A program made the position numbers and the translations under genes. Below, piece after piece: positions 1 through 64,000 of a stretch of DNA of 64,000 bases. The stretch spans positions 434,001 through 498,000 of the forward strand of contig NC_087073.1 of assembly GCF_026151205.1 (NCBI RefSeq). The letters are read 5' to 3'. Numbering within the stretch: position 1 is the stretch's first letter; each line of letters opens with the position of its first letter. Origin of the DNA: Bolinopsis microptera. Taxonomy: Eukaryota > Ctenophora > Tentaculata > Lobata > Bolinopsidae. Below the pieces are notes generated by a model. That model was not told where the DNA came from. It worked only from the letters and a program-made list of their open reading frames with translations, and did no database searches.

Positions 1-2
1 TC

Positions 3-191
3 AATGATTGGGCTGATGACTCCAGTGAAAGGGCTGGTGACTCTAGCGAAAGTGCTGGTGACGAGGAGAAAGACCATAAACCAGGGATTCCTTCGGGAGC
101 ATGTAAGATTATATCCAAAGTTTGTTCGCCAATGGGGTGTGTCTGGGTGTCAAAGATCTTCAAGGTGGGTGCTACTTGTGATGAACTCTAG
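3..191 (+). CDS. possible 3' end of an acidic protein (partial)
   Basis: The frame is open from the left edge of the window to a TAG stop and gives about 62 residues. It starts with an acidic, serine-rich stretch holding two imperfect copies of a DSSExAGD motif and ends in a Cys-containing tail. No domain is recognisable and no polyadenylation signal was checked. It could be the last exon of a gene lying to the left, or chance. Confidence 0.2.
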   Translation, partial: NDWADDSSERAGDSSESAGDEEKDHKPGIPSGACKIISKVCSPMGCVWVSKIFKVGATCDEL

Positions 192-2094
192 AAGGATGGG
201 ATGGTAATACTCGGTCTGGCCGTCTGGAAGCCCATATAATTCCAGTTCAGAAACCGATTAAGGAGGTGCGGCTACTGATGAGAAGTCTCCTTAAAGTTTA
301 TTTGGGTTAGAAACGCCATCTGGGTCCCTACCCTCGCACAAGATTATTCTCAATTTTCTTGTTGTGTTCCACAATTCTGTTCCACAATAAGTATACTTAC
401 CTTTATGTACATGATATCTTTCTATAGCATATTCTCTATACAATAGTGTTTCTCCTATAATAATATATTGTACATGACAGACATAGAACTTATCCTGACT
501 GTCATCTTTTGCGGACCCTAATTCTTCCTAACAAAAACGTAGTCTGTGCTATCAGCTAGTTATAAGTGTCCAAGACTATAAATAATGTTTTTCTTCTATC
601 CGCACCCCGGGATCGAGATGTAAGCCTTCTAACGAATTACCTTCAGCAGTTCCATAACTTAAGGTAGATACCATACTATACTACTTGTATCACGTCGCGA
701 TCCCCACCGACATGTCATTACTTTCTCTAAGTAGATCTTGAAGTGAAAATCGTTTCCGATTTTAGCGTTGATGTCGCTGAAAATTTCCGTGGTTGTTAGA
801 TTTGCCAAAAGCAAAAGTTCTTACTTCTTTCTGATCAAGGTATTCCATTAGCGTTGCATCACCATTAGCCTTAGGTAAAGGTATGAAATTCGATAACTGT
901 TTTATCGTCTTATCGGTATCCGCATGATTTTCTGATCTAATTCTACCGGCCGAATGGCAAAGCGATAAACATTATTTTTCATAACACATCCGCGTTTTCC
1001 GACCAGTTTAAGTTAAACAAGGTTAACGGTGACCAGTCCTGTGGACAATGACATGGAGCCTATTACCTATGACTATAAATTTATAATAATGCAATTCACA
1101 GAATTGCATTTTGACGTATTTTTGGGAGTACCAAAAGCGCGCAAACTAAATATATTTGACGCGCGAATCTGTTTTTGAAAGAAACTGATCAAAGTGAAAG
1201 AGAATCTAATTTGTAATAACATCGCGCGGGGAATAATATTGGTCACGTACGTGTAATAATAAAACGGGAAAATACTACAATATAATCAAGGTACGATGTT
1301 GGATACCTTAGTTCTATATAGTCTATGTAATAAGCGCCATGAGCTGGCACAGAATTTTTTGTCTCTGATTTTGATAAATCCGGTACCAAAAGTTGCCTCT
1401 AAGTGTGAATAATGAAAATTCACCGTGTAGCACGATAACGTCGAGCTGTATGTGGGCCTTTTGTGCATCGCAAGAGTGTACAAAGGACGAAAAATAGGTA
1501 ATTTATTGCTTAAAATGCCTATAACTCCTAACATATTGAATATTTTGAAATAATTTATACAGGATCGTAATGAGCTTAGTCAGACGCAACTTTTAGTACC
1601 AAAATTATAATGTTTGAAGCACAAAAATTTTGTCAAAATTTCACACAAGGGGGGACCCTTGTGTTCAGATTAAAAATTTTTGAAAATAATTTTCCTTTAA
1701 ATCTTAAAATATTAGTACCAAAAGTTTCGTCTCGATGAGCTTATTACGATGCCATAATAATTACGTGATAATAACTGAAAATGTGAAAGTTATAGGCCAA
1801 AAACTAAAAATTTGCGCGAAAAAAGCACGCGCGGCGAACAAGCGCCGTGTAGCATTTTAGCGAAAATTGCTACACGGTGGATTTATTTTATTCACATTTT
1901 TAGACAACTTTTGGTACCAAATTTATCGAAATCGGAGAAAAAAAGTTCTGTGCTCGCGCTTGGCGCTTATTACACTGACTAATATCTTTCGATAGCAACT
2001 CCATCTATGTATCTGCTTAGCTTCCATCACTGATCCTGGTACTTGAGATTCCAGGTGTGGCTTTAAACAATGTTTTAAGGGCCCAACACTCAGC
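192..2094. other. no gene seen; dispersed GTACCAAAA motif
   Basis: I see no convincing gene here. A GTACCAAAA-type motif recurs irregularly near 1111, 1382, 1595, 1711 and 1913. Near 1846-1880 a 10-bp inverted repeat (CCGTGTAGCA and TGCTACACGG) can form a hairpin. These look like pieces of an old dispersed element. Confidence 0.4.
1159..1250. repeat. dispersed direct repeat, copy 1
   Basis: A GCGCGGGGAATAAT...GGTCACGTAC block preceded by GAAAGAGAATCT resembles the block at about 5117-5203. The two copies lie about 4 kb apart on either side of the LINE fragment. They could be parts of one repeat family; they are too divergent and too short to be called LTRs. Confidence 0.4.
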
Positions 2095-3318
2095 TCACTC
2101 AGTTGATGGTAGAACAGTGGGTCTTTGTGCGATGTTGTAGCAGGGACTCCACTTCTTGTTTTCTCTTGCTAACCAGATTGCATAGGAACATCTGAGAGCA
2201 ACCAAAGCCGCCTCTTGGAACACTGCTTTCTTTACTCTCTTTGTAACACCAAAGTAGTTTAGTAGGGCTGGTAAGGTATGATGCCAGAAGCCTCTACACC
2301 CAACCTCTACCGTAAAAAGCTGAGCTTTCCACCCACTGCCATGCAGCCCAGGAATAAGCTCTCTGTTGTAACGTGCTTGTTTACGTTCTACTTGGTCACT
2401 AAAGTTACTCTCGTCACCAACTGTCAACTCTACTAATATGACCACCTTTCCTTTATCAGACCAGACTACAATATCGGGACGTTCTGCAGTTCCGTAGATG
2501 TGCTGGGGGAACTGTGCTGGGAGGTCATCTTCGTCCCAGATAATCTGCCAATCTTGGTCTTTCTCAAAAGGGCTCTCTCTTTTCATCTTCGTCTTCGGTT
2601 TTTGGTAACAGCTGCTAGATGACTTGAAGCCTGTCCAGTCCTGAACTTCAAGTTTAAAATCTTTGTTGTTGAACTTCTCGATTTGATCCAGTAGGGATTT
2701 CGCAATGACCCGCAGCACGTTGTCATGCCTCCAATTGTATCGTTTGTTGTTCAGCGAGAAGTTGCAAGCTACCAAAATGTGCTTAATGTTGCAGTGTCTC
2801 CATCCGCAAAGTGGACAGTGTCCTGTGTCAGCATAGTTCCACAGGCTCATGTTTGCTGGAGTATTTGCAACGTCATGGGTTGCATTGAGGTGGAACTTAA
2901 GAAGAGCAGGGCTCATCTTGTAGTTGTAAATAAGGTTGTTCCAACCTAGGTCTAGCTGCATGGTGTTTTCCCATGTTAAGAATTGTCCTTGAACTCCCTT
3001 GTCTACCAGTGTCAACAGGATATCCTGCTCTGAGATGTGGGATACCAGTTCTTTCAGTTTTTCCTTTTCACTGGCTACACTCCTCTTGGATCCCAAGCCC
3101 ATCCTGCCTTGCACTGTTACCCCTACTAACTCTCTGAAGTAGAGATCTCTTTCTCTAGCACTCAGCTCATTAGTGTAACCCCACCGACTGCTCCCTTCTT
3201 GTTTCTTGGCCCTGTGCTCGTAGACCTCCTTAACTTTAGGATCCTTGCTGTTCTTTAGAGAGTAACCTTTGGACACCTGAAGGAACTTGTATAAGTCCGA
3301 TAGTCTTTTAAGATTCAA
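2095..3318 (-). mobile_element. C-terminal part of an RLE-type non-LTR retrotransposon
   Basis: This 407-codon open frame has the layout found after the reverse transcriptase in non-LTR elements that use a restriction-like endonuclease. A zinc-knuckle-like motif C-x2-C-x8-H-x4-C lies at residues 168-185 and is followed by the conserved WRHDNVL. A PD-(D/E)xK-type nuclease core follows: RPD at 280-282, the ELT strand at 297-299 and a downstream K/R helix (ERKQARY near 311). The palm domain with the YxDD motif is absent and I see none upstream, so the copy is 5'-truncated or only partly preserved, although the remaining frame is intact. R2-, NeSL- and CRE-like elements carry the same combination. 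I infer the class and not the clade. Confidence 0.65.
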
Positions 3319-6184
3319 TCCAAAGCAATCCTTATTTCTGTAAAGTACTACTATAAGTATAAAGTACTACTATAAGTATACGAATACCTAACGATTCCCT
3401 TGAAAATAAGGATAATCTATAAATCGCTTTGACGTGGGACTGGGAAGCTATTCTCGCACATAACTTACGAATCCAAAATTACTAGGTCTAGAGAAGGTTC
3501 CAAAATCAAACCAGCAATGATAAGTTTATCTTATTGAACTTTAATTAACTTTAATTTTGAATCGACACCAATTCAAATTGAACGCTCGAGAGTCTGAGAA
3601 GAGGCCCCAGCTAGGGCATAGCGTAGGTACATATATTAATATCCGTTTAACCTTAAAGTTAAATAGTCTGCCCATTTACGTTCAAGTCAACGCCCGTACG
3701 TAAACGTTTGAATGCCTCCGGGCTCCGAGCGTTCATTTTAATGTCCGTTTTTAACTTTAAATGGATACAATGAGATAAAACTATGTTGTCGGAATTAGAC
3801 AGTAAATAAACAATAATGAATAAAAATAAGTCACTAGTATAGCAATAAGCAAATAATAATAAAATTATTGCTCCTTAATTCGTGAATTTTTCATAAGACG
3901 CAAACTTGTGTTAACATAAATATAATAACATAAATATAATAACATAAATAATAATATTAATAAGGTCTCGCTGCTTGTTAACTGTGAGGCGGTTTCTTTT
4001 TTTGTTTATCACCCAGTCGTACAAGCTCCAATTCGTCTCACAGGGTGAGGCTGATGTCGATTGCGACAGCGCTTTCATTGGAAAACTCTGTAGTTCGGGT
4101 ACCTCTCAACCGAAGTTGTTCCACCAAGAGACTGGACCGTCAGAATCTTGGCTAAAACTTGAGGCAGCGTCAGTAGAGAATAAGCCTCTTTTCTCTCGGT
4201 AGAACGTGTACTGCGAAATTAAAGTATCTTCTTCTTTGTTGCGCCGTCACACCACGTGTCCATGACATCTAGAAACTCCTTCAGACATCCTGATTCGTGT
4301 GTTTATCATATCCCTTATATATAAGCCGGGTGAACACAAAACCCTACTGAATGTTTATGTAGGGGGGAATGGAGCTCGAGCCACCTTTTGTTGGCAAGAC
4401 TAATCATATCGCTTTTATAGTTTCAATTGCGAAAAGCAAAATTTGCTAACTTTAAGGTGAACAGATAATATTTGTAATAAATTACACCGATGAAACCAAC
4501 AGGAATCTTAAGACTATTGTCTGAAAATCTAAGCAAGACTATTATCGGCTCGAGAATTGAGCATAAATAGTCGACTTCTATCCAGAAACCTAGGAGAATC
4601 AGGGGACATCCTGTTGTCAATTTGTGGGAGGTCGACTTTACTGCTTTGATCACAGACGTCCGATACAGCAGCGGAAGCGCAAGATCTGCTGATGAGCAAT
4701 TCCGTCGGTCTGTACCTAATCAATGACGGCTAAACTAGGTAAATTTGCGCATGAACCTTTCAATATTATAGATTATACTTTTCCGAGCCACCGAATTGAG
4801 CCTGTATTGTTCTATGGCTGAGACCCATTGGATATCGGTTAGTAGCTGTCTGAAAACTATAAGCGTATTAATGGCTGTTACAGTAGGCCCTCAACAGTTG
4901 AATACCATCCCCAAGCCAACAGTGATGATTAGTCGAAGCATAATGAAACTAGCCAAGTATTTAGCGAGACACAATGATGAACTGGCCGATCAAGCACTTT
5001 TTGGGATTCCCAGCATAAAATAACAACACCTGTTTCCAAACAGTTAAAGTTAAAGATTATAAACTTACCGTTGCCTAATTCTGAGAACATGGAACGCACA
5101 CGTGCCAATATGATTTTACGCGCGAATTACCCAGAATTAACTGAAACTGAATGCTGAAAGAGAATCTTATCGCGTCGCGCGGGGAATAATTTTGGTCACG
5201 TACATCATTTTGTGTTCCCTTTTAAATACAATTACCAGTGCAGAGAGTAGTTTCAGAAACGCAAATTCAACTTGCAAAGATTAATTTACCTGGGTAACCT
5301 CGCTCAGGCTTTTGCATTTATTAAGTTAAACACATTGATTTAACATTGAACATATTATGGCGATTAAAAATATGTCTATAGCAGATAGGGCGGAATGACA
5401 GGTTCAGCAACGCCCAGGAATTACAAGCAGCAAATTCTGCTACTGCTAGTGCTATCAGTATCACGGAGAATCGAAGCAAATATTATAGTGGTACCGTGGC
5501 ATGTCCATTCTGGGTCAGCGTTGTATATACTTATATATGTTGCATGGATAAGTCCCTACTTGCTGTTGGCGTTGCTGCGGCGAGGCTGGCTGGAATAATT
5601 GTCGGAGAACTCTTTGTATTGGCTTCGTACTCTTTTCACTTCTTTCTCCGCACAAAACTGTTCAATCCGTGGGAGGCCCTGTTATTCAAATAAAGTTCTG
5701 AACCCTCAATCAAGCGTTTAGTTCTAAAACTTTGGTAATGGAAATTGTAGTTTTGTAGCTTTTCTCATAACTATCGTCCTATCGAACTGATGATCAATAA
5801 ACATCACGCGGTTTGCTACAATCAAGTTAGTATAAGGAGTCGTTTACATATCAGCAGAGGGGTTTTCCAAATTGCAAATGATTACGATTGACCATATAAT
5901 ATTGTAATTTTGGCACAATAGCACAATACTAATAGCGATACCCGGATTTAACATTTAAACAATTTGTAATCGTATTGCCATGCAGTGTTTGTGTAACTGT
6001 AGTACTAGTTGGTAATCGCTTTTCTTGTCAAAAAGTTAATATTTGTTTCCTTCGATAGTAAATTATTTTGTCCCAAATTCATATATTTTCTAATAATACA
6101 AAATTGTTTTTAGACCAATTATACAATGTCAATAAGTCATGTGGCATGTAAGGCGCCAAAGACAAATTGCTAAAAGGCTCGGCG
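3319..6184. other. no gene seen (2.9 kb)
   Basis: Only short, unconvincing frames occur. Visible features are a short AT-rich tandem repeat near 3340-3380, a TAACATAAATA microsatellite near 3912-3955 and the second copy of the dispersed repeat near 5117-5203. Confidence 0.5.
5117..5203. repeat. dispersed direct repeat, copy 2
   Basis: The GAAAGAGAATCT and GCGCGGGGAATAAT...GGTCACGTAC blocks match the copy at 1159-1250 in the same orientation. Confidence 0.4.
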
Positions 6185-6445
6185 CAACTGCAGAAAACTG
6201 CCACTAACTGCCACAAACTGCCACTAACTGCTACAAACTGCCACTAACTGCTACAAACTGCCACTAACTGCTGCAAACTGCGCGCGCAGTGCGTGGGCGC
6301 GATTGTAGCAGTTAGTGGCAGTTAGTGGCAGTTAGTGGCAGTTTGTAGCAGTTAGTGGCAGTTTGTAACAGTTAGTGGCAGTTTGTGGCAGTTAGTGGCA
6401 GTTAGTGGCAGTTAGTGGCAGTTTGTAGCAGTTAGTGACAGTTTC
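6185..6445. repeat. inverted minisatellite (palindromic pair of arrays)
   Basis: About 5 units of a CTGCCACTAACTGC(C/T)ACAAA-type repeat (6190-6280) meet a longer array of its reverse complement (6305-6445) around a GC-rich centre with GCGCGCGCAG and GGGCGCG. A single strand could fold into a long hairpin. Confidence 0.85.
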
Positions 6446-8032
6446 TTTGCACTTTGCTCCTCCTGTGCCGAAGGCAAAAAGATCGTAGGGATCGGAATAA
6501 GTAATCGGGTTTGGATATATGAGGTGAAAAAATGATCCTACGTCTATGACAAAAGTCTGCGCCTTCACAATATAGACCACTCTGCATAAATTGGGGGTAT
6601 TATTGGCGTTTGTTTTGCTGCGCGCGACGACAGCTATGTGTTAATTAATTGTTTTATCCAACGCGAATTTCAATTGTCAAACGATGCCGTTTAAATAAAT
6701 TAGCCCCACATTTGTGCGCGGCGTACTAAATATTCGATTATAATCCTGCACGCGCGCAATGATAAATTACGATTAAAAACATTGTACTTATGAATTAAGC
6801 AACTTATATTATTACTGAATATTTTCGTAACTTATGACATGACAACAAAATAATGCAATATCCTATTTTTTTTGACTCAATAAGATTAAACTTTTCATTG
6901 CAAACATTAACGGTTTGAGCAGGGAAAATTGATCGTGCGTGGTGTGACCGCGGCGAAATTCTTGCTTATTTTTTTATGTTGATTTGAAGGCCATTAAGGC
7001 ATTTGACCCAGTCATAACAAATTTGAGTATTATATCTTTTACGGTTTTTGCGGAACGTCGTGTTAAAGTTGATGCCCTGGTGTCAGTAAAATGGTAGCAA
7101 ATATATATAATAACATAAACCCGCCACGCAAAGGGTTTATATAACAGATCATCCCGCGCTAGCGGGATGATCTGATAAACACATACGAGTGCGCGCAGCG
7201 CACGAGTTTTGTGTTAATATGTAATCCCGAAGCGCCAGCTGAGGGATTACATTTATTTAGCCCTGAGCGTGAAGTGTTTATGGATTATAATTATCTCCGG
7301 CGATTTCGACAAGGGATTGTCGAAAGCAGGAACACGATTGGAAAGCAGTTCATCAATCTGAATGTCAAACCGATCTGTCATAGTGGAGCAATAGCTTGAA
7401 CGTTAGCAGGAACAAGAGCTGGAAGGAGAGCAAGCAAAACAATACTATTTTTAGGGCACGAACAAGGGTAGCTGGCTAGTCGCCAACTTCTCACGCCACG
7501 CGTTGGAGAAATTCCAAGAATTAGCTGCTTTGGCAACGTTCCCAGGAATTTGCGTGTAAAAGAAGTGGACGGTTACGATGTTTCATATCACGTGGTGCGC
7601 TTTCGTGTCACGTGGTATAGACTCGGCGTATGCTATTGGTGGCACGTGGTACGCACGTGACGCGCCCACGTGATCGCGCGTCTAACTGTTCTACTATTAT
7701 CGAGTTCTAATCAGCAGTATCATTGATTATTGTAAGTCAGAGAATTGAATGATAAACATCAGTTACGACTAAAAAGCGGGCCGGGTTTATACAAATTTCC
7801 GGGGCGGGATGATATCACCTTGAGATGTTTATCTAACAGCGGGCCGGGCTGAGTGATAATATGATCCCGCGTCGAAATCCCGGAGATATTTATAATATAA
7901 ATAATTATAGTGTCCTCATGAAATAAAACAATTAATCTGGTTAGTTTGCAAAATTATGATATATCTACGACTTCATTAAATGCAATACAACATCAATTAT
8001 ATATTTTAGATAATCATTAAACTTCCCATTAT
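6446..8032. other. no gene seen; strong hairpin modules
   Basis: A near-perfect palindrome at about 7146-7173 (AGATCATCCCGC, centre GCTAGC, then GGGATGATCT) is followed by TGTAATCCC...GGGATTACA at about 7220-7252. Further GCGGGCCGGG/CCCGC blocks occur at 7777-7895. They look like ends of small non-autonomous elements. No coding sequence is recognisable. Confidence 0.5.
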
Positions 8033-8629
8033 TCAACCAAAGGTTCTTTTCATGAGCTCAGGAATCTCAAAGTTAAAACTCTTACGAACAGAAACATCAG
8101 AACGTGTAAGATTAAATCTCTTCAACCACATAAATTCACAGAGTGCCAAGTCCATTGCAGCTGAATCAGTCCTGGTTCGTCCGTGCCCCCCTCTCATGTG
8201 ACGCTTAGCGTGGTACCACATACCTTCACAGGTATTTGTATGCACGCCCGTTGCAGGGTCGATGAATCCACGTCGATGATTCACGGTGAGGTGGATATAT
8301 CCATGGCGATTCAGGTGTGTGTAGCCTTTCCAGCGGTCTGATAGGATTGTAGTACCAGGGTTGATGTAACGCTTTATCAGAGAGAGGAGGGTGTGATGGT
8401 TCCTTCTGTTATCAGGGCACTCCACCAAGAAACATTCTCCAGTAGTTCGACTGACACCTCCAAGCAACCACTTTCCAACAACACGTCTGCCAGAGTTATA
8501 TTTCCGTTTCCCGAACTTGCTTTCGTCGACCTCGACGATGTGACCATCACCTCCTATTTTTCCTCCCGCCCCATTCTGGATCAGGTCTTCTGTCATACAC
8601 TGACAGAAGACTGGATGACACTGTCGCAC
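8033..8629 (-). mobile_element. ISXO2/Merlin-type (IS1595-like) DDE transposase, N-terminally incomplete
   Basis: The frame gives about 198 residues matching the catalytic half of ISXO2-like transposases, the family of Merlin DNA transposons. The acidic triad is visible: D35 in VEVDESKFGKRK, D98 in TILSDRWKGY and E135 in the TNTCEGMWYHAKRH block. GKWLLGGVSR and the conserved C-terminal FMWLKRF also fit. Full-length members are nearer 300 residues and begin with a zinc ribbon. That part is not continuous here, and no ATG precedes the conserved core in frame, so an upstream exon or a 5' truncation is likely. The catalytic residues are intact. The 16-bp repeats just upstream at 8660-8725 may be linked to the element's end. 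Confidence 0.75.
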
Positions 8630-8659
8630 ACGCTGGCCAAATGCCAGTGCTTATAGCAA

Positions 8660-8725
8660 TGCGACAATTGACCCCCCGACAATTGACCCCCCGACAATTG
8701 ACCCCCCGACAATTGACCCCACGAT
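8660..8725. repeat. 16-bp tandem repeat, 4 copies
   Basis: Four copies of GACAATTGACCCCCCG lie directly upstream of the Merlin-like transposase. They may be an amplified terminal motif of that element. Confidence 0.85.
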
Positions 8726-8944
8726 ATTTCATCATTATACTTTAGTACTAAATATCTTATTTAAAATTCAGAGAATTATATTTGTTAGGTAAAAAACGGA
8801 ATTTGTATAGTAACCATGGTAACGATGATTACTACATGAACTTGCACGTGCAAAGATTTGCGAGCATCATTTTGATTGATTATGTGGTATTTACATTTAC
8901 GTTGTGCTTTACATTTACAATTTGTTTCAAATAACAAGTTTCAA

Positions 8945-9780
8945 ATAGTAGCCGGTTAGTAGCCGGCTAGTGACCGCTTTTCAAGTGTCGGCTAGTAGCC
9001 GGTTTGGAACTAGAAGGTCCGCTTTAGAGCCGGCTAGTGACCGGTTAGTAGCCACTTGGTGGTTACTAGCCGGTTAGTAGCCGGTTAGTAGCCGGCTAGC
9101 GACCGCTTTTCGAGTGCCGGCTAGTAGGTCCGCTTAAGAGCCGGCTAGTGACCGGTTAGTAGCCACTTGGTGGTTACTAGCCGGTTAGTAGCCGGTTAGT
9201 AGCCGGCTAGTGACCGCTTTCTAAGTGCCGGCTAGTAGCCGGTTTGGAACCGGCTACTAGTAGGTCTGCTTTAGAGCTCGGCTAATAGCCGGCTAGTGAC
9301 CGGTTAGTAGCCGGTTAGTAGCCACTTGGTGGTTACTAGCCGGTTAGTAGCCGGTTAGTAGCCGGCGAGTGACCGCTTTTCAAGTGCCGGCTAGTAGCCG
9401 GTTTAGAACCGGCTACTAATAGGTCTGCTTTAGAGCCGGCTAGTGACCGGTTAGTAGCCGGTTAGTAGCCACTTGGTGGTTACTAGCCGGTTAGTAGCCG
9501 GTTAGTAGCCGGCTAGTGACCGCTTTCTAAGTGCCGGCTAGTAGCCGGTTTGGAACCGGCTACTAGTAGGTCTGCTTTAGAGCTCGGCTAATAGCCGGCT
9601 AGTGACCGCTTAGTAGCCGGTTAGTAGCCACTTTGTGGTCACTAGCCGGCTAGTAGCCGGTTAGTAGCCGGCTAGTGACCACTTTTCAAGTGCCGGTTAG
9701 TAGCCGGTTGTTAATGTGAAGTTGAGGAGCTGTTATTACAAAAGTGGCTACTAGCCGGCTAGTAGCCGGCTAGTAGCCGG
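8945..9780. repeat. higher-order satellite of GTAGCCGGTTA units
   Basis: Short GTAGCCGG(T/C)TA units are arranged in a larger pattern marked by GTGACCGCTTTT, GGTCCGCTTTAGAG and CACTTGGTGGTTACTAG blocks that recur about every 110-160 bp. The array has roughly five higher-order copies. Confidence 0.85.
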
Positions 9781-9782
9781 TG

Positions 9783-9965
9783 TTCATATGGTACTGTGCA
9801 GGGACGTTGCATAGACGTTGCATAGACGTTGCATAGACGTTGCATAGACTGACCGTGCAGGGAGTGTGCATAGAGTGTTCATTGTGCAGGGACGTTGCAT
9901 AGACGTTGCATAGACGGTTCTTTTGTTGTTGCACGGACGTTGCATAGACGTTGCATAGACTGTCA
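9783..9965. repeat. 11-bp ACGTTGCATAG array, interrupted
   Basis: Runs of ACGTTGCATAG alternate with GTGCAGGG spacers. Long frames here are artefacts of the repeat. Confidence 0.85.
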
Positions 9966-10013
9966 GGTGGTAAACGACCAAGTTGCCCATTATGTAGATA
10001 TACGTAACGAGGC

Positions 10014-10275
10014 ATAATTCATCTCGCTTGCATTATGTAGATATACGTAACGAGGCATAATTCATCTCGCTTGCATTATGTAGATATACGTAACGAGGCA
10101 TAATTCATCTCGCTTGCATTATGTAGATATACGTAACGAGGCATAATTCATCTCGCTTGCATTATGTAGATATACGTAACGAGGCATAATTCATCTCGCT
10201 TGCATTATGTAGATATACGTAACGAGGCATAATTCATCTCGCTTGCATTATGTAGATATACGTAACGAGGCATAA
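10014..10275. repeat. 43-bp satellite, left arm
   Basis: About six near-identical 43-bp units, each with ATGTAGATATACGTAACGAG and TTCATCTCGCTTGC. The same unit resumes at 11168, so the 316-bp repeats between appear inserted. Confidence 0.9.
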
Positions 10276-10283
10276 CTGAAGGC

Positions 10284-11168
10284 ATACTGAAGGGAAAGGA
10301 AGCAGTTCTAACGAGCTCTTCTCAAACACAAGGATATATCTTGTGAACTCGGCAAGTATATATGAAACATTTGTCATGGAGTTGTAGAGGGAGTTATGTG
10401 CCTCGCCGGGCTAAAGTAGTGGATGACCTTGCTGTACGGCAAGTTAAACAAGGATCTGAAACTACTAGGTTCCGTACAGACTCAACTCTGCACCCGTGTC
10501 AATATGTTCATTATATGCAAGCCTCTTGATTTATAATCACCGAGTCTAGTAATTGTTTAAGAGAGTTCTCTGGCAGTTACGAAACTCGAGAGACTGTGGG
10601 ATACTGAAGGAAAGGAAGCAGTTCTAACGAGCTCTTCTCAAACACAAGGATATATCTTGTGAACTCGGCAAGTATATATGAAACATTTGTCATGGAGTTG
10701 TAGAGGGAGTTATGTGCCTCGCCGGGCTAAAGTAGTGGATGACCTTGCTGTACGGCAAGTTAAACAAGGATCTGAAACTACTAGGTTCCGTACAGACTCA
10801 ACTCTGCACCCGTGTCAATATGTTCATTATATGCAAGCCTCTTGATTTATAATCACCGAGTCTAGTAATTGTTTAAGAGAGTTCTCTGGCAGTTACGAAA
10901 CTCGAGAGACTGTGGGATACTGAAGGAAAGGAAGCAGTTCTAACGAGCTCTTCTCAAACACAAGGATATATCTTGTGAACTCGGCAAGTATATATGAAAC
11001 ATTTGTCATGGAGTTGTAGAGGGAGTTATGTGCCTCGCCGGGCTAAAGTAGTGGATGACCTTGCTGTACGGCAAGTTAAACAAGGATCTGAAACTACTAG
11101 GTTCCGTACAGACTCAACTCTGCACCCGTGTCAATATGTTCATTATATGCAAGCCTCTTGATTTATAA
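10284..11168. repeat. 316-bp tandem repeat, about 2.8 copies
   Basis: Copies start at 10284, 10601 and 10917 and are almost identical; the third stops early at TTGATTTATAAT, where the 43-bp satellite resumes. No frame or RNA fold was recognised. The near identity points to recent amplification. Confidence 0.9.
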
Positions 11169-11427
11169 TTCATCTCGCTTGCATTATGTAGATATACGTA
11201 ACCAGGCATAATTCATCTCGCTTGCATTATGTAGATATACGTAACGAGGCATAATTCATCTCGCTTGCATTATTTAGATATACGTAACGAGGCATAATTC
11301 ATCTCGCTTGCATTATGTAGATATACGTAACGAGGCATAATTCATCTCGCTTGCATTATGTAGATATACGTAACGAGGCATAATTCATCTCGCTTGCATT
11401 ATGTAGATATACGTAACGAGGCATAAT
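11168..11427. repeat. 43-bp satellite, right arm
   Basis: Same unit and orientation as at 10014-10275, about six copies. Confidence 0.9.
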
Positions 11428-12865
11428 TAACATATAATATTTGTTGGGAGGTGCCACACCATTCTTGTCCAAAATTGGAGATTTTCAACGAAGTAAATGG
11501 CTACACTATGAATGTACATTGTATTATTATAGAACAACATTATACACTGTATATAAGCAACATTGTAACTTAAAGTAAACTCTAATGCCATCTTGGGCAC
11601 TGCAAAAGCACTAATTTCACAATTCTTTTCATATCAATATTTCACCTTTGTAGGGATTGTACGCCCCTTCTCTTCATATCCCCATTGTAGGGATGACGTA
11701 GGGGAGTGAGTTTCGCAATAATAATACTGACGGTTCGGTTGGAAGAGGTGTAATATCAGACGTAGTGATGACGTAGTAATGACGTAGTGATGACGTAGAA
11801 TACGTTATCTATTAAATGAGCTGCAGCAGATTAGCTACACGTGATACAGCTACTGACACAGCATATACACAGGATTTAACAGCATTAACTCAGCTCAGGA
11901 TGTACATAACAATCTGACTCACGCAAGATTTCAATTCATCATAATTGATAATAATAAACTCGTGGCCACGATCAGTTGTGAGAAAACATGATTAAAGATG
12001 ACATAATTTTTAGTACTACTGCTATCAGCTATTTGTAGAACCCACATTCTAGCAGAGATTGCAGAGTAACATGATATCCTGAAACTCATTGCAGCGCACC
12101 ACGTGACACCACGTGACAGTACCACGTGACCGGTGACTCATCCATTTCATTACATTACTCTACATCTATAATCTAATAATGTCGTGTGATCTGTTCTCTC
12201 TAGTTTGTAAACCCTCGTTTTTTCATTGTGTTCCTCTGATTTACCAACTTATCCGTAGCGTCGATATTTATTTGGTAGGTGTTATCAAATATGTTTAGTC
12301 AAATTCTGAGTTAAAACATCATGCAATATGTATAGTATATCGCCCGATGGTATAGCGGGCTCCCGCTATATCAGCGGGCTGTAACAGCGGGATATATCAG
12401 GTCTTCTAACTCGCGGGCTGCGAGGGCCTGCTGGTGCAAATATAGCCCGCTGGTGAATATATTATATATGTATAAAATTAGAATTGACCTCCTTTTAATT
12501 AGAGGTACACTTAATGGCTGATTATTATGTTCGCATACATTTACAGGCAGTAGTGTTGAAAACAGAATATATTGTTTGAAGACACGCTTCAGTAGTGAGA
12601 TATTCAATCTACTTCCTAACTGTGTAATCACTGCTAACTCCCGAGAGGAACCTAGTGCACACTTCAGGTTAATTCTTTGATTTACAACTCTTTATCATCG
12701 TTGGCATTTTTAAAACCTCTCTGTATTATTTTCAAAATTCTATTATACGAGTTATTCTCATATTTCGTTAAAACTGTTATTTTATGTTCGCATTTGTATT
12801 GCATGATATTCAATCACAAAATGATTAACCTGCTCATATCAGTGCTCGTATCAGTGCTCAGTGAG
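11428..12865. other. no gene seen; GC hairpins near 12.35 kb
   Basis: Short repeats of GATGACGTAGT occur near 11758-11800. At 12345-12460 several hairpins built on GCGGGCT/CCCGC lie in a row (for example TATAGCGGGCTCCCGCTATA). No convincing coding sequence. Confidence 0.45.
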
Positions 12866-12869
12866 TAAC

Positions 12870-12974
12870 AAGATGTTATATTTTAGGTACCAGAATCCGG
12901 TCAGCGATCAAGCAGCGTATTCCAATTTCTTTCTAAATTAGAAATAGAACAACCTTGATCTTGAATATCAAGGT
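12870..12974 (+). other. exon-like module, copy 1 (putative 5' UTR exon)
   Basis: ATATTTTAG precedes GTACCAGAATCCGGTCAG, and the block ends in ATATCAAG followed by GTAAGAATATGTA, giving a 3' splice site, about 85 bp, and a 5' splice site. It is duplicated at 13183-13285. It has no long frame and lies upstream of the NERD-helicase gene, so it may be an untranslated exon. This is an inference. Confidence 0.4.
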
Positions 12975-13182
12975 AAGAATATGTATGTTTACTAGCACTT
13001 GACTGTTTTACAAGATCTTGAAGTTGATATTCCAATATAAGTCTTTAATCTAGACTAATAGTCATCCCTATTATACGGCTCCTCATTCTCCATCCTAAAC
13101 AATAATTTAAAATATTCCAGCCCACACATCAGTAGTCCAATCTTATCAAAAAATGAACTACATTGCTCGCAATAATTGACAG

Positions 13183-13285
13183 GATATTATATTTTAGGTA
13201 CCAGAGTCCGGTCAGAGATTAAGCTGCGTTTCCGATATTTTCCTACTAAAGATCAACATTTATCTTCAATATTAAGGTAATAATA
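13183..13285 (+). other. exon-like module, copy 2 (putative 5' UTR exon)
   Basis: Same layout as the first copy: ATATTTTAG, then GTACCAGAGTCCGGTCAG, ending ATATTAAG followed by GTAATAATATGTA. Both putative splice sites are conserved while the interior has diverged. The two could serve as alternative leader exons. Confidence 0.4.
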
Positions 13286-13401
13286 TGTACGTAATACTCG
13301 ACCTCTCACAACTCCCCTTAATCAAACTCGTACTTTATCCTGAACACCTGCGGTGCCTCATCTCATTTACAAATTATGATTACTACTTATACTTTTTAAA
13401 G

Positions 13402-13412
13402 CTATAAATAGC
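13402..13412 (+). promoter_or_regulatory. TATA-like box (CTATAAATAG)
   Basis: CTATAAATAG lies about 55 bp before the ATG of the NERD-helicase gene. A start about 30 bp downstream would give a leader of about 30 nt. TTATCTCAG near 13433-13441 could instead be a 3' splice site joining the exon-like modules upstream. Confidence 0.4.
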
Positions 13413-13464
13413 TTTAAACTTATAACAGTTTCATTTATCTCAGAATATCTTGATTTACTGAACA

Positions 13465-15681
13465 ATGGACAACTATTTAAAGAACGGACAAGAAATATTC
13501 CTCAAGTTCTGCACCTCTGATGACAAACGACCCACTATGCTGCCAAGAGCTCCAGATCAGACGTATATAGACAGGTACCCGGAAAGTAGTGGTTTCAGAG
13601 ACCAACGAAAACGTCAGTCTGATTATGAGGCCGAAGTTATGGTGTATAGGGCATTGGAGAAATTACCGGACGGTATGATCGTCGTTCTTCATAACTTTGA
13701 ATTCACGCACCACCAATATTGTTTGTGTGATCAGAGTCATTTGCGGGACAAAAAGACGTGCAAAGGGTGCAAGAACTCGTCGAATAAGGAAGGGGAATGT
13801 GATTTTTTAATTTTATGTCCAGGCTCCATTGTTATAATCGAAGTTAAGAACATGTCGCACATTGAAATCGATGATGTTGCGGTTGACAAGGAAAATCATT
13901 TCCGAGCATTATCTGGTACGTTCACAAAATCGGTTGACCAGAGAAAGAAGATAGAATCTCTGATTCAATGTATAGACAAGGACATAACTATCCGGCAGTT
14001 CACTGCGTATCCTAATTTCAGTAATCAATTTAAAGGACAGTTCCAGGCTAGTGAAGATACAAAACTTCAGCTAAGCGATTCAGAATTATCAACTGTGATA
14101 TTTCATGAGGACATTGTCGATGGTAACAAGATCAACGATAACAATAATAGGGAACCCATAACTGCAGGAACATCAGAGGAACCAGCCCTGAAGAAGAGAA
14201 AAATTATTTCTCTCGGTTTTGACATCTCATCAGACGAGGACTTATCAAATTTTGGTTTTTGGTGGAATAACAACGCAACAATAGCTCAAGATACAAGAAT
14301 TAATCATGATGCCTTTCAGAAAGTTAGAAATATGTTACTCGCTATCTGGGCTACCGATAAAAACTGCGATCAATCGAAATGTAGTTTAGCAAACTGCATA
14401 TTAAACATTGATGAACGGCTCAGATCAGGAAAATTTACATTTTTACCAAAAAAAGGGAAGAATCGTGTACCGAATCCTGGAGTTGTAACAGCTCCTGATG
14501 TTATCAGAAACTTCGTTAAAGTGGAGAACCTGACAGTAGAACAATGTAAAGCGTTCGAATCAAGCGAGAATCTGTTGTGGATTAATGGACCCGCTGGAGC
14601 GGGGAAAAGTGTGATACTTTGCGGTCGAATAATCAAACTTGTACAACTAAATGAGGACAATAAAGTTGTGTTATTCAAATTCGGCGGTGATGGTAACAAC
14701 TGTCAGCTTTATCAGCGTGCATTAAAGAATGCTGATGTAGAATATCAAGAGACCAGCATGTCTGACGTCACAGAACTAGTTACTCTAATATCAGAGAGTG
14801 AGTGTAAAGTTATCATTGTAGAGATAACACGTTGGGATAGACAGAAGTTAATTGATACAATCAGTGCTGTGACCAACTGTCACATATTTATCGATGATAT
14901 ACAGGATTTATTGTATTGGAGCTCAACTGAGGAGTGTAGTGTACTGATGGACAAGTTGTTATTATTAAAGTACTCTGTCATGGTTGCATGTGACATGGCA
15001 CAGGGTTATTGGAATTTGAGTAAACAAGAATTAATTGACAAACTAAGAATGATAACTTTCAAACTATCATCCACTCAGTTGGTACGTTTATCAATGAGCC
15101 TTAGAAATACATGTGATTTATCTGACATCTCATGTGTAATACGAGAACAATTAAGAGAAATATATTCAGGAATACCTGATGTATTAGATATGATTTTACC
15201 TACACAATTACCAGGACACTTCATACACGGTACATTACCTGTCATACATGTGTTTAATGATTTCAATGTTACTAGTATTATGCATGTTAGACGTGTATTT
15301 AATAATGAATTAGAAAGATTGTGTGTTACGGATGGATTAAATTATTCTGATATAGGTATAGTACATACTCATGTCACTAGTAGTGAAATGTCACTAGTTA
15401 ATGACAGTGTTAATATGAGATGTGTTAACACTGCTAGTAAGATTGCAGTGTGTAACAGTAGGTTTAGTTATTCTGCTCAGTGGCCAGCTGTAATAGTACT
15501 GCACACAGTGTGGTACGGTGAGGAGTGGGACCTGACTCAACTTTACTTAGCGTTATCCAGAGCACGTGTTTACTGCTCTGTTGTTATATTCCCATGGGAG
15601 GGTAGAACATTAGACGATTCACCTCACATGTTACCTTTGTTACGTAAACTGAGTAGCTTTGCTCGTATTATACGGCATTAA
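13465..15681 (+). CDS. NERD-type nuclease fused to an SF1-like helicase/ATPase, single exon
   Basis: The product is 738 residues. Residues 50-130 look like a NERD (nuclease-related) domain: an E-rich helix (YEAEVMVYRAL, 54-64), then ECDFLIL with D113 and IIEVKN with E126/K128, which fits a PD-(D/E)xK core. A Cys/His cluster (H82, H83, C86, C88, C99, C102, C112) is inserted before the catalytic Asp and may bind zinc. KKRK at 243-246 could be a nuclear signal. The C-terminal half is an SF1-like motor: Walker A GPAGAGKS (375-382), Walker B IFIDDIQDL (474-482), VMVACDMAQGYW (505-516), an Arg motif LSMSLRNT (542-549) and motif VI LYLALSRARVY (693-703). NERD-helicase fusions are known in bacteria. 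The specific function is unknown; nucleic-acid cleavage and translocation are inferred. The gene lacks introns, unlike its neighbours, so retroposition, transfer or an element origin are possible. The ATG at 13465 is the first in frame after a likely promoter. Confidence 0.75.
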   Translation: MDNYLKNGQEIFLKFCTSDDKRPTMLPRAPDQTYIDRYPESSGFRDQRKRQSDYEAEVMVYRALEKLPDGMIVVLHNFEFTHHQYCLCDQSHLRDKKTCKGCKNSSNKEGECDFLILCPGSIVIIEVKNMSHIEIDDVAVDKENHFRALSGTFTKSVDQRKKIESLIQCIDKDITIRQFTAYPNFSNQFKGQFQASEDTKLQLSDSELSTVIFHEDIVDGNKINDNNNREPITAGTSEEPALKKRKIISLGFDISSDEDLSNFGFWWNNNATIAQDTRINHDAFQKVRNMLLAIWATDKNCDQSKCSLANCILNIDERLRSGKFTFLPKKGKNRVPNPGVVTAPDVIRNFVKVENLTVEQCKAFESSENLLWINGPAGAGKSVILCGRIIKLVQLNEDNKVVLFKFGGDGNNCQLYQRALKNADVEYQETSMSDVTELVTLISESECKVIIVEITRWDRQKLIDTISAVTNCHIFIDDIQDLLYWSSTEECSVLMDKLLLLKYSVMVACDMAQGYWNLSKQELIDKLRMITFKLSSTQLVRLSMSLRNTCDLSDISCVIREQLREIYSGIPDVLDMILPTQLPGHFIHGTLPVIHVFNDFNVTSIMHVRRVFNNELERLCVTDGLNYSDIGIVHTHVTSSEMSLVNDSVNMRCVNTASKIAVCNSRFSYSAQWPAVIVLHTVWYGEEWDLTQLYLALSRARVYCSVVIFPWEGRTLDDSPHMLPLLRKLSSFARIIRH

Positions 15682-15812
15682 ATTTAATATTACTGTGTAA
15701 TAACGTTGGTGGGTGACTAGTTCTATTTTTCAGAAACATGTATACACAAGCCTTTAATGTGTGGCTATTGATTACATATGAAATATTAATAATTGACGAT
15801 TTTCGAAATTTT

Positions 15813-15886
15813 GACCCAACCGGGATTCGAACTCGCAACCTCCGGGTTAAAGGGCCAAGACTATCAGCCAATTACGCCACTGAGGC
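15813..15886 (-). tRNA. tRNA-like sequence (pseudogene or SINE head)
   Basis: The minus strand has a tRNA-sized 74 nt with an A-box-like TGGCGTAATTGG and a B-box-like GAGTTCGAATCCC. The ends pair over 6 of 7 positions counting wobble. The anticodon and T stems pair poorly in my hand fold and no clear anticodon emerges, so a tRNA pseudogene or tRNA-derived SINE is more likely than a working tRNA. Confidence 0.45.
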
Positions 15887-17384
15887 GACATTTGTACAAA
15901 TATATTAAGCTAGCAATTAAAACTTGCAGATAATTTCACCCACTAACCAAAGTATTACTATTATTTAATTGTGTTTCCTTTTTGATTTATTGCTAAATAT
16001 TACAGTGTTTTGTATCGAAATGTTTTATACAATAATGTGAATGCGCCAGATTGAACATAGTAATCATATTTTTCATTCGTGGTTTGGTCTTGGAAAACAA
16101 CAAAATTACCCCAAAATATGAAGAATGTCAAAAAGTAAAAACGGGACCACTAGTCTGCCTAATAAACTATTGACTATTGATATAATTCGTTTACAGTTAT
16201 AATAGCAGAAAATAGAGTTTAATTTTGTAAACTATTAAGTGCAGAACATGAAACTGGGTTTTGAGAATCAAGAATAGCAAAACATTTGTCCGGAAAACGT
16301 ATCCATCCTATAAAACCGATAAAATTAATTCGCAATTGTACACTGAAAAAAAAACGTAGATCATAGATCGCGGCTCAACGTTGCGCATGACTGATGACTG
16401 GTGATTAAAACTTTCAACGAAAGCAAAGAGAACAGAACGCAACTAAATTGTCCGATTGTATGCGCGCGCGATTTCCAAAAAACTGCACGTGTCGCATTAA
16501 GTGCTATCAAATCATTTCATAGGCGCAGGTTATAAATATATCTCCACTGAAAGCACACTCCCTAATTAAATTGCGCGCATTGCAGTCATTTCCTTCAAAC
16601 TTCATGAATTGTGAATAGAGATCAAATCTTTTACAATGTATTCAGAATAAATATATCATTATCAATATGGCTATGCCTATGCGCTTATATAAATTACTTG
16701 GAATGCTTTTGAAATAAAATAAAAAGCTCAAAAACACTGCTGTCTTAATGTCTTAATGTCTTATTTGGATGATTAATTACTCTTATAGTAATTACTGATA
16801 CTCAAGTTCTAAGGAATAATATCAGAACAATATGGTTCAAGATTATACCATCCGAACTCGCTGACTGACTTTTAAGATATCATTATCTTGTAGTATAGCG
16901 CGATGCGCTACTGTGCCGCGCCGAGCTGAGATGAATTGACATCGTCAATTAATCATTATCCTGCTTGGTTCAAAGAGTTTCGAGAACGCTTGGGCTCAAA
17001 ATATCATAGCGACATTGAGGCCACAGTCAGGCCCAATATTAAGGTTCAGGTACTGCGACTGAGTCATTTAGAAATATGACGCCACAGAATAAATTTATTT
17101 GTTCTGCTCATCACCAAAACAATATATAAGTAATTATTTTGTAGGTTTACAACCTACCGTACCAGGACGCGCGCCGAGTTGGACTCGTCAATATATGGAA
17201 CAGATATTTTACGAGTATCACCCGTTAAGTAATTATTATATTGAATAGTTGTGAAAAAGGCATTTGTACGGCTGACGGACAACTGGGAACTTGTCAATTT
17301 TACCTAGTTAACTAATTAACATGCAAGCTTGGTAAATCCAATCAGCTCCGACAACTAGGAACCAATCATTACAATTACATATCC
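15887..17384. other. no gene seen (1.5 kb)
   Basis: AT-rich DNA with no convincing frame. A GGACAACTGGGAAC motif at 17277 matches the ends of the element that follows. Confidence 0.5.
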
Positions 17385-17976
17385 CGGACAACTGGGAACC
17401 TCTGGAGATACTTTAAATCAGGTGTCCACTGATTTCACAGCTGTTCAGTATATATTTCTGCACTAATTTTGTTCAAGATAATGATAGTTCAAACTCAACA
17501 TAATAATTACATACAGAATACATATCAATATCAATCTCATGGTCAAAGTATTTGGCAATAAAAAAACCCTGCAGCAAAACCCTCGCCCATGTTAGAGGTC
17601 CGGGGAAACTCCGGATCCTCCAACGTCTTGGAATAGTGATTCCAGAACGTCAAAGGAAACTTGGGAGGAACCCTTTCCTCACTGTCGACAGTTACTGACC
17701 CAAGGTAGGTTTTCTCGAAATAATTTACCACAACCATTAACTGAGGATAGTTATGTGAACACATGCCGAGAGCTCAAACACTTCTTAATATACTTCATAA
17801 TACTTCAGCTACTTACTAAACTGTCATGTGAATTGTGAACCCTACCCAGGTTCTTGATTGTCCGGCTGTTAGGATGGTTATAATATGGATCATATCACAA
17901 ATGATACGTCACTGATTGGACCATGTGATGTGATACCAGCTGTGGGAGCCCGGAATGAGAGGTTCCCAGTTGTCGG
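17385..17976. mobile_element. terminal-inverted-repeat element with MULE transposase remnant
   Basis: CGGACAACTGGGAACCTCT at 17385-17403 is matched in reverse by AGAGGTTCCCAGTTGTCGG at 17958-17976, which bounds about 590 bp. On the minus strand inside (17543-17764) a remnant includes WNHY and PRTSNMGEGF. This resembles the end of FLYWCH/MULE transposases, where PRTNN..EG is typical. It looks like a deleted, non-autonomous copy. The outer boundary may be further left, at 17274. Confidence 0.6.
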
Positions 17977-18782
17977 TCACCGATTTGTCCTCGATAATTT
18001 GTTAGCTAATTTCTTCGATATTAATAGTTATTTACTGACCTTTGTCTTGGTGTAATAGTAAGAGACCTCGTTAGTCATGTAATGCTGATCCAGTTAGTGA
18101 CGAGCTATGAAGTAACTATTCGACCTCATCAACGCTGACCCTGTCAGTGACGAGCTATGAAGTTATCATTCGACCCCATCAGTCATCAATCCTGATCCTG
18201 TCAGTGACGAGTTACAGAGTTATGAAGAAATCAATGAAGACCTAATTAATTTCCTCGTTCCATGAAGATATTCCTCTGGTATCTGGATCCCAGTATCCCT
18301 CCTGGCCTGCGTCTGAAGATATGGAGATCCGAAAACCAAGTTTACCTATAAATTGGAACATGCTGTCTTCATTGGAGAATGAGCGAGAAATGATAATCAG
18401 TTCCAGGGTCTGATCAATGTGGAATCCAAGGAAGAATTTCTTTCTATATATTCTCATGGGAACCAGACACGAGGGCGGTACTTTCTTAAAAGGGTGGACA
18501 CGAGGGCGAATCATATAAATCATTTTCAAACGAACTGATCAAAAATAAAACGAAAGTCATTTCATCGGGGCAATAATAATCAAATCACTTTAAAGACAAC
18601 TTAAATGTAACAACAAAACGCTTAAATATTCATCACATGTTACTCTATTAAAAACCAATTTAAATAAAAATATCTGTATATTATAAAGATTTGCCTATGT
18701 GAACTAAAAAAGATTCTGCATTGATAATTTTTTGAGATTTCATTAATCTTATACAAGTTGTGACGAGGCACAATTACAATTT
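17977..18782. other. no gene seen; short direct repeats
   Basis: Three loose copies of a CTGATCCTGTCAGTGACGAG block occur at about 18085-18210. No convincing coding sequence. Confidence 0.45.
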
Positions 18783-18955
18783 GGGGACGTACACATAATA
18801 TTACGTAATCAACCGAGCGGGAGGGGGTCTCCAAATGATTACGCTAGTGTAATTTATACACAATAGCTGTGTAAAACTGATTACGGAGGGGGGGGGGGGG
18901 GGGGGGGGGGGGAATTGTTCAAAAATTGATTATGTAATATTATGTGAACGACCCT
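18783..18955. mobile_element. small MITE-like inverted repeat with a poly-G run
   Basis: CACATAATATTACGTAATCA near 18791 is matched in reverse by TTGATTATGTAATATTATGTG-like DNA near 18924-18944 with about two mismatches. A run of about 25 G at 18888-18912 lies inside. Length and ends suit a miniature inverted-repeat element. Confidence 0.55.
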
Positions 18956-19019
18956 TTTATAGTATCGTAAGGCTGCCCACAAATAAATAGCCAAGTTCAC
19001 CACATCCCGACCATCATAA

Positions 19020-19272
19020 CCATAACCATGGTAACCATGGTAACCATGGTAACCATGGTAACCATTATAACCACGGTAACCATTATAACCATGGTAACCA
19101 TTATAACCATGGTAACCATTATAACCATGGTAACCATTATAACCATGGTAACCATTATAACCATGGTAACCATTATAACCATGGTAACCATTATAACCAT
19201 GGTAACCATTATAACCATGGTAACCATTATAACCATGGTAACCATTATAACCATGGTAACCATTATAACCAT
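19020..19272. repeat. 18-bp GGTAACCATTATAACCAT array
   Basis: About 13 near-perfect units. Both strands are open in one frame because the unit is a multiple of three; I do not read it as coding. Confidence 0.95.
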
Positions 19273-19964
19273 GATATTTATAATTATGTCCCGGAACATT
19301 TTTACAGGCCCGCTATCCTACCACTGGCCTAAATATCCTACCACTGGCCTACCTAAAGTATGAACAACCTTAACCCCCATAATAAAGCAGGACATTTTCC
19401 TTATATTTCATTCAAACACGATTAATTTTCTGTGTAATATTAACTTTGGAATAAATCTGTCATCTTACAAATTATTCTTATTAAAAAATTGTAATTTCCA
19501 TGAACACTTAATCTTTATCTCTCGGGAAACAATTGCCTGTAATAACTGATTAATTAAAAACTTGATACTTGATAGTAAAGTTGGTCTCTATCAAAACCCA
19601 ACATAATACTAACCAAACTGTGCACATCTTTTTAATTTTCCAAAATTTATTATTCCAGGTCGCTAATACAATCAACTTGGCAATAACTGTAATAAACGTA
19701 CAAAAATTGTTAATAAACAAGTAATCTGACTTCTTAAATATATTAATTTTGGAACACATTTAAGTTATTTAATTTTAAATCGAGTTAGATCCTACTATGT
19801 ACCCAGTAAATATTTTAAATTTGAAATAAAGCTAATGCGAACACGTGTCAACATAATAATAGTAATTCTTTAAAAATAATTTAGATAGCTATAAAGTAAG
19901 TGCATAATCATGACATTATATTGTCGTCATAACACATTCCTGTTAAATCATCTCCTGACTATAC
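19273..19964. other. no gene seen (0.7 kb)
   Basis: AT-rich DNA between two arrays with no convincing frame. Confidence 0.5.
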
Positions 19965-20150
19965 TTGTAGAGCAGTGTTAACTCTGACTGTAGAGCAGTG
20001 TTAACTCTGACTGTAGAGCAGTGTTAACTCTGACTGTAGAGCAGTGTTAACTCTGACTGTAGAGCAGTGTTTATAACTCTGACTGTAGAGCAGTGTTAAC
20101 TCTGACTGTAGAGCAGTGTTAACTCTGACTGTAGAGCAGTGTTAACTCAT
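19965..20150. repeat. 23-bp array
   Basis: About eight copies of CTGTAGAGCAGTGTTAACTC plus TGA. It lies beyond the 3' end of the formin coding sequence and may be in its 3' UTR or flank. Confidence 0.9.
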
Positions 20151-20291
20151 TCTGATTCATCATTTGAACACACTCTTGAACTCAGGTCAATCTATTTACA
20201 ATATAAAATACTGTACACAATATAATCGGAAAGTTGTGAGTTTTCACAACTGATAATTCTCCTCTTTATCCGGAAAGACAGGACACTGAGT

Positions 20292-20488
20292 TCACTTGAT
20301 TCCCGCTGCCGCTAGCTCTTCATCCGTAATCCCACTCTTCAGTGTACGTCGGAGAGACTTCCTTTGAGCCATTTTAGATTTGAGGCGCTGCCGAGTTCTG
20401 CGCCTAGGTCCATCAGGTTGCAGGGCACTCTCCAGGGACAGGGCTACCTCTTCAGGGGTGTCTGGTGTTTCTACTGCTGCTGGTGCTG
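20292..20488 (-). CDS. FHOD: FHOD terminal exon (DAD tail and stop)
   Basis: The acceptor CTATTTTTCCAG is followed by 197 nt beginning in phase with the C left by the previous exon and ending at TGA (20294-20292). The product runs from a Pro/Ala/Thr-rich link through EEVALSLESAL to RKSLRRTLKSGITDEEL, the basic-plus-acidic tail by which FHOD proteins hold themselves inactive. Confidence 0.88.
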
Positions 20489-23400
20489 CTGGAAAAATAG
20501 AATCCAGTTATTAATATTAAGGGAATGACATATTTAAACAACAATATAAAGATACCAGATGGGCGGAGGAGGAAAAAGAAATAGGTGTTATGTTGTGTAA
20601 TGTTGTGTAATGTTGTGTAATGTTGTGTAATGTTGTGTAATGTTGTGTAATGTTGTGTAATGGTGTGTAATGTTGTGTAGTGTTGTGTAATGTTGTGTAA
20701 TGTTGTGTAATGTTGTGTAATGTTGTGTAATGTCGTGTAATGTTGTGTAATGGTGTGTAATGTTGTGTAGTGTTGTGTAATGTTGTGAAATGTTGTGTAG
20801 TGTTGTGTAATGGTGTGTAATGTTGTGTAATGTTGTGTAATGTTGTGTAATATTGTGTAATGTTGTGAGGGACTGATCTGTAAAAAGGGGCTGATTAATG
20901 ATCTGGTTGACATGTAACTAGGTGAGACCAATAGTCGTTGTACCAGTGCGCGGCTTTAGCTGTAGTCTACAAGTAAAGCCGCACACTGGTAACGAGTTAA
21001 CGACTATTAGCTCGGTCTCAACTATTAGCTCAGTCTCACCTATTAGCTCGGTCTCACCTATTAGCTCAGTCTCACCTATTAGCTCGGTCTCACCTATTAG
21101 CTCAGTCTCACCTATTAGCTCAGTCTCACCTATTAGCTCGGTCTCACCTATTAGCTCAGTCTCACCTATTAGCTCGGTCTCACCTATTAGCTCAGTCTCA
21201 CCTATTAGCTCAGTCTCACCTATTAGCTCAGTCTCACCTATTAGCTCAGTCTCACCTATTAGCTCGGTCTCACCTATTAGCTCAGTCTCACCTATTAGCT
21301 CAGTCTCACCTATTAGCTCGGTCTCACCTATTAGCTCAGTCTCACCTATTAGCTCAGTCTCACCTATTAGCTCGGTCTCACCTATTAGCTCGGTCTCACC
21401 TATTAGCTTGGTCTCACCTATTAGCTTGGTCTCACCTATTAGCTCGGTCTCACCTATTAGCTCAGTCTCACCTATTAGCTCGGTCTCACCTATTAGCTTG
21501 GTCTCACCTATTAGCTTGGTCTCACCTATTAGCTCGGTCTCACCTATTAGCTCGGTCTCACCTATTAGCTCAGTCTCACCTATTAGCTCAGTCTCACCTA
21601 TTAGCTCGGTCTCACCTATTAGCTCGGTCTCACCTATTAGCTCAGTCTCACCTATTAGCTCAGTCTCACCTATTAGCTCGGTCTCACCTATTAGCTCGGT
21701 CTCACCTATTAGCTCAGTCTCACCTATTAGCTCAGTCTCACCTATTAGCTCAGTCTCACCTATTAGCTCGGTCTCACCTATTAGCTTGGTCTCACCTATT
21801 AGCTCAGTCTCACCTATTAGCTCAGTCTCACCTATTAGCTCGGTCTCACCTATTAGCTCGGTCTCACCTATTAGCTCAGTCTCACCTATTAGCTCAGTCT
21901 CACCTATTAGCTCGGTCTCACCTATTAGCTCGGTCTCAACTATTAGCTCAGTCTCACATATTAGCTCAGTCTCACCTATTAGCTCAGTATCACCTATTAG
22001 CTCGGTCTCACCTATTAGCTCAGTCTCACCTATTAGCTCGGTCTCACCTATTAGCTCGGTCTCACCGGTTTCAACATGATCACATAATTTCATGAACAGG
22101 GGAGGCTGCACATCAGTATAAGAAACCTCATTTTTATGTCAAGAAAATGGTGAAACGTTTTTGTTCATCCGAGTTCCGAGCTCGACACCTTAATCAAACT
22201 CAAATCGTTTAAGCGTAATTCGGATAAATGTTTCATGAAATTAAAATCAAGTGAGTTACTGACACAAACGAATTACACATCAGTAAAATTCATGTAGTTT
22301 ACGGAATTTGTAAAACCCACACGATCTATTCCCGAACACGCTTACCCCTGCTCTCTCGAAATGAAGGCATCGAGAATGACATTCCTACGATTGGTTAGAA
22401 ATTGATTAACTCATCGGTTGTAAAAACCATGCTCCCAATAAAAAAGAATGCACATCCTGATATAAATTATCAAGTTATGGCTTGAAGTATGAACTATGGC
22501 AACTTGCCATAATGGCAACTTGGCAACTTGCCATAATGGCAACTTGGCAACTTGCCATAATGGCAACTTGGCAACTTGCCATAATGGCAACTTGGCAACT
22601 TGCCATAATGGCAACTTGGCAACTTGCCATAATGGCAACTTGGCAACTTGCCATAATGGCAACTTGGCAACTTGCCATAATGGCAACTTGGCAACTTGCC
22701 ATAATGGCAACTTGGCAACTTGCCATAATGGCAACTTGGCAACTTGCCATAATGGCAACTTGGCAACTTGCCATAATGGCAACTTGGCAACTTGCCATAA
22801 TGGCAACTTGGCAACTTGCCATAATGGCAACTTGGCAACTTGCCATTATGGCAACTTGCCATAATGGCAACTTGGCAACTTGCCATAATGGCAACTTGGC
22901 AACTTGCCATAATGGCAACTTGGCAACTTGCCATAATGGCAACTTGGCAACTTGCCATAATGGCAACTTGGCAACTTGCCATAATGGCAACTTGGCAACT
23001 TGCCATAATGGCAACTTGGCAACTTGCCATAATGGCAACTTGGCAACTTGCCATAATGGCAACTTGGCAACTTGCCATAATGGCAACTTGGCAACTTGCC
23101 ATAATGGCAACTTGGCAACTTGCCATAATGGCAAGGCGTACAATAATACTTACGGGATTTAGTCTTGGCAAGGAGTTTCTTAGTTTTTGGATCGATAGCC
23201 TGATTGGCACTTTCCGCTCGTTCCCGGTCAGGCCTTCCGACGTGTTTCCCGGATACCATGTTCTTAATATCTGTTATCTTTATACCTCGTGTTTTACGGC
23301 GCTCCTGGTGGATTAAGATGATTTAAAGTGTGTGTATATACGGATACCATGTTCTTAATATCTGTTATCTTTATACCTCGTGTTTTACGGCGCTCCTGGT

Positions 23401-26400
23401 GGATTAAGATGATTTAAAGTGTGTGTATTATATACGGATACCATGTTCTTAAGATCTGTTATCTTTATACCTCGTGTTTTACGGCGCTCCTGGTGGATTA
23501 AGATGATTTAAAGTGTGTGTATATACGGATACCATGTTCTTAAGATCTGTTATCTTTATACCTCGTGTTTTACGGCGCTCCTGGTGGATTAAGATGATTT
23601 AAAGTTTGTATATATGCGTATATCTGTGTGTAACTATGGTAACTAGTAGTGTAACTATGGTAACTAGTAGTATATCTGCGGCAAGTTTTCTCTTAAGACA
23701 GTGTCAGTATTGGCAAATATAAAATACTGACATTAATACATCACATAACAGGGATTTTACTCGTTACTTGCCCCCCCCCCCCCCCCCACTACATTATTTG
23801 TCTGCTAAAATACAGGTGCCGAAATAAAGTGTTACCAGGAGAATAATTACAAACTTTAAAACTTCCCAAAGTTTACAAGGTACCCAAGGTAGGTACAGTT
23901 TACAAGGTACCCAAGGTACTATACTTGGTAAACAGGTATGTTTTACAAGGTACCCAAGGTACTATACTTGGTAAACAGGTATGTTTTACAAGGTACCCAA
24001 GGTACTATACTTGGTAAACAGGTATGTTTTACAAGGTACCCAAGGTACTATACTTGGTAAACAGGTATGTTTTACAAGGTACCCAAGGTACTATACTTGG
24101 TAAACAGGTATGTTTTACAAGGTACCCAAGGTACTATACTTGGTAAACAGGTATGTTTTACAAACCTTCATTTTCTTCTTCTTCGCCTGCTCCAGTACGA
24201 CCGCTTCAATCGCTGTGCGGTACTCCAGAGCAAACTCGCTTATAATCCTACAAAACTCATCTGGTACCATGAACCTGTCAACGTACACAACAGTCAGTCG
24301 CTAGATAAGCTAGATAAGCTAGATAAGCTAGATAAGCTAGATAAGCTAGATAAGCTAGATAAGCTAGATAAGCTAGATAAGGTAGATAAGCTAGATAAGC
24401 TAGATAAGCTAGATAAGCTAGATAAGCTAGATAAGCTAGATAAGCTAGATAAGCTAGATAAGTTAGATAAGCTAGATAAGCTAGATAAGCTAGATAAGCT
24501 AGATAAGCTAGATAAGCTAGATAAGCTAGATAAGCTAGATAAGCTAGATAAGCTAGATAAGCTAGATAAGCTAGATAAGATAGATAAGCTAGATAAGCTA
24601 GATAAGCTAGATAAGCTAGATAAGCTAGATAAGCTAGATAAGCTAGATAAGCTAGATAAGCTAGATAAGCTAGATAAGCTAGATAAGCTAGATAAGGTAG
24701 ATAAGCTAGATAAGCTAGATAAGCTAGATAAGCTAGATAAGCTAGATAAGCTAGATAAGCTAGATAAGTTAGATAAGCTAGATAAGCTAGATAAGCTAGA
24801 TAAGCTAGATAAGCTAGATAAGCTAGATAAGCTAGATAAGCTAGATAAGCTAGATAAGCTAGATAAGCTAGATAAGCTAGATAAGCTAGATAAGCTAGAT
24901 AAGCTAGATAAGTTAGATAAGATAGATAAGCTAGATAAGCTAGATAAGCTAGATAAGCTAGATAAGCTAGATAAGCTAGATAAGCTAGATAAGCTAGATA
25001 AGCTAGATAAGCTAGATAAGTTAGATAAGCTAGATAAGCTAGATAAGCTAGATAAGCTAGATAAGCTAGATAAGCTAGATGAGCTAGATGAGCTAGATGA
25101 GCTAGATGAGCTAGATAAGCTAGATAAGCTAGATAAGTTAGATAAGCTAGATAAGGTAGATAAGCTAGATAAGGTAGATAAGCTAGATAAGCTAGATAAG
25201 CTAGATAAGCTAGATGAGCTAGATAAGCTAGATAAGCTAGATAAGCTAGATAAGCTAGATAAGCTAGATAAGTTAGATAAGCTAGATAAGCTAGATAAGC
25301 TAGATAAGCTAGATAAGCTAGATAAGCTAGATAAGCTAGATAAGCTAGATAAGCTAGATAAGCTAGATAAGCTAGATAAGCTAGATAAGCTAGATAAGCT
25401 ATCATGAATTCAAAAAGGTTCTTCCGATTCTGTCAAATCTAACATCTTCAGTCAGAAACAGAGAGCCGAGAGGTTTAGTTGGTTATTTGAACACTGAAAT
25501 AAGCAGTTGCACAGCGAATCTTTCACTAACGCCAAAGAAAAGGTGACATTTTAAAACTCACTTTTTTACAGGATCTATTCCAAAGTAGAGAAGTAAATTA
25601 TAATATCTGTTGGCAACCCTTTTATTCACTAGTTTCAAGATATTAATCCGCTCAGCAACCGATCGTAAAAAGGTCAACTGCTTCTGCATAATTTCGTTTG
25701 TAGAAGACGTGTGTTTGCTGGTGGAAAAATAAAGTTTTAAAATTTAATGCTAAAACGTATGCGGAGGGTAACCGTGGCGACGACACAAGATACAATTCGA
25801 AAACTATCATAACATGGAGAAAATGTGGACAACAAAACCACGACCATCATTTCTAGACTCTTCTTTAACAGCGCAACCTTCACAGGAAAAAAAGGAAATC
25901 TCGAAGTGTAAACCTTATGATGCGGAGATCTATGTGGTTACTATGTGGTTACTATGTGGTTACTATGTGGTTACTATGTGGTTACTATGTGGTTACTATG
26001 TGGTTACTACTGGTAAGTGTAAAGTAAACCTTATGATCCGGAGATCTATGTGGTTACTATGTGGTTACTATGTGGTTACTATGTGGTTACTATGTGGTTA
26101 CTATGTGGTTACTATGTGGTTACTATGTGGTTACTATGTGGTTACTATGGTTACTACTGGTAAGTGTAAAGTAAACCTTATGATCCGGAGATCTATGTGG
26201 TTACTATGTGGTTACTATGTGGTTACTATGTGGTTACTATGGTTACTATGTGGTTACTACTGGTAAGTGTAAAGTAAAAACCTTATGATGCGGAGATCTT
26301 CCCAGCTACGATCACAAAGTTGATCCATCTTCTCTAAAGTGGCGCCCACTTCGTCAAACGAGATCCGACATATTCTGTGTGTGTGTCCTATCTCCTGAAC

Positions 26401-29400
26401 AGTAAATATTGTTAATACAAAGTACAGATTAACAATTCTAACAGATCGAATTTTTTGTGGTTTTTAAGGCAAACAAAAATTTAAACAAAATTCCAACAAA
26501 TCAATCCCTTGTTCAGTTGTGGTTATATTTTATAATTTTTTTAAGGAATCATTTCTCCGATAAGTGGTGGACACTGGTAACCGATAATTTTCCACAAGGG
26601 TTGCCAGAGTATTATGAGGACAAACTGCGAGCCACCTCAGACTCAACAGCCCCCCCCCCCAGGTATTATTATATTTAGCCCCCCCCCCAATGTATTATTA
26701 TATTTAGCCCCCCCCCCCCCAAGTATTATTATATTTAGCCCCCCCCCCCCAAGTATTATTATATTTAGCCCCCCCCCAATGTATTATTATATTTAGCCCC
26801 CCCCCCAAGTATTATTATATTTAGCCCCCCCCCCCCAATGTATTATTATATTTAGCCCCCCCCCCAATGTATTATTATATTTGGCCCCCCCCCCAATGTA
26901 TTATTATATTTAGCCCCCCCCCCCCAAGTATTATTATATTTAGCCCCCCCCCCCAGGTATTATTATATTTAGCCCTCCCCCCCAGGTATTATTATATTTA
27001 GCCCTCCCCCCCCCCAGGTATTATTATATTTAGCCCCCCCCCCCAATGTATTATTATATTTAGCCCCCCCCCCCCAATGTATTATTATATTTAGCCCCCC
27101 CCCCCCCCAAGTATTATTATATTTAGCCCCCCCCCCCCCCCAATGTATTATTATATTTAGCCCCCCCCCCCAAGTATTATTATATTTAGCCCCCCCCCCC
27201 CAATGTATTATTATATTTAGCCCCCCCCCAAGTATTATTATATTTAGCCCCCCCCCCAAGTATTATTATATTTAGCCCCCCCCCCCAATGTATTATTATA
27301 TTTAGCCCCCCCCCCCCCAATGTATTATTATATTTAGCCCCCCCCCCCCAAGTATTATTATATTTAGCCCCCCCCCCAATGTATTATTATATTTAGCCCC
27401 CCCCCAAGTATTATTATATTTAGCCCCCCCCCCCAATGTATTATTATATTTAGCCCCCCCCCCAAGTATTATTATATTTAGCCCCCCCCCCCAAGTATTA
27501 TTATATTTGGCCCCCCCCCCAATGTATTATTATATTTAGCCCCCCCCCCCCAAGTATTATTATATTTAAACCCCCCCCCCAGGTATTATTATATTTAGCC
27601 CTCCCCCCAGGTATTATTATATTTAGCCCTCCCCCCCCAGGTATTATTATATTTAGCCCCCCCCCCCAATGTATTATTATATTTAGCCCCCCCCCCCAAT
27701 GTATTATTATATTTAGCCCCCCCCCCCCCCAAGTATTATTATATTTAGCCCCCCCCCCCCCCCCCAATGTATTATTATATTTAGCCCCCCCCCCCCAAGT
27801 ATTATTATATTTAGCCCCCCCCCCCCAATGTATTATTATATTTAGCCCCCCCCCAAGTATTATTATATTTAGCCCCCCCCCCAAGTATTATTATATTTAG
27901 CCCCCCCCCCCAAGTATTATTATATTTGGCCCCCCCCCAATGTATTATTATATTTAGCCCCCCCCCCCCCCCCCAAGTATTATTATATTTAAACCCCCCC
28001 CCCAGGTATTATTATATTTAGCCCTCCCCCCAGGTATTATTATATTTAGCCCTCCCCCCCCATGTATTATTATATTTAGCCCCCCCCCCCAGGTATTATT
28101 ATATTTAGCCCCCCCAGGTATTATTATATTTAGCCCCCCCCCAGGTATCATTATATTTACCACCCCCCCCAGGTATTATTATATTTAGCCCCCCCCCCCC
28201 AGGTATTATTATATTTAGCCCCCCCAGGTATTATTATATTTAGCCCCCCCCCAGGTATCATTATATTTACCCCCCCCCCAGGTATTACTATATTTAGCCC
28301 CCCCCCCCCAATGTATTATTATATTTACCCCCCCCCCCCCCCCCCAATGTATTATTATATTTAGCCCCCCCCCCCCCAAAAGGTATTATTATATTTAGCC
28401 CCCCCCCCCCCCAATGTATTATTATATTTACCCCCCCCCCCCCCCCAGGTATTATTATATTTAGCCCCCCCCCCCCAGGTATTATTATATTTAGCCCCCC
28501 CAGGTATTATTATATTTAGCCCCCCCCCAGGTATCATTATATTTACCCCCCCCCCAGGTATTACTATATTTAGCCCCCCCCCCCAGGTATTATTATATTT
28601 AGCCCCCCCCCCCCAATGTATTATTATATTTACCCCCCCCCCCCCCAGGTATTATTATATTTAGCCCCCCCCCCCCCAGGTATTATTATATTTAGCCCCC
28701 CCAGGTATTATTATATTTAGCCCCCCCCCAGGTATCATTATATTTACCCCCCCCCCAGGTATTACTATATTTAGCCCCCCCCCCCCCAGGTATTATTATA
28801 TTTAGCCCCCCCCCCCCAATGTATTCTTATATTTACCCCCCCCCCCAATGTATTATTATATTTAGCCCCCCCCCCCCAATGTATTATTATATTTAGCCCC
28901 CCCCCCCCCCGGTATTATTATATTTAGCCCCCCCCCCCCCCCCCCAATGTATTATTATATTTATTTTACCCGGTGCAGGTCCCCTTGAGTTGGGTGGTTC
29001 TGGTGCATCATGCAGGCTACGTGGTGTACCATGGTTTGCTTTTTAACTGTGTCCTTGATGTCCGCCACTTTGCTCAGAAACGTCAGCTCGAAACCGTCAC
29101 TCGTTTCCTGCGGAGGAATGTGGTTACTATGTGGTTACTATGTGGTTACTACTGGTTACTACTGGTTACTAATGGTTACTACTATTTACAACTCGAAACT
29201 GTCACACGTTTCCTGCGCAGGAATAAGTTTATCTTCTGTTTGCACGTGTGGACGCACACTTTTTGTTACATGATACCTATGATTATTATTTTTGTTTACC
29301 ACCATATTCGCTACTAAATCACTAATGAGCTATGGAAAATAAGAGCGTGTACCTGGCGGAGGAAGTTGCCAATCTCCAGAAGGTAACTAATGATGAGATG

Positions 29401-32400
29401 CAGTGTTTTACAAGATTTCAGTTCCGAGCAGCACTCCTTCAGATCCATCAGATAGTCCGCTACCTGACAGTTCATATCATAGTTAACTAATTACAACACT
29501 AATAAACTAATTACAAACACTACAACACTACAAATACATTACATTTATTGAGCGGGCAAATCCTGTCCAAACCCAGGATGCACAACATGCAGAATTTGTT
29601 TTAACTTTGTATGAAAAGCATCAATGCAATTACCTGAGAGTACATATCATACAATTAATACACTAACTTGGACCACTTGATCTGCATGGTTAAAACTTTG
29701 CAGAGAGCAATTTTGGGAAGCTGAACATTACGTCAATGCTCCTTCATAAATCAATTTACCGATAAGATTCTAGCGTACCTCGTCTTCCAAAGCGTCGAAG
29801 TCGATCATGAAAGCCCAGATGTTCAGCCTATTCCTGATATTGGGGATTACTGAAAGTGTGTACACGAACTCTTCTTCTTTGGCAAGCGGAATGTCGGGAT
29901 TAGCTAACTTGGCTTCGGTTATCTGGTTCTTCTCCTCTTCAGATGGCACCAACTTAACCAGCGACTGAAGAGGTGGGTATTTGACATTGGTATCATTTGC
30001 AAAATATAATCAATCACAGCCTCACAACACGCACTGAATGAACTGAAGAAAACCATGGTTACTACTGGTTACTACTGGTTACTACTGGTTATTACTGGTT
30101 ACTAATGGTTACTACTGGTTACTACTGGTTACTACTGGTTATTACTGGTTACTACTGGTTACTACTGGTTACTACTGGTTATTACTGGTTACTAATGGTT
30201 ACTACTGGTTACTACTGGTTACTACTGGTTATTACTGGTTACTAATGGTTACTACTGGTTACTACTGGTTACTACTGGTTATTACTGGTTACTAATGGTT
30301 ACTACCCTTACTACTGGTTACTACTGGTTACTACTGGTTACTACTGGTTACATGGGTGCTCACACTGATGCCCTCTCGAGTGATGTGGGAAGTGTCCATG
30401 TTGAGGATAGCTTGTTTGATGTGGCGCGCAGCTGGCAGATGAGGCAGCTGGAGTCCTACTGTACGGGACCTGCTGCCTTCCAGAACTCTGATGAACTTTG
30501 CCGCCGTAGATTTTTCAGTGTCCAGGGACTTACTCGTTTCTATCTTCTTTTTGGCGAAAAGAACGGCGAGTTGGTCGTAGTCGACCTTAACCTCCGGGCG
30601 CTCTCTCCATATAGATTTAGACCTGAATATAAACAGGTTCAGAACTTGAAATCTACCATAAAAATCAAATGAAGAAATGAAAACGTTATAACCTCAATAA
30701 ATTGCACAATGACAAGGTACTCATCAAACTCACTCTATTTTCGAGGCGGCGTAACCCGGAATGGTAGGCGGCAGTCCAGTCGTTTTATTTAGATTTACCT
30801 TAGACCAGAAAACTTTTACTAAATCTTTTTTGTTTGCTACTTTTCGCTTGGCTGATACACCGTCTGATTTAGAACCTGGGGCTGGCGGGGCGCCAGGAGC
30901 TCGAGGGGCACCAGGAGGTCGAGGGGCTGGTGGGGCACCAGGTGGTCGAGGTGCTGGTGGGGCACCAGGAGCTCGAGGGGCTGGTGGGGCACCAGGTGGT
31001 CGAGGGGCAGGAGGTGGAGGCGGAGCTCCCGGCGGGCGTGGGGCAGGAGGAGGGGGAGGAGCGCCTGGAAGTCTGGGTGCAGGAGGGGCACCGGGAGGTG
31101 GTGGAGGGGCAGGAGGTGCTCCAGGTGGTCTTGGAGCTGGGGGCACACCAGGTGGTCTTGGAGCTGGAGGAGCACCAGGTGCAGGTGGTGCACCAGGTGG
31201 AGGTGGTGCACCAGGGGCAGGTGCTACAGGCTGAACCGGTCTGGTTTCGATAACAGTTTTGACATTAATATCGTCTTTATCCGATAAGTCTGCAAAGTTA
31301 TGTCGTTTGATAGCAAACGAGCTGTTCGAAATATTGAAAGTGGTAGGTCGACTGAGACTGGCTGGGTCAAAGGAAGGGATCACTTCCTCATCCTCTTCTT
31401 CTAATATGCACTTCTCGTTTACCACTTCCGGCTTCTGTGAAGGGTATATATAACTAACAAGCAGAGAAATTGTTAACCTTTAAGTTAACTTTGGTTTAAT
31501 TCATTACCGAAAACGAGCAATTGACCTTAACCAGGCAGAATGCTCCAGCAGAATATATAAAATGGCTAAAAATTTAAATTTAATGAAAACCTCGTCAATT
31601 ATTCTGCCAGTATCAATAGGTTCAGATTTTCTCATGTTTTTGATAACATCAATCTTGTTTTTAAGTCTGGACCAACTATTATTGTTTGAATTTTTGAGAA
31701 TCTCGCTGTCTTTCTCCGGAAGGTCGCCCTTGTGCTGTTTCTGAGTTGCTCGGACCACCTCCTCAAACTGACGACCAACTGAGGTGGGGGTGAGTTTAAG
31801 GGGGGGGGGGGGGGGGGTGAGTTTAAAGGGGGGGGGGTGAGTTTAAGAGGGGGGGAGGGTGAGTTTAAGAGGGGGGGTGAGTTTAAGAGGGGGGGAGGGT
31901 GAGTTTAAGGGGAGGGGGTGAGGGTGAGTTTCAGGGGGGGGGGAGGGTGAGTTTAAGGGGGGGGGGGGGGGGGTGAGTTTAAGGGGGGTGAGGGTGAGTT
32001 TAAGGGGGGGGGTGATGGTGAGTTTAAGGGGGGGAGGTGAGGGTGAGTTTAAGGGGGGAGGTGAGGGTGAGTTTAAGGGGGGAGGGTGAGTTTAAGGGGG
32101 GAGGTGAGGGTGAGTTTAAGGGGGGGGGGTGATGGTGAGTTTAAGGGGGGGAGGTGAGGGTGAGTTTAAGGGGGGAGGTGAGGGTGAGTTTAAGGGGGGA
32201 GGGTGAGTTTAAGGGGGGAGGTGAGGGTGAGTTTAAGGGGGGGGGGGGAGGGTGAGTTTAAGGGGGGGGGGGGGGATTACTACAATAATCATACAATAAT
32301 CATAGTACAATATGGGACCTATAAGAAACACTAAATTCCTCCTATGTTTACTGTTAAGTCTGTCAGCTGTTTGTCAGTCAACTGGAGCTAAAAAGAGAGA

Positions 32401-35400
32401 ACGCGTCACGTGATGATACCAACGCATTCCAGTCCTCATTAACACCTATTCCTGTTGATCTATTGAATGGTCGAAGAGTTGGCAGACAACTGAACCCAAT
32501 TGAACCTAGTTCCCACGCAGTTAACAGGCACCCAATCAGCTTAATTGGGTGACCTATCAGCTTAAATCCCAAAACGACAACTGAACCCAGGTCATATCAC
32601 AACTGCACCCAAATTGAAAATACGACAACTGAACCCAACGATCGGATTTTCAGTGATATGACTGTGGTCATTATCACTATAGGATAGATCATGACCACTG
32701 TAATTTAGAGCATTGGAGCCCTGTGCTTAGCCCGGTAAAATATTAATACATACATGCTACATGAAGATTGAAGAGGTCTCCTCCTAGTCGTTGGAGTGGC
32801 CTGCATCACACACATCTCTTCTACGGTGTTCCACTAGTTTTAGCTAACTGTTTTACTGCGTCAGCGGTGCCAAACCTCATTCCCACGACCCTGACAACTT
32901 AGTAGCTGAGAAAGCAGAGTTCAGAGCAGAATTGAAGCGGAAAGCTGCCGACCAACACCTCCCAGCAACACAAAACCTCCTCACCGAAGCCTTATCTACA
33001 TGCCCATCCGAAATCAACGTGGTACTACCTAAACTAGAATCCCTCGCCAGAAATTGTCCAACGATCACGAGCAGATAAGTCCGGATCTGCCAACCACTCC
33101 GAAGCACCAACCTCAACAGACCGAAATTATAGCACTAGAAACCAGGCAGCAGCTAAACTAGAACGGTATTTGGAAACCTGTTAAACTGTTAGTGATTTCT
33201 AGTGACGATTGGGTTCAGTTGTCGTTTCAAAGTTAATTAGGTAGTCTGATTGGGTCGAAGTCCTCGTTTAAAGTTAAACATCAGTAGTATCTGTCAGTAG
33301 TGGTACAAACAAGTCACCTCTCTCTGTGTCACAGTGTCACAGTGTCACAGTGTCACAGTGTCACAGTGTCACAGTGTCACAGTGGTCCTTGGTTTTAAAC
33401 CTACTTCTATCATCTCTATGCTTCTTGTCATCATCAGACTTGATGTTGAGGATTGTTCTTCGCCTCCGCAAACGTTTCTCTGCCTTTTCCCGCCTCTCTT
33501 GTATCATAGCGATCCGAGCAGCGTCCGTCTTTTGAGGTGGTGGTGGGGGAACTACAAGATGATATGAGTTTAGAGGTGGTGGTGGGGGAACTACAAGATG
33601 ATATGAGTTTAGAGGTGGTGGTGGGGGAACTACAAGATGATATGAGTTTTAGAGGTGGTGGTGGGGGAACTACAAGATGATATGAGTTTAGAGGTGGTGG
33701 TGGGGGAACTACAAGATGATATGAGTTTAGAGGTGGTGGTGGTGGAACTACAAGATGATATGAGTTTAGAGGCGGTGGTGGTGGAACTACAAGATGATAT
33801 GAGTTTAGAGGCGGTGGTGGGGGAACTACAAGATGATATGAGTTTAGAGGCGGTGGTGGGGGAACTACAAGATGATATGAGTTTAGAGGTGGTGGTGGGG
33901 GAACTACAAGATGATATGAGTTTAGAGGTGGTGGTGGTGGGGGAACTACAAGATGATATGAGTTTAGAGGTGGTGGTGGGGGAACTACAAGATGATATGA
34001 AATTAGAGGTGGTGGTGGGGGAACTACAAGATGATATGAGTTTAGAGGCGGTGGTGGGGGAACTACAAGATGATATGAGTTTAGAGGTGGTGGTGGGGGA
34101 ACTACAAGATGATATGAGTTTAGAGGTGGTGGTGGGGGAACTACAAGATGATATGAGTTTAGAGGTGGTGGTGGTGGAACTACAAGATGATATGAGTTTA
34201 GAGGTGGTGGTGGGGGAACTACAAGATGATATGAGTTTAGAGGTGGTGGTGGGGGAACTACAAGATGATATGAGTTTAGAGGTGGTGGTGGGGGAACTAC
34301 AAGATGATATGAGTTTAGAGGTGGTGGTGGTGGAACTACAAGATGATATGAGTTTAGAGGTGGTGGTGGTGGAACTACAAGATGATATGAGTTTAGAGGT
34401 GGTGGTGGGGGAACTACAAGATGATATGAGTTTAGAGGTGGTGGTGGTGGAACTACAAGATGATATGAGTTTAGAGGCGGTGGTGGGGGAACTACAAGAT
34501 GATATGAGTTTAGAGGCGGTGGTGGGGGAACTCCAAGATGATATGAGTTTAGAGGCTGGTGGTGGTGGAACTACAAGATGATATGAGTTTAGAGGTGGTG
34601 GTGTGGAACTACAAGATGATATGAGTTTAGAGGAGGTGGTGGTGGAACTACAAGATGATATGAGTTTAGAGGTGGTGGTGGTGGAACTACAAGATGATAT
34701 GAGTTTAGAGGTGGTGGTGGTGGAACTACAAGATGATATGAGTTTAGAGGTGGTGGTGGTGGAACTACAAGATGATATGAGTTTAGAGGTGGGGTGGTGG
34801 TGGAACTACAAGATGATATGAGTTTTTTTGAGGGGGTGGTGGTGGAACTACCAAAATTTTTATGAAATTTAGAGGTGGGGGGTGTAACCCAAAACAAAAG
34901 GGTATTTAATTTAGAGGGGTGGGGGGTGGAACTAAAAAAATTATATGATTTTAGATGGGGTGGTGGTGGAACTACAAAGATGATATGAAATTTTAAAAAG
35001 GGTTGGGGGTTTTGGGTAACCCAAAAAATGATATGATTTTAGAGGGGGTGGGAGGGGGAAAAATTTCAAAATGAAAAGGAATTTAAAAAGGTGGTGGTGG
35101 GGGAAAATAAAAAATATGAAAATGATTTTTGAGGTGGTGGGGGGGGAAAAAATGAATGATTTTTGAAGGGGGTGGTGGGGGAACAAAAAGATGAATATTT
35201 TTTAAAGGGGGGTGGTGGTGGAACTACAAGAAAATAGAGTTTTTGAGGGGTGGTGGAACTTAAAAAATTATATGGTTTTGAAATTGGGGGTGGGGGAACT
35301 AACAAGATGAAAAAAGGGTTTTGAGGGGGTGGGGTTGGGAAATAAAAATAAGGTTTATGGGGTGGGGTTTTGGAATAAAGATTATAAAAAAGGCGGGGGG

Positions 35401-38400
35401 TGGTGGGCCCCAAAAAAAGAAGAATGATTTTGGGTGGGGGGTGGGAAAATAAAAAGATGATATGAGTTTTTAGGGAGGCGGGGGGGGAGGAATGGAAAAT
35501 ACAAGATATTGGGGTCTAAAGGTGGGTGGTGGGGGAACTACAAGATGATTTTGAGTTTAAAAGGTGGTGGTGGGGGAACCCCCAAAAATGGAAAAAGTTT
35601 TGGGGGGTGGTGGTGGGGGAAATCAAGAAGATTAAAAATTTAAAAAGGGGGGTGGTTGGGAAAAAACCCAAAAAGATTGAGTTTAGGGTGGTTGGGGGAG
35701 GAAAATAAAAAGGGTTTATATGAGTTTAGAGGGGGGTGGGAACAAACAAAATTTTGGGGGTTAAAGGGGTTTAGGAGGGTTGGGGTGTGGAACCAACAAA
35801 AATATATGTTTAGGGGGTGTGGGGGAACTCCCGATGATATTAGTTTAGAGGGGTGGGGGTGGAAAAATACAAATGATATGAGTTTAGGGGGTGGTGGTGG
35901 GGGAACCAAAAAAATGATAAGAGTTTAGAAAGGGATTTGGGGGGGGAACTACAAGAGATATTTAGTTTTTAGGGGGTGGGGTGGAACTTACAAGAAGATA
36001 TGAGTTTTGAGGGGGTGGTGGGGGGAAAATAAAAAGAAATATTTTTTTTAAAGGTGGGTTTGGGGGTGGGGGAACTACAAGATGGGGTTTAGGGTTTTGA
36101 GGTGGTGGTGGGGGAACTAAAGATATATGAGTTTAGAGGTGGTGGGGGGGGGAACCCAACCAAAGATGATAAGAGTTTTGAGGTGGTGGGGGTTGGGAAA
36201 TAAAAAGATGATAAAGAGTTTAGAGGGGGTGGAGGAAAATTACCCGATATATGAGTTTTAGGGTTTTTGGTGGTGGGAAATAACCCGAAGGTATTATTTT
36301 AAGGGGGTGGGGTGGGGAACAACAAGGGGTGATAAAAGTTTTAAAAGGGGGGTTGGGGGGGAACTACAAGAAAAAAAATATTTTTTAAGGGGGTTTTTGG
36401 GGGGGAACTACAAGATGAAAGTTTAGAGGCGGTTTGGGGGTGGAAATACAAGATTAATGAGTTTTTGAGGTGGGGGTGGGCCCACAAGATTAATGATTTT
36501 TAGGGGGTGGGGTGGGGGAAATACAAAAAATTATATGCGTTTAAGGGGGGAGGAGGTGGTGGGGAACACAAAAAAGGGTGGGGTGGGAAAAAACAAGATG
36601 AATGGTTTAAAATGGTTCAATAACAAATGGAAAGGTTTTAAAGGGGGGGGTTTTGGGGTTGGAACAAAAAGATTATATGGGGTTTAGAAGGGGGTGTGGG
36701 GGAACTACAAGATGATAAAAGTTTTTGAGGGGTGGGTGGGGAACTACAAAGAAAAATTTAGATTGGGGGTTTAGAGGGTTTTGGGGGGGGGGAACTTTCA
36801 AGATGGAAAAGGTTTAGATGGGGGTGGGGGGAAAAAACAAATGATATGAAATTTTTAAAAGGGGGTGGTGGGGGAAATACAAGATGTATGAGTTTTTGAG
36901 GGGTGGGTTGTTAAAATAAAAATGAATGATTTTTTGAGGTGGGGGTGGGGGAAATAAAAAATATATGAATTTTTTGAGGGGTGGTGGTGGAATACAAGAG
37001 ATATGAGTTTAAGGGGTGGGTGGGGGACAAAAGATGATATAGGGGGGTTTAGGGGGGGGGGTTTGGGGGAAAATAAAAAATGAAAATAGTTTTTTGAGGC
37101 GGGGGTTTTGGGGGGAAATACAAATATATGAGTTTAAAAGGTGGTGGGGGGGGGAACTACAAAGATTAAAAAGTTTAGAAGGGGGAGGTTTGGGGGGGAA
37201 TTAAAAAGATGATATGGGTTTTTTTTTGGGGTGGGTGGGGAACTACCAAAGAAATGAGATTTTGGGGGGGTGGTGGGGAACCCACAAGATGATATGAGTT
37301 TAGGGGGGGTGTGGTGGTTTAAAACAAAAAGAAGATATGAGTTTAAAAGGTGGTGGTTTGGGGAAAAACCAAAAGAATTTTATTTAAATTTTAGGAGGTG
37401 GTGGTTTTGGGGGGCTAAAAAAATAAAAATTTTTTGGGTTTTTTGGGGGGGAAACCCCCCAAAATATAGTTTGGGGGTGGTGGGCCCCAAAAAAATAAAG
37501 GGTTTTGAAGAGGTTTTTTAACCCCCCACCGAAATGGTATATTTTGGATGTTTTAACCCCACAATTAAAAATTTTTTTAGGATTTTGTAACCAACAACCA
37601 AAAATTTTAAAGATTAATTTTAACCCCCAAATTATTTTGAGTATTTAATTATGTGGGGGAAAATTAAAATTTTATTTTTGAGTTTTAACAAAACCGGAAA
37701 TTTTTAACCCCCCAACAAAATTTATTTTTTTTCAAAACCCCCCCTTATAAACCCCCCAAAAAATTTGGAAAATTTAAACCATGGTCGGAAAAATTTTTTA
37801 AGGCACCGGGGTCACGACCAAAACACCCCTTTACCGATCGATGTGGAAACCAATAAATTCCCCTACAAAACTACCAAAAGGCCTTTTATTTCATGATCGT
37901 TTGTAACGGGGGCCCCTTTAATTTAAAAAGGCAAAATATTTTTTCAATTCGGGAGTAAACCCCGAAAAACACAACCCTTTACTTTTTAAAAGTGTCTTTC
38001 CATTTAAATTTTGGTATCCGGCAATTTTTGACCCTGATCAAAGTAAAAACCTTTAATCTTTGACAGTAAAAGAATGAAAATCATCCTCGGCCCGTGTTAT
38101 AAAAAAGGGTAATTTTTACAGAGTGCCAAATAACAAAAAATCGAGGCCCGAAGCTTTAACCTTTCCCCAATTTCTGCAAACAAAAATTTTAAAAGTTAAA
38201 GGGTTCTAAATTGCGGTAAAAAGAAAAAAATCTACCTTTGGGAAATTAAAATTTAAAAGGGGAAAAATTTCAGAAAATTTGGATTTAACACTTTAAAATT
38301 TCCCCTGTTAAAAGTTGGGTTGAAAAACTAAAAATTTCCCATGTTTAAAAGGGTTTGGGTTGGGAAAACAAAATTTCCCTGTTAGATTTTGGGTTGAAAA

Positions 38401-41400
38401 ACAAAAAATTACCCAAGTTAAAAGTTTTGGGTTGAACAAATAAAATTAAACCCCTGTTAAAAGGGTTGGGTTGAACACTAAAATTACCCAAAGTTAAAAA
38501 TTTGGGTGGGAAAACTAAAATTACCCATTTAGAAATTGGATTGAAAAACTTTTAAAATTTTCCCATGTTAAAAGGGGGATTTAAAAAACTAAAATTTACC
38601 CAAGAAAAGTTGGATTGAAACACAAAATTAACCCCACGTTAATAGGGGTTGGGAAAAACACTAAAAATTTTCCCATGTTGAGTTGGGTTTTAACACAAAA
38701 ATTAAACCCCTGGGTTTTTTTTCATTTTAACCCTAAAAAATTACCCATGGGTTTAAAAAAATTTGGAAATTTAAAAACTAAAATTACCCATGTTAAAGGG
38801 TTTTTTGAACACTAAAAAAATTTCCCCCCGTTAGAGTTTGGATTGAACACTAAAATTTTCCCCCTGTTAAAAGTTGGGTTGAACACTAAAAATTTCCCCT
38901 TTTAAATTTTGGGTTAACAAATTAAAAATTTCCCCCTGATTTGAGTTGGAATTTAACACTAAAAAATTTCCCTTTTTAAAGTTGGGTTAAAACTAAAAAT
39001 TTTCCCCTGTTAATTGGTTGAACACCAAAAAATTAAACCCCTGTTAGAGTTGGAAATTTAACACTAAAAATTACCCCCCTTTTGAGTTGGATTTAACCCT
39101 AAAAATTTCCCACGTTAAGTTGGGTTGGGAAAACTAAAAATTTTCCATGTTAAAATTTTGGGTTGAAAAACTAAAATCCCCTTGTTAAAGTTGGATTTTT
39201 AAACTAAAATTAAACCCCTGTTAGAGTTGGAAATTTTTCCCCTAAAATTTTCCCATTATAAAAAATTGGATTGAAAAACTAAAAAAATTACCCATTTTTA
39301 GAGTTGGATTGAACACTAAAAAAATTAAACCCCTGTTAGATTTGGGTTGAACACTAAAATTCCCCCTGTTAGAAAATTGGATTTAACAACTTAAAAAATT
39401 ACCCACGTTAAAAGTTGGATTTAACACTAAAATTCCCATTTTAGAGTTTGGGTTGAACACAAAATTAACCCACGTTAGAGGGTTTTATTGAACCTAAAAT
39501 TACCCATGTTTTGAGTTGGGTTGAAAAACTTTTTAATTTTACCCCGTTTAAAAATTTGGGAAAAAACAAAAAAAATTACCCCCCTGGTTTAAAAGGTTTG
39601 GTTGAACCTAAAATTACCCCTGTTAGAGTTTGGATTTAAAAAACTAAAATTACCCATGTTAAAGTTTATTGGGGCACTAAAAAAAATTAAAACCCTGTTA
39701 GAGTTGGAATTTAACAAAAAAATTACCCAATTTTTAAGTTTTGGGTTGAAAAAAATAAAAAATTTTTCCCCGTTTGAAATTTTGGGTTGAAAAACTAAAA
39801 TTAAAACCCCCCCTTAAAAGTTTTGGGTTGAACACTAAAATTTAAAACCCCTGTTTTAAAATTGGATTGAACTCAAAAAAAATTAAACCCCTGTTTTGAG
39901 TTGGATTGGGAAAACTAAAAAATTTTCCCATTTTTTGATTTTATTTAAACAAAATTTTCCCAGGTTTAAAGTTTGGGTTTTAACACTAAAATTACCCCTG
40001 TTTAAATTTTGGGTTGAACACTAAAATTACCCAAGTTCGAGTTGGGTTGAAAACTAAAATTACCCATGTTTAGAGGTTTTGGAAATTTAACACTAAAAAA
40101 TTAAAAAATTGGTTAAAAGGATGGGTTGAACACTAAAATTAAAACCCCTGTTAAATTGGGTTGAAACACAAAATTACCCATATTAGAGTTGGATTGAACC
40201 CCAAAAATTAAACCCCGTTAAAGGGTTTGGGTTGGGAATCTAAAATTACCCATGTTAAAAGTTGGTTGAACTCTAAAAATTTCCCCCGTTTGGGGTTTGG
40301 GTTGAACAAATAAAATTACCCTGTTAGGTTTTGGGTTGAACCCTAAAATTAAACCCCTGTTTAAAATTGGAAATTTAAAAACAAAATTACCCATGTTTGA
40401 GGGGGGGATTTAAAAACTAAAAATTACCCAATTTTGAGTTGGATTTGAACACAAAATTACCCATGTTTAAAATTTTTGGGTTGAACACAAAAATTTACCC
40501 CCTTTAAAGTTGGAATTTAAAAACCTAAAAATTTTGTTTTAAATCCCAAATCTAACGTGGGAAATTTTTGTGTTTTACTCCAACTTTTCTGTCATTTTCC
40601 CCGCTTAAAAACTTTAAATTTTAAGGGGTTTTAAAATTGTTAAAGGGTTTTTGAACACTAAAAAAAATTACCCCTGTTTAAATTTTGGGTTTAAAAACTA
40701 AAAAAAACCCATGATTTGAGTTTGGGTTAACAAATTAAAAAATTTCCCATGTTAAATTTTTATTGGAAAAACTAAAAAAAACCCCCCGGGTTTGAGGGTT
40801 TTTTTGAACACTAAAAATTTCCCATGTTTGAGTTGGTTGAACCCCCTAAAATTCCCCCTGTTAGAGTTGGATTGAACACTAAAATTACCCATTTAAGGGG
40901 TTTTAAATTTGGAAAACTAAAAATTAAACCCCTTTTAGAGGGTTTGGGTTGAACAATAAAAATTTTAAACCCCCGTTAAAAGTTGGATTGAACACAAAAA
41001 TTAAAACCCCTGTTAAAAGTTTGGGATAAAATGGGATTAAAGAAAAATGTATAATTATAAAAAGTATTTTTTCCCAAGGGTTTGAGGCCATTATTTTGAG
41101 CCCGTTTGGGCCAATTGTTAAACCCCCCCCCCCATTCCCCCCCCACGATCTTGGGGGGCGAAACATAACCCCCCTCCCCCCCTCGGAAAAAACCCCCAAC
41201 TCGCTTCCCGGTTCCAAATTTTTTGGGTTTCGTTTTCGTTTTTAAAAATTAAAATTTTGACGAAGGGGGGTTTTCTGTTAAAAGTTAATGAAGGGGTACT
41301 TATTTTTCTAATTTTTGAGTTGCCCGGGGTTAGAAAACCGGGAAAAAAACCCGACTTAACGATTCACCCCCACTAACAAAGTTAAAAAAATTGTAAAAAA

Positions 41401-44400
41401 AAGGGGGCCCCAAAATTTATCCTTTTCTCCCAACCGTTTTAAAAGGAGAACACCAAATCCACCTCCCCAAAAGGTTTAAAAAAAAAAAGAACCAAAAAGA
41501 ATGAAAACCCCCAATGCCCAAATTGGGAAAAACCCCAAAAAAATACCCCATGGTCCAGTGGGCCGCGCTTTAAAAAATTTCCCCATGGGGCAGTTTCCGC
41601 GTTTGACGTCCCATTCTTTTTTTTTTCTGGGTTTGGGGCATACTGTTTTCCCCGTTTTTTATCACTGTTCCCCATCATCCTCAGGGCCCCCCTTTTTTTT
41701 TGCCGGAAAATAGTGTGGAAAAAGGGAGTGTAAAAATATGGTAACTAAGTATGTAACAAGGTAACTAGTATGTAACTATGGTTTAAATAGTATTTAAAAA
41801 ATGGTAACCCAGTAGGGGTTTTCTAATTTTAAAATATAGTGTAAAAATGGGAAAATATAGTGTAACCCAAGGTAACAAATATTTTAACTTGGTAACCAAA
41901 TAGTTTTAAACCCATGGTAACTGTAGTGTAACAAAGGGAACTAGTAGTGTTAAAAATTTTTAACAAATAGGTAACTAAAGGGGAACTAGTAGTGAAAATT
42001 AAGGGTAAAATAGAAAGTAACTAAGGAAAAATTTTTTAACTAGGTAACTAGTAGTGTTAAATATGGAACAATAAATTTTAAAATATGGGGAACTGTAGTG
42101 TAACTATGGTAACTATTTTGGGAACTATGGTAACTAGTAGTGTTAACAAAAAAAAAAAGAATGTAAACTATGGAAAAAAGTAAATGTAAATATTGGGGAA
42201 ATAGTATTTTAACTATGGTAACAATTTGGTTTTAACAAAGGTAACCAAGGTTTGTGTAAATATGGTAAATATTTATGTAACTAAAAAGGGCCCCGTAGTG
42301 TAAAATATTTTAAATAGGGAGTGTAACCATGGAAAATAGTAAAATTTTAAAATTGGACCTAGTAGTGTTTTCTATTTGGAAAATAATGTAACTAGGGAAC
42401 TATTTGTGTAACAATGGTAAAATAGTAGTGTAACTATGGTTTTAAAATATTTGTGTAACTATGGTAACTAGTAAGTAAACTAAAAAATAACTTTTAAATG
42501 TAACTATGGTAACTAATGTGTAACAAAAATAACTATGTGAAAATAAAGGTTTAAATAGTAGTGTAAAATAAGGAAACCCAGTAGTGAAAAAAATGGTAAC
42601 TTGTAGGTAACTAATGAAAAAGTAGTGGGAACAAAGGTTTTCTAAATATTTTAAAATGGTAACTATAGTTTAACATGGAAAAAATTTTTGTAAAAATGGG
42701 GAAAATAGTAGTGGGAACCCAAGGTAACTAGTAGGTAAAATAAGGAAAATAGTATTTTAACTATTTGGGAACTAGTATGTAAAAAAAGGTAACCCTTTTT
42801 GTTGGGAACCGTAGTGTAACTAAAAAATGGTAACTATATGTAACATTTTTAACTAGTAGTGTTTTCTATGGGAACCTAGTTTTAAAAATATGGGAAATAG
42901 TTTTGTAACAAAGGTAAACTAGTTGTGTAAATTATGGTAACTAGTTAAATTTTAACCCCATGGAAAAATTTGTGGTGGTACCCAGTAAGGGAACTATGGG
43001 AACAAGTAGTGTAACTATGGTAAATAAGTGTGGTAACTAGTAAATGTGGGGAACTAGAAGTGTAACCCATGGGAACTAGTAGTGGGAACAGGGAAAATTT
43101 GTAGTTTTAAAATAAGGGAACTAGTGTGGAAAACAAAGGAACCCAGTAAAATGTGGAAAAATAGTTTTAACTAAAAGGGAACAATAGTAGTGGAAAAATG
43201 GTAACCTAGTAATGTAACTATGGTAACAAAATTGTGTAACTAAAAGGAAAATAGTAGGTAACTAATGGTAACTGTTAAATTTTAACTAAGGAAAAAGAAA
43301 AGGGAAATATGGTTTAAAAAAGTATTGTCCCCATGGGAACTAGTGGGGGGAACTAGTAAATGTGGTAACTGTAGTGAAAATATGGAAAATAGTAGTGAAA
43401 CATGGGAACTATTTGTGTAACAAAGGGAACCAAATGAAAAAATGGGAAAATATATTTTGGTAACTAATAGGGGTAAATATGGTTTAAATAGTAGTGAACT
43501 AAGGGAACTAGAAATGTGGTAACTATATTTTGGTAACTAGTATGAAAAATAAGGAAAAAAAGGTAGTGTAACAAAGGGAAATAGTAAGGGGAAAAATGGT
43601 AACTATTTTTGGGTTAAAAAAATATGGTAACCCATATGTAACTATGGAAAAAAGAATTTTAAACTATGGAAAATAAAGTGTCCCTTTGGGAACCAAATAG
43701 TTTAAAATATTTTAAAATAGTAATTTTTGGGGAAAATATTTTTGTAACTATGGGAACTAGGGAGGTAACTAAGGTAAATAGTATTTTGGAAAAATAGTAG
43801 GGTGGTTACTAGGAGGTAAAATTTTTTGGGAACAAAAGTGTTTAAATATGGGAACCAGTAGTGGGAACCCTTTGGGAACCCAGAAATGTAACTTGGAAAA
43901 TAGTATGTGGGAAAATATATGTAACTAAGGGAACTTAGTGTAACTATGGTAACTAAATAGTAAGGAAATGGAAAATATAGGTAACCAAAGGTAACAAATA
44001 GGTAACTATGGAAAATAGAAGGTGTAAAAATATGGGAACTATAGTGAAAATAAGGTTTAAATAAAAAGGGGGGGAAAATAAAAGTTAACAAAGGGGAACT
44101 AGTATTTAAATAAGGGGCCAAAAGGGAAAATTAACTAAGGTAACTTTTATTTTAACTATGGTAAAAAGTAATTTAACTATGGAAAAAGTAGTGTAACCCA
44201 TTTTGGAAAAAAAAAAGTGGGAAAATATGGTAACTAGAAATGTAACTATGGTAACTAGTATGTAACTATGGGTAACAAATAATGTAACATGGTTTCCCAG
44301 TAATTTTAAACAAAGGTAAAAAGAGTGTAACTATGGTAACAAAAATTTTAAATATGGTAAAAAGTAGTGTGGAAAAATTTGTGGGTAACCGGAAAGAACC

Positions 44401-47400
44401 CCTTTGGGAACCTATAAGGGAACTATGGGAACTAGTATGTAACTATGGTAACTATTAAAATGTAACATGGTAACTGAAATGTTGGGAACTATTTGTAACT
44501 TTTAAGGTAACCTAAATAGTGTAACTATGGTAACAAATAGTGGGGGTAACAAATAGTGTGGTTTAAATAGTAGTGAAAATAAAGGTAACCAAATAGTGTA
44601 ACTAAAAATAACTATAGTGTAACTTGGTAACTAAAGTGTAACTATGGGAAAAAGTATTTTAACTAAGGTAACTTTTGTGTGGAAAAATAGTAGTGAACAA
44701 AGGGAACATTTGTTAAATAAGGTAACTATAAATGGGAAAAAATTTGGGAACTAGTTGTGAACCAAAGGGGAAATAGTAGTGTAACTATGGAAAAAAGTAG
44801 TGTAAAATATGGAAAATATAGTGTAAACTATGGTAACTAGTAGTGAACAAGGTAACTATAGTGTGGGAAATAGTAGTGTGGGTAACTAAAAGGTAACCCA
44901 AAGGTTTAAATTTTTAGGTAACAAGGTAACAATTATTTTAAAATGGGGGGCAGTAGTGTAACCCATGGAAAAATAAATGGGGAAAATAGTAGTGTAACTT
45001 GGTAAAAAAAGTAAATTGGGAAAATTTGGAACCCCAGGGGATGGGGGGGGGTTTTAAAATATTTTGGGGGTTTGGGGGTAACTATTTGTTTTAAAAAATG
45101 GTAACTATAGTTAAAAGGTAACTAGTAGTGTAACTATGGTAAAATATTTGTGTAACTATGGTAAATAATTTTGTGGTAACTATAGGGGTAACAAAAAAAC
45201 TAGTATGTAACAAAGGGAACAAATAATGTAACCCATGGTAACAAATTGGAAAAATAAAGGTAACCCAAATTTGTGAACCAAAATTTAAAAAATTTTGTGA
45301 AACTATGGGAACTAGTTGGAAAAATGGTAACAGTTAATGGGAAAATAGTATTTAACCTTGGTTAAATAGTAGTGAAAAAATGGGAACTAGTAGGGGTGGG
45401 AACTATAGTGGGGGTTAAATATTTGTGTAAAAAGTGGGGGAAATATATGTAAAAATGGAAAATTAAATAGTGTAACTAAGGAAACTAGAAATGGGAACTA
45501 TGGTAACTATAGTGTGGTAAAATAGTCTTAACAAAAAAACAAATAGTTTTAAAATAAATTTTTAAAAAGTAGGTAACTAAGGGAACCAAGTAGGAAAATA
45601 TGGAACAAAATAGTGTTTAAATTGGTAACCAAAATTTGGGAACTAAAGGAAAAAAGTAATTTTGGAAACCCAAAATTTTAACTAAGGTAACTAGTAGTGT
45701 AACTAATTGGGGGAACCCAAGTGTAACAAGGGAACTATAGTGAAAATATTGGGAACTAGTGTTTAACTATGGAACTATTTGTTAACTAGGTAACCAAAGG
45801 TAACAAAGGTAACCCATTTGGTTGGAAAATAGTAGTGTAACTAAAAGGTATAGTATTGGGAACTATGGAAAAATATAAGGGAACTATGGTAAAATAGTTT
45901 GGTAAACTATGGAACCCATAAAGGGGGTAACCCATAATTAAACCCAAGGGGAACTAGTAGTGTAACTATGGTAACTAGTAGTGTAACTATGGTAACTAGT
46001 AGTGTAACTATGGTCTAGACTTAACTATGTAACTAGTAGGTGAACTATGGTAACTAGTAGTGTAACTATGGTAACTAGGTTAGTGTAACTATGGTAACTA
46101 GTAGTGTAACTATGAAACTAGTAGTGAAACTATGGTATCTAGTAGTGTAACTATGGTAACTAGTAGTGTAACTATGGTAACTAGTAGTGTAACTATGGTA
46201 ACTAGTAGTGTGGCAACTAGTAGTGTAACTAGTAGTGTAACTAGTAGTGTAACTAGTAGTGTAACTATGGTAACTAGTAGTGTTACTATGGTAACTAGTA
46301 GTGTAACTATGGTAACTAGTAGTGTAACTATGGTAACTAGTAGTGTAACTATGGTAACTAGTAGTCCTCAGCCTTTAGTTGTGCCTGGAACGAATACCAA
46401 GTTAACACCTGACAAGTGCCGAGCTTAAATTCCTGTAACGGAAAATATAAATTGTTTGTTAAGTCGGTCCGTTAAAAAGAAATAAGTAAAAAATGAAATC
46501 AAATTATTTGTTCGAAACATGACAAAGAGTAACAAAGCAAATTTTCTTGGAAGACAGGAAACTTTGACTAAGACAGACGTTTTAAAAAGAGAAAGTGCAC
46601 GAAAACGTCACTACAAAATAAATTCAAAATATTGATTACCTTTGAATAAAGTATGAAGCGAACGGCTCTTAAAACAGTCGACCATCTCTCAGGCATTGCT
46701 GCTACAAATAAAAACTACTAAAAATAAAAACCTACGACACAAATCCAACTAATTAATACAATTCAAAATCATCAAAGAGCTTAAATACGCAATTCTTGGC
46801 AGAATGATGTGTTGACACAAATAACTGAACTAAATTTACGCTACAAAAACGTCAAAACAGGGGTGTAGTGTACCCCTGCGTCAGAACATTGAATATTATT
46901 TATATCAAATCATGTCCTAATCCCCGAAAAATGCAATACAAACGATCATGAATACACAATGTAACATTTGAGGGCTGACACACCCACTTTCAGAGGAAGT
47001 ACACACAAACGGAAGGAATGTAAAAACGTAAGAGTTATATTCGGGGAGATACTGAAGAACAATCTGGTGGAGTGTGTGAATTTTCTGAAGAGACAATTTT
47101 ACTTTTAGTATGTACGTTATAAGGACAAAAAACAGTATCGTCGCAGCATGCCAAGGAAATGACTATCAATATTGTTATACAGTGCTGTTGACAAGACATC
47201 ACTAAGTTCTACTGACATAGGTGGGATACCAGATAGGGTATATAGGGAGCACATAACTACATATAATAGCATATAATAGCATATAATAGCATATAATAGC
47301 ATATAACTACATATAATAGCAAATAATAAGCATTTGTCAGTCTTGAGACTTGTTGATGTTTCCAAGTTGGTAAAGTGTGAACGGAGATGGGAGTACTGTG

Positions 47401-50400
47401 TGAATTTGTCCTTTCCTTAATTTATTTTAATTTTGTAGCCCTAGTAGTCTAATACTTAAGTACTTAAAAAAGAGAGATAATATTGAGAATTTTATTTTAG
47501 CGTCCTTTAGTCTAGTAAGGTGTGATTCGTCTGATTGCACAGGAATTTTGTAGCGAATATTGGCGATAATGAAATCATAGCGTCTAGTTAAGATAGTTAT
47601 GATAGTTATGATACACCTAGTTACCATAGTTACACGACAATGTTACGACAACAGGGTGTTGTAAAACTGTTTTAATTTGGAACTGCTTGATTAAATTATG
47701 GCGTCTTATGGTTACATAGAGGACATATTTTACACTACTTTGGTACTGATATCACTTTGAAAGGACTTTAACGAGATATGTCGTCACTATGACGTCACTG
47801 TGACTTTGAAAGGAAGACTGATGTGATCACCTTAGTCACTGATGACTGTGCCCGTCGTTCAAGCCAGGGTCTAATAACTTATTTAAGTTATTTATAACGG
47901 ACACTCAGATAAGAGCAAGTGGTGCTCCGAAAAGGGAATGTAGAGAATGTAGAGAAAAGACGTTCGGTAAAATTTTTCGGAAAATTTCTTTCATGAATTA
48001 ATTCTGGCAATGAGAAATGGAAATTCTAACGAGATTTCTTTCTGGCAATTTGAAGTTAAGGGGGTGTCCAGCGTGGCTCACAGTTACAGGGTTGAAACTA
48101 GAAATTTATAAATGAGAAATGATAGTCACAGCAAGTTTTAACGTAAAGTGTGCAAATCACAGTGCAAGAAAACAAAATTGCGGACGAGAAAAATACACAC
48201 ACAACGTATGATACTATCACATCCAATACTATCAGGATAACAAGGAAACTAATTTCCCTCCCTTCAAAGAAGTGTGCTTATCCGTAGAACGACTGGTCGA
48301 AACTTGAAAACTAGATTGGCCTTTATAACATGTCCACCAGGTAACCAGGTAACCAGGTAACCAGGTAACCAGGTAACCAGGTAACTAGGTAACCAGGTAA
48401 CCAAGTAACCAGGTAACCAGGTAACCAGGTAACCATGTAACCAGGTAACCAGGTAACTAGGTAACCAGGTAACCAAGTAACCAGGTAACCATGTAACCAG
48501 GTAACCATGTAACAAGGTAACCAGGTAAACAGGTAAACAGGTGACCAGGTAAACAGGTGACCAGGTAACCAGGTAACCAGGTAACCAGGTAACCAGGTAA
48601 CCAGGTAACCAGGTAACCAGGTAACCAGGTAACCAGGTAACCAGGTAACCAGGTAACCAGGTAACCAGGTAACCAGGTAACCAGGTAGATTGGCCTTTAT
48701 AACATGTCCACGGATCTTGCAGCAGAGGCGTGTTTCATGTTTGAGATGTTAGTAACAAGCTAGTTCAAAGTTTACATACGTGATTGCTTGTGAAGATGTA
48801 TATCCAGTTTCAAGGTTCCACCTAAGTTTCTACCAGTCTCTCAACCGATCAGTACACATTTAGTGAAAGATATCAACAAACAAAGTAAGACATGTGGACG
48901 GGTACGTAAATGGTCGATTTAATAAAAAATGTCATATTGTTCAATAACAATCTAAATATAAATCAATCAAACCGTGTATTTATACACAACATGTAGTACT
49001 TTATAAAGAACTACATGTTTTAGCGACCAACTGAACAATTTTTTGGCATGTAAGTTAAGCTGCCCTTTACGAATACTGCCCTCTGGGGTCTGGCAAATAC
49101 TGACGTAATGGGGACGTAAATAGAACGCCCGCTTAAACACTTACTAAATTCCTTATTAAATGAACAACTTACCCTTTCCCGAATAATGGCCAGTATCGTG
49201 TCTTTAAACCCCATGGTAGCAAGATATAGCAAGATATAGCAAGATATAGCAAGATATAGCAAGATATAGCAAGATATAGCAAGATATAGCAAGATATATC
49301 AAGATATAGCAAGATATAGCAAGATATAGCCAGATATAGCAAGATATAGCAAAGTCGTTTTGAATAGCAGATATCAGACGTACAAAAGACACGCTATACT
49401 AAGCACTATTAAACCCTAATACCTGTACTACAACGTACACTTTAAGTGGGGATTGTGTTCTATAGTAACCCGGTGCATGGTATCTATGGTAACTAGTAGT
49501 GTAACTATGGTAACTAGTAGTGTAACTAGTAGTGTAACTATGGTAACTAGTAGTGTAACTATGGTAACTAGTAGTGTAACTATGGTAACTAGTAGTGTAA
49601 CTATGGTAACTAGTAGTGTAACTATGGTAACTAGTAGTGTAACTATGGTAACTAGTAGTGTTACTATGGTAACTAGTAGTGTAACTATGGTAACTAGTAG
49701 TGTAACTATGGTAACTAGTAGTGTTACTATGGTAACTAGTAGTGTAACTATGGTAACTAGTAGTGTTACTATGGTAACTAGTAGTGTTACTATGGTAACT
49801 AGTAGTGTTACTATGGTAACTAGTAGTGTTACTATGGTAACTAGTAGTGTAACTATGGTAACTAGTAGTGTAACTATGGTAACTAGTAGTGTTACTATGG
49901 TAACTAGTAGTGTTACTATGGTAACTAGTAGTGTTACTATGGTAACTAGTAGTGTAACTATGGTAACTAGTAGTGTAACTATGGTAACTAGTAGTGTTAC
50001 TATGGTAACTAGTAGTGTTACTATGGTAACTAGTAGTGTTACTATGGTAACTAGTAGTGTTACTATGGTAACTAGTAGTGTTACTATAGTAACTAGTAGT
50101 GTTACTATAGTAACCCGGTGCTTGGTATCTAATTAATCCATTATAGCTGCATCGTGATTATCACCAAATTATGTCGTCACTTGGTGACGATATCAATGAA
50201 AATAATATATGAAACTTTAATTAATAACAATAATTATTTCTTATTAACAAGTAAGGATTTACGTACTTACAACGTACAATGTACTTACAACGTACAATGT
50301 ACTTACAACGTACAATGTACTCACAACATACTTAAAACGTACAATGTACTTACAACGTACAATGTACTTACAACGTACTTACATTGTATGCAGTTATCTG

Positions 50401-53400
50401 TAGTTTTATCTTCTCTATCACATCACTGCTTGCTTCTTTTTCCAACACTTCCTGTAACGTGTGGTATGATCAATAGAGTGATGCAGCAAAATAGATTAGT
50501 TACATTGTTTCATGGTTTCGCGAATGACGATAATTGCATATTTTTATATCCTATCGTCGAATTTCATCACTGTGATTTCATAGCCAGCATTTGTTTTATG
50601 GTTCGAACTGAATTAACAATTTCCAGAAAAAAACTACGCCACTATTTTAAATTACTAAGTGAATTGCGTCAAGCCTGTAATGATATCATATACTTCATTA
50701 TACCAGGTTATTCGTGGTGGTAACTAGTAGTAACCATGGTAACTAGTAGTAACCATGGTAACTAGTGGTAACTGATGACGATGTGTAAATTTTAAAGCCA
50801 CCCAGTAAAGCAAGAACTCAACACAAAAAAAAGAGATGTCGGGATTTAACAAGAGAACTATCAACTAAGTTTTAAACAACAGTACATTATTTGAAACAGG
50901 AATGGAGACATCTATAGTTTTACCAGCCTCAGGCTAAGGCTAAGTAAGGGATGTTGAAAACCTGATCGAAACAAAAGAAAAGCACATAAAACAAGTAGAT
51001 AATAACGGTAGATGATAAGTTGAGATCGGAGCTGGGCACTAACTGTACAACTACAGCACTTCTGATGTTCGAACAAAGGAAAGTGGCAGGCTCCGCAGTA
51101 AGTAAAAGCGTGGAAGAGAGTCTCTCTCTCTCTGTAGAAGGTGATTTAATACACGATTATTTCGCGGTAAGGTGCAACAAAAAGTAGGGCGTTACACGTT
51201 ATGCCAGTTGCACACCTTCTATTTTAAAACTACGATTATTGAGTTGAAGTGAGGTCATGACGCGATACAATACTGCGGTGTTCCTGCGAAAGATACAAAA
51301 GTTGATTCCACAAACTTTAAAATTGGTTTGAAGCGTACTGCGAAACCTGGACGTATGTGCTACTGGAAAACGAATTGAAAGTTGGTAATGAATATTAACA
51401 GAAGGCAACGTTACCATGGCAACATTTCACGTAAAACGTATCGTTGGTATGCACGAGTAGCAAAATTAACCACAGAAAAATTGTCAAAAATAGAAAGGGA
51501 CTAATTAACGACGAGTAATTATTTTCAGCCACAAATTCTAGTAACCATGGTAACTAGTAGTGTAACCATGGTAACTAGTAGTAATTCTACAGGAATAACC
51601 GTGATTTTAGCTGTGCAATGGGTACGGAGCAATAATATGTTAATAACATGACCTATACTATTGAAATAGCACTGAACTAGAGTTGAAACCACCATATAAA
51701 GTCAAAGATACAACTGTCGAATGTTTCTCTACACTTGAAATTGAGCAAGGCAGCATGATGTGTCTAATTAATAATTATCGCCGCACTAAAGTTTTTGCAA
51801 GCAGTCTGCATTTTAGTTCAATTATCGTGACATGTGCAGTGGAACAGGTTTATACTTTATTATTAAGTTGGCAACAATAAAAAAGAAGCAGAACTGCGAC
51901 GATCTGACCAGCTGATATGACAGTGCTGTTAAGTTACTCGAGTAAGCATGTACCGTTACGTTAGGGTCACTCTCTAATTTAACAGAGAACTGGATCTTGC
52001 GGACAAGGTGAACTGGATTGTAAGACCCCGGAAACCGGTTTATCAAGAAGGTGGCAGCCGACGTTTGGACATTTAGCAAGATTAGTAAAGTAATCTAGCC
52101 TAACTTACGACTAAGGTTTAGGGTGTTCATATGTTGTGGTTACTGAAGTCAATCTAACGTCATTGACAAGTTTGTTAAAAATAGCGCGCCTTGAAAACCT
52201 TGAGAAAATGAGTAGGATACGTTTATTTATCCTGAGTAAATGAAATGCACTGATGGAAACTTTCATCAAGTCTAAAAACGCATTTTCTGACGACGTGGGG
52301 CGTTTAATCCGAAATAAATTGAATCAAGCAAATTCCAGAAAAAAGTCGATTCAACTATCAAGTACATACGATACTGTAAGGTTACTATGGTAACTAGTAG
52401 TGTAACTATGGTAACTAGCAGTAAGATTCAACTATCAAGTACATACGATACTGTAAAGTTACTATGGTAACTAGTAGTGTAACTATGGTAACTAGTAGTG
52501 TAACTATGGTAACTAGTAGTAAGATTTAACTATCAAGTACATACGATACTGTAAAGTTACTATGGTAACTAGTAGTGTAACTATGGTAACTAGTAGTGTA
52601 ACTATGGTAACTAGTAGTAAGATTTAACTATCAAGTACATACGATACTGTAAAGTTACTATGGTAACTAGTAGTGTAACTATGGTAACTAGTAGTGTAAC
52701 TATGGTAACTAGTAGTAAGATTTAACTATCAAGTACATACGATACTGTAAAGTTACTATGGTAACTAGTAGTGTAACTATGGTAACTAGTAGTGTAACTA
52801 TGGTAACTAGTAGTAAGATTTAACTATCAAGTACATACGATACTGTAAAGTTACTATGGTAACTAGTAGTGTAACTATGGTAACTAGTAGTGTAACTATA
52901 ATAACTAGCAGTAAGATTCAACTATCAAGTACATACGATACTGTAAAGCCTGGTCTGTGAATAAATTAAACTTTAAAATATTACGATTCGTTTTAGCACT
53001 TAACATACGTAACTTCATTGAGTCCAGATGCTGTTGTCATGACAACAGATGCTGTTGTCATGACAACAGATGGAACGTCATGACAACAGATGCTGTTGTC
53101 ATGACAACAGATGCTGTTGTCATGACAACAGATGGAACGTCATGACAACAGATGCTGTTGTCATGACAACAGATGGAACGTCATGACAACAGATGCTGTT
53201 GTCATGACAACAGATGGAACGTCATGACAACAGATGCTGTTGTAATGACAACAGATGGAACGTCTAACATACCAGTAACAACCTTAAACACCTGCCATGT
53301 TACATGGACTGTACAACATGCCAAGATTGGAATATTTCAGCACGCATCCCATAATACAGTTATTAAATGAACTACTCACCCTTTTCCGAATAACTGTTCG

Positions 53401-54666
53401 TATTAACTCCCTAAATCCCATAAATAAATAAGAACCGGCTCGCACAAACAATAGACTACACGCTGTGAGTGGAATAACCATGGACGAGTGTGACACAAAG
53501 GGGGGGACAGTGGACAACCCACCAATCAAACAAGGTTCAGGATATCACGTGACCTAGTTAAGCTCACGTGACTGAAAAGAAGAAGCCTTCACGGGTACAT
53601 TACACAGGGGACCAAATCAAATAGCGGGCCCTGCTCCTACACTAGCGACCTCATTAACGCTAGATTCTGTTTTGATAAGGTTAAATGACGAAACCATGTA
53701 GAGTCGGATTGGTTTACCCCAGGGGTGAAGGGTGGTCTCCAGGGACAGGACACTTAGCGAGCATTCAGAGGTGGATTAACCCATTTTGTATTATAATTTG
53801 CTGAAGCATAATAGGCGACAAACCAAATTTTAACCCACAGATGAATTGACACTTGTTGCCTGAAATGAGGTAAGATAATAGCTGCTGATCACAAGGCGTG
53901 AAATAAACGATACATCGCCTGAATAGCTTTCAATCTCCTTATATGTGCATCACGTGATCAAATCGACATTCAGCGACAAAAGGAGCATACAACTGAACAC
54001 AATGGAGACGCACCATTCGGCGTTTATCAGATATTAACACCGTCCTAGGAGTCCAGAAAGTAGCTCATCAGGCTAATGAGATTTGTGAATAGTATCACTT
54101 ATCAGGTGATATAGTGAGCCGTGTCACGTGACAGAAGAAGCTGTGAGATCAGCTTGAATAATATCGTTCATATAATATATCAATGTAAGCCTGATTAATT
54201 GATTGCTGCGACTGTCGACACAAGCAGGGGTTCCTTATTAAGCGAGCGCCGCGCGGTTCACATATTTTGCATGAATAGTTACCATGGTTACACTACTAGT
54301 TACCATGGTAATAACCGTGTATTTTGCATGTGTACCACGAATAATATAATCGGCGCTCATAGTAATGAATATAAAACGGCAATCTGCTTGTGCGAATTGA
54401 AAGAGAGCGTCCTCAGACACTGATTAAATGTCCAGATGTAAACGCACAGCTGACCGTAAAGTAACATACTTATTAAACAAATTTCTACGTAAAGTAAGAC
54501 AAGTGATGAATTGTGCGAGGAATTTAATGATATCTTTTAATTGGAGGTAAAACGCTTTATATATATTCATAATTTCACCAACCTTGTTCAAAGTTTCAAT
54601 ACCCTGCGCCTCAAGTGCGTCAGTGATATCGTAAAATATATCCTGAGACTCCACATTGCACAGCAC
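20292..54666 (-). CDS. FHOD: FHOD-family formin, multi-exon gene (span of readable coding exons)
   Basis: Formins of the FHOD group nucleate and bundle actin filaments at stress fibres and sarcomeres. On the minus strand I can join twelve consecutive exons, each with an AG acceptor, a GT donor and matching codon phase: 33528-33405, 31778-31591, 31434-30734, 30622-30364, 29964-29779, 29463-29353, 29107-28970, 26394-26282, 25717-25562, 24274-24166, 23304-23154 and 20488-20292 (stop). They encode a basic coiled coil, an acidic segment, a Pro-rich FH1, a complete FH2 and a DAD-like tail (RKSLRRTLKSGI). Three exons further upstream (54666-54583, 50451-50383, 46384-46359) match the end of the N-terminal armadillo region. 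The GTPase-binding domain and most of the armadillo repeats are not seen; they lie outside the window or were missed. Exons expected between 46.3 and 33.6 kb fall in poor sequence. Nearly every large intron is filled by its own minisatellite. Confidence 0.9.
20585..20868. repeat. 10-bp TGTTGTGTAA array in the last FHOD intron
   Basis: About 28 units with scattered changes, about 100 bp upstream of the terminal exon's acceptor in the direction of transcription. Confidence 0.95.
20998..22065. repeat. 18-bp CTATTAGCTCGGTCTCAC array in the last FHOD intron
   Basis: About 59 units, most differing only at AGCTC(G/A)GTC. Both strands give frames of nearly 400 codons with period six residues. The array is intronic between phase-matched exons, so these are not genes. 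Confidence 0.95.
22494..23133. repeat. 24-bp array next to an FHOD donor
   Basis: About 26 units of CATAATGGCAACTTGGCAAC plus TTGC, with one slip near 22845. The array starts about 18 nt inside the intron after the donor at 23153. Five overlapping open frames on both strands are by-products. Confidence 0.95.
23154..23304 (-). CDS. FHOD: FHOD exon after FH2 (basic linker)
   Basis: It begins ERRKTRGIKI, which continues the basic KKKKMK of the exon before and matches the conserved KTRG of FHOD proteins, and ends at a consensus GTAAGT donor leaving one base. The acceptor and about the first 55 nt of this exon are repeated upstream in the 91-bp array. Confidence 0.88.
23251..23612 (-). repeat. 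91-bp tandem copies of an FHOD 3' splice site
   Basis: Four units start with GGATACCATG at 23251, 23342, 23436 and 23527. Each holds the same branch/pyrimidine stretch, the acceptor (CCACCAG) and about 55 nt of exon start. The unit nearest the exon body is the one used in my model; the other three are intact decoy acceptors. Confidence 0.9.
23628..23760. other. short GTAACTATGGTAACTAGTAG copies and flank
   Basis: Two copies of the 21-bp unit that dominates 41.7-50.1 kb appear here at 23630-23670. Confidence 0.7.
23880..24165. repeat. 43-bp array starting at an FHOD donor
   Basis: About six units of ACAAGGTACCCAAGGTACT-type DNA plus ATACTTGGTAAACAGGTATG. Read on the transcript strand, the first unit begins two bases inside the intron after the donor at 24165. 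Confidence 0.92.
24166..24274 (-). CDS. FHOD: FHOD exon, end of FH2
   Basis: It encodes FMVPDEFCRIISEFALEYRT and a lysine-rich end. FCRIISEFALEYRT is nearly identical to the terminal helix of FHOD FH2 domains. The acceptor is TTGACAG and the donor GTTTGT; the phase joins to both neighbours. Confidence 0.92.
24299..25401. repeat. 9-bp CTAGATAAG array in an FHOD intron
   Basis: About 122 units with rare single-base changes (G(A/G)TAG, GATGAG). The array ends 24 bp before the acceptor at 24275. The 446-codon LDK frame is a by-product of a nine-base unit. Confidence 0.95.
25562..25717 (-). CDS. FHOD: FHOD exon, FH2 helical region
   Basis: It encodes NEIMQKQLTFLRSVAERI, NILKLVNKRVANRYYNLLLY and FGIDPVK, in line with the post-knob helices of FHOD FH2. 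The acceptor is TTTCCACCAG, the donor GTGAGT, and the phases match. Confidence 0.9.
25914..26281 (-). repeat. GTAACCACATA array with copies of an FHOD donor
   Basis: Runs of an 11-bp unit (TATGTGGTTAC on the plus strand) alternate with three copies, near 25907, 26021 and 26163, of a block holding the last 18 nt of the exon at 26282 plus about 20 nt of its intron start. Confidence 0.9.
26282..26394 (-). CDS. FHOD: FHOD exon, FH2
   Basis: It encodes EIGHTHRICRISFDEV, then ATLEKMDQLCDRSWEDLR, matching the conserved stretch after the HH helix in FHOD. The acceptor is ACTGTTCAG. The donor is AAG|GTTTTT, a weak site; the phase (two bases left over) still fits the next exon. Confidence 0.88.
26650..28960. 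repeat. C-rich array (TATTATTATATTTAG plus poly-C)
   Basis: About 85-90 units of TATTATTATATTTAG followed by 7-18 C and AATG, AAG or AGG. On the transcript strand it is poly-G blocks separated by AT, beginning about 6 nt after the FHOD donor at 28969. Frames in it are artefacts; C-run lengths are likely unreliable. Confidence 0.95.
28970..29107 (-). CDS. FHOD: FHOD exon, FH2 (GFELTFLSKV)
   Basis: 46 codons. GFELTFLSKVADIKDTVKKQ and TMVHHVACMM match the FHOD version of the FH2 signature. The acceptor is CCTCCGCAG and the donor GTAAAA. A second partial copy of the acceptor and exon start lies at 29193-29224. Confidence 0.92.
29120..29224 (-). repeat. TGGTTAC array flanked by a duplicated FHOD acceptor
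   Basis: A short GGTTACTA array is bracketed by two near copies of a 30-odd-bp block that holds the acceptor GCAG and about 20 nt of exon start. The copies are about 105 bp apart. Confidence 0.8.
29353..29463 (-). CDS. FHOD: FHOD exon, FH2 (LLEIGNFLR)
   Basis: 37 codons with VADYLMDLKECC, then ISYLLEIGNFLRQ; the IGNxLN-type motif is one of the most conserved in formins. The acceptor is AACTGTCAG and the donor GTACAC. Confidence 0.92.
29779..29964 (-). CDS. FHOD: FHOD exon, FH2 (PSEEEKNQI)
   Basis: 62 codons: LVKLVPSEEEKNQI, TEAKLANPDIPLAKEEEFVY, then LSVIPNIRNRLNIWAFMIDF. The KLANPDIPL stretch is specific to the FHOD group. The acceptor is ACCTCTTCAG and the donor GTACGC. Confidence 0.93.
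30055..30350. repeat. 9-bp TGGTTACTA(C) array next to an FHOD donor
   Basis: About 32 units. On the transcript strand (GTAACCAGTA) it starts about 12 nt after the donor at 30363. Confidence 0.95.
30364..30622 (-). CDS. FHOD: FHOD exon, FH2 (KSIW, lasso and linker)
   Basis: It begins SKSIWRERPEVKVDYDQLAV and includes LFAKKK, RSRTVGLQLPHL and AILNMD. These match the FH2 lasso and linker. The single leading base completes the GAG of the previous exon; the donor is AGT|GTGAGC. Confidence 0.93.
30734..31434 (-). CDS. FHOD: FHOD exon: acidic segment, FH1, start of FH2
   Basis: 233 codons. An acidic start (LEEEDEEVIPSFDP) is followed by about 115 residues of PPAPRPPGA-type proline repeats, the FH1 that recruits profilin-actin, and then KKDLVKVFWSKV, the first FH2 strand. 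The FH1 is itself a DNA minisatellite of GGTCGAGGTGCTGG-like units, so its length may vary between alleles. The acceptor is CCTTCACAG and the donor GTGAGT. Confidence 0.93.
31591..31778 (-). CDS. FHOD: FHOD exon before FH1
   Basis: It encodes GRQFEEVVRATQKQHKGDL and a Ser/Asn/Lys-rich stretch to TGRIIDE. The phase fits both neighbours (two leading bases, ends on a codon). The acceptor CCACCTCAG abuts the poly-G/T array; the donor GTTTTC is weak. Confidence 0.75.
31796..32275. repeat. GTGAGTTTAAGGGGGG array at an FHOD acceptor
   Basis: About 24 units with variable G runs. On the transcript strand it is C-rich and pyrimidine-rich (CCCTTAAACTCACC), and it ends about 18 nt before the acceptor, so it can act as an oversized polypyrimidine tract. 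Confidence 0.93.
32572..33227. mobile_element. FLYWCH/MULE-derived terminal-inverted-repeat element in an FHOD intron
   Basis: AAACGACAACTGAACCCA at 32572-32589 is matched exactly in reverse at 33210-33227. Inside, on the plus strand about 32870-33077, a frame reads KPHSHDPDNL, then EFRAELKRKAADQHLP and ends ARNCPTITSR before TAA. This is the last part of a FLYWCH zinc domain with the linker found in MULE-type transposases. The element is about 656 bp and lacks a transposase core. Confidence 0.65.
33326..33384. repeat. 8-bp GTGTCACA array near an FHOD donor
   Basis: About seven units starting about 20 nt after the donor at 33404. Confidence 0.9.
33405..33528 (-). CDS. FHOD: FHOD exon, basic coiled coil
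   Basis: It encodes TDAARIAMIQERREKAEKRL, RRRRTILNIK and SDDDKKHRDDR, a charged helix like the one before FH1 in FHOD proteins. It leaves one base that the next exon completes. The acceptor (CACCTCAAAAG) sits at the end of the 39-bp array; the donor is GTAGGT. Confidence 0.7.
33532..37520. repeat. 39-bp GAGGTGGTGGTGGGGG array, clean then degraded
   Basis: Units of GAGGTGGTGGTGGGGGAAC plus TACAAGATGATATGAGTTTA are almost perfect from 33532 to about 34825. They then become full of homopolymers and substitutions to about 37.5 kb. The array touches the FHOD acceptor. The 308-codon frame in the clean part is intronic. Confidence 0.9.
34826..45957. other. probable low-quality consensus block
   Basis: Two clean arrays enter and leave this block; inside it every kind of DNA shows runs of A, G, C and T and bases replaced by their neighbour. 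The unique stretches at 37.54-38.28 and 41.04-41.72 kb look the same. FHOD exons between 46.3 and 33.5 kb are expected here and cannot be read. Any frame inside should be disregarded. Confidence 0.75.
38290..41040. repeat. 33-bp array, degraded
   Basis: The unit reads about GTTAGAGTTGGATTGAACAC plus TAAAATTACCCAT, around 80 copies, all within the poor block. Confidence 0.85.
41720..46365. repeat. 21-bp TATGGTAACTAGTAGTG array, degraded then clean
   Basis: The unit is GTAACTATGGTAACTAGTAG plus T. It is badly smeared to about 45957 and nearly perfect from there to 46365. The same unit recurs cleanly at 49.5-50.1 kb and inside the 98-bp repeat at 52.4-52.9 kb. Confidence 0.9.
46359..46384 (-). 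CDS. FHOD: possible FHOD micro-exon (AQLKAED)
   Basis: After the acceptor TCGTTCCAG the transcript strand reads AQLKAEDY, in phase with the AYN end of the exon at 50383. Together they resemble the YExALKxED stretch of FHOD. No good donor exists: GTTACC at the edge of the 21-bp array is the only choice. An acceptor about 50 nt upstream is also possible. Confidence 0.35.
46385..49172. other. intron DNA, no gene seen, two arrays
   Basis: It contains a 10-bp CATATAATAG array (47255-47330) and the 8-bp AGGTAACC array (48338-48688). Apart from these I see only AT-rich sequence with no supported exon. Confidence 0.45.
48338..48688. repeat. 8-bp AGGTAACC array
   Basis: About 43 units of CAGGTAAC. 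The block GATTGGCCTTTATAACATGT with TCCAC occurs at both ends (near 48314 and 48687), so flanking DNA was duplicated together with the array. Confidence 0.95.
49173..49216 (-). other. 14-codon exon-like block MGFKDTILAIIRER, copy A
   Basis: ATG-GGG-TTT to CGG-GAA-AGG is followed by the donor GTAAGTTG and TTCATTTAATAA. The same arrangement is at 53380-53421 with mostly conservative residue changes. The upstream side touches the 10-bp array. It could be an alternative first exon or a fragment of a dispersed element. Confidence 0.35.
49212..49350. repeat. 10-bp GCAAGATATA array
   Basis: About 14 units directly next to the exon-like block. Confidence 0.93.
49478..50112. repeat. 21-bp TATGGTAACTAGTAGTG array
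   Basis: About 30 clean units, with alternating GTGTAAC and GTGTTAC forms. Both ends carry matching flank (TAACCCGGTGC...TGGTATCTA at 49467 and 50111), so the array appears to have grown inside a short duplication. Confidence 0.95.
50268..50392 (-). repeat. 18-bp array built from an FHOD donor
   Basis: On the transcript strand the unit is TTGTAAGTACATTGTACG, and the array begins at the intron's first base (GTAAGTACGTTGTAAGTAC). Each unit therefore keeps a GTAAGT. Confidence 0.9.
50383..50451 (-). CDS. FHOD: FHOD exon, end of the armadillo region
   Basis: 23 codons, EVLEKEASSDVIEKIKLQIT plus AYN, in phase with the exon ending LNK. It fits the TDxxLxxQxxxYE helix that follows FYDVTDALE in FHOD proteins. 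The acceptor is CACGTTACAG and the donor a consensus GTAAGT. Confidence 0.7.
50452..52377. other. intron DNA, no gene seen
   Basis: A frame of about 110 residues continues past 50723 on the plus strand but has no recognisable domain. Short runs of the GTAAC unit occur at 50716-50770 and 51538-51582, and CT-rich DNA lies at 51118-51135. Confidence 0.4.
52378..52948. repeat. 98-bp repeat containing three 21-bp units
   Basis: About six units, each with AACTATCAAGTACATACGAT, CTGTAAAG and three TATGGTAACTAGTAGTG sub-units. It is a higher-order form of the 21-bp array. Confidence 0.93.
53025..53262. repeat. array of perfect palindromes TGTTGTCATGACAACA
   Basis: Blocks of GATGCTGTTGTCATGACAAC alternate with GATGGAACGTCATGACAAC. 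The 16-bp TGTTGTCATGACAACA is its own reverse complement and occurs about six times. No coding is inferred. Confidence 0.92.
53263..54582. other. intron DNA, no other gene seen
   Basis: Apart from the exon-like block at 53380 there is one inverted copy of the 21-bp unit near 54275-54315 and several CACGTGA motifs near 53548-53570 and 53950-54130. Confidence 0.4.
53380..53421 (-). other. 14-codon exon-like block MGFRELIRTVIRKR, copy B
   Basis: The block ends with the donor GTGAGTAG and then TTCATTTAATAA, as in copy A at 49173. The frame is open upstream too. Changes between copies keep hydrophobic and charged positions. Confidence 0.35.
54583..54666 (-). CDS. FHOD: FHOD exon, armadillo region (FYDITDALE)
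   Basis: 28 codons after the acceptor TTTTACCCAG: VLCNVESQDIFYDITDAL, then EAQGIETLNK, ending at GTTGGTG. The FYD(V/I)TDALExQG(M/I)E motif is diagnostic of FHOD. Exons for the earlier armadillo repeats and the GTPase-binding domain are not visible, although the astacin gene begins only 320 bp away on the other strand. Confidence 0.8.
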
Positions 54667-54985
54667 CTGGGTAAAATCATATATTAAGGAGTATTTTCGA
54701 CATTATAATCTCTGAATATGTAATAGGAATTATTATTATTAACTTAAGGAGGTCAACAAAAAAATTGCGTCCATCATTTTGAAAGGTAAGAGTGATTTGA
54801 TGGCTTCGGTACCAATTAGCCGAAAAGATAACCAGCCAAATTTCCTGGATGAACACAAACAAACATTATACCATGAATAATGAATATGATCATAATGATA
54901 TCATAACAATACTTTGGTTGTACGCGCTAACTAAATCTTTGATTAATTGTTATTGTGTTAGCAGTACTGTGAGTGATTGTATAAG

Positions 54986-55165
54986 ATGAGAATGAGTGTA
55001 TTGATACTACTCCTGATGTTACTCGTAGCAGTGAGTAGTAAACCCCTCCGCAAGCAGCCAGTTAGTGAGGAACAACTCACTAAACCTCTCTCGGTGCTGT
55101 ACCCAGTGGAGGAAGTACAACCAGCAGAGAGATTCAGGGTTCGTTTTCGATTGTTGCTAGGGCAG
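54986..55165 (+). CDS. astacin exon 1: signal peptide and start of propeptide
   Basis: ATGAGAATGAGTG opens MRMSVLILLLMLLVAVSSK, a clear signal peptide, then KPLRKQPVSEEQLTKPLSV and a charged stretch. The frame meets a stop at 55194, so a donor is needed before it. GGGCAG|GTTTTT at 55165 keeps phase with the next block but is weak. Confidence 0.65.
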
Positions 55166-55225
55166 GTTTTTAAAAAATGTCTAAGTCAGAATTACTAGCT
55201 GTATTTTGTATAACGAAGTTGTAAG

Positions 55226-55363
55226 TCGCACGCCAATAAGGCTTCAACAGAACTTGGAATTGAGCCAAAAATAAAAAGCTTACAACCAGCCGTGACACGT
55301 CCAATTCCGCAGAAGCTAGGACGAAACGAGAACAGAGTTAACGAGCAGAGAAATGTAACGAAG
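55226..55363 (+). CDS. astacin propeptide exon (probable)
   Basis: In the frame of exon 1 it reads SHANKASTELGIEPKIKSL to RNENRVNEQRNVTK and ends at ACGAAG|GTGAGA. The bases after this donor (GTGAGAGTGAGGGGTGAGGA and on) copy the start of the next exon. The acceptor (TTGTAAG) is weak and the intron before it would be only 60 nt. Confidence 0.45.
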
Positions 55364-55503
55364 GTGAGAGTGAGGGGTGAGGAGCAAGATCTGGTTGACA
55401 CCTTAGTAACACTTAGTAACCCCTAGTAACACCTAGTAACACTTAGTAACACTTAGTAACACCTAGTAACCCCTAGTAACACCTAGTAACACCCTGACCT
55501 CAG
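55364..55503 (+). repeat. intron that begins with a copy of the following exon, plus a TAGTAACACC array
   Basis: The first 35 bp of this 140-bp intron equal the first 35 bp of exon 2 at 55504. Between them lie about nine TAGTAAC(A/C)CC units. Both borders read AG|GTGAGAG. Confidence 0.8.
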
Positions 55504-55633
55504 GTGAGAGTGAGGGGTGAGGAGCAAGATCTGGTTGAAGGGGACATGATCGCTCCGAGGATACAGCGACTCATACAGAGAGACGGTAAACCTGTGCTAC
55601 AGAAGGGCTCCACTACCGGACTCTGGCCTGATG
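55504..55633 (+). CDS. astacin exon 2: end of propeptide
   Basis: After CTGACCTCAG it reads VRVRGEEQDLVEGDMI, APRIQRLIQRD and GSTTGLWPD. EGDM followed by LWPDG is the usual boundary of astacin propeptide and catalytic domain. The donor is GTGGGT, leaving one base. Confidence 0.85.
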
Positions 55634-55776
55634 GTGGGTATAGTGATGAGATCAAGTCTTAGATCGCTCCGTTAGTGCGAATAAGTAGAATAAAATTCAT
55701 TTCTCCGACTAAATCCTTGCCGGTCAATCCCAATTATTTCTGTTTGGTAAAAATTCCCAAGGTTCTATTTGCCCAG

Positions 55777-55947
55777 GTCGCATCCCATATACATTTGGTT
55801 CTGGTATCACCGGATACAAGAAGGACGTTATCCAGCAAGCAATGGAGCACTGGTCGAGTCAGACTTGTTTAAAGTTTGAGAAGAAAGCCGCTGACGACGA
55901 AGATTATGTCCAGTTCTTCAGCGGAGGGGGGTGCTACTCAGATCTTG
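55777..55947 (+). CDS. astacin exon 3: N-terminal half of the catalytic domain
   Basis: RIPYTFGSGITGYKKDVIQQ, AMEHWSSQTCLKFEKKA and FFSGGGCYSDLG match the astacin strand-helix region and the first Cys of its disulfides. The acceptor is TTTGCCCAG and the donor a consensus G|GTAAGT. The last 27 bp of the exon with this donor are the seed of the 59-bp array. Confidence 0.92.
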
Positions 55948-58105
55948 GTAAGTGGTGTGTTATAAACTTCTTTATGTCAGCGGAGGGGGGTGCTACTCAG
56001 ATCTTGGTAAGTGGTGTGTTAAACTTCTTTATGTCAGCGGAGGGGGGTGCTACTCAGATCTTGGTAAGTGGTGTGTTATAAACTTCTTTATGTCAGCGGA
56101 GGGGGGTGCTACTCAGATCTTGGTAAGTGGTGTTTTATAAACTTCTTTATGTCAGCGGAGGGGGGTGCTACTCAGATCTTGGTAAGTGGTGTGTTATAAA
56201 CTTCTTTATGACAGCGGAGGGGGGTGCTACTCAGATCTTGGTAAGTGGTGTGTTATAAACTTCTTTATGTCAGCGGAGGGGGGTGCTACTCAGATCTTGG
56301 TAAGTGGTGTGTTATAAACTTCTTTATGTCAGCGGAGGGGGGTGCTACTCAGATCTTGGTAAGTGGTGTGTTATAAACTTCTTTATGTCAGCGGAGGGGG
56401 GTGCTACTCAGATCTTGGTAAGTGGTGTGTTATAAACTTCTTTATGTCAGCGGAGGGGGGTGCTACTCAGATCTTGGTAAGTGGTGTGTTATAAACTTCT
56501 TTATGTCAGCGGAGGGGGGTGCTACTCAGATCTTGGTAAGTGGTGTGTTATAAACTTCTTTATGTCAGCGGAGGGGGGTGCTACTCAGATCTTGGTAAGT
56601 GGTGTGTTATAAACTTCTTTATGTCAGCGGAGGGGGGTGCTACTCAGATCTTGGTAAGTGGTGTGTTATAAACTTCTTTATGTCAGCGGAGGGGGGTGCT
56701 ACTCAGATCTTGGTAAGTGGTGTGTTATAAACTTCTTTATGTCAGCGGAGGGGGTGCTACTCAGATCTTGGTAAGTGGTGTGTTATAAACTTCTTTATGT
56801 CAGCGGAGGGGGGTGCTACTCAGATCTTGGTAAGTGGTGTGTTATAAACTTCTTTATGTCAGCGGAGGGGGGTGCTACTCAGATCTTGGTAAGTGGTGTG
56901 TTATAAACTTCTTTATGTCAGCGGAGGGGGGTGCTACTCAGATCTTGGTAAGTGGTGTGTTATAAACTTCTTTATGTCAGCGGAGGGGGGTGCTACTCAG
57001 ATCTTGGTAAGTGGTGTGTTATAAACTTCTTTATGTCAGCGGAGGGGGGTGCTACTCAGATCTTGGTAAGTGGTGTGTTATAAACTTCTTTATGTCAGCG
57101 GAGGGGGGTGCTACTCAGATCTTGGTAAGTGGTGTGTTATAAACTTCTTTATGTCAGCGGAGGGGGTGCTACTCAGATCTTGGTAAGTGGTGTGTTATAA
57201 ACTTCTTTATGTCAGCGGAGGGGGTGCTACTCAGATCTTGGTAAGTGGTGTGTTATAAACTTCTTTATGACAGCGGAGGGGGGTGCTACTCAGATCTTGG
57301 TAAGTGGTGTGTTATAAACTTCTTTATGTCAGCGGAGGGGGGTGCTACTCAGATCTTGGTAAGTGGTGTGTTATAAACTTCTTTATGACAGCGGAGGGGG
57401 GTGCTACTCAGATCTTGGTAAGTGGTGTGTTATAAACTTCTTTATGTCAGCGGAGGGGGGTGCTACTCAGATCTTGGTAAGTGGTGTGTTATAAACTTCT
57501 TTATGTCAGCGGAGGGGGGTGCTACTCAGATCTTGGTAAGTGGTGTGTTATAAACTTCTTTATGTCAGCGGAGGGGGGTGCTACTCAGATCTTGGTAAGT
57601 GGTGTGTTATAAACTTCTTTATGTCAGCGGAGGGGGGTGCTACTCAGATCTTGGTAAGTGGTGTGTTATAAACTTCTTTATGTCAGCGGAGGGGGGTGCT
57701 ACTCAGATCTTGGTAAGTGGTGTGTTATAAACTTCTTTATGTCAGCGGAGGGGGGTGCTACTCAGATCTTGGTAAGTGGTGTGTTATAAACTTCTTTATG
57801 TCAGCGGAGGGGGGGTGCTACTCAGATCTTGGTAAGTGGTGTGTTATAAACTTCTTTATGTCAGCGGAGGGGGGTGCTACTCAGATCTTGGTAAGTGGTG
57901 TGTTATAAACTTCTTTATGTCAGCGGAGGGGGGTGCTACTCAGATCTTGGTAAGTGGTGTGTTATAAACTTCTTTATGACAGCGGAGGGGGGTGCTACTC
58001 AGATCTTGGTAAGTGGTGTGTTATAAACTTCTTTATGTCAGCGGAGGGGGGTGCTACTCAGATCTTGGTAAGTGGTGTTTTATAAACTTCTTTATGTCAG
58101 CGGAG
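55921..58105 (+). repeat. 59-bp array of an exon end plus 5' splice site, about 37 copies
   Basis: Each unit holds GCGGAGGGGGGTGCTACTCA, GATCTTG, the donor GTAAGTGGTG and TATAAACTTCTTTATGTCA. Copy one is the real exon 3 end. Each later unit keeps the donor and also has a pyrimidine-rich ATGTCAG that could serve as a 3' splice site 26 nt before the donor. Copies are almost identical. Confidence 0.95.
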
Positions 58106-58325
58106 CTGAGGGGGGGTGCTACTCCTTTATAAACTTCTTTATGACCGTCGCGTGTGATCCCTGATAGTCTGAGCTCGGCCTTATCTCAGAGTCCATGTAA
58201 TAAAAGCGACATTTTGTTTTAAGTTATTGCAGAACTCTGAGATATTTTATTACATGTAATAAAATCGACATTTTGTTTTTAGTCATTGCAGAAAATGTAA
58301 ATGTAAAACTGTATACTCTCATAAG
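58106..58325. other. end of astacin intron 3; about 75-bp tandem duplication
   Basis: TTTTATTACATG...AATAAAA(G/T)CGACATTTTG is present twice at 58195-58290 before the acceptor CTCATAAG. Confidence 0.7.
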
Positions 58326-59044
58326 GTGTGTACGGAGGGAAACAGCTAATATCTATTGGACCCCAGTGTGTCAGACTAGGAGTTATTGTGCACGAGATTG
58401 GGCACGCAATAGGGTTCTACCACGAGCAATCCCGTCCAGACAGAGATAACTACGTGATGATAAAACTACAAAACACAAGACCAGGAACAGCAGACAACTT
58501 TGCAAAGTACAGCAGGGATTACATTGACATGAGAGGGGTTCCTTACGATTATGGGAGTATCATGCACTATAGAGCTAAAGCTTTCAGTGTAAACGGGGGA
58601 GAGACAGTGGTGCCGATAGTGGAGAAGGGAGAGAAAGTGCCACAAATTGGGCAACGGATCAAGTTAAGTGCTCAAGACGTACAGTTGGCTAAAACTATGT
58701 ACAACTGTGGAGTGGTTCCCAAGACACCTCCAACACCTTCAGCAGACGAACAGTCTTGCGTGGACATGTCTCCTTTGTGCAGTGATTGGGCCGCTGTTGG
58801 GCTCTGTACTTCTGGTAATTTCGTGGTTTTTATGTTGAAGAACTGTCAGATATCATGCGGTGTTTGTTCGGTAAAGTTTGTCAGGAGTCAAGAGATGATG
58901 AGTAGCGCAAAATTAGCGCAAAGTAAGGTCGGGGACACATTCGTAGAGCTGACAATAGAAATTGTTGACAAAAGAGAAGCACAGCTGCAGATTTTCCACA
59001 GGGAATTGGGAGCCGGTAATTGGAGCTTTGGAGCTATGGAATGA
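58326..59044 (+). CDS. astacin exon 4: zinc site, Met-turn, ShKT domain
   Basis: It joins exon 3 in phase (DLG|VYGGKQLISIG). The zinc site HEIGHAIGFYHEQSRPDR is complete (HExxHxxGFxHExxRxDR) and YDYGSIMHY is the Met-turn, so the protease should be active. A secreted, Zn-dependent endopeptidase is expected. A ShKT domain follows with six cysteines (SCVDMSPLC ... NCQISCGVC). The frame then enters what looks like a fibronectin-III domain and stops at TGA (59042-59044). That domain continues in another frame to 59211, across an 8-bp tandem duplication at 59021-59036. The break is either a real truncation or a sequence error. Confidence 0.9.
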
Positions 59045-59211
59045 GACGAAAGTTCTTTAAAAACGATCCAATATATGCAGTGTACAACCTACAGCCTGAA
59101 ACCGAGTATGAGTTTGTCGTGAGATATTCAGTTGAGCGTGGCATGTGGTCTGAGTTTTCGGAGGTACTGGATTTGACTACGACGACCAAAGAGGATCAGG
59201 ACCAAGCGTGA
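59020..59211 (+). pseudogene. fibronectin-III tail in a shifted frame
   Basis: The frame after the 8-bp duplication contains YNLQPETEYEFVVRYS, a textbook FN3 strand with the L.P.TEY motif, and runs to TGA at 59211. It belongs with the FN3 start at the end of exon 4. Confidence 0.65.
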
Positions 59212-59935
59212 ACAGTGAACACTCAAGGGTAAACATCGGGCACAAATGACTGGTATTTTAAAACGCGCTGTGAGCAGGGCATAGCCATCAGAATTAGGAC
59301 GAACTGGTGCCATCAAGGTCGTTGCTCGCCATAACAACAAACCACATGTTTACGTCAATTGATCCTGTCAACTTAACATTAGTTCCTGGCTTATTTCTAC
59401 AAATCATTAGTAAGAACGTAGGTGAAATTATTAGCAATTTGATTGAGGCGCGTTACATTAAGCTCCAAACTACGCCGCGCACTCGATATAACCCCACGTG
59501 GAAAACTTCAGTGGGATACAATCTAACCACAAAGTTGCTGATTAGTGAATACCTTACACCGCAAAGTTTGGAAATCATTAGATTGAGGAATGAAACTACG
59601 ACTGTTCTAAAACCAAGACTGAAAAGACACACTTTTGTACCTGTTATTATTATATTATGTTAATTGAAGCTGGGTAAAATGTGATCTGGTGAAAATAAGT
59701 GCAGATTGTTAATTATAATGTTATTTCTGTTATGTTTTTTGATAGATATATAAGTGTTTCATGACTCAAATCGTCAATTCGAGAAAATTATGAAGCGAAA
59801 TATTAGTCCAAGAGGCTTATATCAAAAAGAAGCAATTGTAATTATGGTGCGTAGAATTAGAATTGAAGCAACTTTTCCTGATTTTATGTTTTCTTATTTG
59901 TTAACATTACACCTCATGTAGCATGTAGTTATTTG
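59212..59935. other. no gene seen (0.7 kb)
   Basis: A 118-codon frame at 59307-59663 shows no recognisable domain and is probably chance or 3' UTR. Confidence 0.45.
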
Positions 59936-61400
59936 TTACCTTGCTACCTAACTACTCCCTGCTACTAGAGTATATTTGTTACCTTGCTACCTAACTACTC
60001 CCTGCTACTAGAGTATATTTGTTACCTTGCTACCTAACTACTCCCTGCTACTAGAGTATATTTGTTACCTTGTTACCTAACTACTCCCTGCTACTAGAGT
60101 ATATTTGTTACCTTGCTACCTAACTACTCCCTGCTACTAGAGTATATTTGTTACCTTGTTACCTAACTACTCCCTGCTACTAGAGTATATTTGTTACCTT
60201 GCTACCTAACTACTCCCTGCTACTAGAGTATATTTGTTACCTTGCTACCTAACTACTCCCTGCTACTAGAGTATATTTGTTACCTTGCTACCTAACTACT
60301 CCCTGCTACTAGAGTATATTTGTTACCTTGCTACCTAACTACTCCCTGCTACTAGAGTATATTTGTTACCTTGCTACCTAACTACTCCCTGCTACTAGAG
60401 TATATTTGTTACCTTGCTACCTAACTACTCCCTGCTACTAGAGTATATTTGTTACCTTGCTACCTAACTACTCCCTGCTACTAGAGTATATTTGTTACCT
60501 TGTTACCTAACTACTCCCTGCTACTAGAGTATATTTGTTACCTTGTTACCTAACTACTCCCTGCTACTAGAGTATATTTGTTACCTTGTTACCTAACTAC
60601 TCCCTGCTACTAGAGTATATTTGCTACCTTGCTACCTAACTACTCCCTGCTACTAGAGTATATTTGTTACCTTGTTACCTAACTACTCCCTGCTACTAGA
60701 GTATATTTGTTACCTTGTTACCTAACTACTCCCTGCTACTAGAGTATATTTGTTACCTTGCTACCTAACTACTCCCTGCTACTAGAGTATATTTGTTACC
60801 TTGCTACCTAACTACTCCCTGCTACTAGGGTATATTTGTTACCTTGCTACCTAACTACTCCCTGCTACTAGAGTATATTTGTTACCTTGCTACCTAACTA
60901 CTCCCTGCTACTAGAGTATATTTGTTACCTTGCTACCTAACTACTCCCTGCTACTAGAGTATATTTGTTACCTTGCTACCTAACTACTCCCTGCTACTAG
61001 AGTATATTTGTTACCTTGTTACCTAACTACTCCCTGCTACTAGAGTATATTTGTTACCTTGCTACCTAACTACTCCCTGCTACTAGAGTATATTTGTTAC
61101 CTTGTTACCTAACTACTCCCTGCTACTAGAGTATATTTGTTACCTTGCTACCTAACTACTCCCTGCTACTAGAGTATATTTGTTACCTTGCTACCTAACT
61201 ACTCCCTGCTACTAGAGTATATTTGTTACCTTGCTACCTAACTACTCCCTGCTACTAGAGTATATTTGTTACCTTGCTACCTAACTACTCCCTGCTACTA
61301 GAGTATATTTGTTACCTTGCTACCTAACTACTCCCTGCTACTAGAGTATATTTGTTACCTTGCTACCTAACTACTCCCTGCTACTAGAGTATATTTGTTA
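59936..61400. repeat. 43-bp satellite, left part
   Basis: About 34 units of TTGTTACCTTG(C/T)TACCTAA plus CTACTCCCTGCTACTAGAGT and ATA, nearly identical. It continues at 62965 after the LINE insertion. Confidence 0.96.
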
Positions 61401-61411
61401 CCTTGTTACAA

Positions 61412-61530
61412 ATATACTCTTAACTTAACTTAACTTACTTAACTAGTGGTTAAGGGGTTTTAGTGGTTAAGGGGTTTTAGTGGTTAAGGGGTTTTAGTGG
61501 TTAAGGGGTTTTAGTGGTTAAGGGGTTTTC
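61412..61530. repeat. 17-bp TGGTTAAGGGGTTTTAG repeat
   Basis: About five units between the satellite and the LINE body, preceded by ACTTAACTTAACTTACTTAAC. Confidence 0.85.
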
Positions 61531-62964
61531 CAAAACTCCAGGGGCTCGTGAAGTGTCTTACACAACCTCTCCGAGCCCAAGATCCGTAGTGCGTGGTGAA
61601 GAGCCACACCCTTCTCGAGGTGCCACTGTTAAGCTTAGTAGCCTGTTCTGGGTGATTCCAGTTAAAACAGGTGAACGGTAACAGAACACTGCGGCTCTAG
61701 ACCAGTACAGGTCGAAAAATATAACCGGGACATCTGTCTCGTTAGGACTGCATGCGGTTCATCGGGTGCGAAGGGCCAGCATCCCTTCCACCTCAAATAA
61801 CAACGCTACAGAAACAACAAGGAAAAACCGTGATAGGAGTGATTCTCGGAATGCAAGGAACGGTGATTCCAGTATGAAGCGGGCTGGGCAAAGCCGCAAG
61901 GACCCCAGGACGCAGATGAGAACGAAGAGGTCGACGTTACATCTGGTTCTGGGCAGGGGGATATTCAGGGTCCACCTATCTTTAATGTTTGCATCAACCT
62001 GCCTGCGCAGCGGGCTGAGGATAACAAAGTGTTGTCACACGGGGCAGTGCTGCAGAGAGCTACCACCAGCTTTGGTCAGGATACAGTCGTCCTGGATACT
62101 GACTATGCAGATGATTTGGCTATCATGGATAACACCAAGGACGGTCTCCAGGAGACGACTGATCTTTTATGCAAGTATGCGGCTCAGGCTGGCCTCAGAA
62201 TCAATGCGAAGAAAACAGAGGTTATGGCCATCGGCAAGAATACATCACAGAGGCCGTATACTGAAGCATCAACGGTGGACATTACAGTAGGAGACACGGC
62301 TATCCAGCAAGTCAGCAACTTCACTTACCTTGGGTCGATTATATCAAGTGATGGGACTATTGACCGGGACTTGTCTGCACGGATCCAGAAAGCCTCAGGA
62401 GCATTCAATCAGCTCGGTAATATTTGGAAGAATCGCAATATCCAAACTAACACCAAAATACGGATATATGTTGCAGCGGTTCTAACAATATTACTTTATG
62501 GAAGCGAAGTCTGGAACACTACTTCAAAGCAACTACATCGCTTCGAAGTTTTTCATCAAAACTGTTTGAGGAGAATCCTTCGAATTAAGTGGTTCCACCG
62601 GACGAGCAATGTTCAAGTGTTGGAGCGGGCAAGAATAAACCCGGTTATAACCTACATCAGTGCCAACCGTCTTCGCTGGTTTGGACATGTTTCTAGAATG
62701 CCGGACACCAGGCTACCAAAGTATCTACTTGACTGGACACCTGCTCACGGCCGAAGATCACGTGGGCGGCCAAGAAAGAATTGGCGAACCTGTGTCCTAG
62801 AAGACGCAGTAACATTCACAGGAGATCCAGACATTGTATTTGATAAGGTCCGAGAGTTGGCAGGAAACCGAAAGCACTGGAGAGAGATGATACGACATAA
62901 GCGGCAATTCCTTGGTGCAGGCCACTCGAATGATTGAGGAGACCTTATCAAGTATCAAGTAAGT
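61531..62964 (+). mobile_element. LINE reverse-transcriptase copy inserted in the 43-bp satellite
   Basis: The frame 61867-62937 reads QGDIQGPPIFNV (RT motif before the palm turn), DYADDLAIMDN (catalytic YADD), AGLRINAKKTEVMA, YLGSIIS, then LLYGSEVW, RIKWFHRTSNVQVL and RLRWFGHVSRM, the C-terminal block common in APE-type, RTE-like invertebrate LINEs. The endonuclease and first RT motifs are missing: the frame closes at a TGA at 61864. The DNA to the left (61531-61860) may be a scrambled 5' part. The 3' end has an AAGTAAGTAAGT tail and the satellite resumes at once, so this is a 5'-truncated insertion. Confidence 0.8.
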
Positions 62965-64000
62965 AAGTTACCTAACTACTCCCTGCTACTAGAGTATATT
63001 TGTTACCTTGCTACCTAACTACTCCCTGCTACTAGAGTATATTGGTTACCTTGCTACCTAACTACTCCCTGCTACTAGAGTATATTTGTTACCTTGCTAC
63101 CTAACTACTCCCTGCTACTAGAGTATATTTGTTACCTTGTTACCTAACTACTCCCTGCTACTAGAGTATATTTGTTACCTTGCTACCTAACTACTCCCTG
63201 CTACTAGAGTATATTTGTTACCTTGCTACCTAACTACTCCCTGCTACTAGAGTATATTTGTTACCTTGCTACCTAACTACTCCCTGCTACTAGAGTATAT
63301 TTGTTACCTTGCTACCTAACTACTCCCTGCTACTAGAGTATATTTGTTACCTTGTACCTAACGACTCCCTGCTACTAGAGTATATTTGTTACCTTGCTAC
63401 CTAACTACTCCCTGCTACTAGAGTATATTTGTTACCTTGCTACCTAACTACCCCCTGCTACTAGAGTATATTTGTTACCTTGCTACCTAACTACTCCCTG
63501 CTACTAGAGTATATTTGTTACCTTGCTACCTAACTACTCCCTGCTACTAGAGTATATTTGTTTCCTTGTTACCTAACTACCCCCTGCTACTAGAGTATAT
63601 TTGTTACCTTGTTACCTAACTACTCCCTGCTACTAGAGTATATTTGTTACCTTGTTAACTAACTACTCCCTGCTACTAGAGTATATTTGTTACCTTGTTA
63701 CCTAACTACTCCCTGCTACTAGAGTATATTTGTTACCTTGCTACCTAACTACTCCCTGCTACTAGAGTATATTTGTTACCTTGCTACCTAACTACTCCCT
63801 GCTACTAGAGTATATTTGTTACCTTGCTACCTAACTACTCCTGCTACTAGAGTATATTTGTTACCTTGTTACCTAACTACTCCCTGCTACTAGAGTATAT
63901 TTGTTACCTTGTTACCTAACTACTCCCTGCTACTAGAGTATATTTGTTACCTTGCTACCTAACTACTCCCTGCTACTAGAGTATATTTGTTACCTTGTTA
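62965..64000. repeat. 43-bp satellite, right part
   Basis: Same unit and direction as at 59936, about 24 copies, running off the window. A few units are one base short or changed. Confidence 0.96.

Follow-up and report, generated by a model that had tools for sequence, protein, structure and literature searches.

Minisatellite arrays in the genome of the ctenophore Bolinopsis microptera probably arise and expand throughout non-coding DNA, with short introns and selection on coding sequence explaining why so many of them end at exon edges, and with repeated copies of exon-intron borders (mirages) arising by both a local and an insertion-like route. We called arrays with TRF in a stretch of 64,000 nucleotides (the window) that contains an FHOD (formin) gene and an astacin gene, and measured their distances to the splice sites of our own gene models. 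A first-pass annotation had listed 13 splice sites with arrays at or near them; TRF confirmed the arrays, and 12 of the 13 sites fit coherent gene models.

Arrays at the splice sites of FHOD

The FHOD model has 12 exons on the minus strand and 11 GT-AG introns, with a single open frame through the stop. Its FH2 domain was recognised by Pfam (E=1.9e-64, residues 300-677 of 810), and alignment to diaphanous is continuous across the exon junctions from exon 4 to exon 11. The gene model, Pfam and this alignment all support the FH2 exons 4 (30364..30622), 5 (29779..29964), 6 (29353..29463), 7 (28970..29107), 8 (26282..26394), 9 (25562..25717) and 10 (24166..24274). Exon 2 (31591..31778), exon 3 with the FH1 proline-rich repeats (30734..31434), exon 11 (23154..23304) and the last exon, including the stop (20292..20488), come from the gene model. 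Exon 1 of the model (33405..33528) is an open frame; we looked for an exon upstream of it and found none, and its acceptor, 33529, is defined by an AG and the open frame alone. Intron 1 holds a transposon-like insert (window ~32480-33255) with at least 11 other copies in the genome, none of them in the second gene copy among the matches listed.

Most of the claimed distances agreed with our measurements. A 43-bp unit array (23899..24163) ends 2 nt from donor 24165, a TGGTTACTAC array (30056..30351) 12 nt from donor 30363, and a GTGTCACA array (33326..33384) 20 nt from donor 33404, all as claimed. A 24-bp unit array (22492..23134) lies 19 nt from donor 23153 (claimed as about 18), a 9-bp GCTAGATAA array (24300..25401) 25 nt from acceptor 24275 (claimed as 24), and a 39-bp array that is present in the other gene copy too (33530..35310) 0-1 nt from acceptor 33529 (claimed as about 3). 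At three sites the TRF distance differed. The G-rich array at 31783..32275 is closer to acceptor 31779 than the claimed 18 nt, at 4 nt. The C-rich array of 29-30-bp units that runs up to donor 28969 (26648..28965, the TRF end being 28939 and the far end read by eye) is 30 nt away by TRF, and ~4-6 nt away when the final, incomplete unit is included by eye (claimed as about 6). Acceptor 29108 was said to be overlapped; the TRF array stops 13 nt off, yet an exon-border copy is present beyond it. The units had also been described as unrelated, which holds in part: a GTAAC/GTTAC core is common to several of them, and two FHOD introns both contain TGGTTACTAC.

Three of these sites have repeated border sequence. 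Acceptor 23305 is overlapped, as claimed, by 4.1 copies of a 91-bp unit that includes 55 exon bases (23250..23622), a locally seeded mirage. Donor 26281, likewise overlapped, lies in a compound array in which exon-border copies alternate with an 11-bp CTATGTGGTTA minisatellite (25908..26299), with outer direct repeats (25904-25931 / 26272-26299) identical at 26/28 positions. At 29084..29224, direct repeats (29084-29119 / 29189-29224, 32/36) surround a TGGTTACTAC array and include acceptor 29108 together with at least 21 exon bases.

A genome sequence search revealed second and third partial FHOD copies on the same contig, which are either haplotypes or paralogues, and mirage copy number differs between the gene copies. 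The acceptor 29108 border is present three times in the other gene copy vs twice in the window, the exon-1 donor twice vs once, and the acceptor 23305 border four times in the window vs once, with 2 mismatches, at C2:176885. The two copies of this exon-1 donor (33404 in the window) lie at C2:7433-7886 in the other gene copy; each includes 16 exon bases, and they are spaced 121 nt apart. The exon-3 donor of the second copy is followed, from 5-12 nt past the donor, by ~846 bp of extra sequence; we rejected its reading as a donor array, with 1 pattern match there. Misassembled long reads or unmerged haplotypes might create both array lengths and border copies, and the partial copies on one contig fit such an artefact, as does the window at 34.8-46 kb, which resembles poor consensus. 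We nevertheless regard this as very unlikely, given that border copies have diverged in several cases (32/36, 26/28, 75/79), that units vary, that the FHOD and astacin frames remain open, and that kinesin genes outside the window have border copies too.

Donor copies and bracketed arrays in and near the astacin gene

The astacin model has 5 exons on the plus strand and encodes 429 aa. Exon 1 (54986..55142) is an open frame; exons 2 (55251..55363) and 3 (55504..55633) come from the gene model; exon 4 (55777..55947) is also supported by alignment to BMP1, and exon 5 (58326..59044), which encodes the astacin C-terminal part and a ShK domain, by Pfam and BMP1. The junction at donor 55948 aligned to BMP1, and this donor is overlapped by an array, as claimed: 37 copies of a 59-bp unit, made up of 30 exon and 29 intron bases with GTAAGT, occupy 55918..58105 as a locally seeded donor mirage. 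All 37 counted units were matched by the pattern GATCTTG|GTAAGTGG, donor included. Spliced translations to acceptor 58326 yielded the catalytic astacin sequence from donor 1 only, of the 37. At the claimed donor 50382, which was placed 0 nt from an array, we found no supportable exon; the position lies 4.6 kb before the astacin ATG.

The same gene contains a candidate new intron of 140 bp around a ACACCTAGTA array (55364..55503). Direct repeats at 55362-55398 / 55502-55538 are identical at 37/37 positions and begin on the left with AGGT, the two 37-bp copies are separated by a 10-bp minisatellite, and splicing restores the frame; judged from the sequence, this insert in an astacin exon looks like a newly made intron. 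We found no near-identical intron copies at many loci of the kind expected for introners: the astacin gene matched only itself among the matches listed, and the other matches listed for this query were limited to its array part (q484-599).

Direct repeats bracket 6 of 20 arrays with a GTAAC/GTTAC core vs 3 of 220 other arrays, the class having been defined only after the bracketing repeats had been looked at; mismatched flanks, used as a control, gave 0.1%. Short direct repeats of at least 7 nt were found around 5/20 GTAAC arrays vs 2/220 others; the 5-nt null is 8%, so short direct repeats around arrays are uninformative. Bracketed examples on the plus strand include a ACCAGGTA array (48312..48711) with 26-bp perfect direct repeats outside it (48312-48337 / 48686-48711), a 21-bp GTAACTAGTAGTG array (49456..50131; repeats 30/31), and a 98-bp compound unit in which border copies alternate with the 21-bp minisatellite (52348..52948; outer repeats 32/32). 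A search for an empty-site counterpart of the first of these found none, as the other copy ends before 48336. We tentatively propose, while thinking it rather unlikely, that GTAAC-core minisatellites actively supply this ctenophore with introns by inserting at new sites and duplicating long targets there; insertion into an exon with AGGT would then create an already spliceable intron in a single step (55364-55503), and insertion at a splice site would yield a mirage, followed by growth through exchange between the target copies.

Array ends and duplicated sequence relative to exon borders

We compared array ends with intron borders in FHOD, the gene on which the border pattern was first noticed, and in a sample taken outside the window, 83 introns in 35 B. 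microptera genome stretches; counts in these tests are small. Under uniform placement in the intron, 9 of 16 FHOD array ends lay ≤25 nt from a splice site vs 2.3 expected (0/5000 shuffles), as did 12 of 52 in the sample vs 6.5 expected (P 0.007). We rejected uniform shuffling as the sole null because arrays, and in FHOD intron 1 at least one transposon-like insert, have made present introns longer, which makes it too lenient; array-free introns have a median of 172 bp (n=57). With a short-intron null, in which ancestral length was capped at 150 (our choice) and duplications were allowed to overlap the exon, the sample excess disappeared (12/52 vs 14.5 expected; at score 50, 11/44 vs 12.4). The FHOD excess remained (10/16 vs 5.6 expected, P 0.002), and strong arrays in the sample (score 80) were in excess with ancestral length uncapped (8/24 vs 3.4 expected, P 0.003). 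Ten introns had been dropped for poor junction calls, 6 of them with an array ≤29 nt from, or across, the assigned border; restoring them gave 17/64 ends vs 17.6 expected with the cap and 10.0 without it (P 0.004).

Duplicated 24-mers in the 83 introns showed no peak at the border: their share stayed level between +6 and +96 downstream of the donor (2-3 of 79-83 per step), and dropped on entering the exon (7/1660 exonic vs 79/1658 intronic). Border sequence recurred within the adjoining intron at 3/22 FHOD, 2/8 astacin and 2/166 sampled borders. Kinesin genes have such copies at a C5 donor and a C12 acceptor, and a 53-bp unit in two copies occurs in a kinesin gene. In a kinesin intron, base 1 is exactly the start of a 13-bp unit that repeats the donor GTGAGG.

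The first-pass annotation had proposed that duplication at exon-intron borders seeds the tandem repeats of this genome, so that introns grow from their ends. The excess over uniform placement, the border-spanning units at 7/196 borders examined and the kinesin 13-bp unit are all consistent with this, and the FHOD excess under the short-intron null and the uncapped strong-array excess count against our preferred explanation. We nonetheless consider preferential seeding unlikely. Duplicated 24-mers have no border peak and stop at the exon, and the sample excess is lost under the short-intron null, so seeding at borders is not supported; in the sample, just 2/166 borders were duplicated. Border-spanning duplications exist as proposed, but a preference for borders as the seed is not supported.

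The density of arrays in the window may have a regional component. The window, 434-498 kb from one end of a 23-Mb chromosome, might be in a region so dense in minisatellites that only exons are free of them. Of the sampled stretches, the two closest to a chromosome end (0.36 and 0.77 Mb) had an array cover of 35% and 49% vs a mean of 7% beyond 2 Mb, and all but six of the C1 members of the 21-bp family, among the matches listed, fall in the first 0.93 Mb. Over 50 stretches, 3 of them only within 2 Mb of an end, the trend was not significant (rho -0.15, P 0.30), so that a chromosome-end effect on array cover is suggestive, not significant. Regional saturation is a possibility that we judge somewhat improbable as the explanation; it accounts for density, but not for units with exon bases.

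Our preferred explanation is that tandem duplications appear and expand anywhere in the non-coding DNA of this genome. Wherever in an intron an array arose, it would lie near a splice site because introns are short by default, as the array-free median indicates, and selection on coding sequence would halt it at the exon; such selection would suffice to explain why arrays stop there. A duplication overlapping the border would be tolerated because the outermost splice-site copy (first donor, last acceptor) would still give the right mRNA, so that further copies would fall in the intron as a mirage. In the local route, a border stretch would be duplicated and then multiplied, as may have happened with the 59-bp unit (x 37), the 91-bp unit (x 4) and the kinesin 53-bp unit (x 2), and perhaps freshly in the two-copy case of the second FHOD copy. 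In the insertion-like route, a dispersed GTAAC/GTTAC-core minisatellite would come to lie between two copies of its target; a target with a splice site would leave the border doubled, and exchange between the copies could produce compound arrays.

Comparison with described systems and implications

In the human 6-16 gene, a minisatellite reportedly repeats the splice donor; the astacin array resembles it in having a usable donor in every unit, but the human case was described as alternative splicing of a single gene. The pattern had been thought to match no described system, but mirages have already been published for amphioxus (PMC3087553, PMC3902484). In the parts of these papers available to us, minisatellite-like units cross the exon-intron border at donors and acceptors and extend on the intron side, many units retain AG/GT, and haplotypes differ in copy number; the genes are Adh3 and globins and, per PMC3902484, troponin C and PGBD5. 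Similarly, the unit spans the border at astacin donor 55948, FHOD acceptors 23305 and 29108, FHOD donor 26281, and the kinesin C5 donor and C12 acceptor, and the splice signal is kept in many units (37/37 at the astacin donor). The ctenophore differs in belonging to another phylum, in its higher copy number (37), and in having some border copies with a dispersed minisatellite between them, a feature absent from those parts of the published descriptions.

The candidate intron can be compared with two models of intron gain. In tandem duplication of an AGGT segment (the Rogers model; Hellsten 2011, as cited in PMC4974935), the copies are adjacent and the intron comes from the exon segment alone; 55364-55503 likewise has an exon segment in two copies, both of which contribute to AG|GT, and leaves the frame unchanged, but its copies are separated by a minisatellite array. 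In Daphnia, introns are gained in the repair of staggered double-strand breaks (as cited in PMC3443670). These too are inserts between direct repeats, but the repeats are described there as short, whereas those reported here are 26-79 bp and the insert is a tandem array.

Intron birth and growth is a long-standing question for which recent cases are few. Should the bracketed minisatellites prove to be insertions, introns at several stages, with two, three or many border copies, would be present together in this genome, and the process would therefore be datable and testable. With its 37 identical donors in succession, the astacin gene also offers a natural experiment on how the spliceosome selects the first. 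Even if the ordinary reading holds, the yardstick for how near repeats lie to splice sites has to be the short, array-free intron and not present intron length.

Gene models and repeat content of the window

The FHOD (formin) gene was modelled on the minus strand as 12 exons and 11 introns, all GT-AG, giving a single 810-codon frame up to the stop. Its protein matched Pfam FH2 (1.9e-64), and the alignment to the diaphanous FH2 domain was continuous across exons 4 to 11. The astacin model yields 429 aa from 5 exons, with astacin and ShK domains, and its exon 4/5 junction was covered by a BMP1 alignment. The first-pass annotation had named 13 splice sites in these genes with arrays at exon borders; 12 of the 13 matched the gene models and 50382 was without support. 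Site 33529 had no upstream exon for joining. Elsewhere in the window, an open frame of 739 aa (13462-15681) matched NERD nuclease-related and NPHP3-type P-loop domains, a 356-aa reverse-transcriptase fragment (PF00078, DUF6451) occupied 61867-62937, and one 43-bp unit made up two long arrays (59930-61409 and 62969-63997).

Searches of the 264,652,675-bp assembly (232 contigs), in which the window occupies C2:434001-498000, found further partial copies of the FHOD region in mixed orientation on the same contig (C2:1-18380, C2:172462-178089 and C2:189602-193862), which are either unmerged haplotypes or segmental duplicates. Positions 34800-46000 contain homopolymer-rich, frame-broken sequence around decayed array units and look like poor consensus within a repeat-rich stretch; this region spans about 12 kb in the window and about 5 kb in the second copy. 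A dispersed repeat in FHOD intron 1 (32480-33255) has at least eleven other genome copies, and since none lies at the second FHOD copy among the matches listed, it reads as an insertion difference between the two. An 18-bp array of CTATTAGCTCGGTCTCAC (20922-22066) is preceded by apparent inverted arms, read by eye, that end in the CTATTAGCTCGGTCTCAC unit, and is perhaps the multiplied end of a foldback element.

Arrays near splice sites and the choice of null

Arrays, called by TRF, were present in 8 of the 11 FHOD introns. Of the 16 outer array ends placed by TRF, 9 lay ≤25 nt from a splice site, against 2.3 expected under uniform placement (0/5000 shuffles reached 9), and extending two edges by eye (28965, 29096) raised the count to 10/16. 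FHOD is unfit as a test of the finding, because the gene was picked by the finding itself. For an independent sample, we searched the genome for CCT chaperonin, myosin head and kinesin, and merged the best 30 loci per family into 50 stretches (209,881 bp, array cover 8.3%). Between adjacent exon matches we found 94 introns; 10 were removed for poor junction scores and another as an identical copy, which left 83 introns in 35 stretches. Two near-identical kinesin gene pairs with equal search scores, each close together on one chromosome (C11:11303567 and 11341653; C13:5067999 and 4981178), are either recent duplicates or unmerged haplotypes.

Arrays occurred in 26 of the 83 introns, and 12 of 52 array ends lay ≤25 nt from a splice site where uniform placement predicts 6.5 (P 0.007), indicating that nearness to splice sites is not specific to the window. 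Array-free introns in the sample had a median length of 172 bp (n=57). An array born in a short intron, with the duplicated segment free to overlap the exon, would be expected to lie near a splice site, and such overlap would be tolerable because the outermost splice site survives. Under a capped null, with free intron length limited to 150 and overlap with the exon allowed, there was no excess at array score cut-offs of 40 (12/52 ends, 14.5 expected), 50 (11/44, 12.4 expected) or 80 (8/24, 6.8 expected). Without the cap, the overlap null gave 7.1 expected at score 50 (P 0.04) and 3.4 at score 80 (P 0.003). An array lay near or across the assigned border in 6 of the 10 dropped introns; restoring all 10 gave 17/64 ends, where the capped null predicts 17.6 and the uncapped null 10.0 (P 0.004 for the latter). 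Omitting the array-rich C12 kinesin gene gave 7/36 against 3.3 uniform (P 0.02) and 9.6 capped. The count of close array ends in this sample thus exceeded the uniform null and showed no excess under the capped overlap null; the result hinges on the null chosen, so both are given. The FHOD excess persisted under the capped null (10 against 5.6 expected, P 0.002).

We also scored each 24-mer position for a second copy ≤1.5 kb away. In the sample, duplicated 24-mers numbered 2-3 of 79-83 per step on the intron side of donors (+6 to +96), 0/83 on the exon side from -84 to -18, 1/83 at -12 and at -6, and 1-5 of 80-83 upstream of acceptors, with no peak at the exon-intron border across the 83 introns. 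The FHOD profile was similar at a higher level, with 0-1 of 11 in exons and an increase that reached 4-6 of 11 between +12 and +36. Repeats stop at exons. The observation of arrays at splice sites holds in the main; the accompanying proposal, that tandem repeats start by duplication at exon-intron borders, is superfluous for explaining it, nor does the duplication profile support this proposal.

Repeats spanning exon-intron borders

Border sequence was copied in the adjoining intron at 2/166 sampled borders, 3/22 in FHOD and 2/8 in astacin. In the astacin gene, a 59-bp unit made up of 30 bases of exon and 29 of intron is present 37 times; when each of the 37 donors was joined to exon 5 in silico, only the first kept the catalytic sequence. 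A C5 kinesin gene has a two-copy border repeat of 53 bp, including 11 exon bases. Copy number differed between FHOD copies: acceptor 29108 has 3 border copies in the second copy versus 2 in the window, the exon-1 donor has 2, 121 nt apart, versus 1, and acceptor 23305 has 4 in the window versus 1 in a further FHOD fragment. A 437-bp kinesin intron (stretch C12_14832325; L083, L085, L087) has a 13-bp unit, GTGAGGTTAATTA, from its very first base onwards, and every unit thus opens like the donor.

Border-spanning structures of the same kind are known from amphioxus as mirages (PMC3087553; PMC3902484), so the first-pass remark of knowing no described system with this pattern does not stand. No ctenophore case was found in the literature searched on mirages and on ctenophore minisatellites, most subscription journals being outside its reach.

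Minisatellites bracketed by direct repeats

Border copies may also arise by a second route. Among 79 arrays, seven were flanked by direct repeats beyond the 99% level of mismatched flanks, and these seven had a GTAAC or GTTAC core in common. Once the array class had been defined by this core, only after the bracketed arrays had been seen, 6 of 20 GTAAC/GTTAC arrays were bracketed, compared with 3 of 220 other arrays and 0.1% of mismatched flanks. The contrast was stable across nine cut-off choices, and compound arrays 25908 and 52348 were scored as misses because their repeat copies sit within the TRF array. The bracketing repeats are 26 to 79 bp long with 89-100% identity, and include coding bases at four genic arrays: acceptor 29108, donor 26281, a C12 kinesin acceptor (matching at 75/79 positions) and astacin 55364-55503.

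At the astacin array, the two repeats (55362-55398 and 55502-55538) match at all 37 positions, and both open with AGGT. Translated unspliced, the array leads to a stop after 110 residues; with predicted splicing from 55364 to 55503 (140 bp, AAG/GTGAGA to CTCAG/GTGAGA), the frame runs on as NVTK/VRVRGEEQDL. Judged from sequence, 55364-55503 is a candidate intron birth. Its outcome is that of the AGGT duplication model of intron gain (PMC4974935, PMC3443670); it differs in having a minisatellite between the two copies. The bracketed minisatellites are the part of these findings that deserves follow-up.
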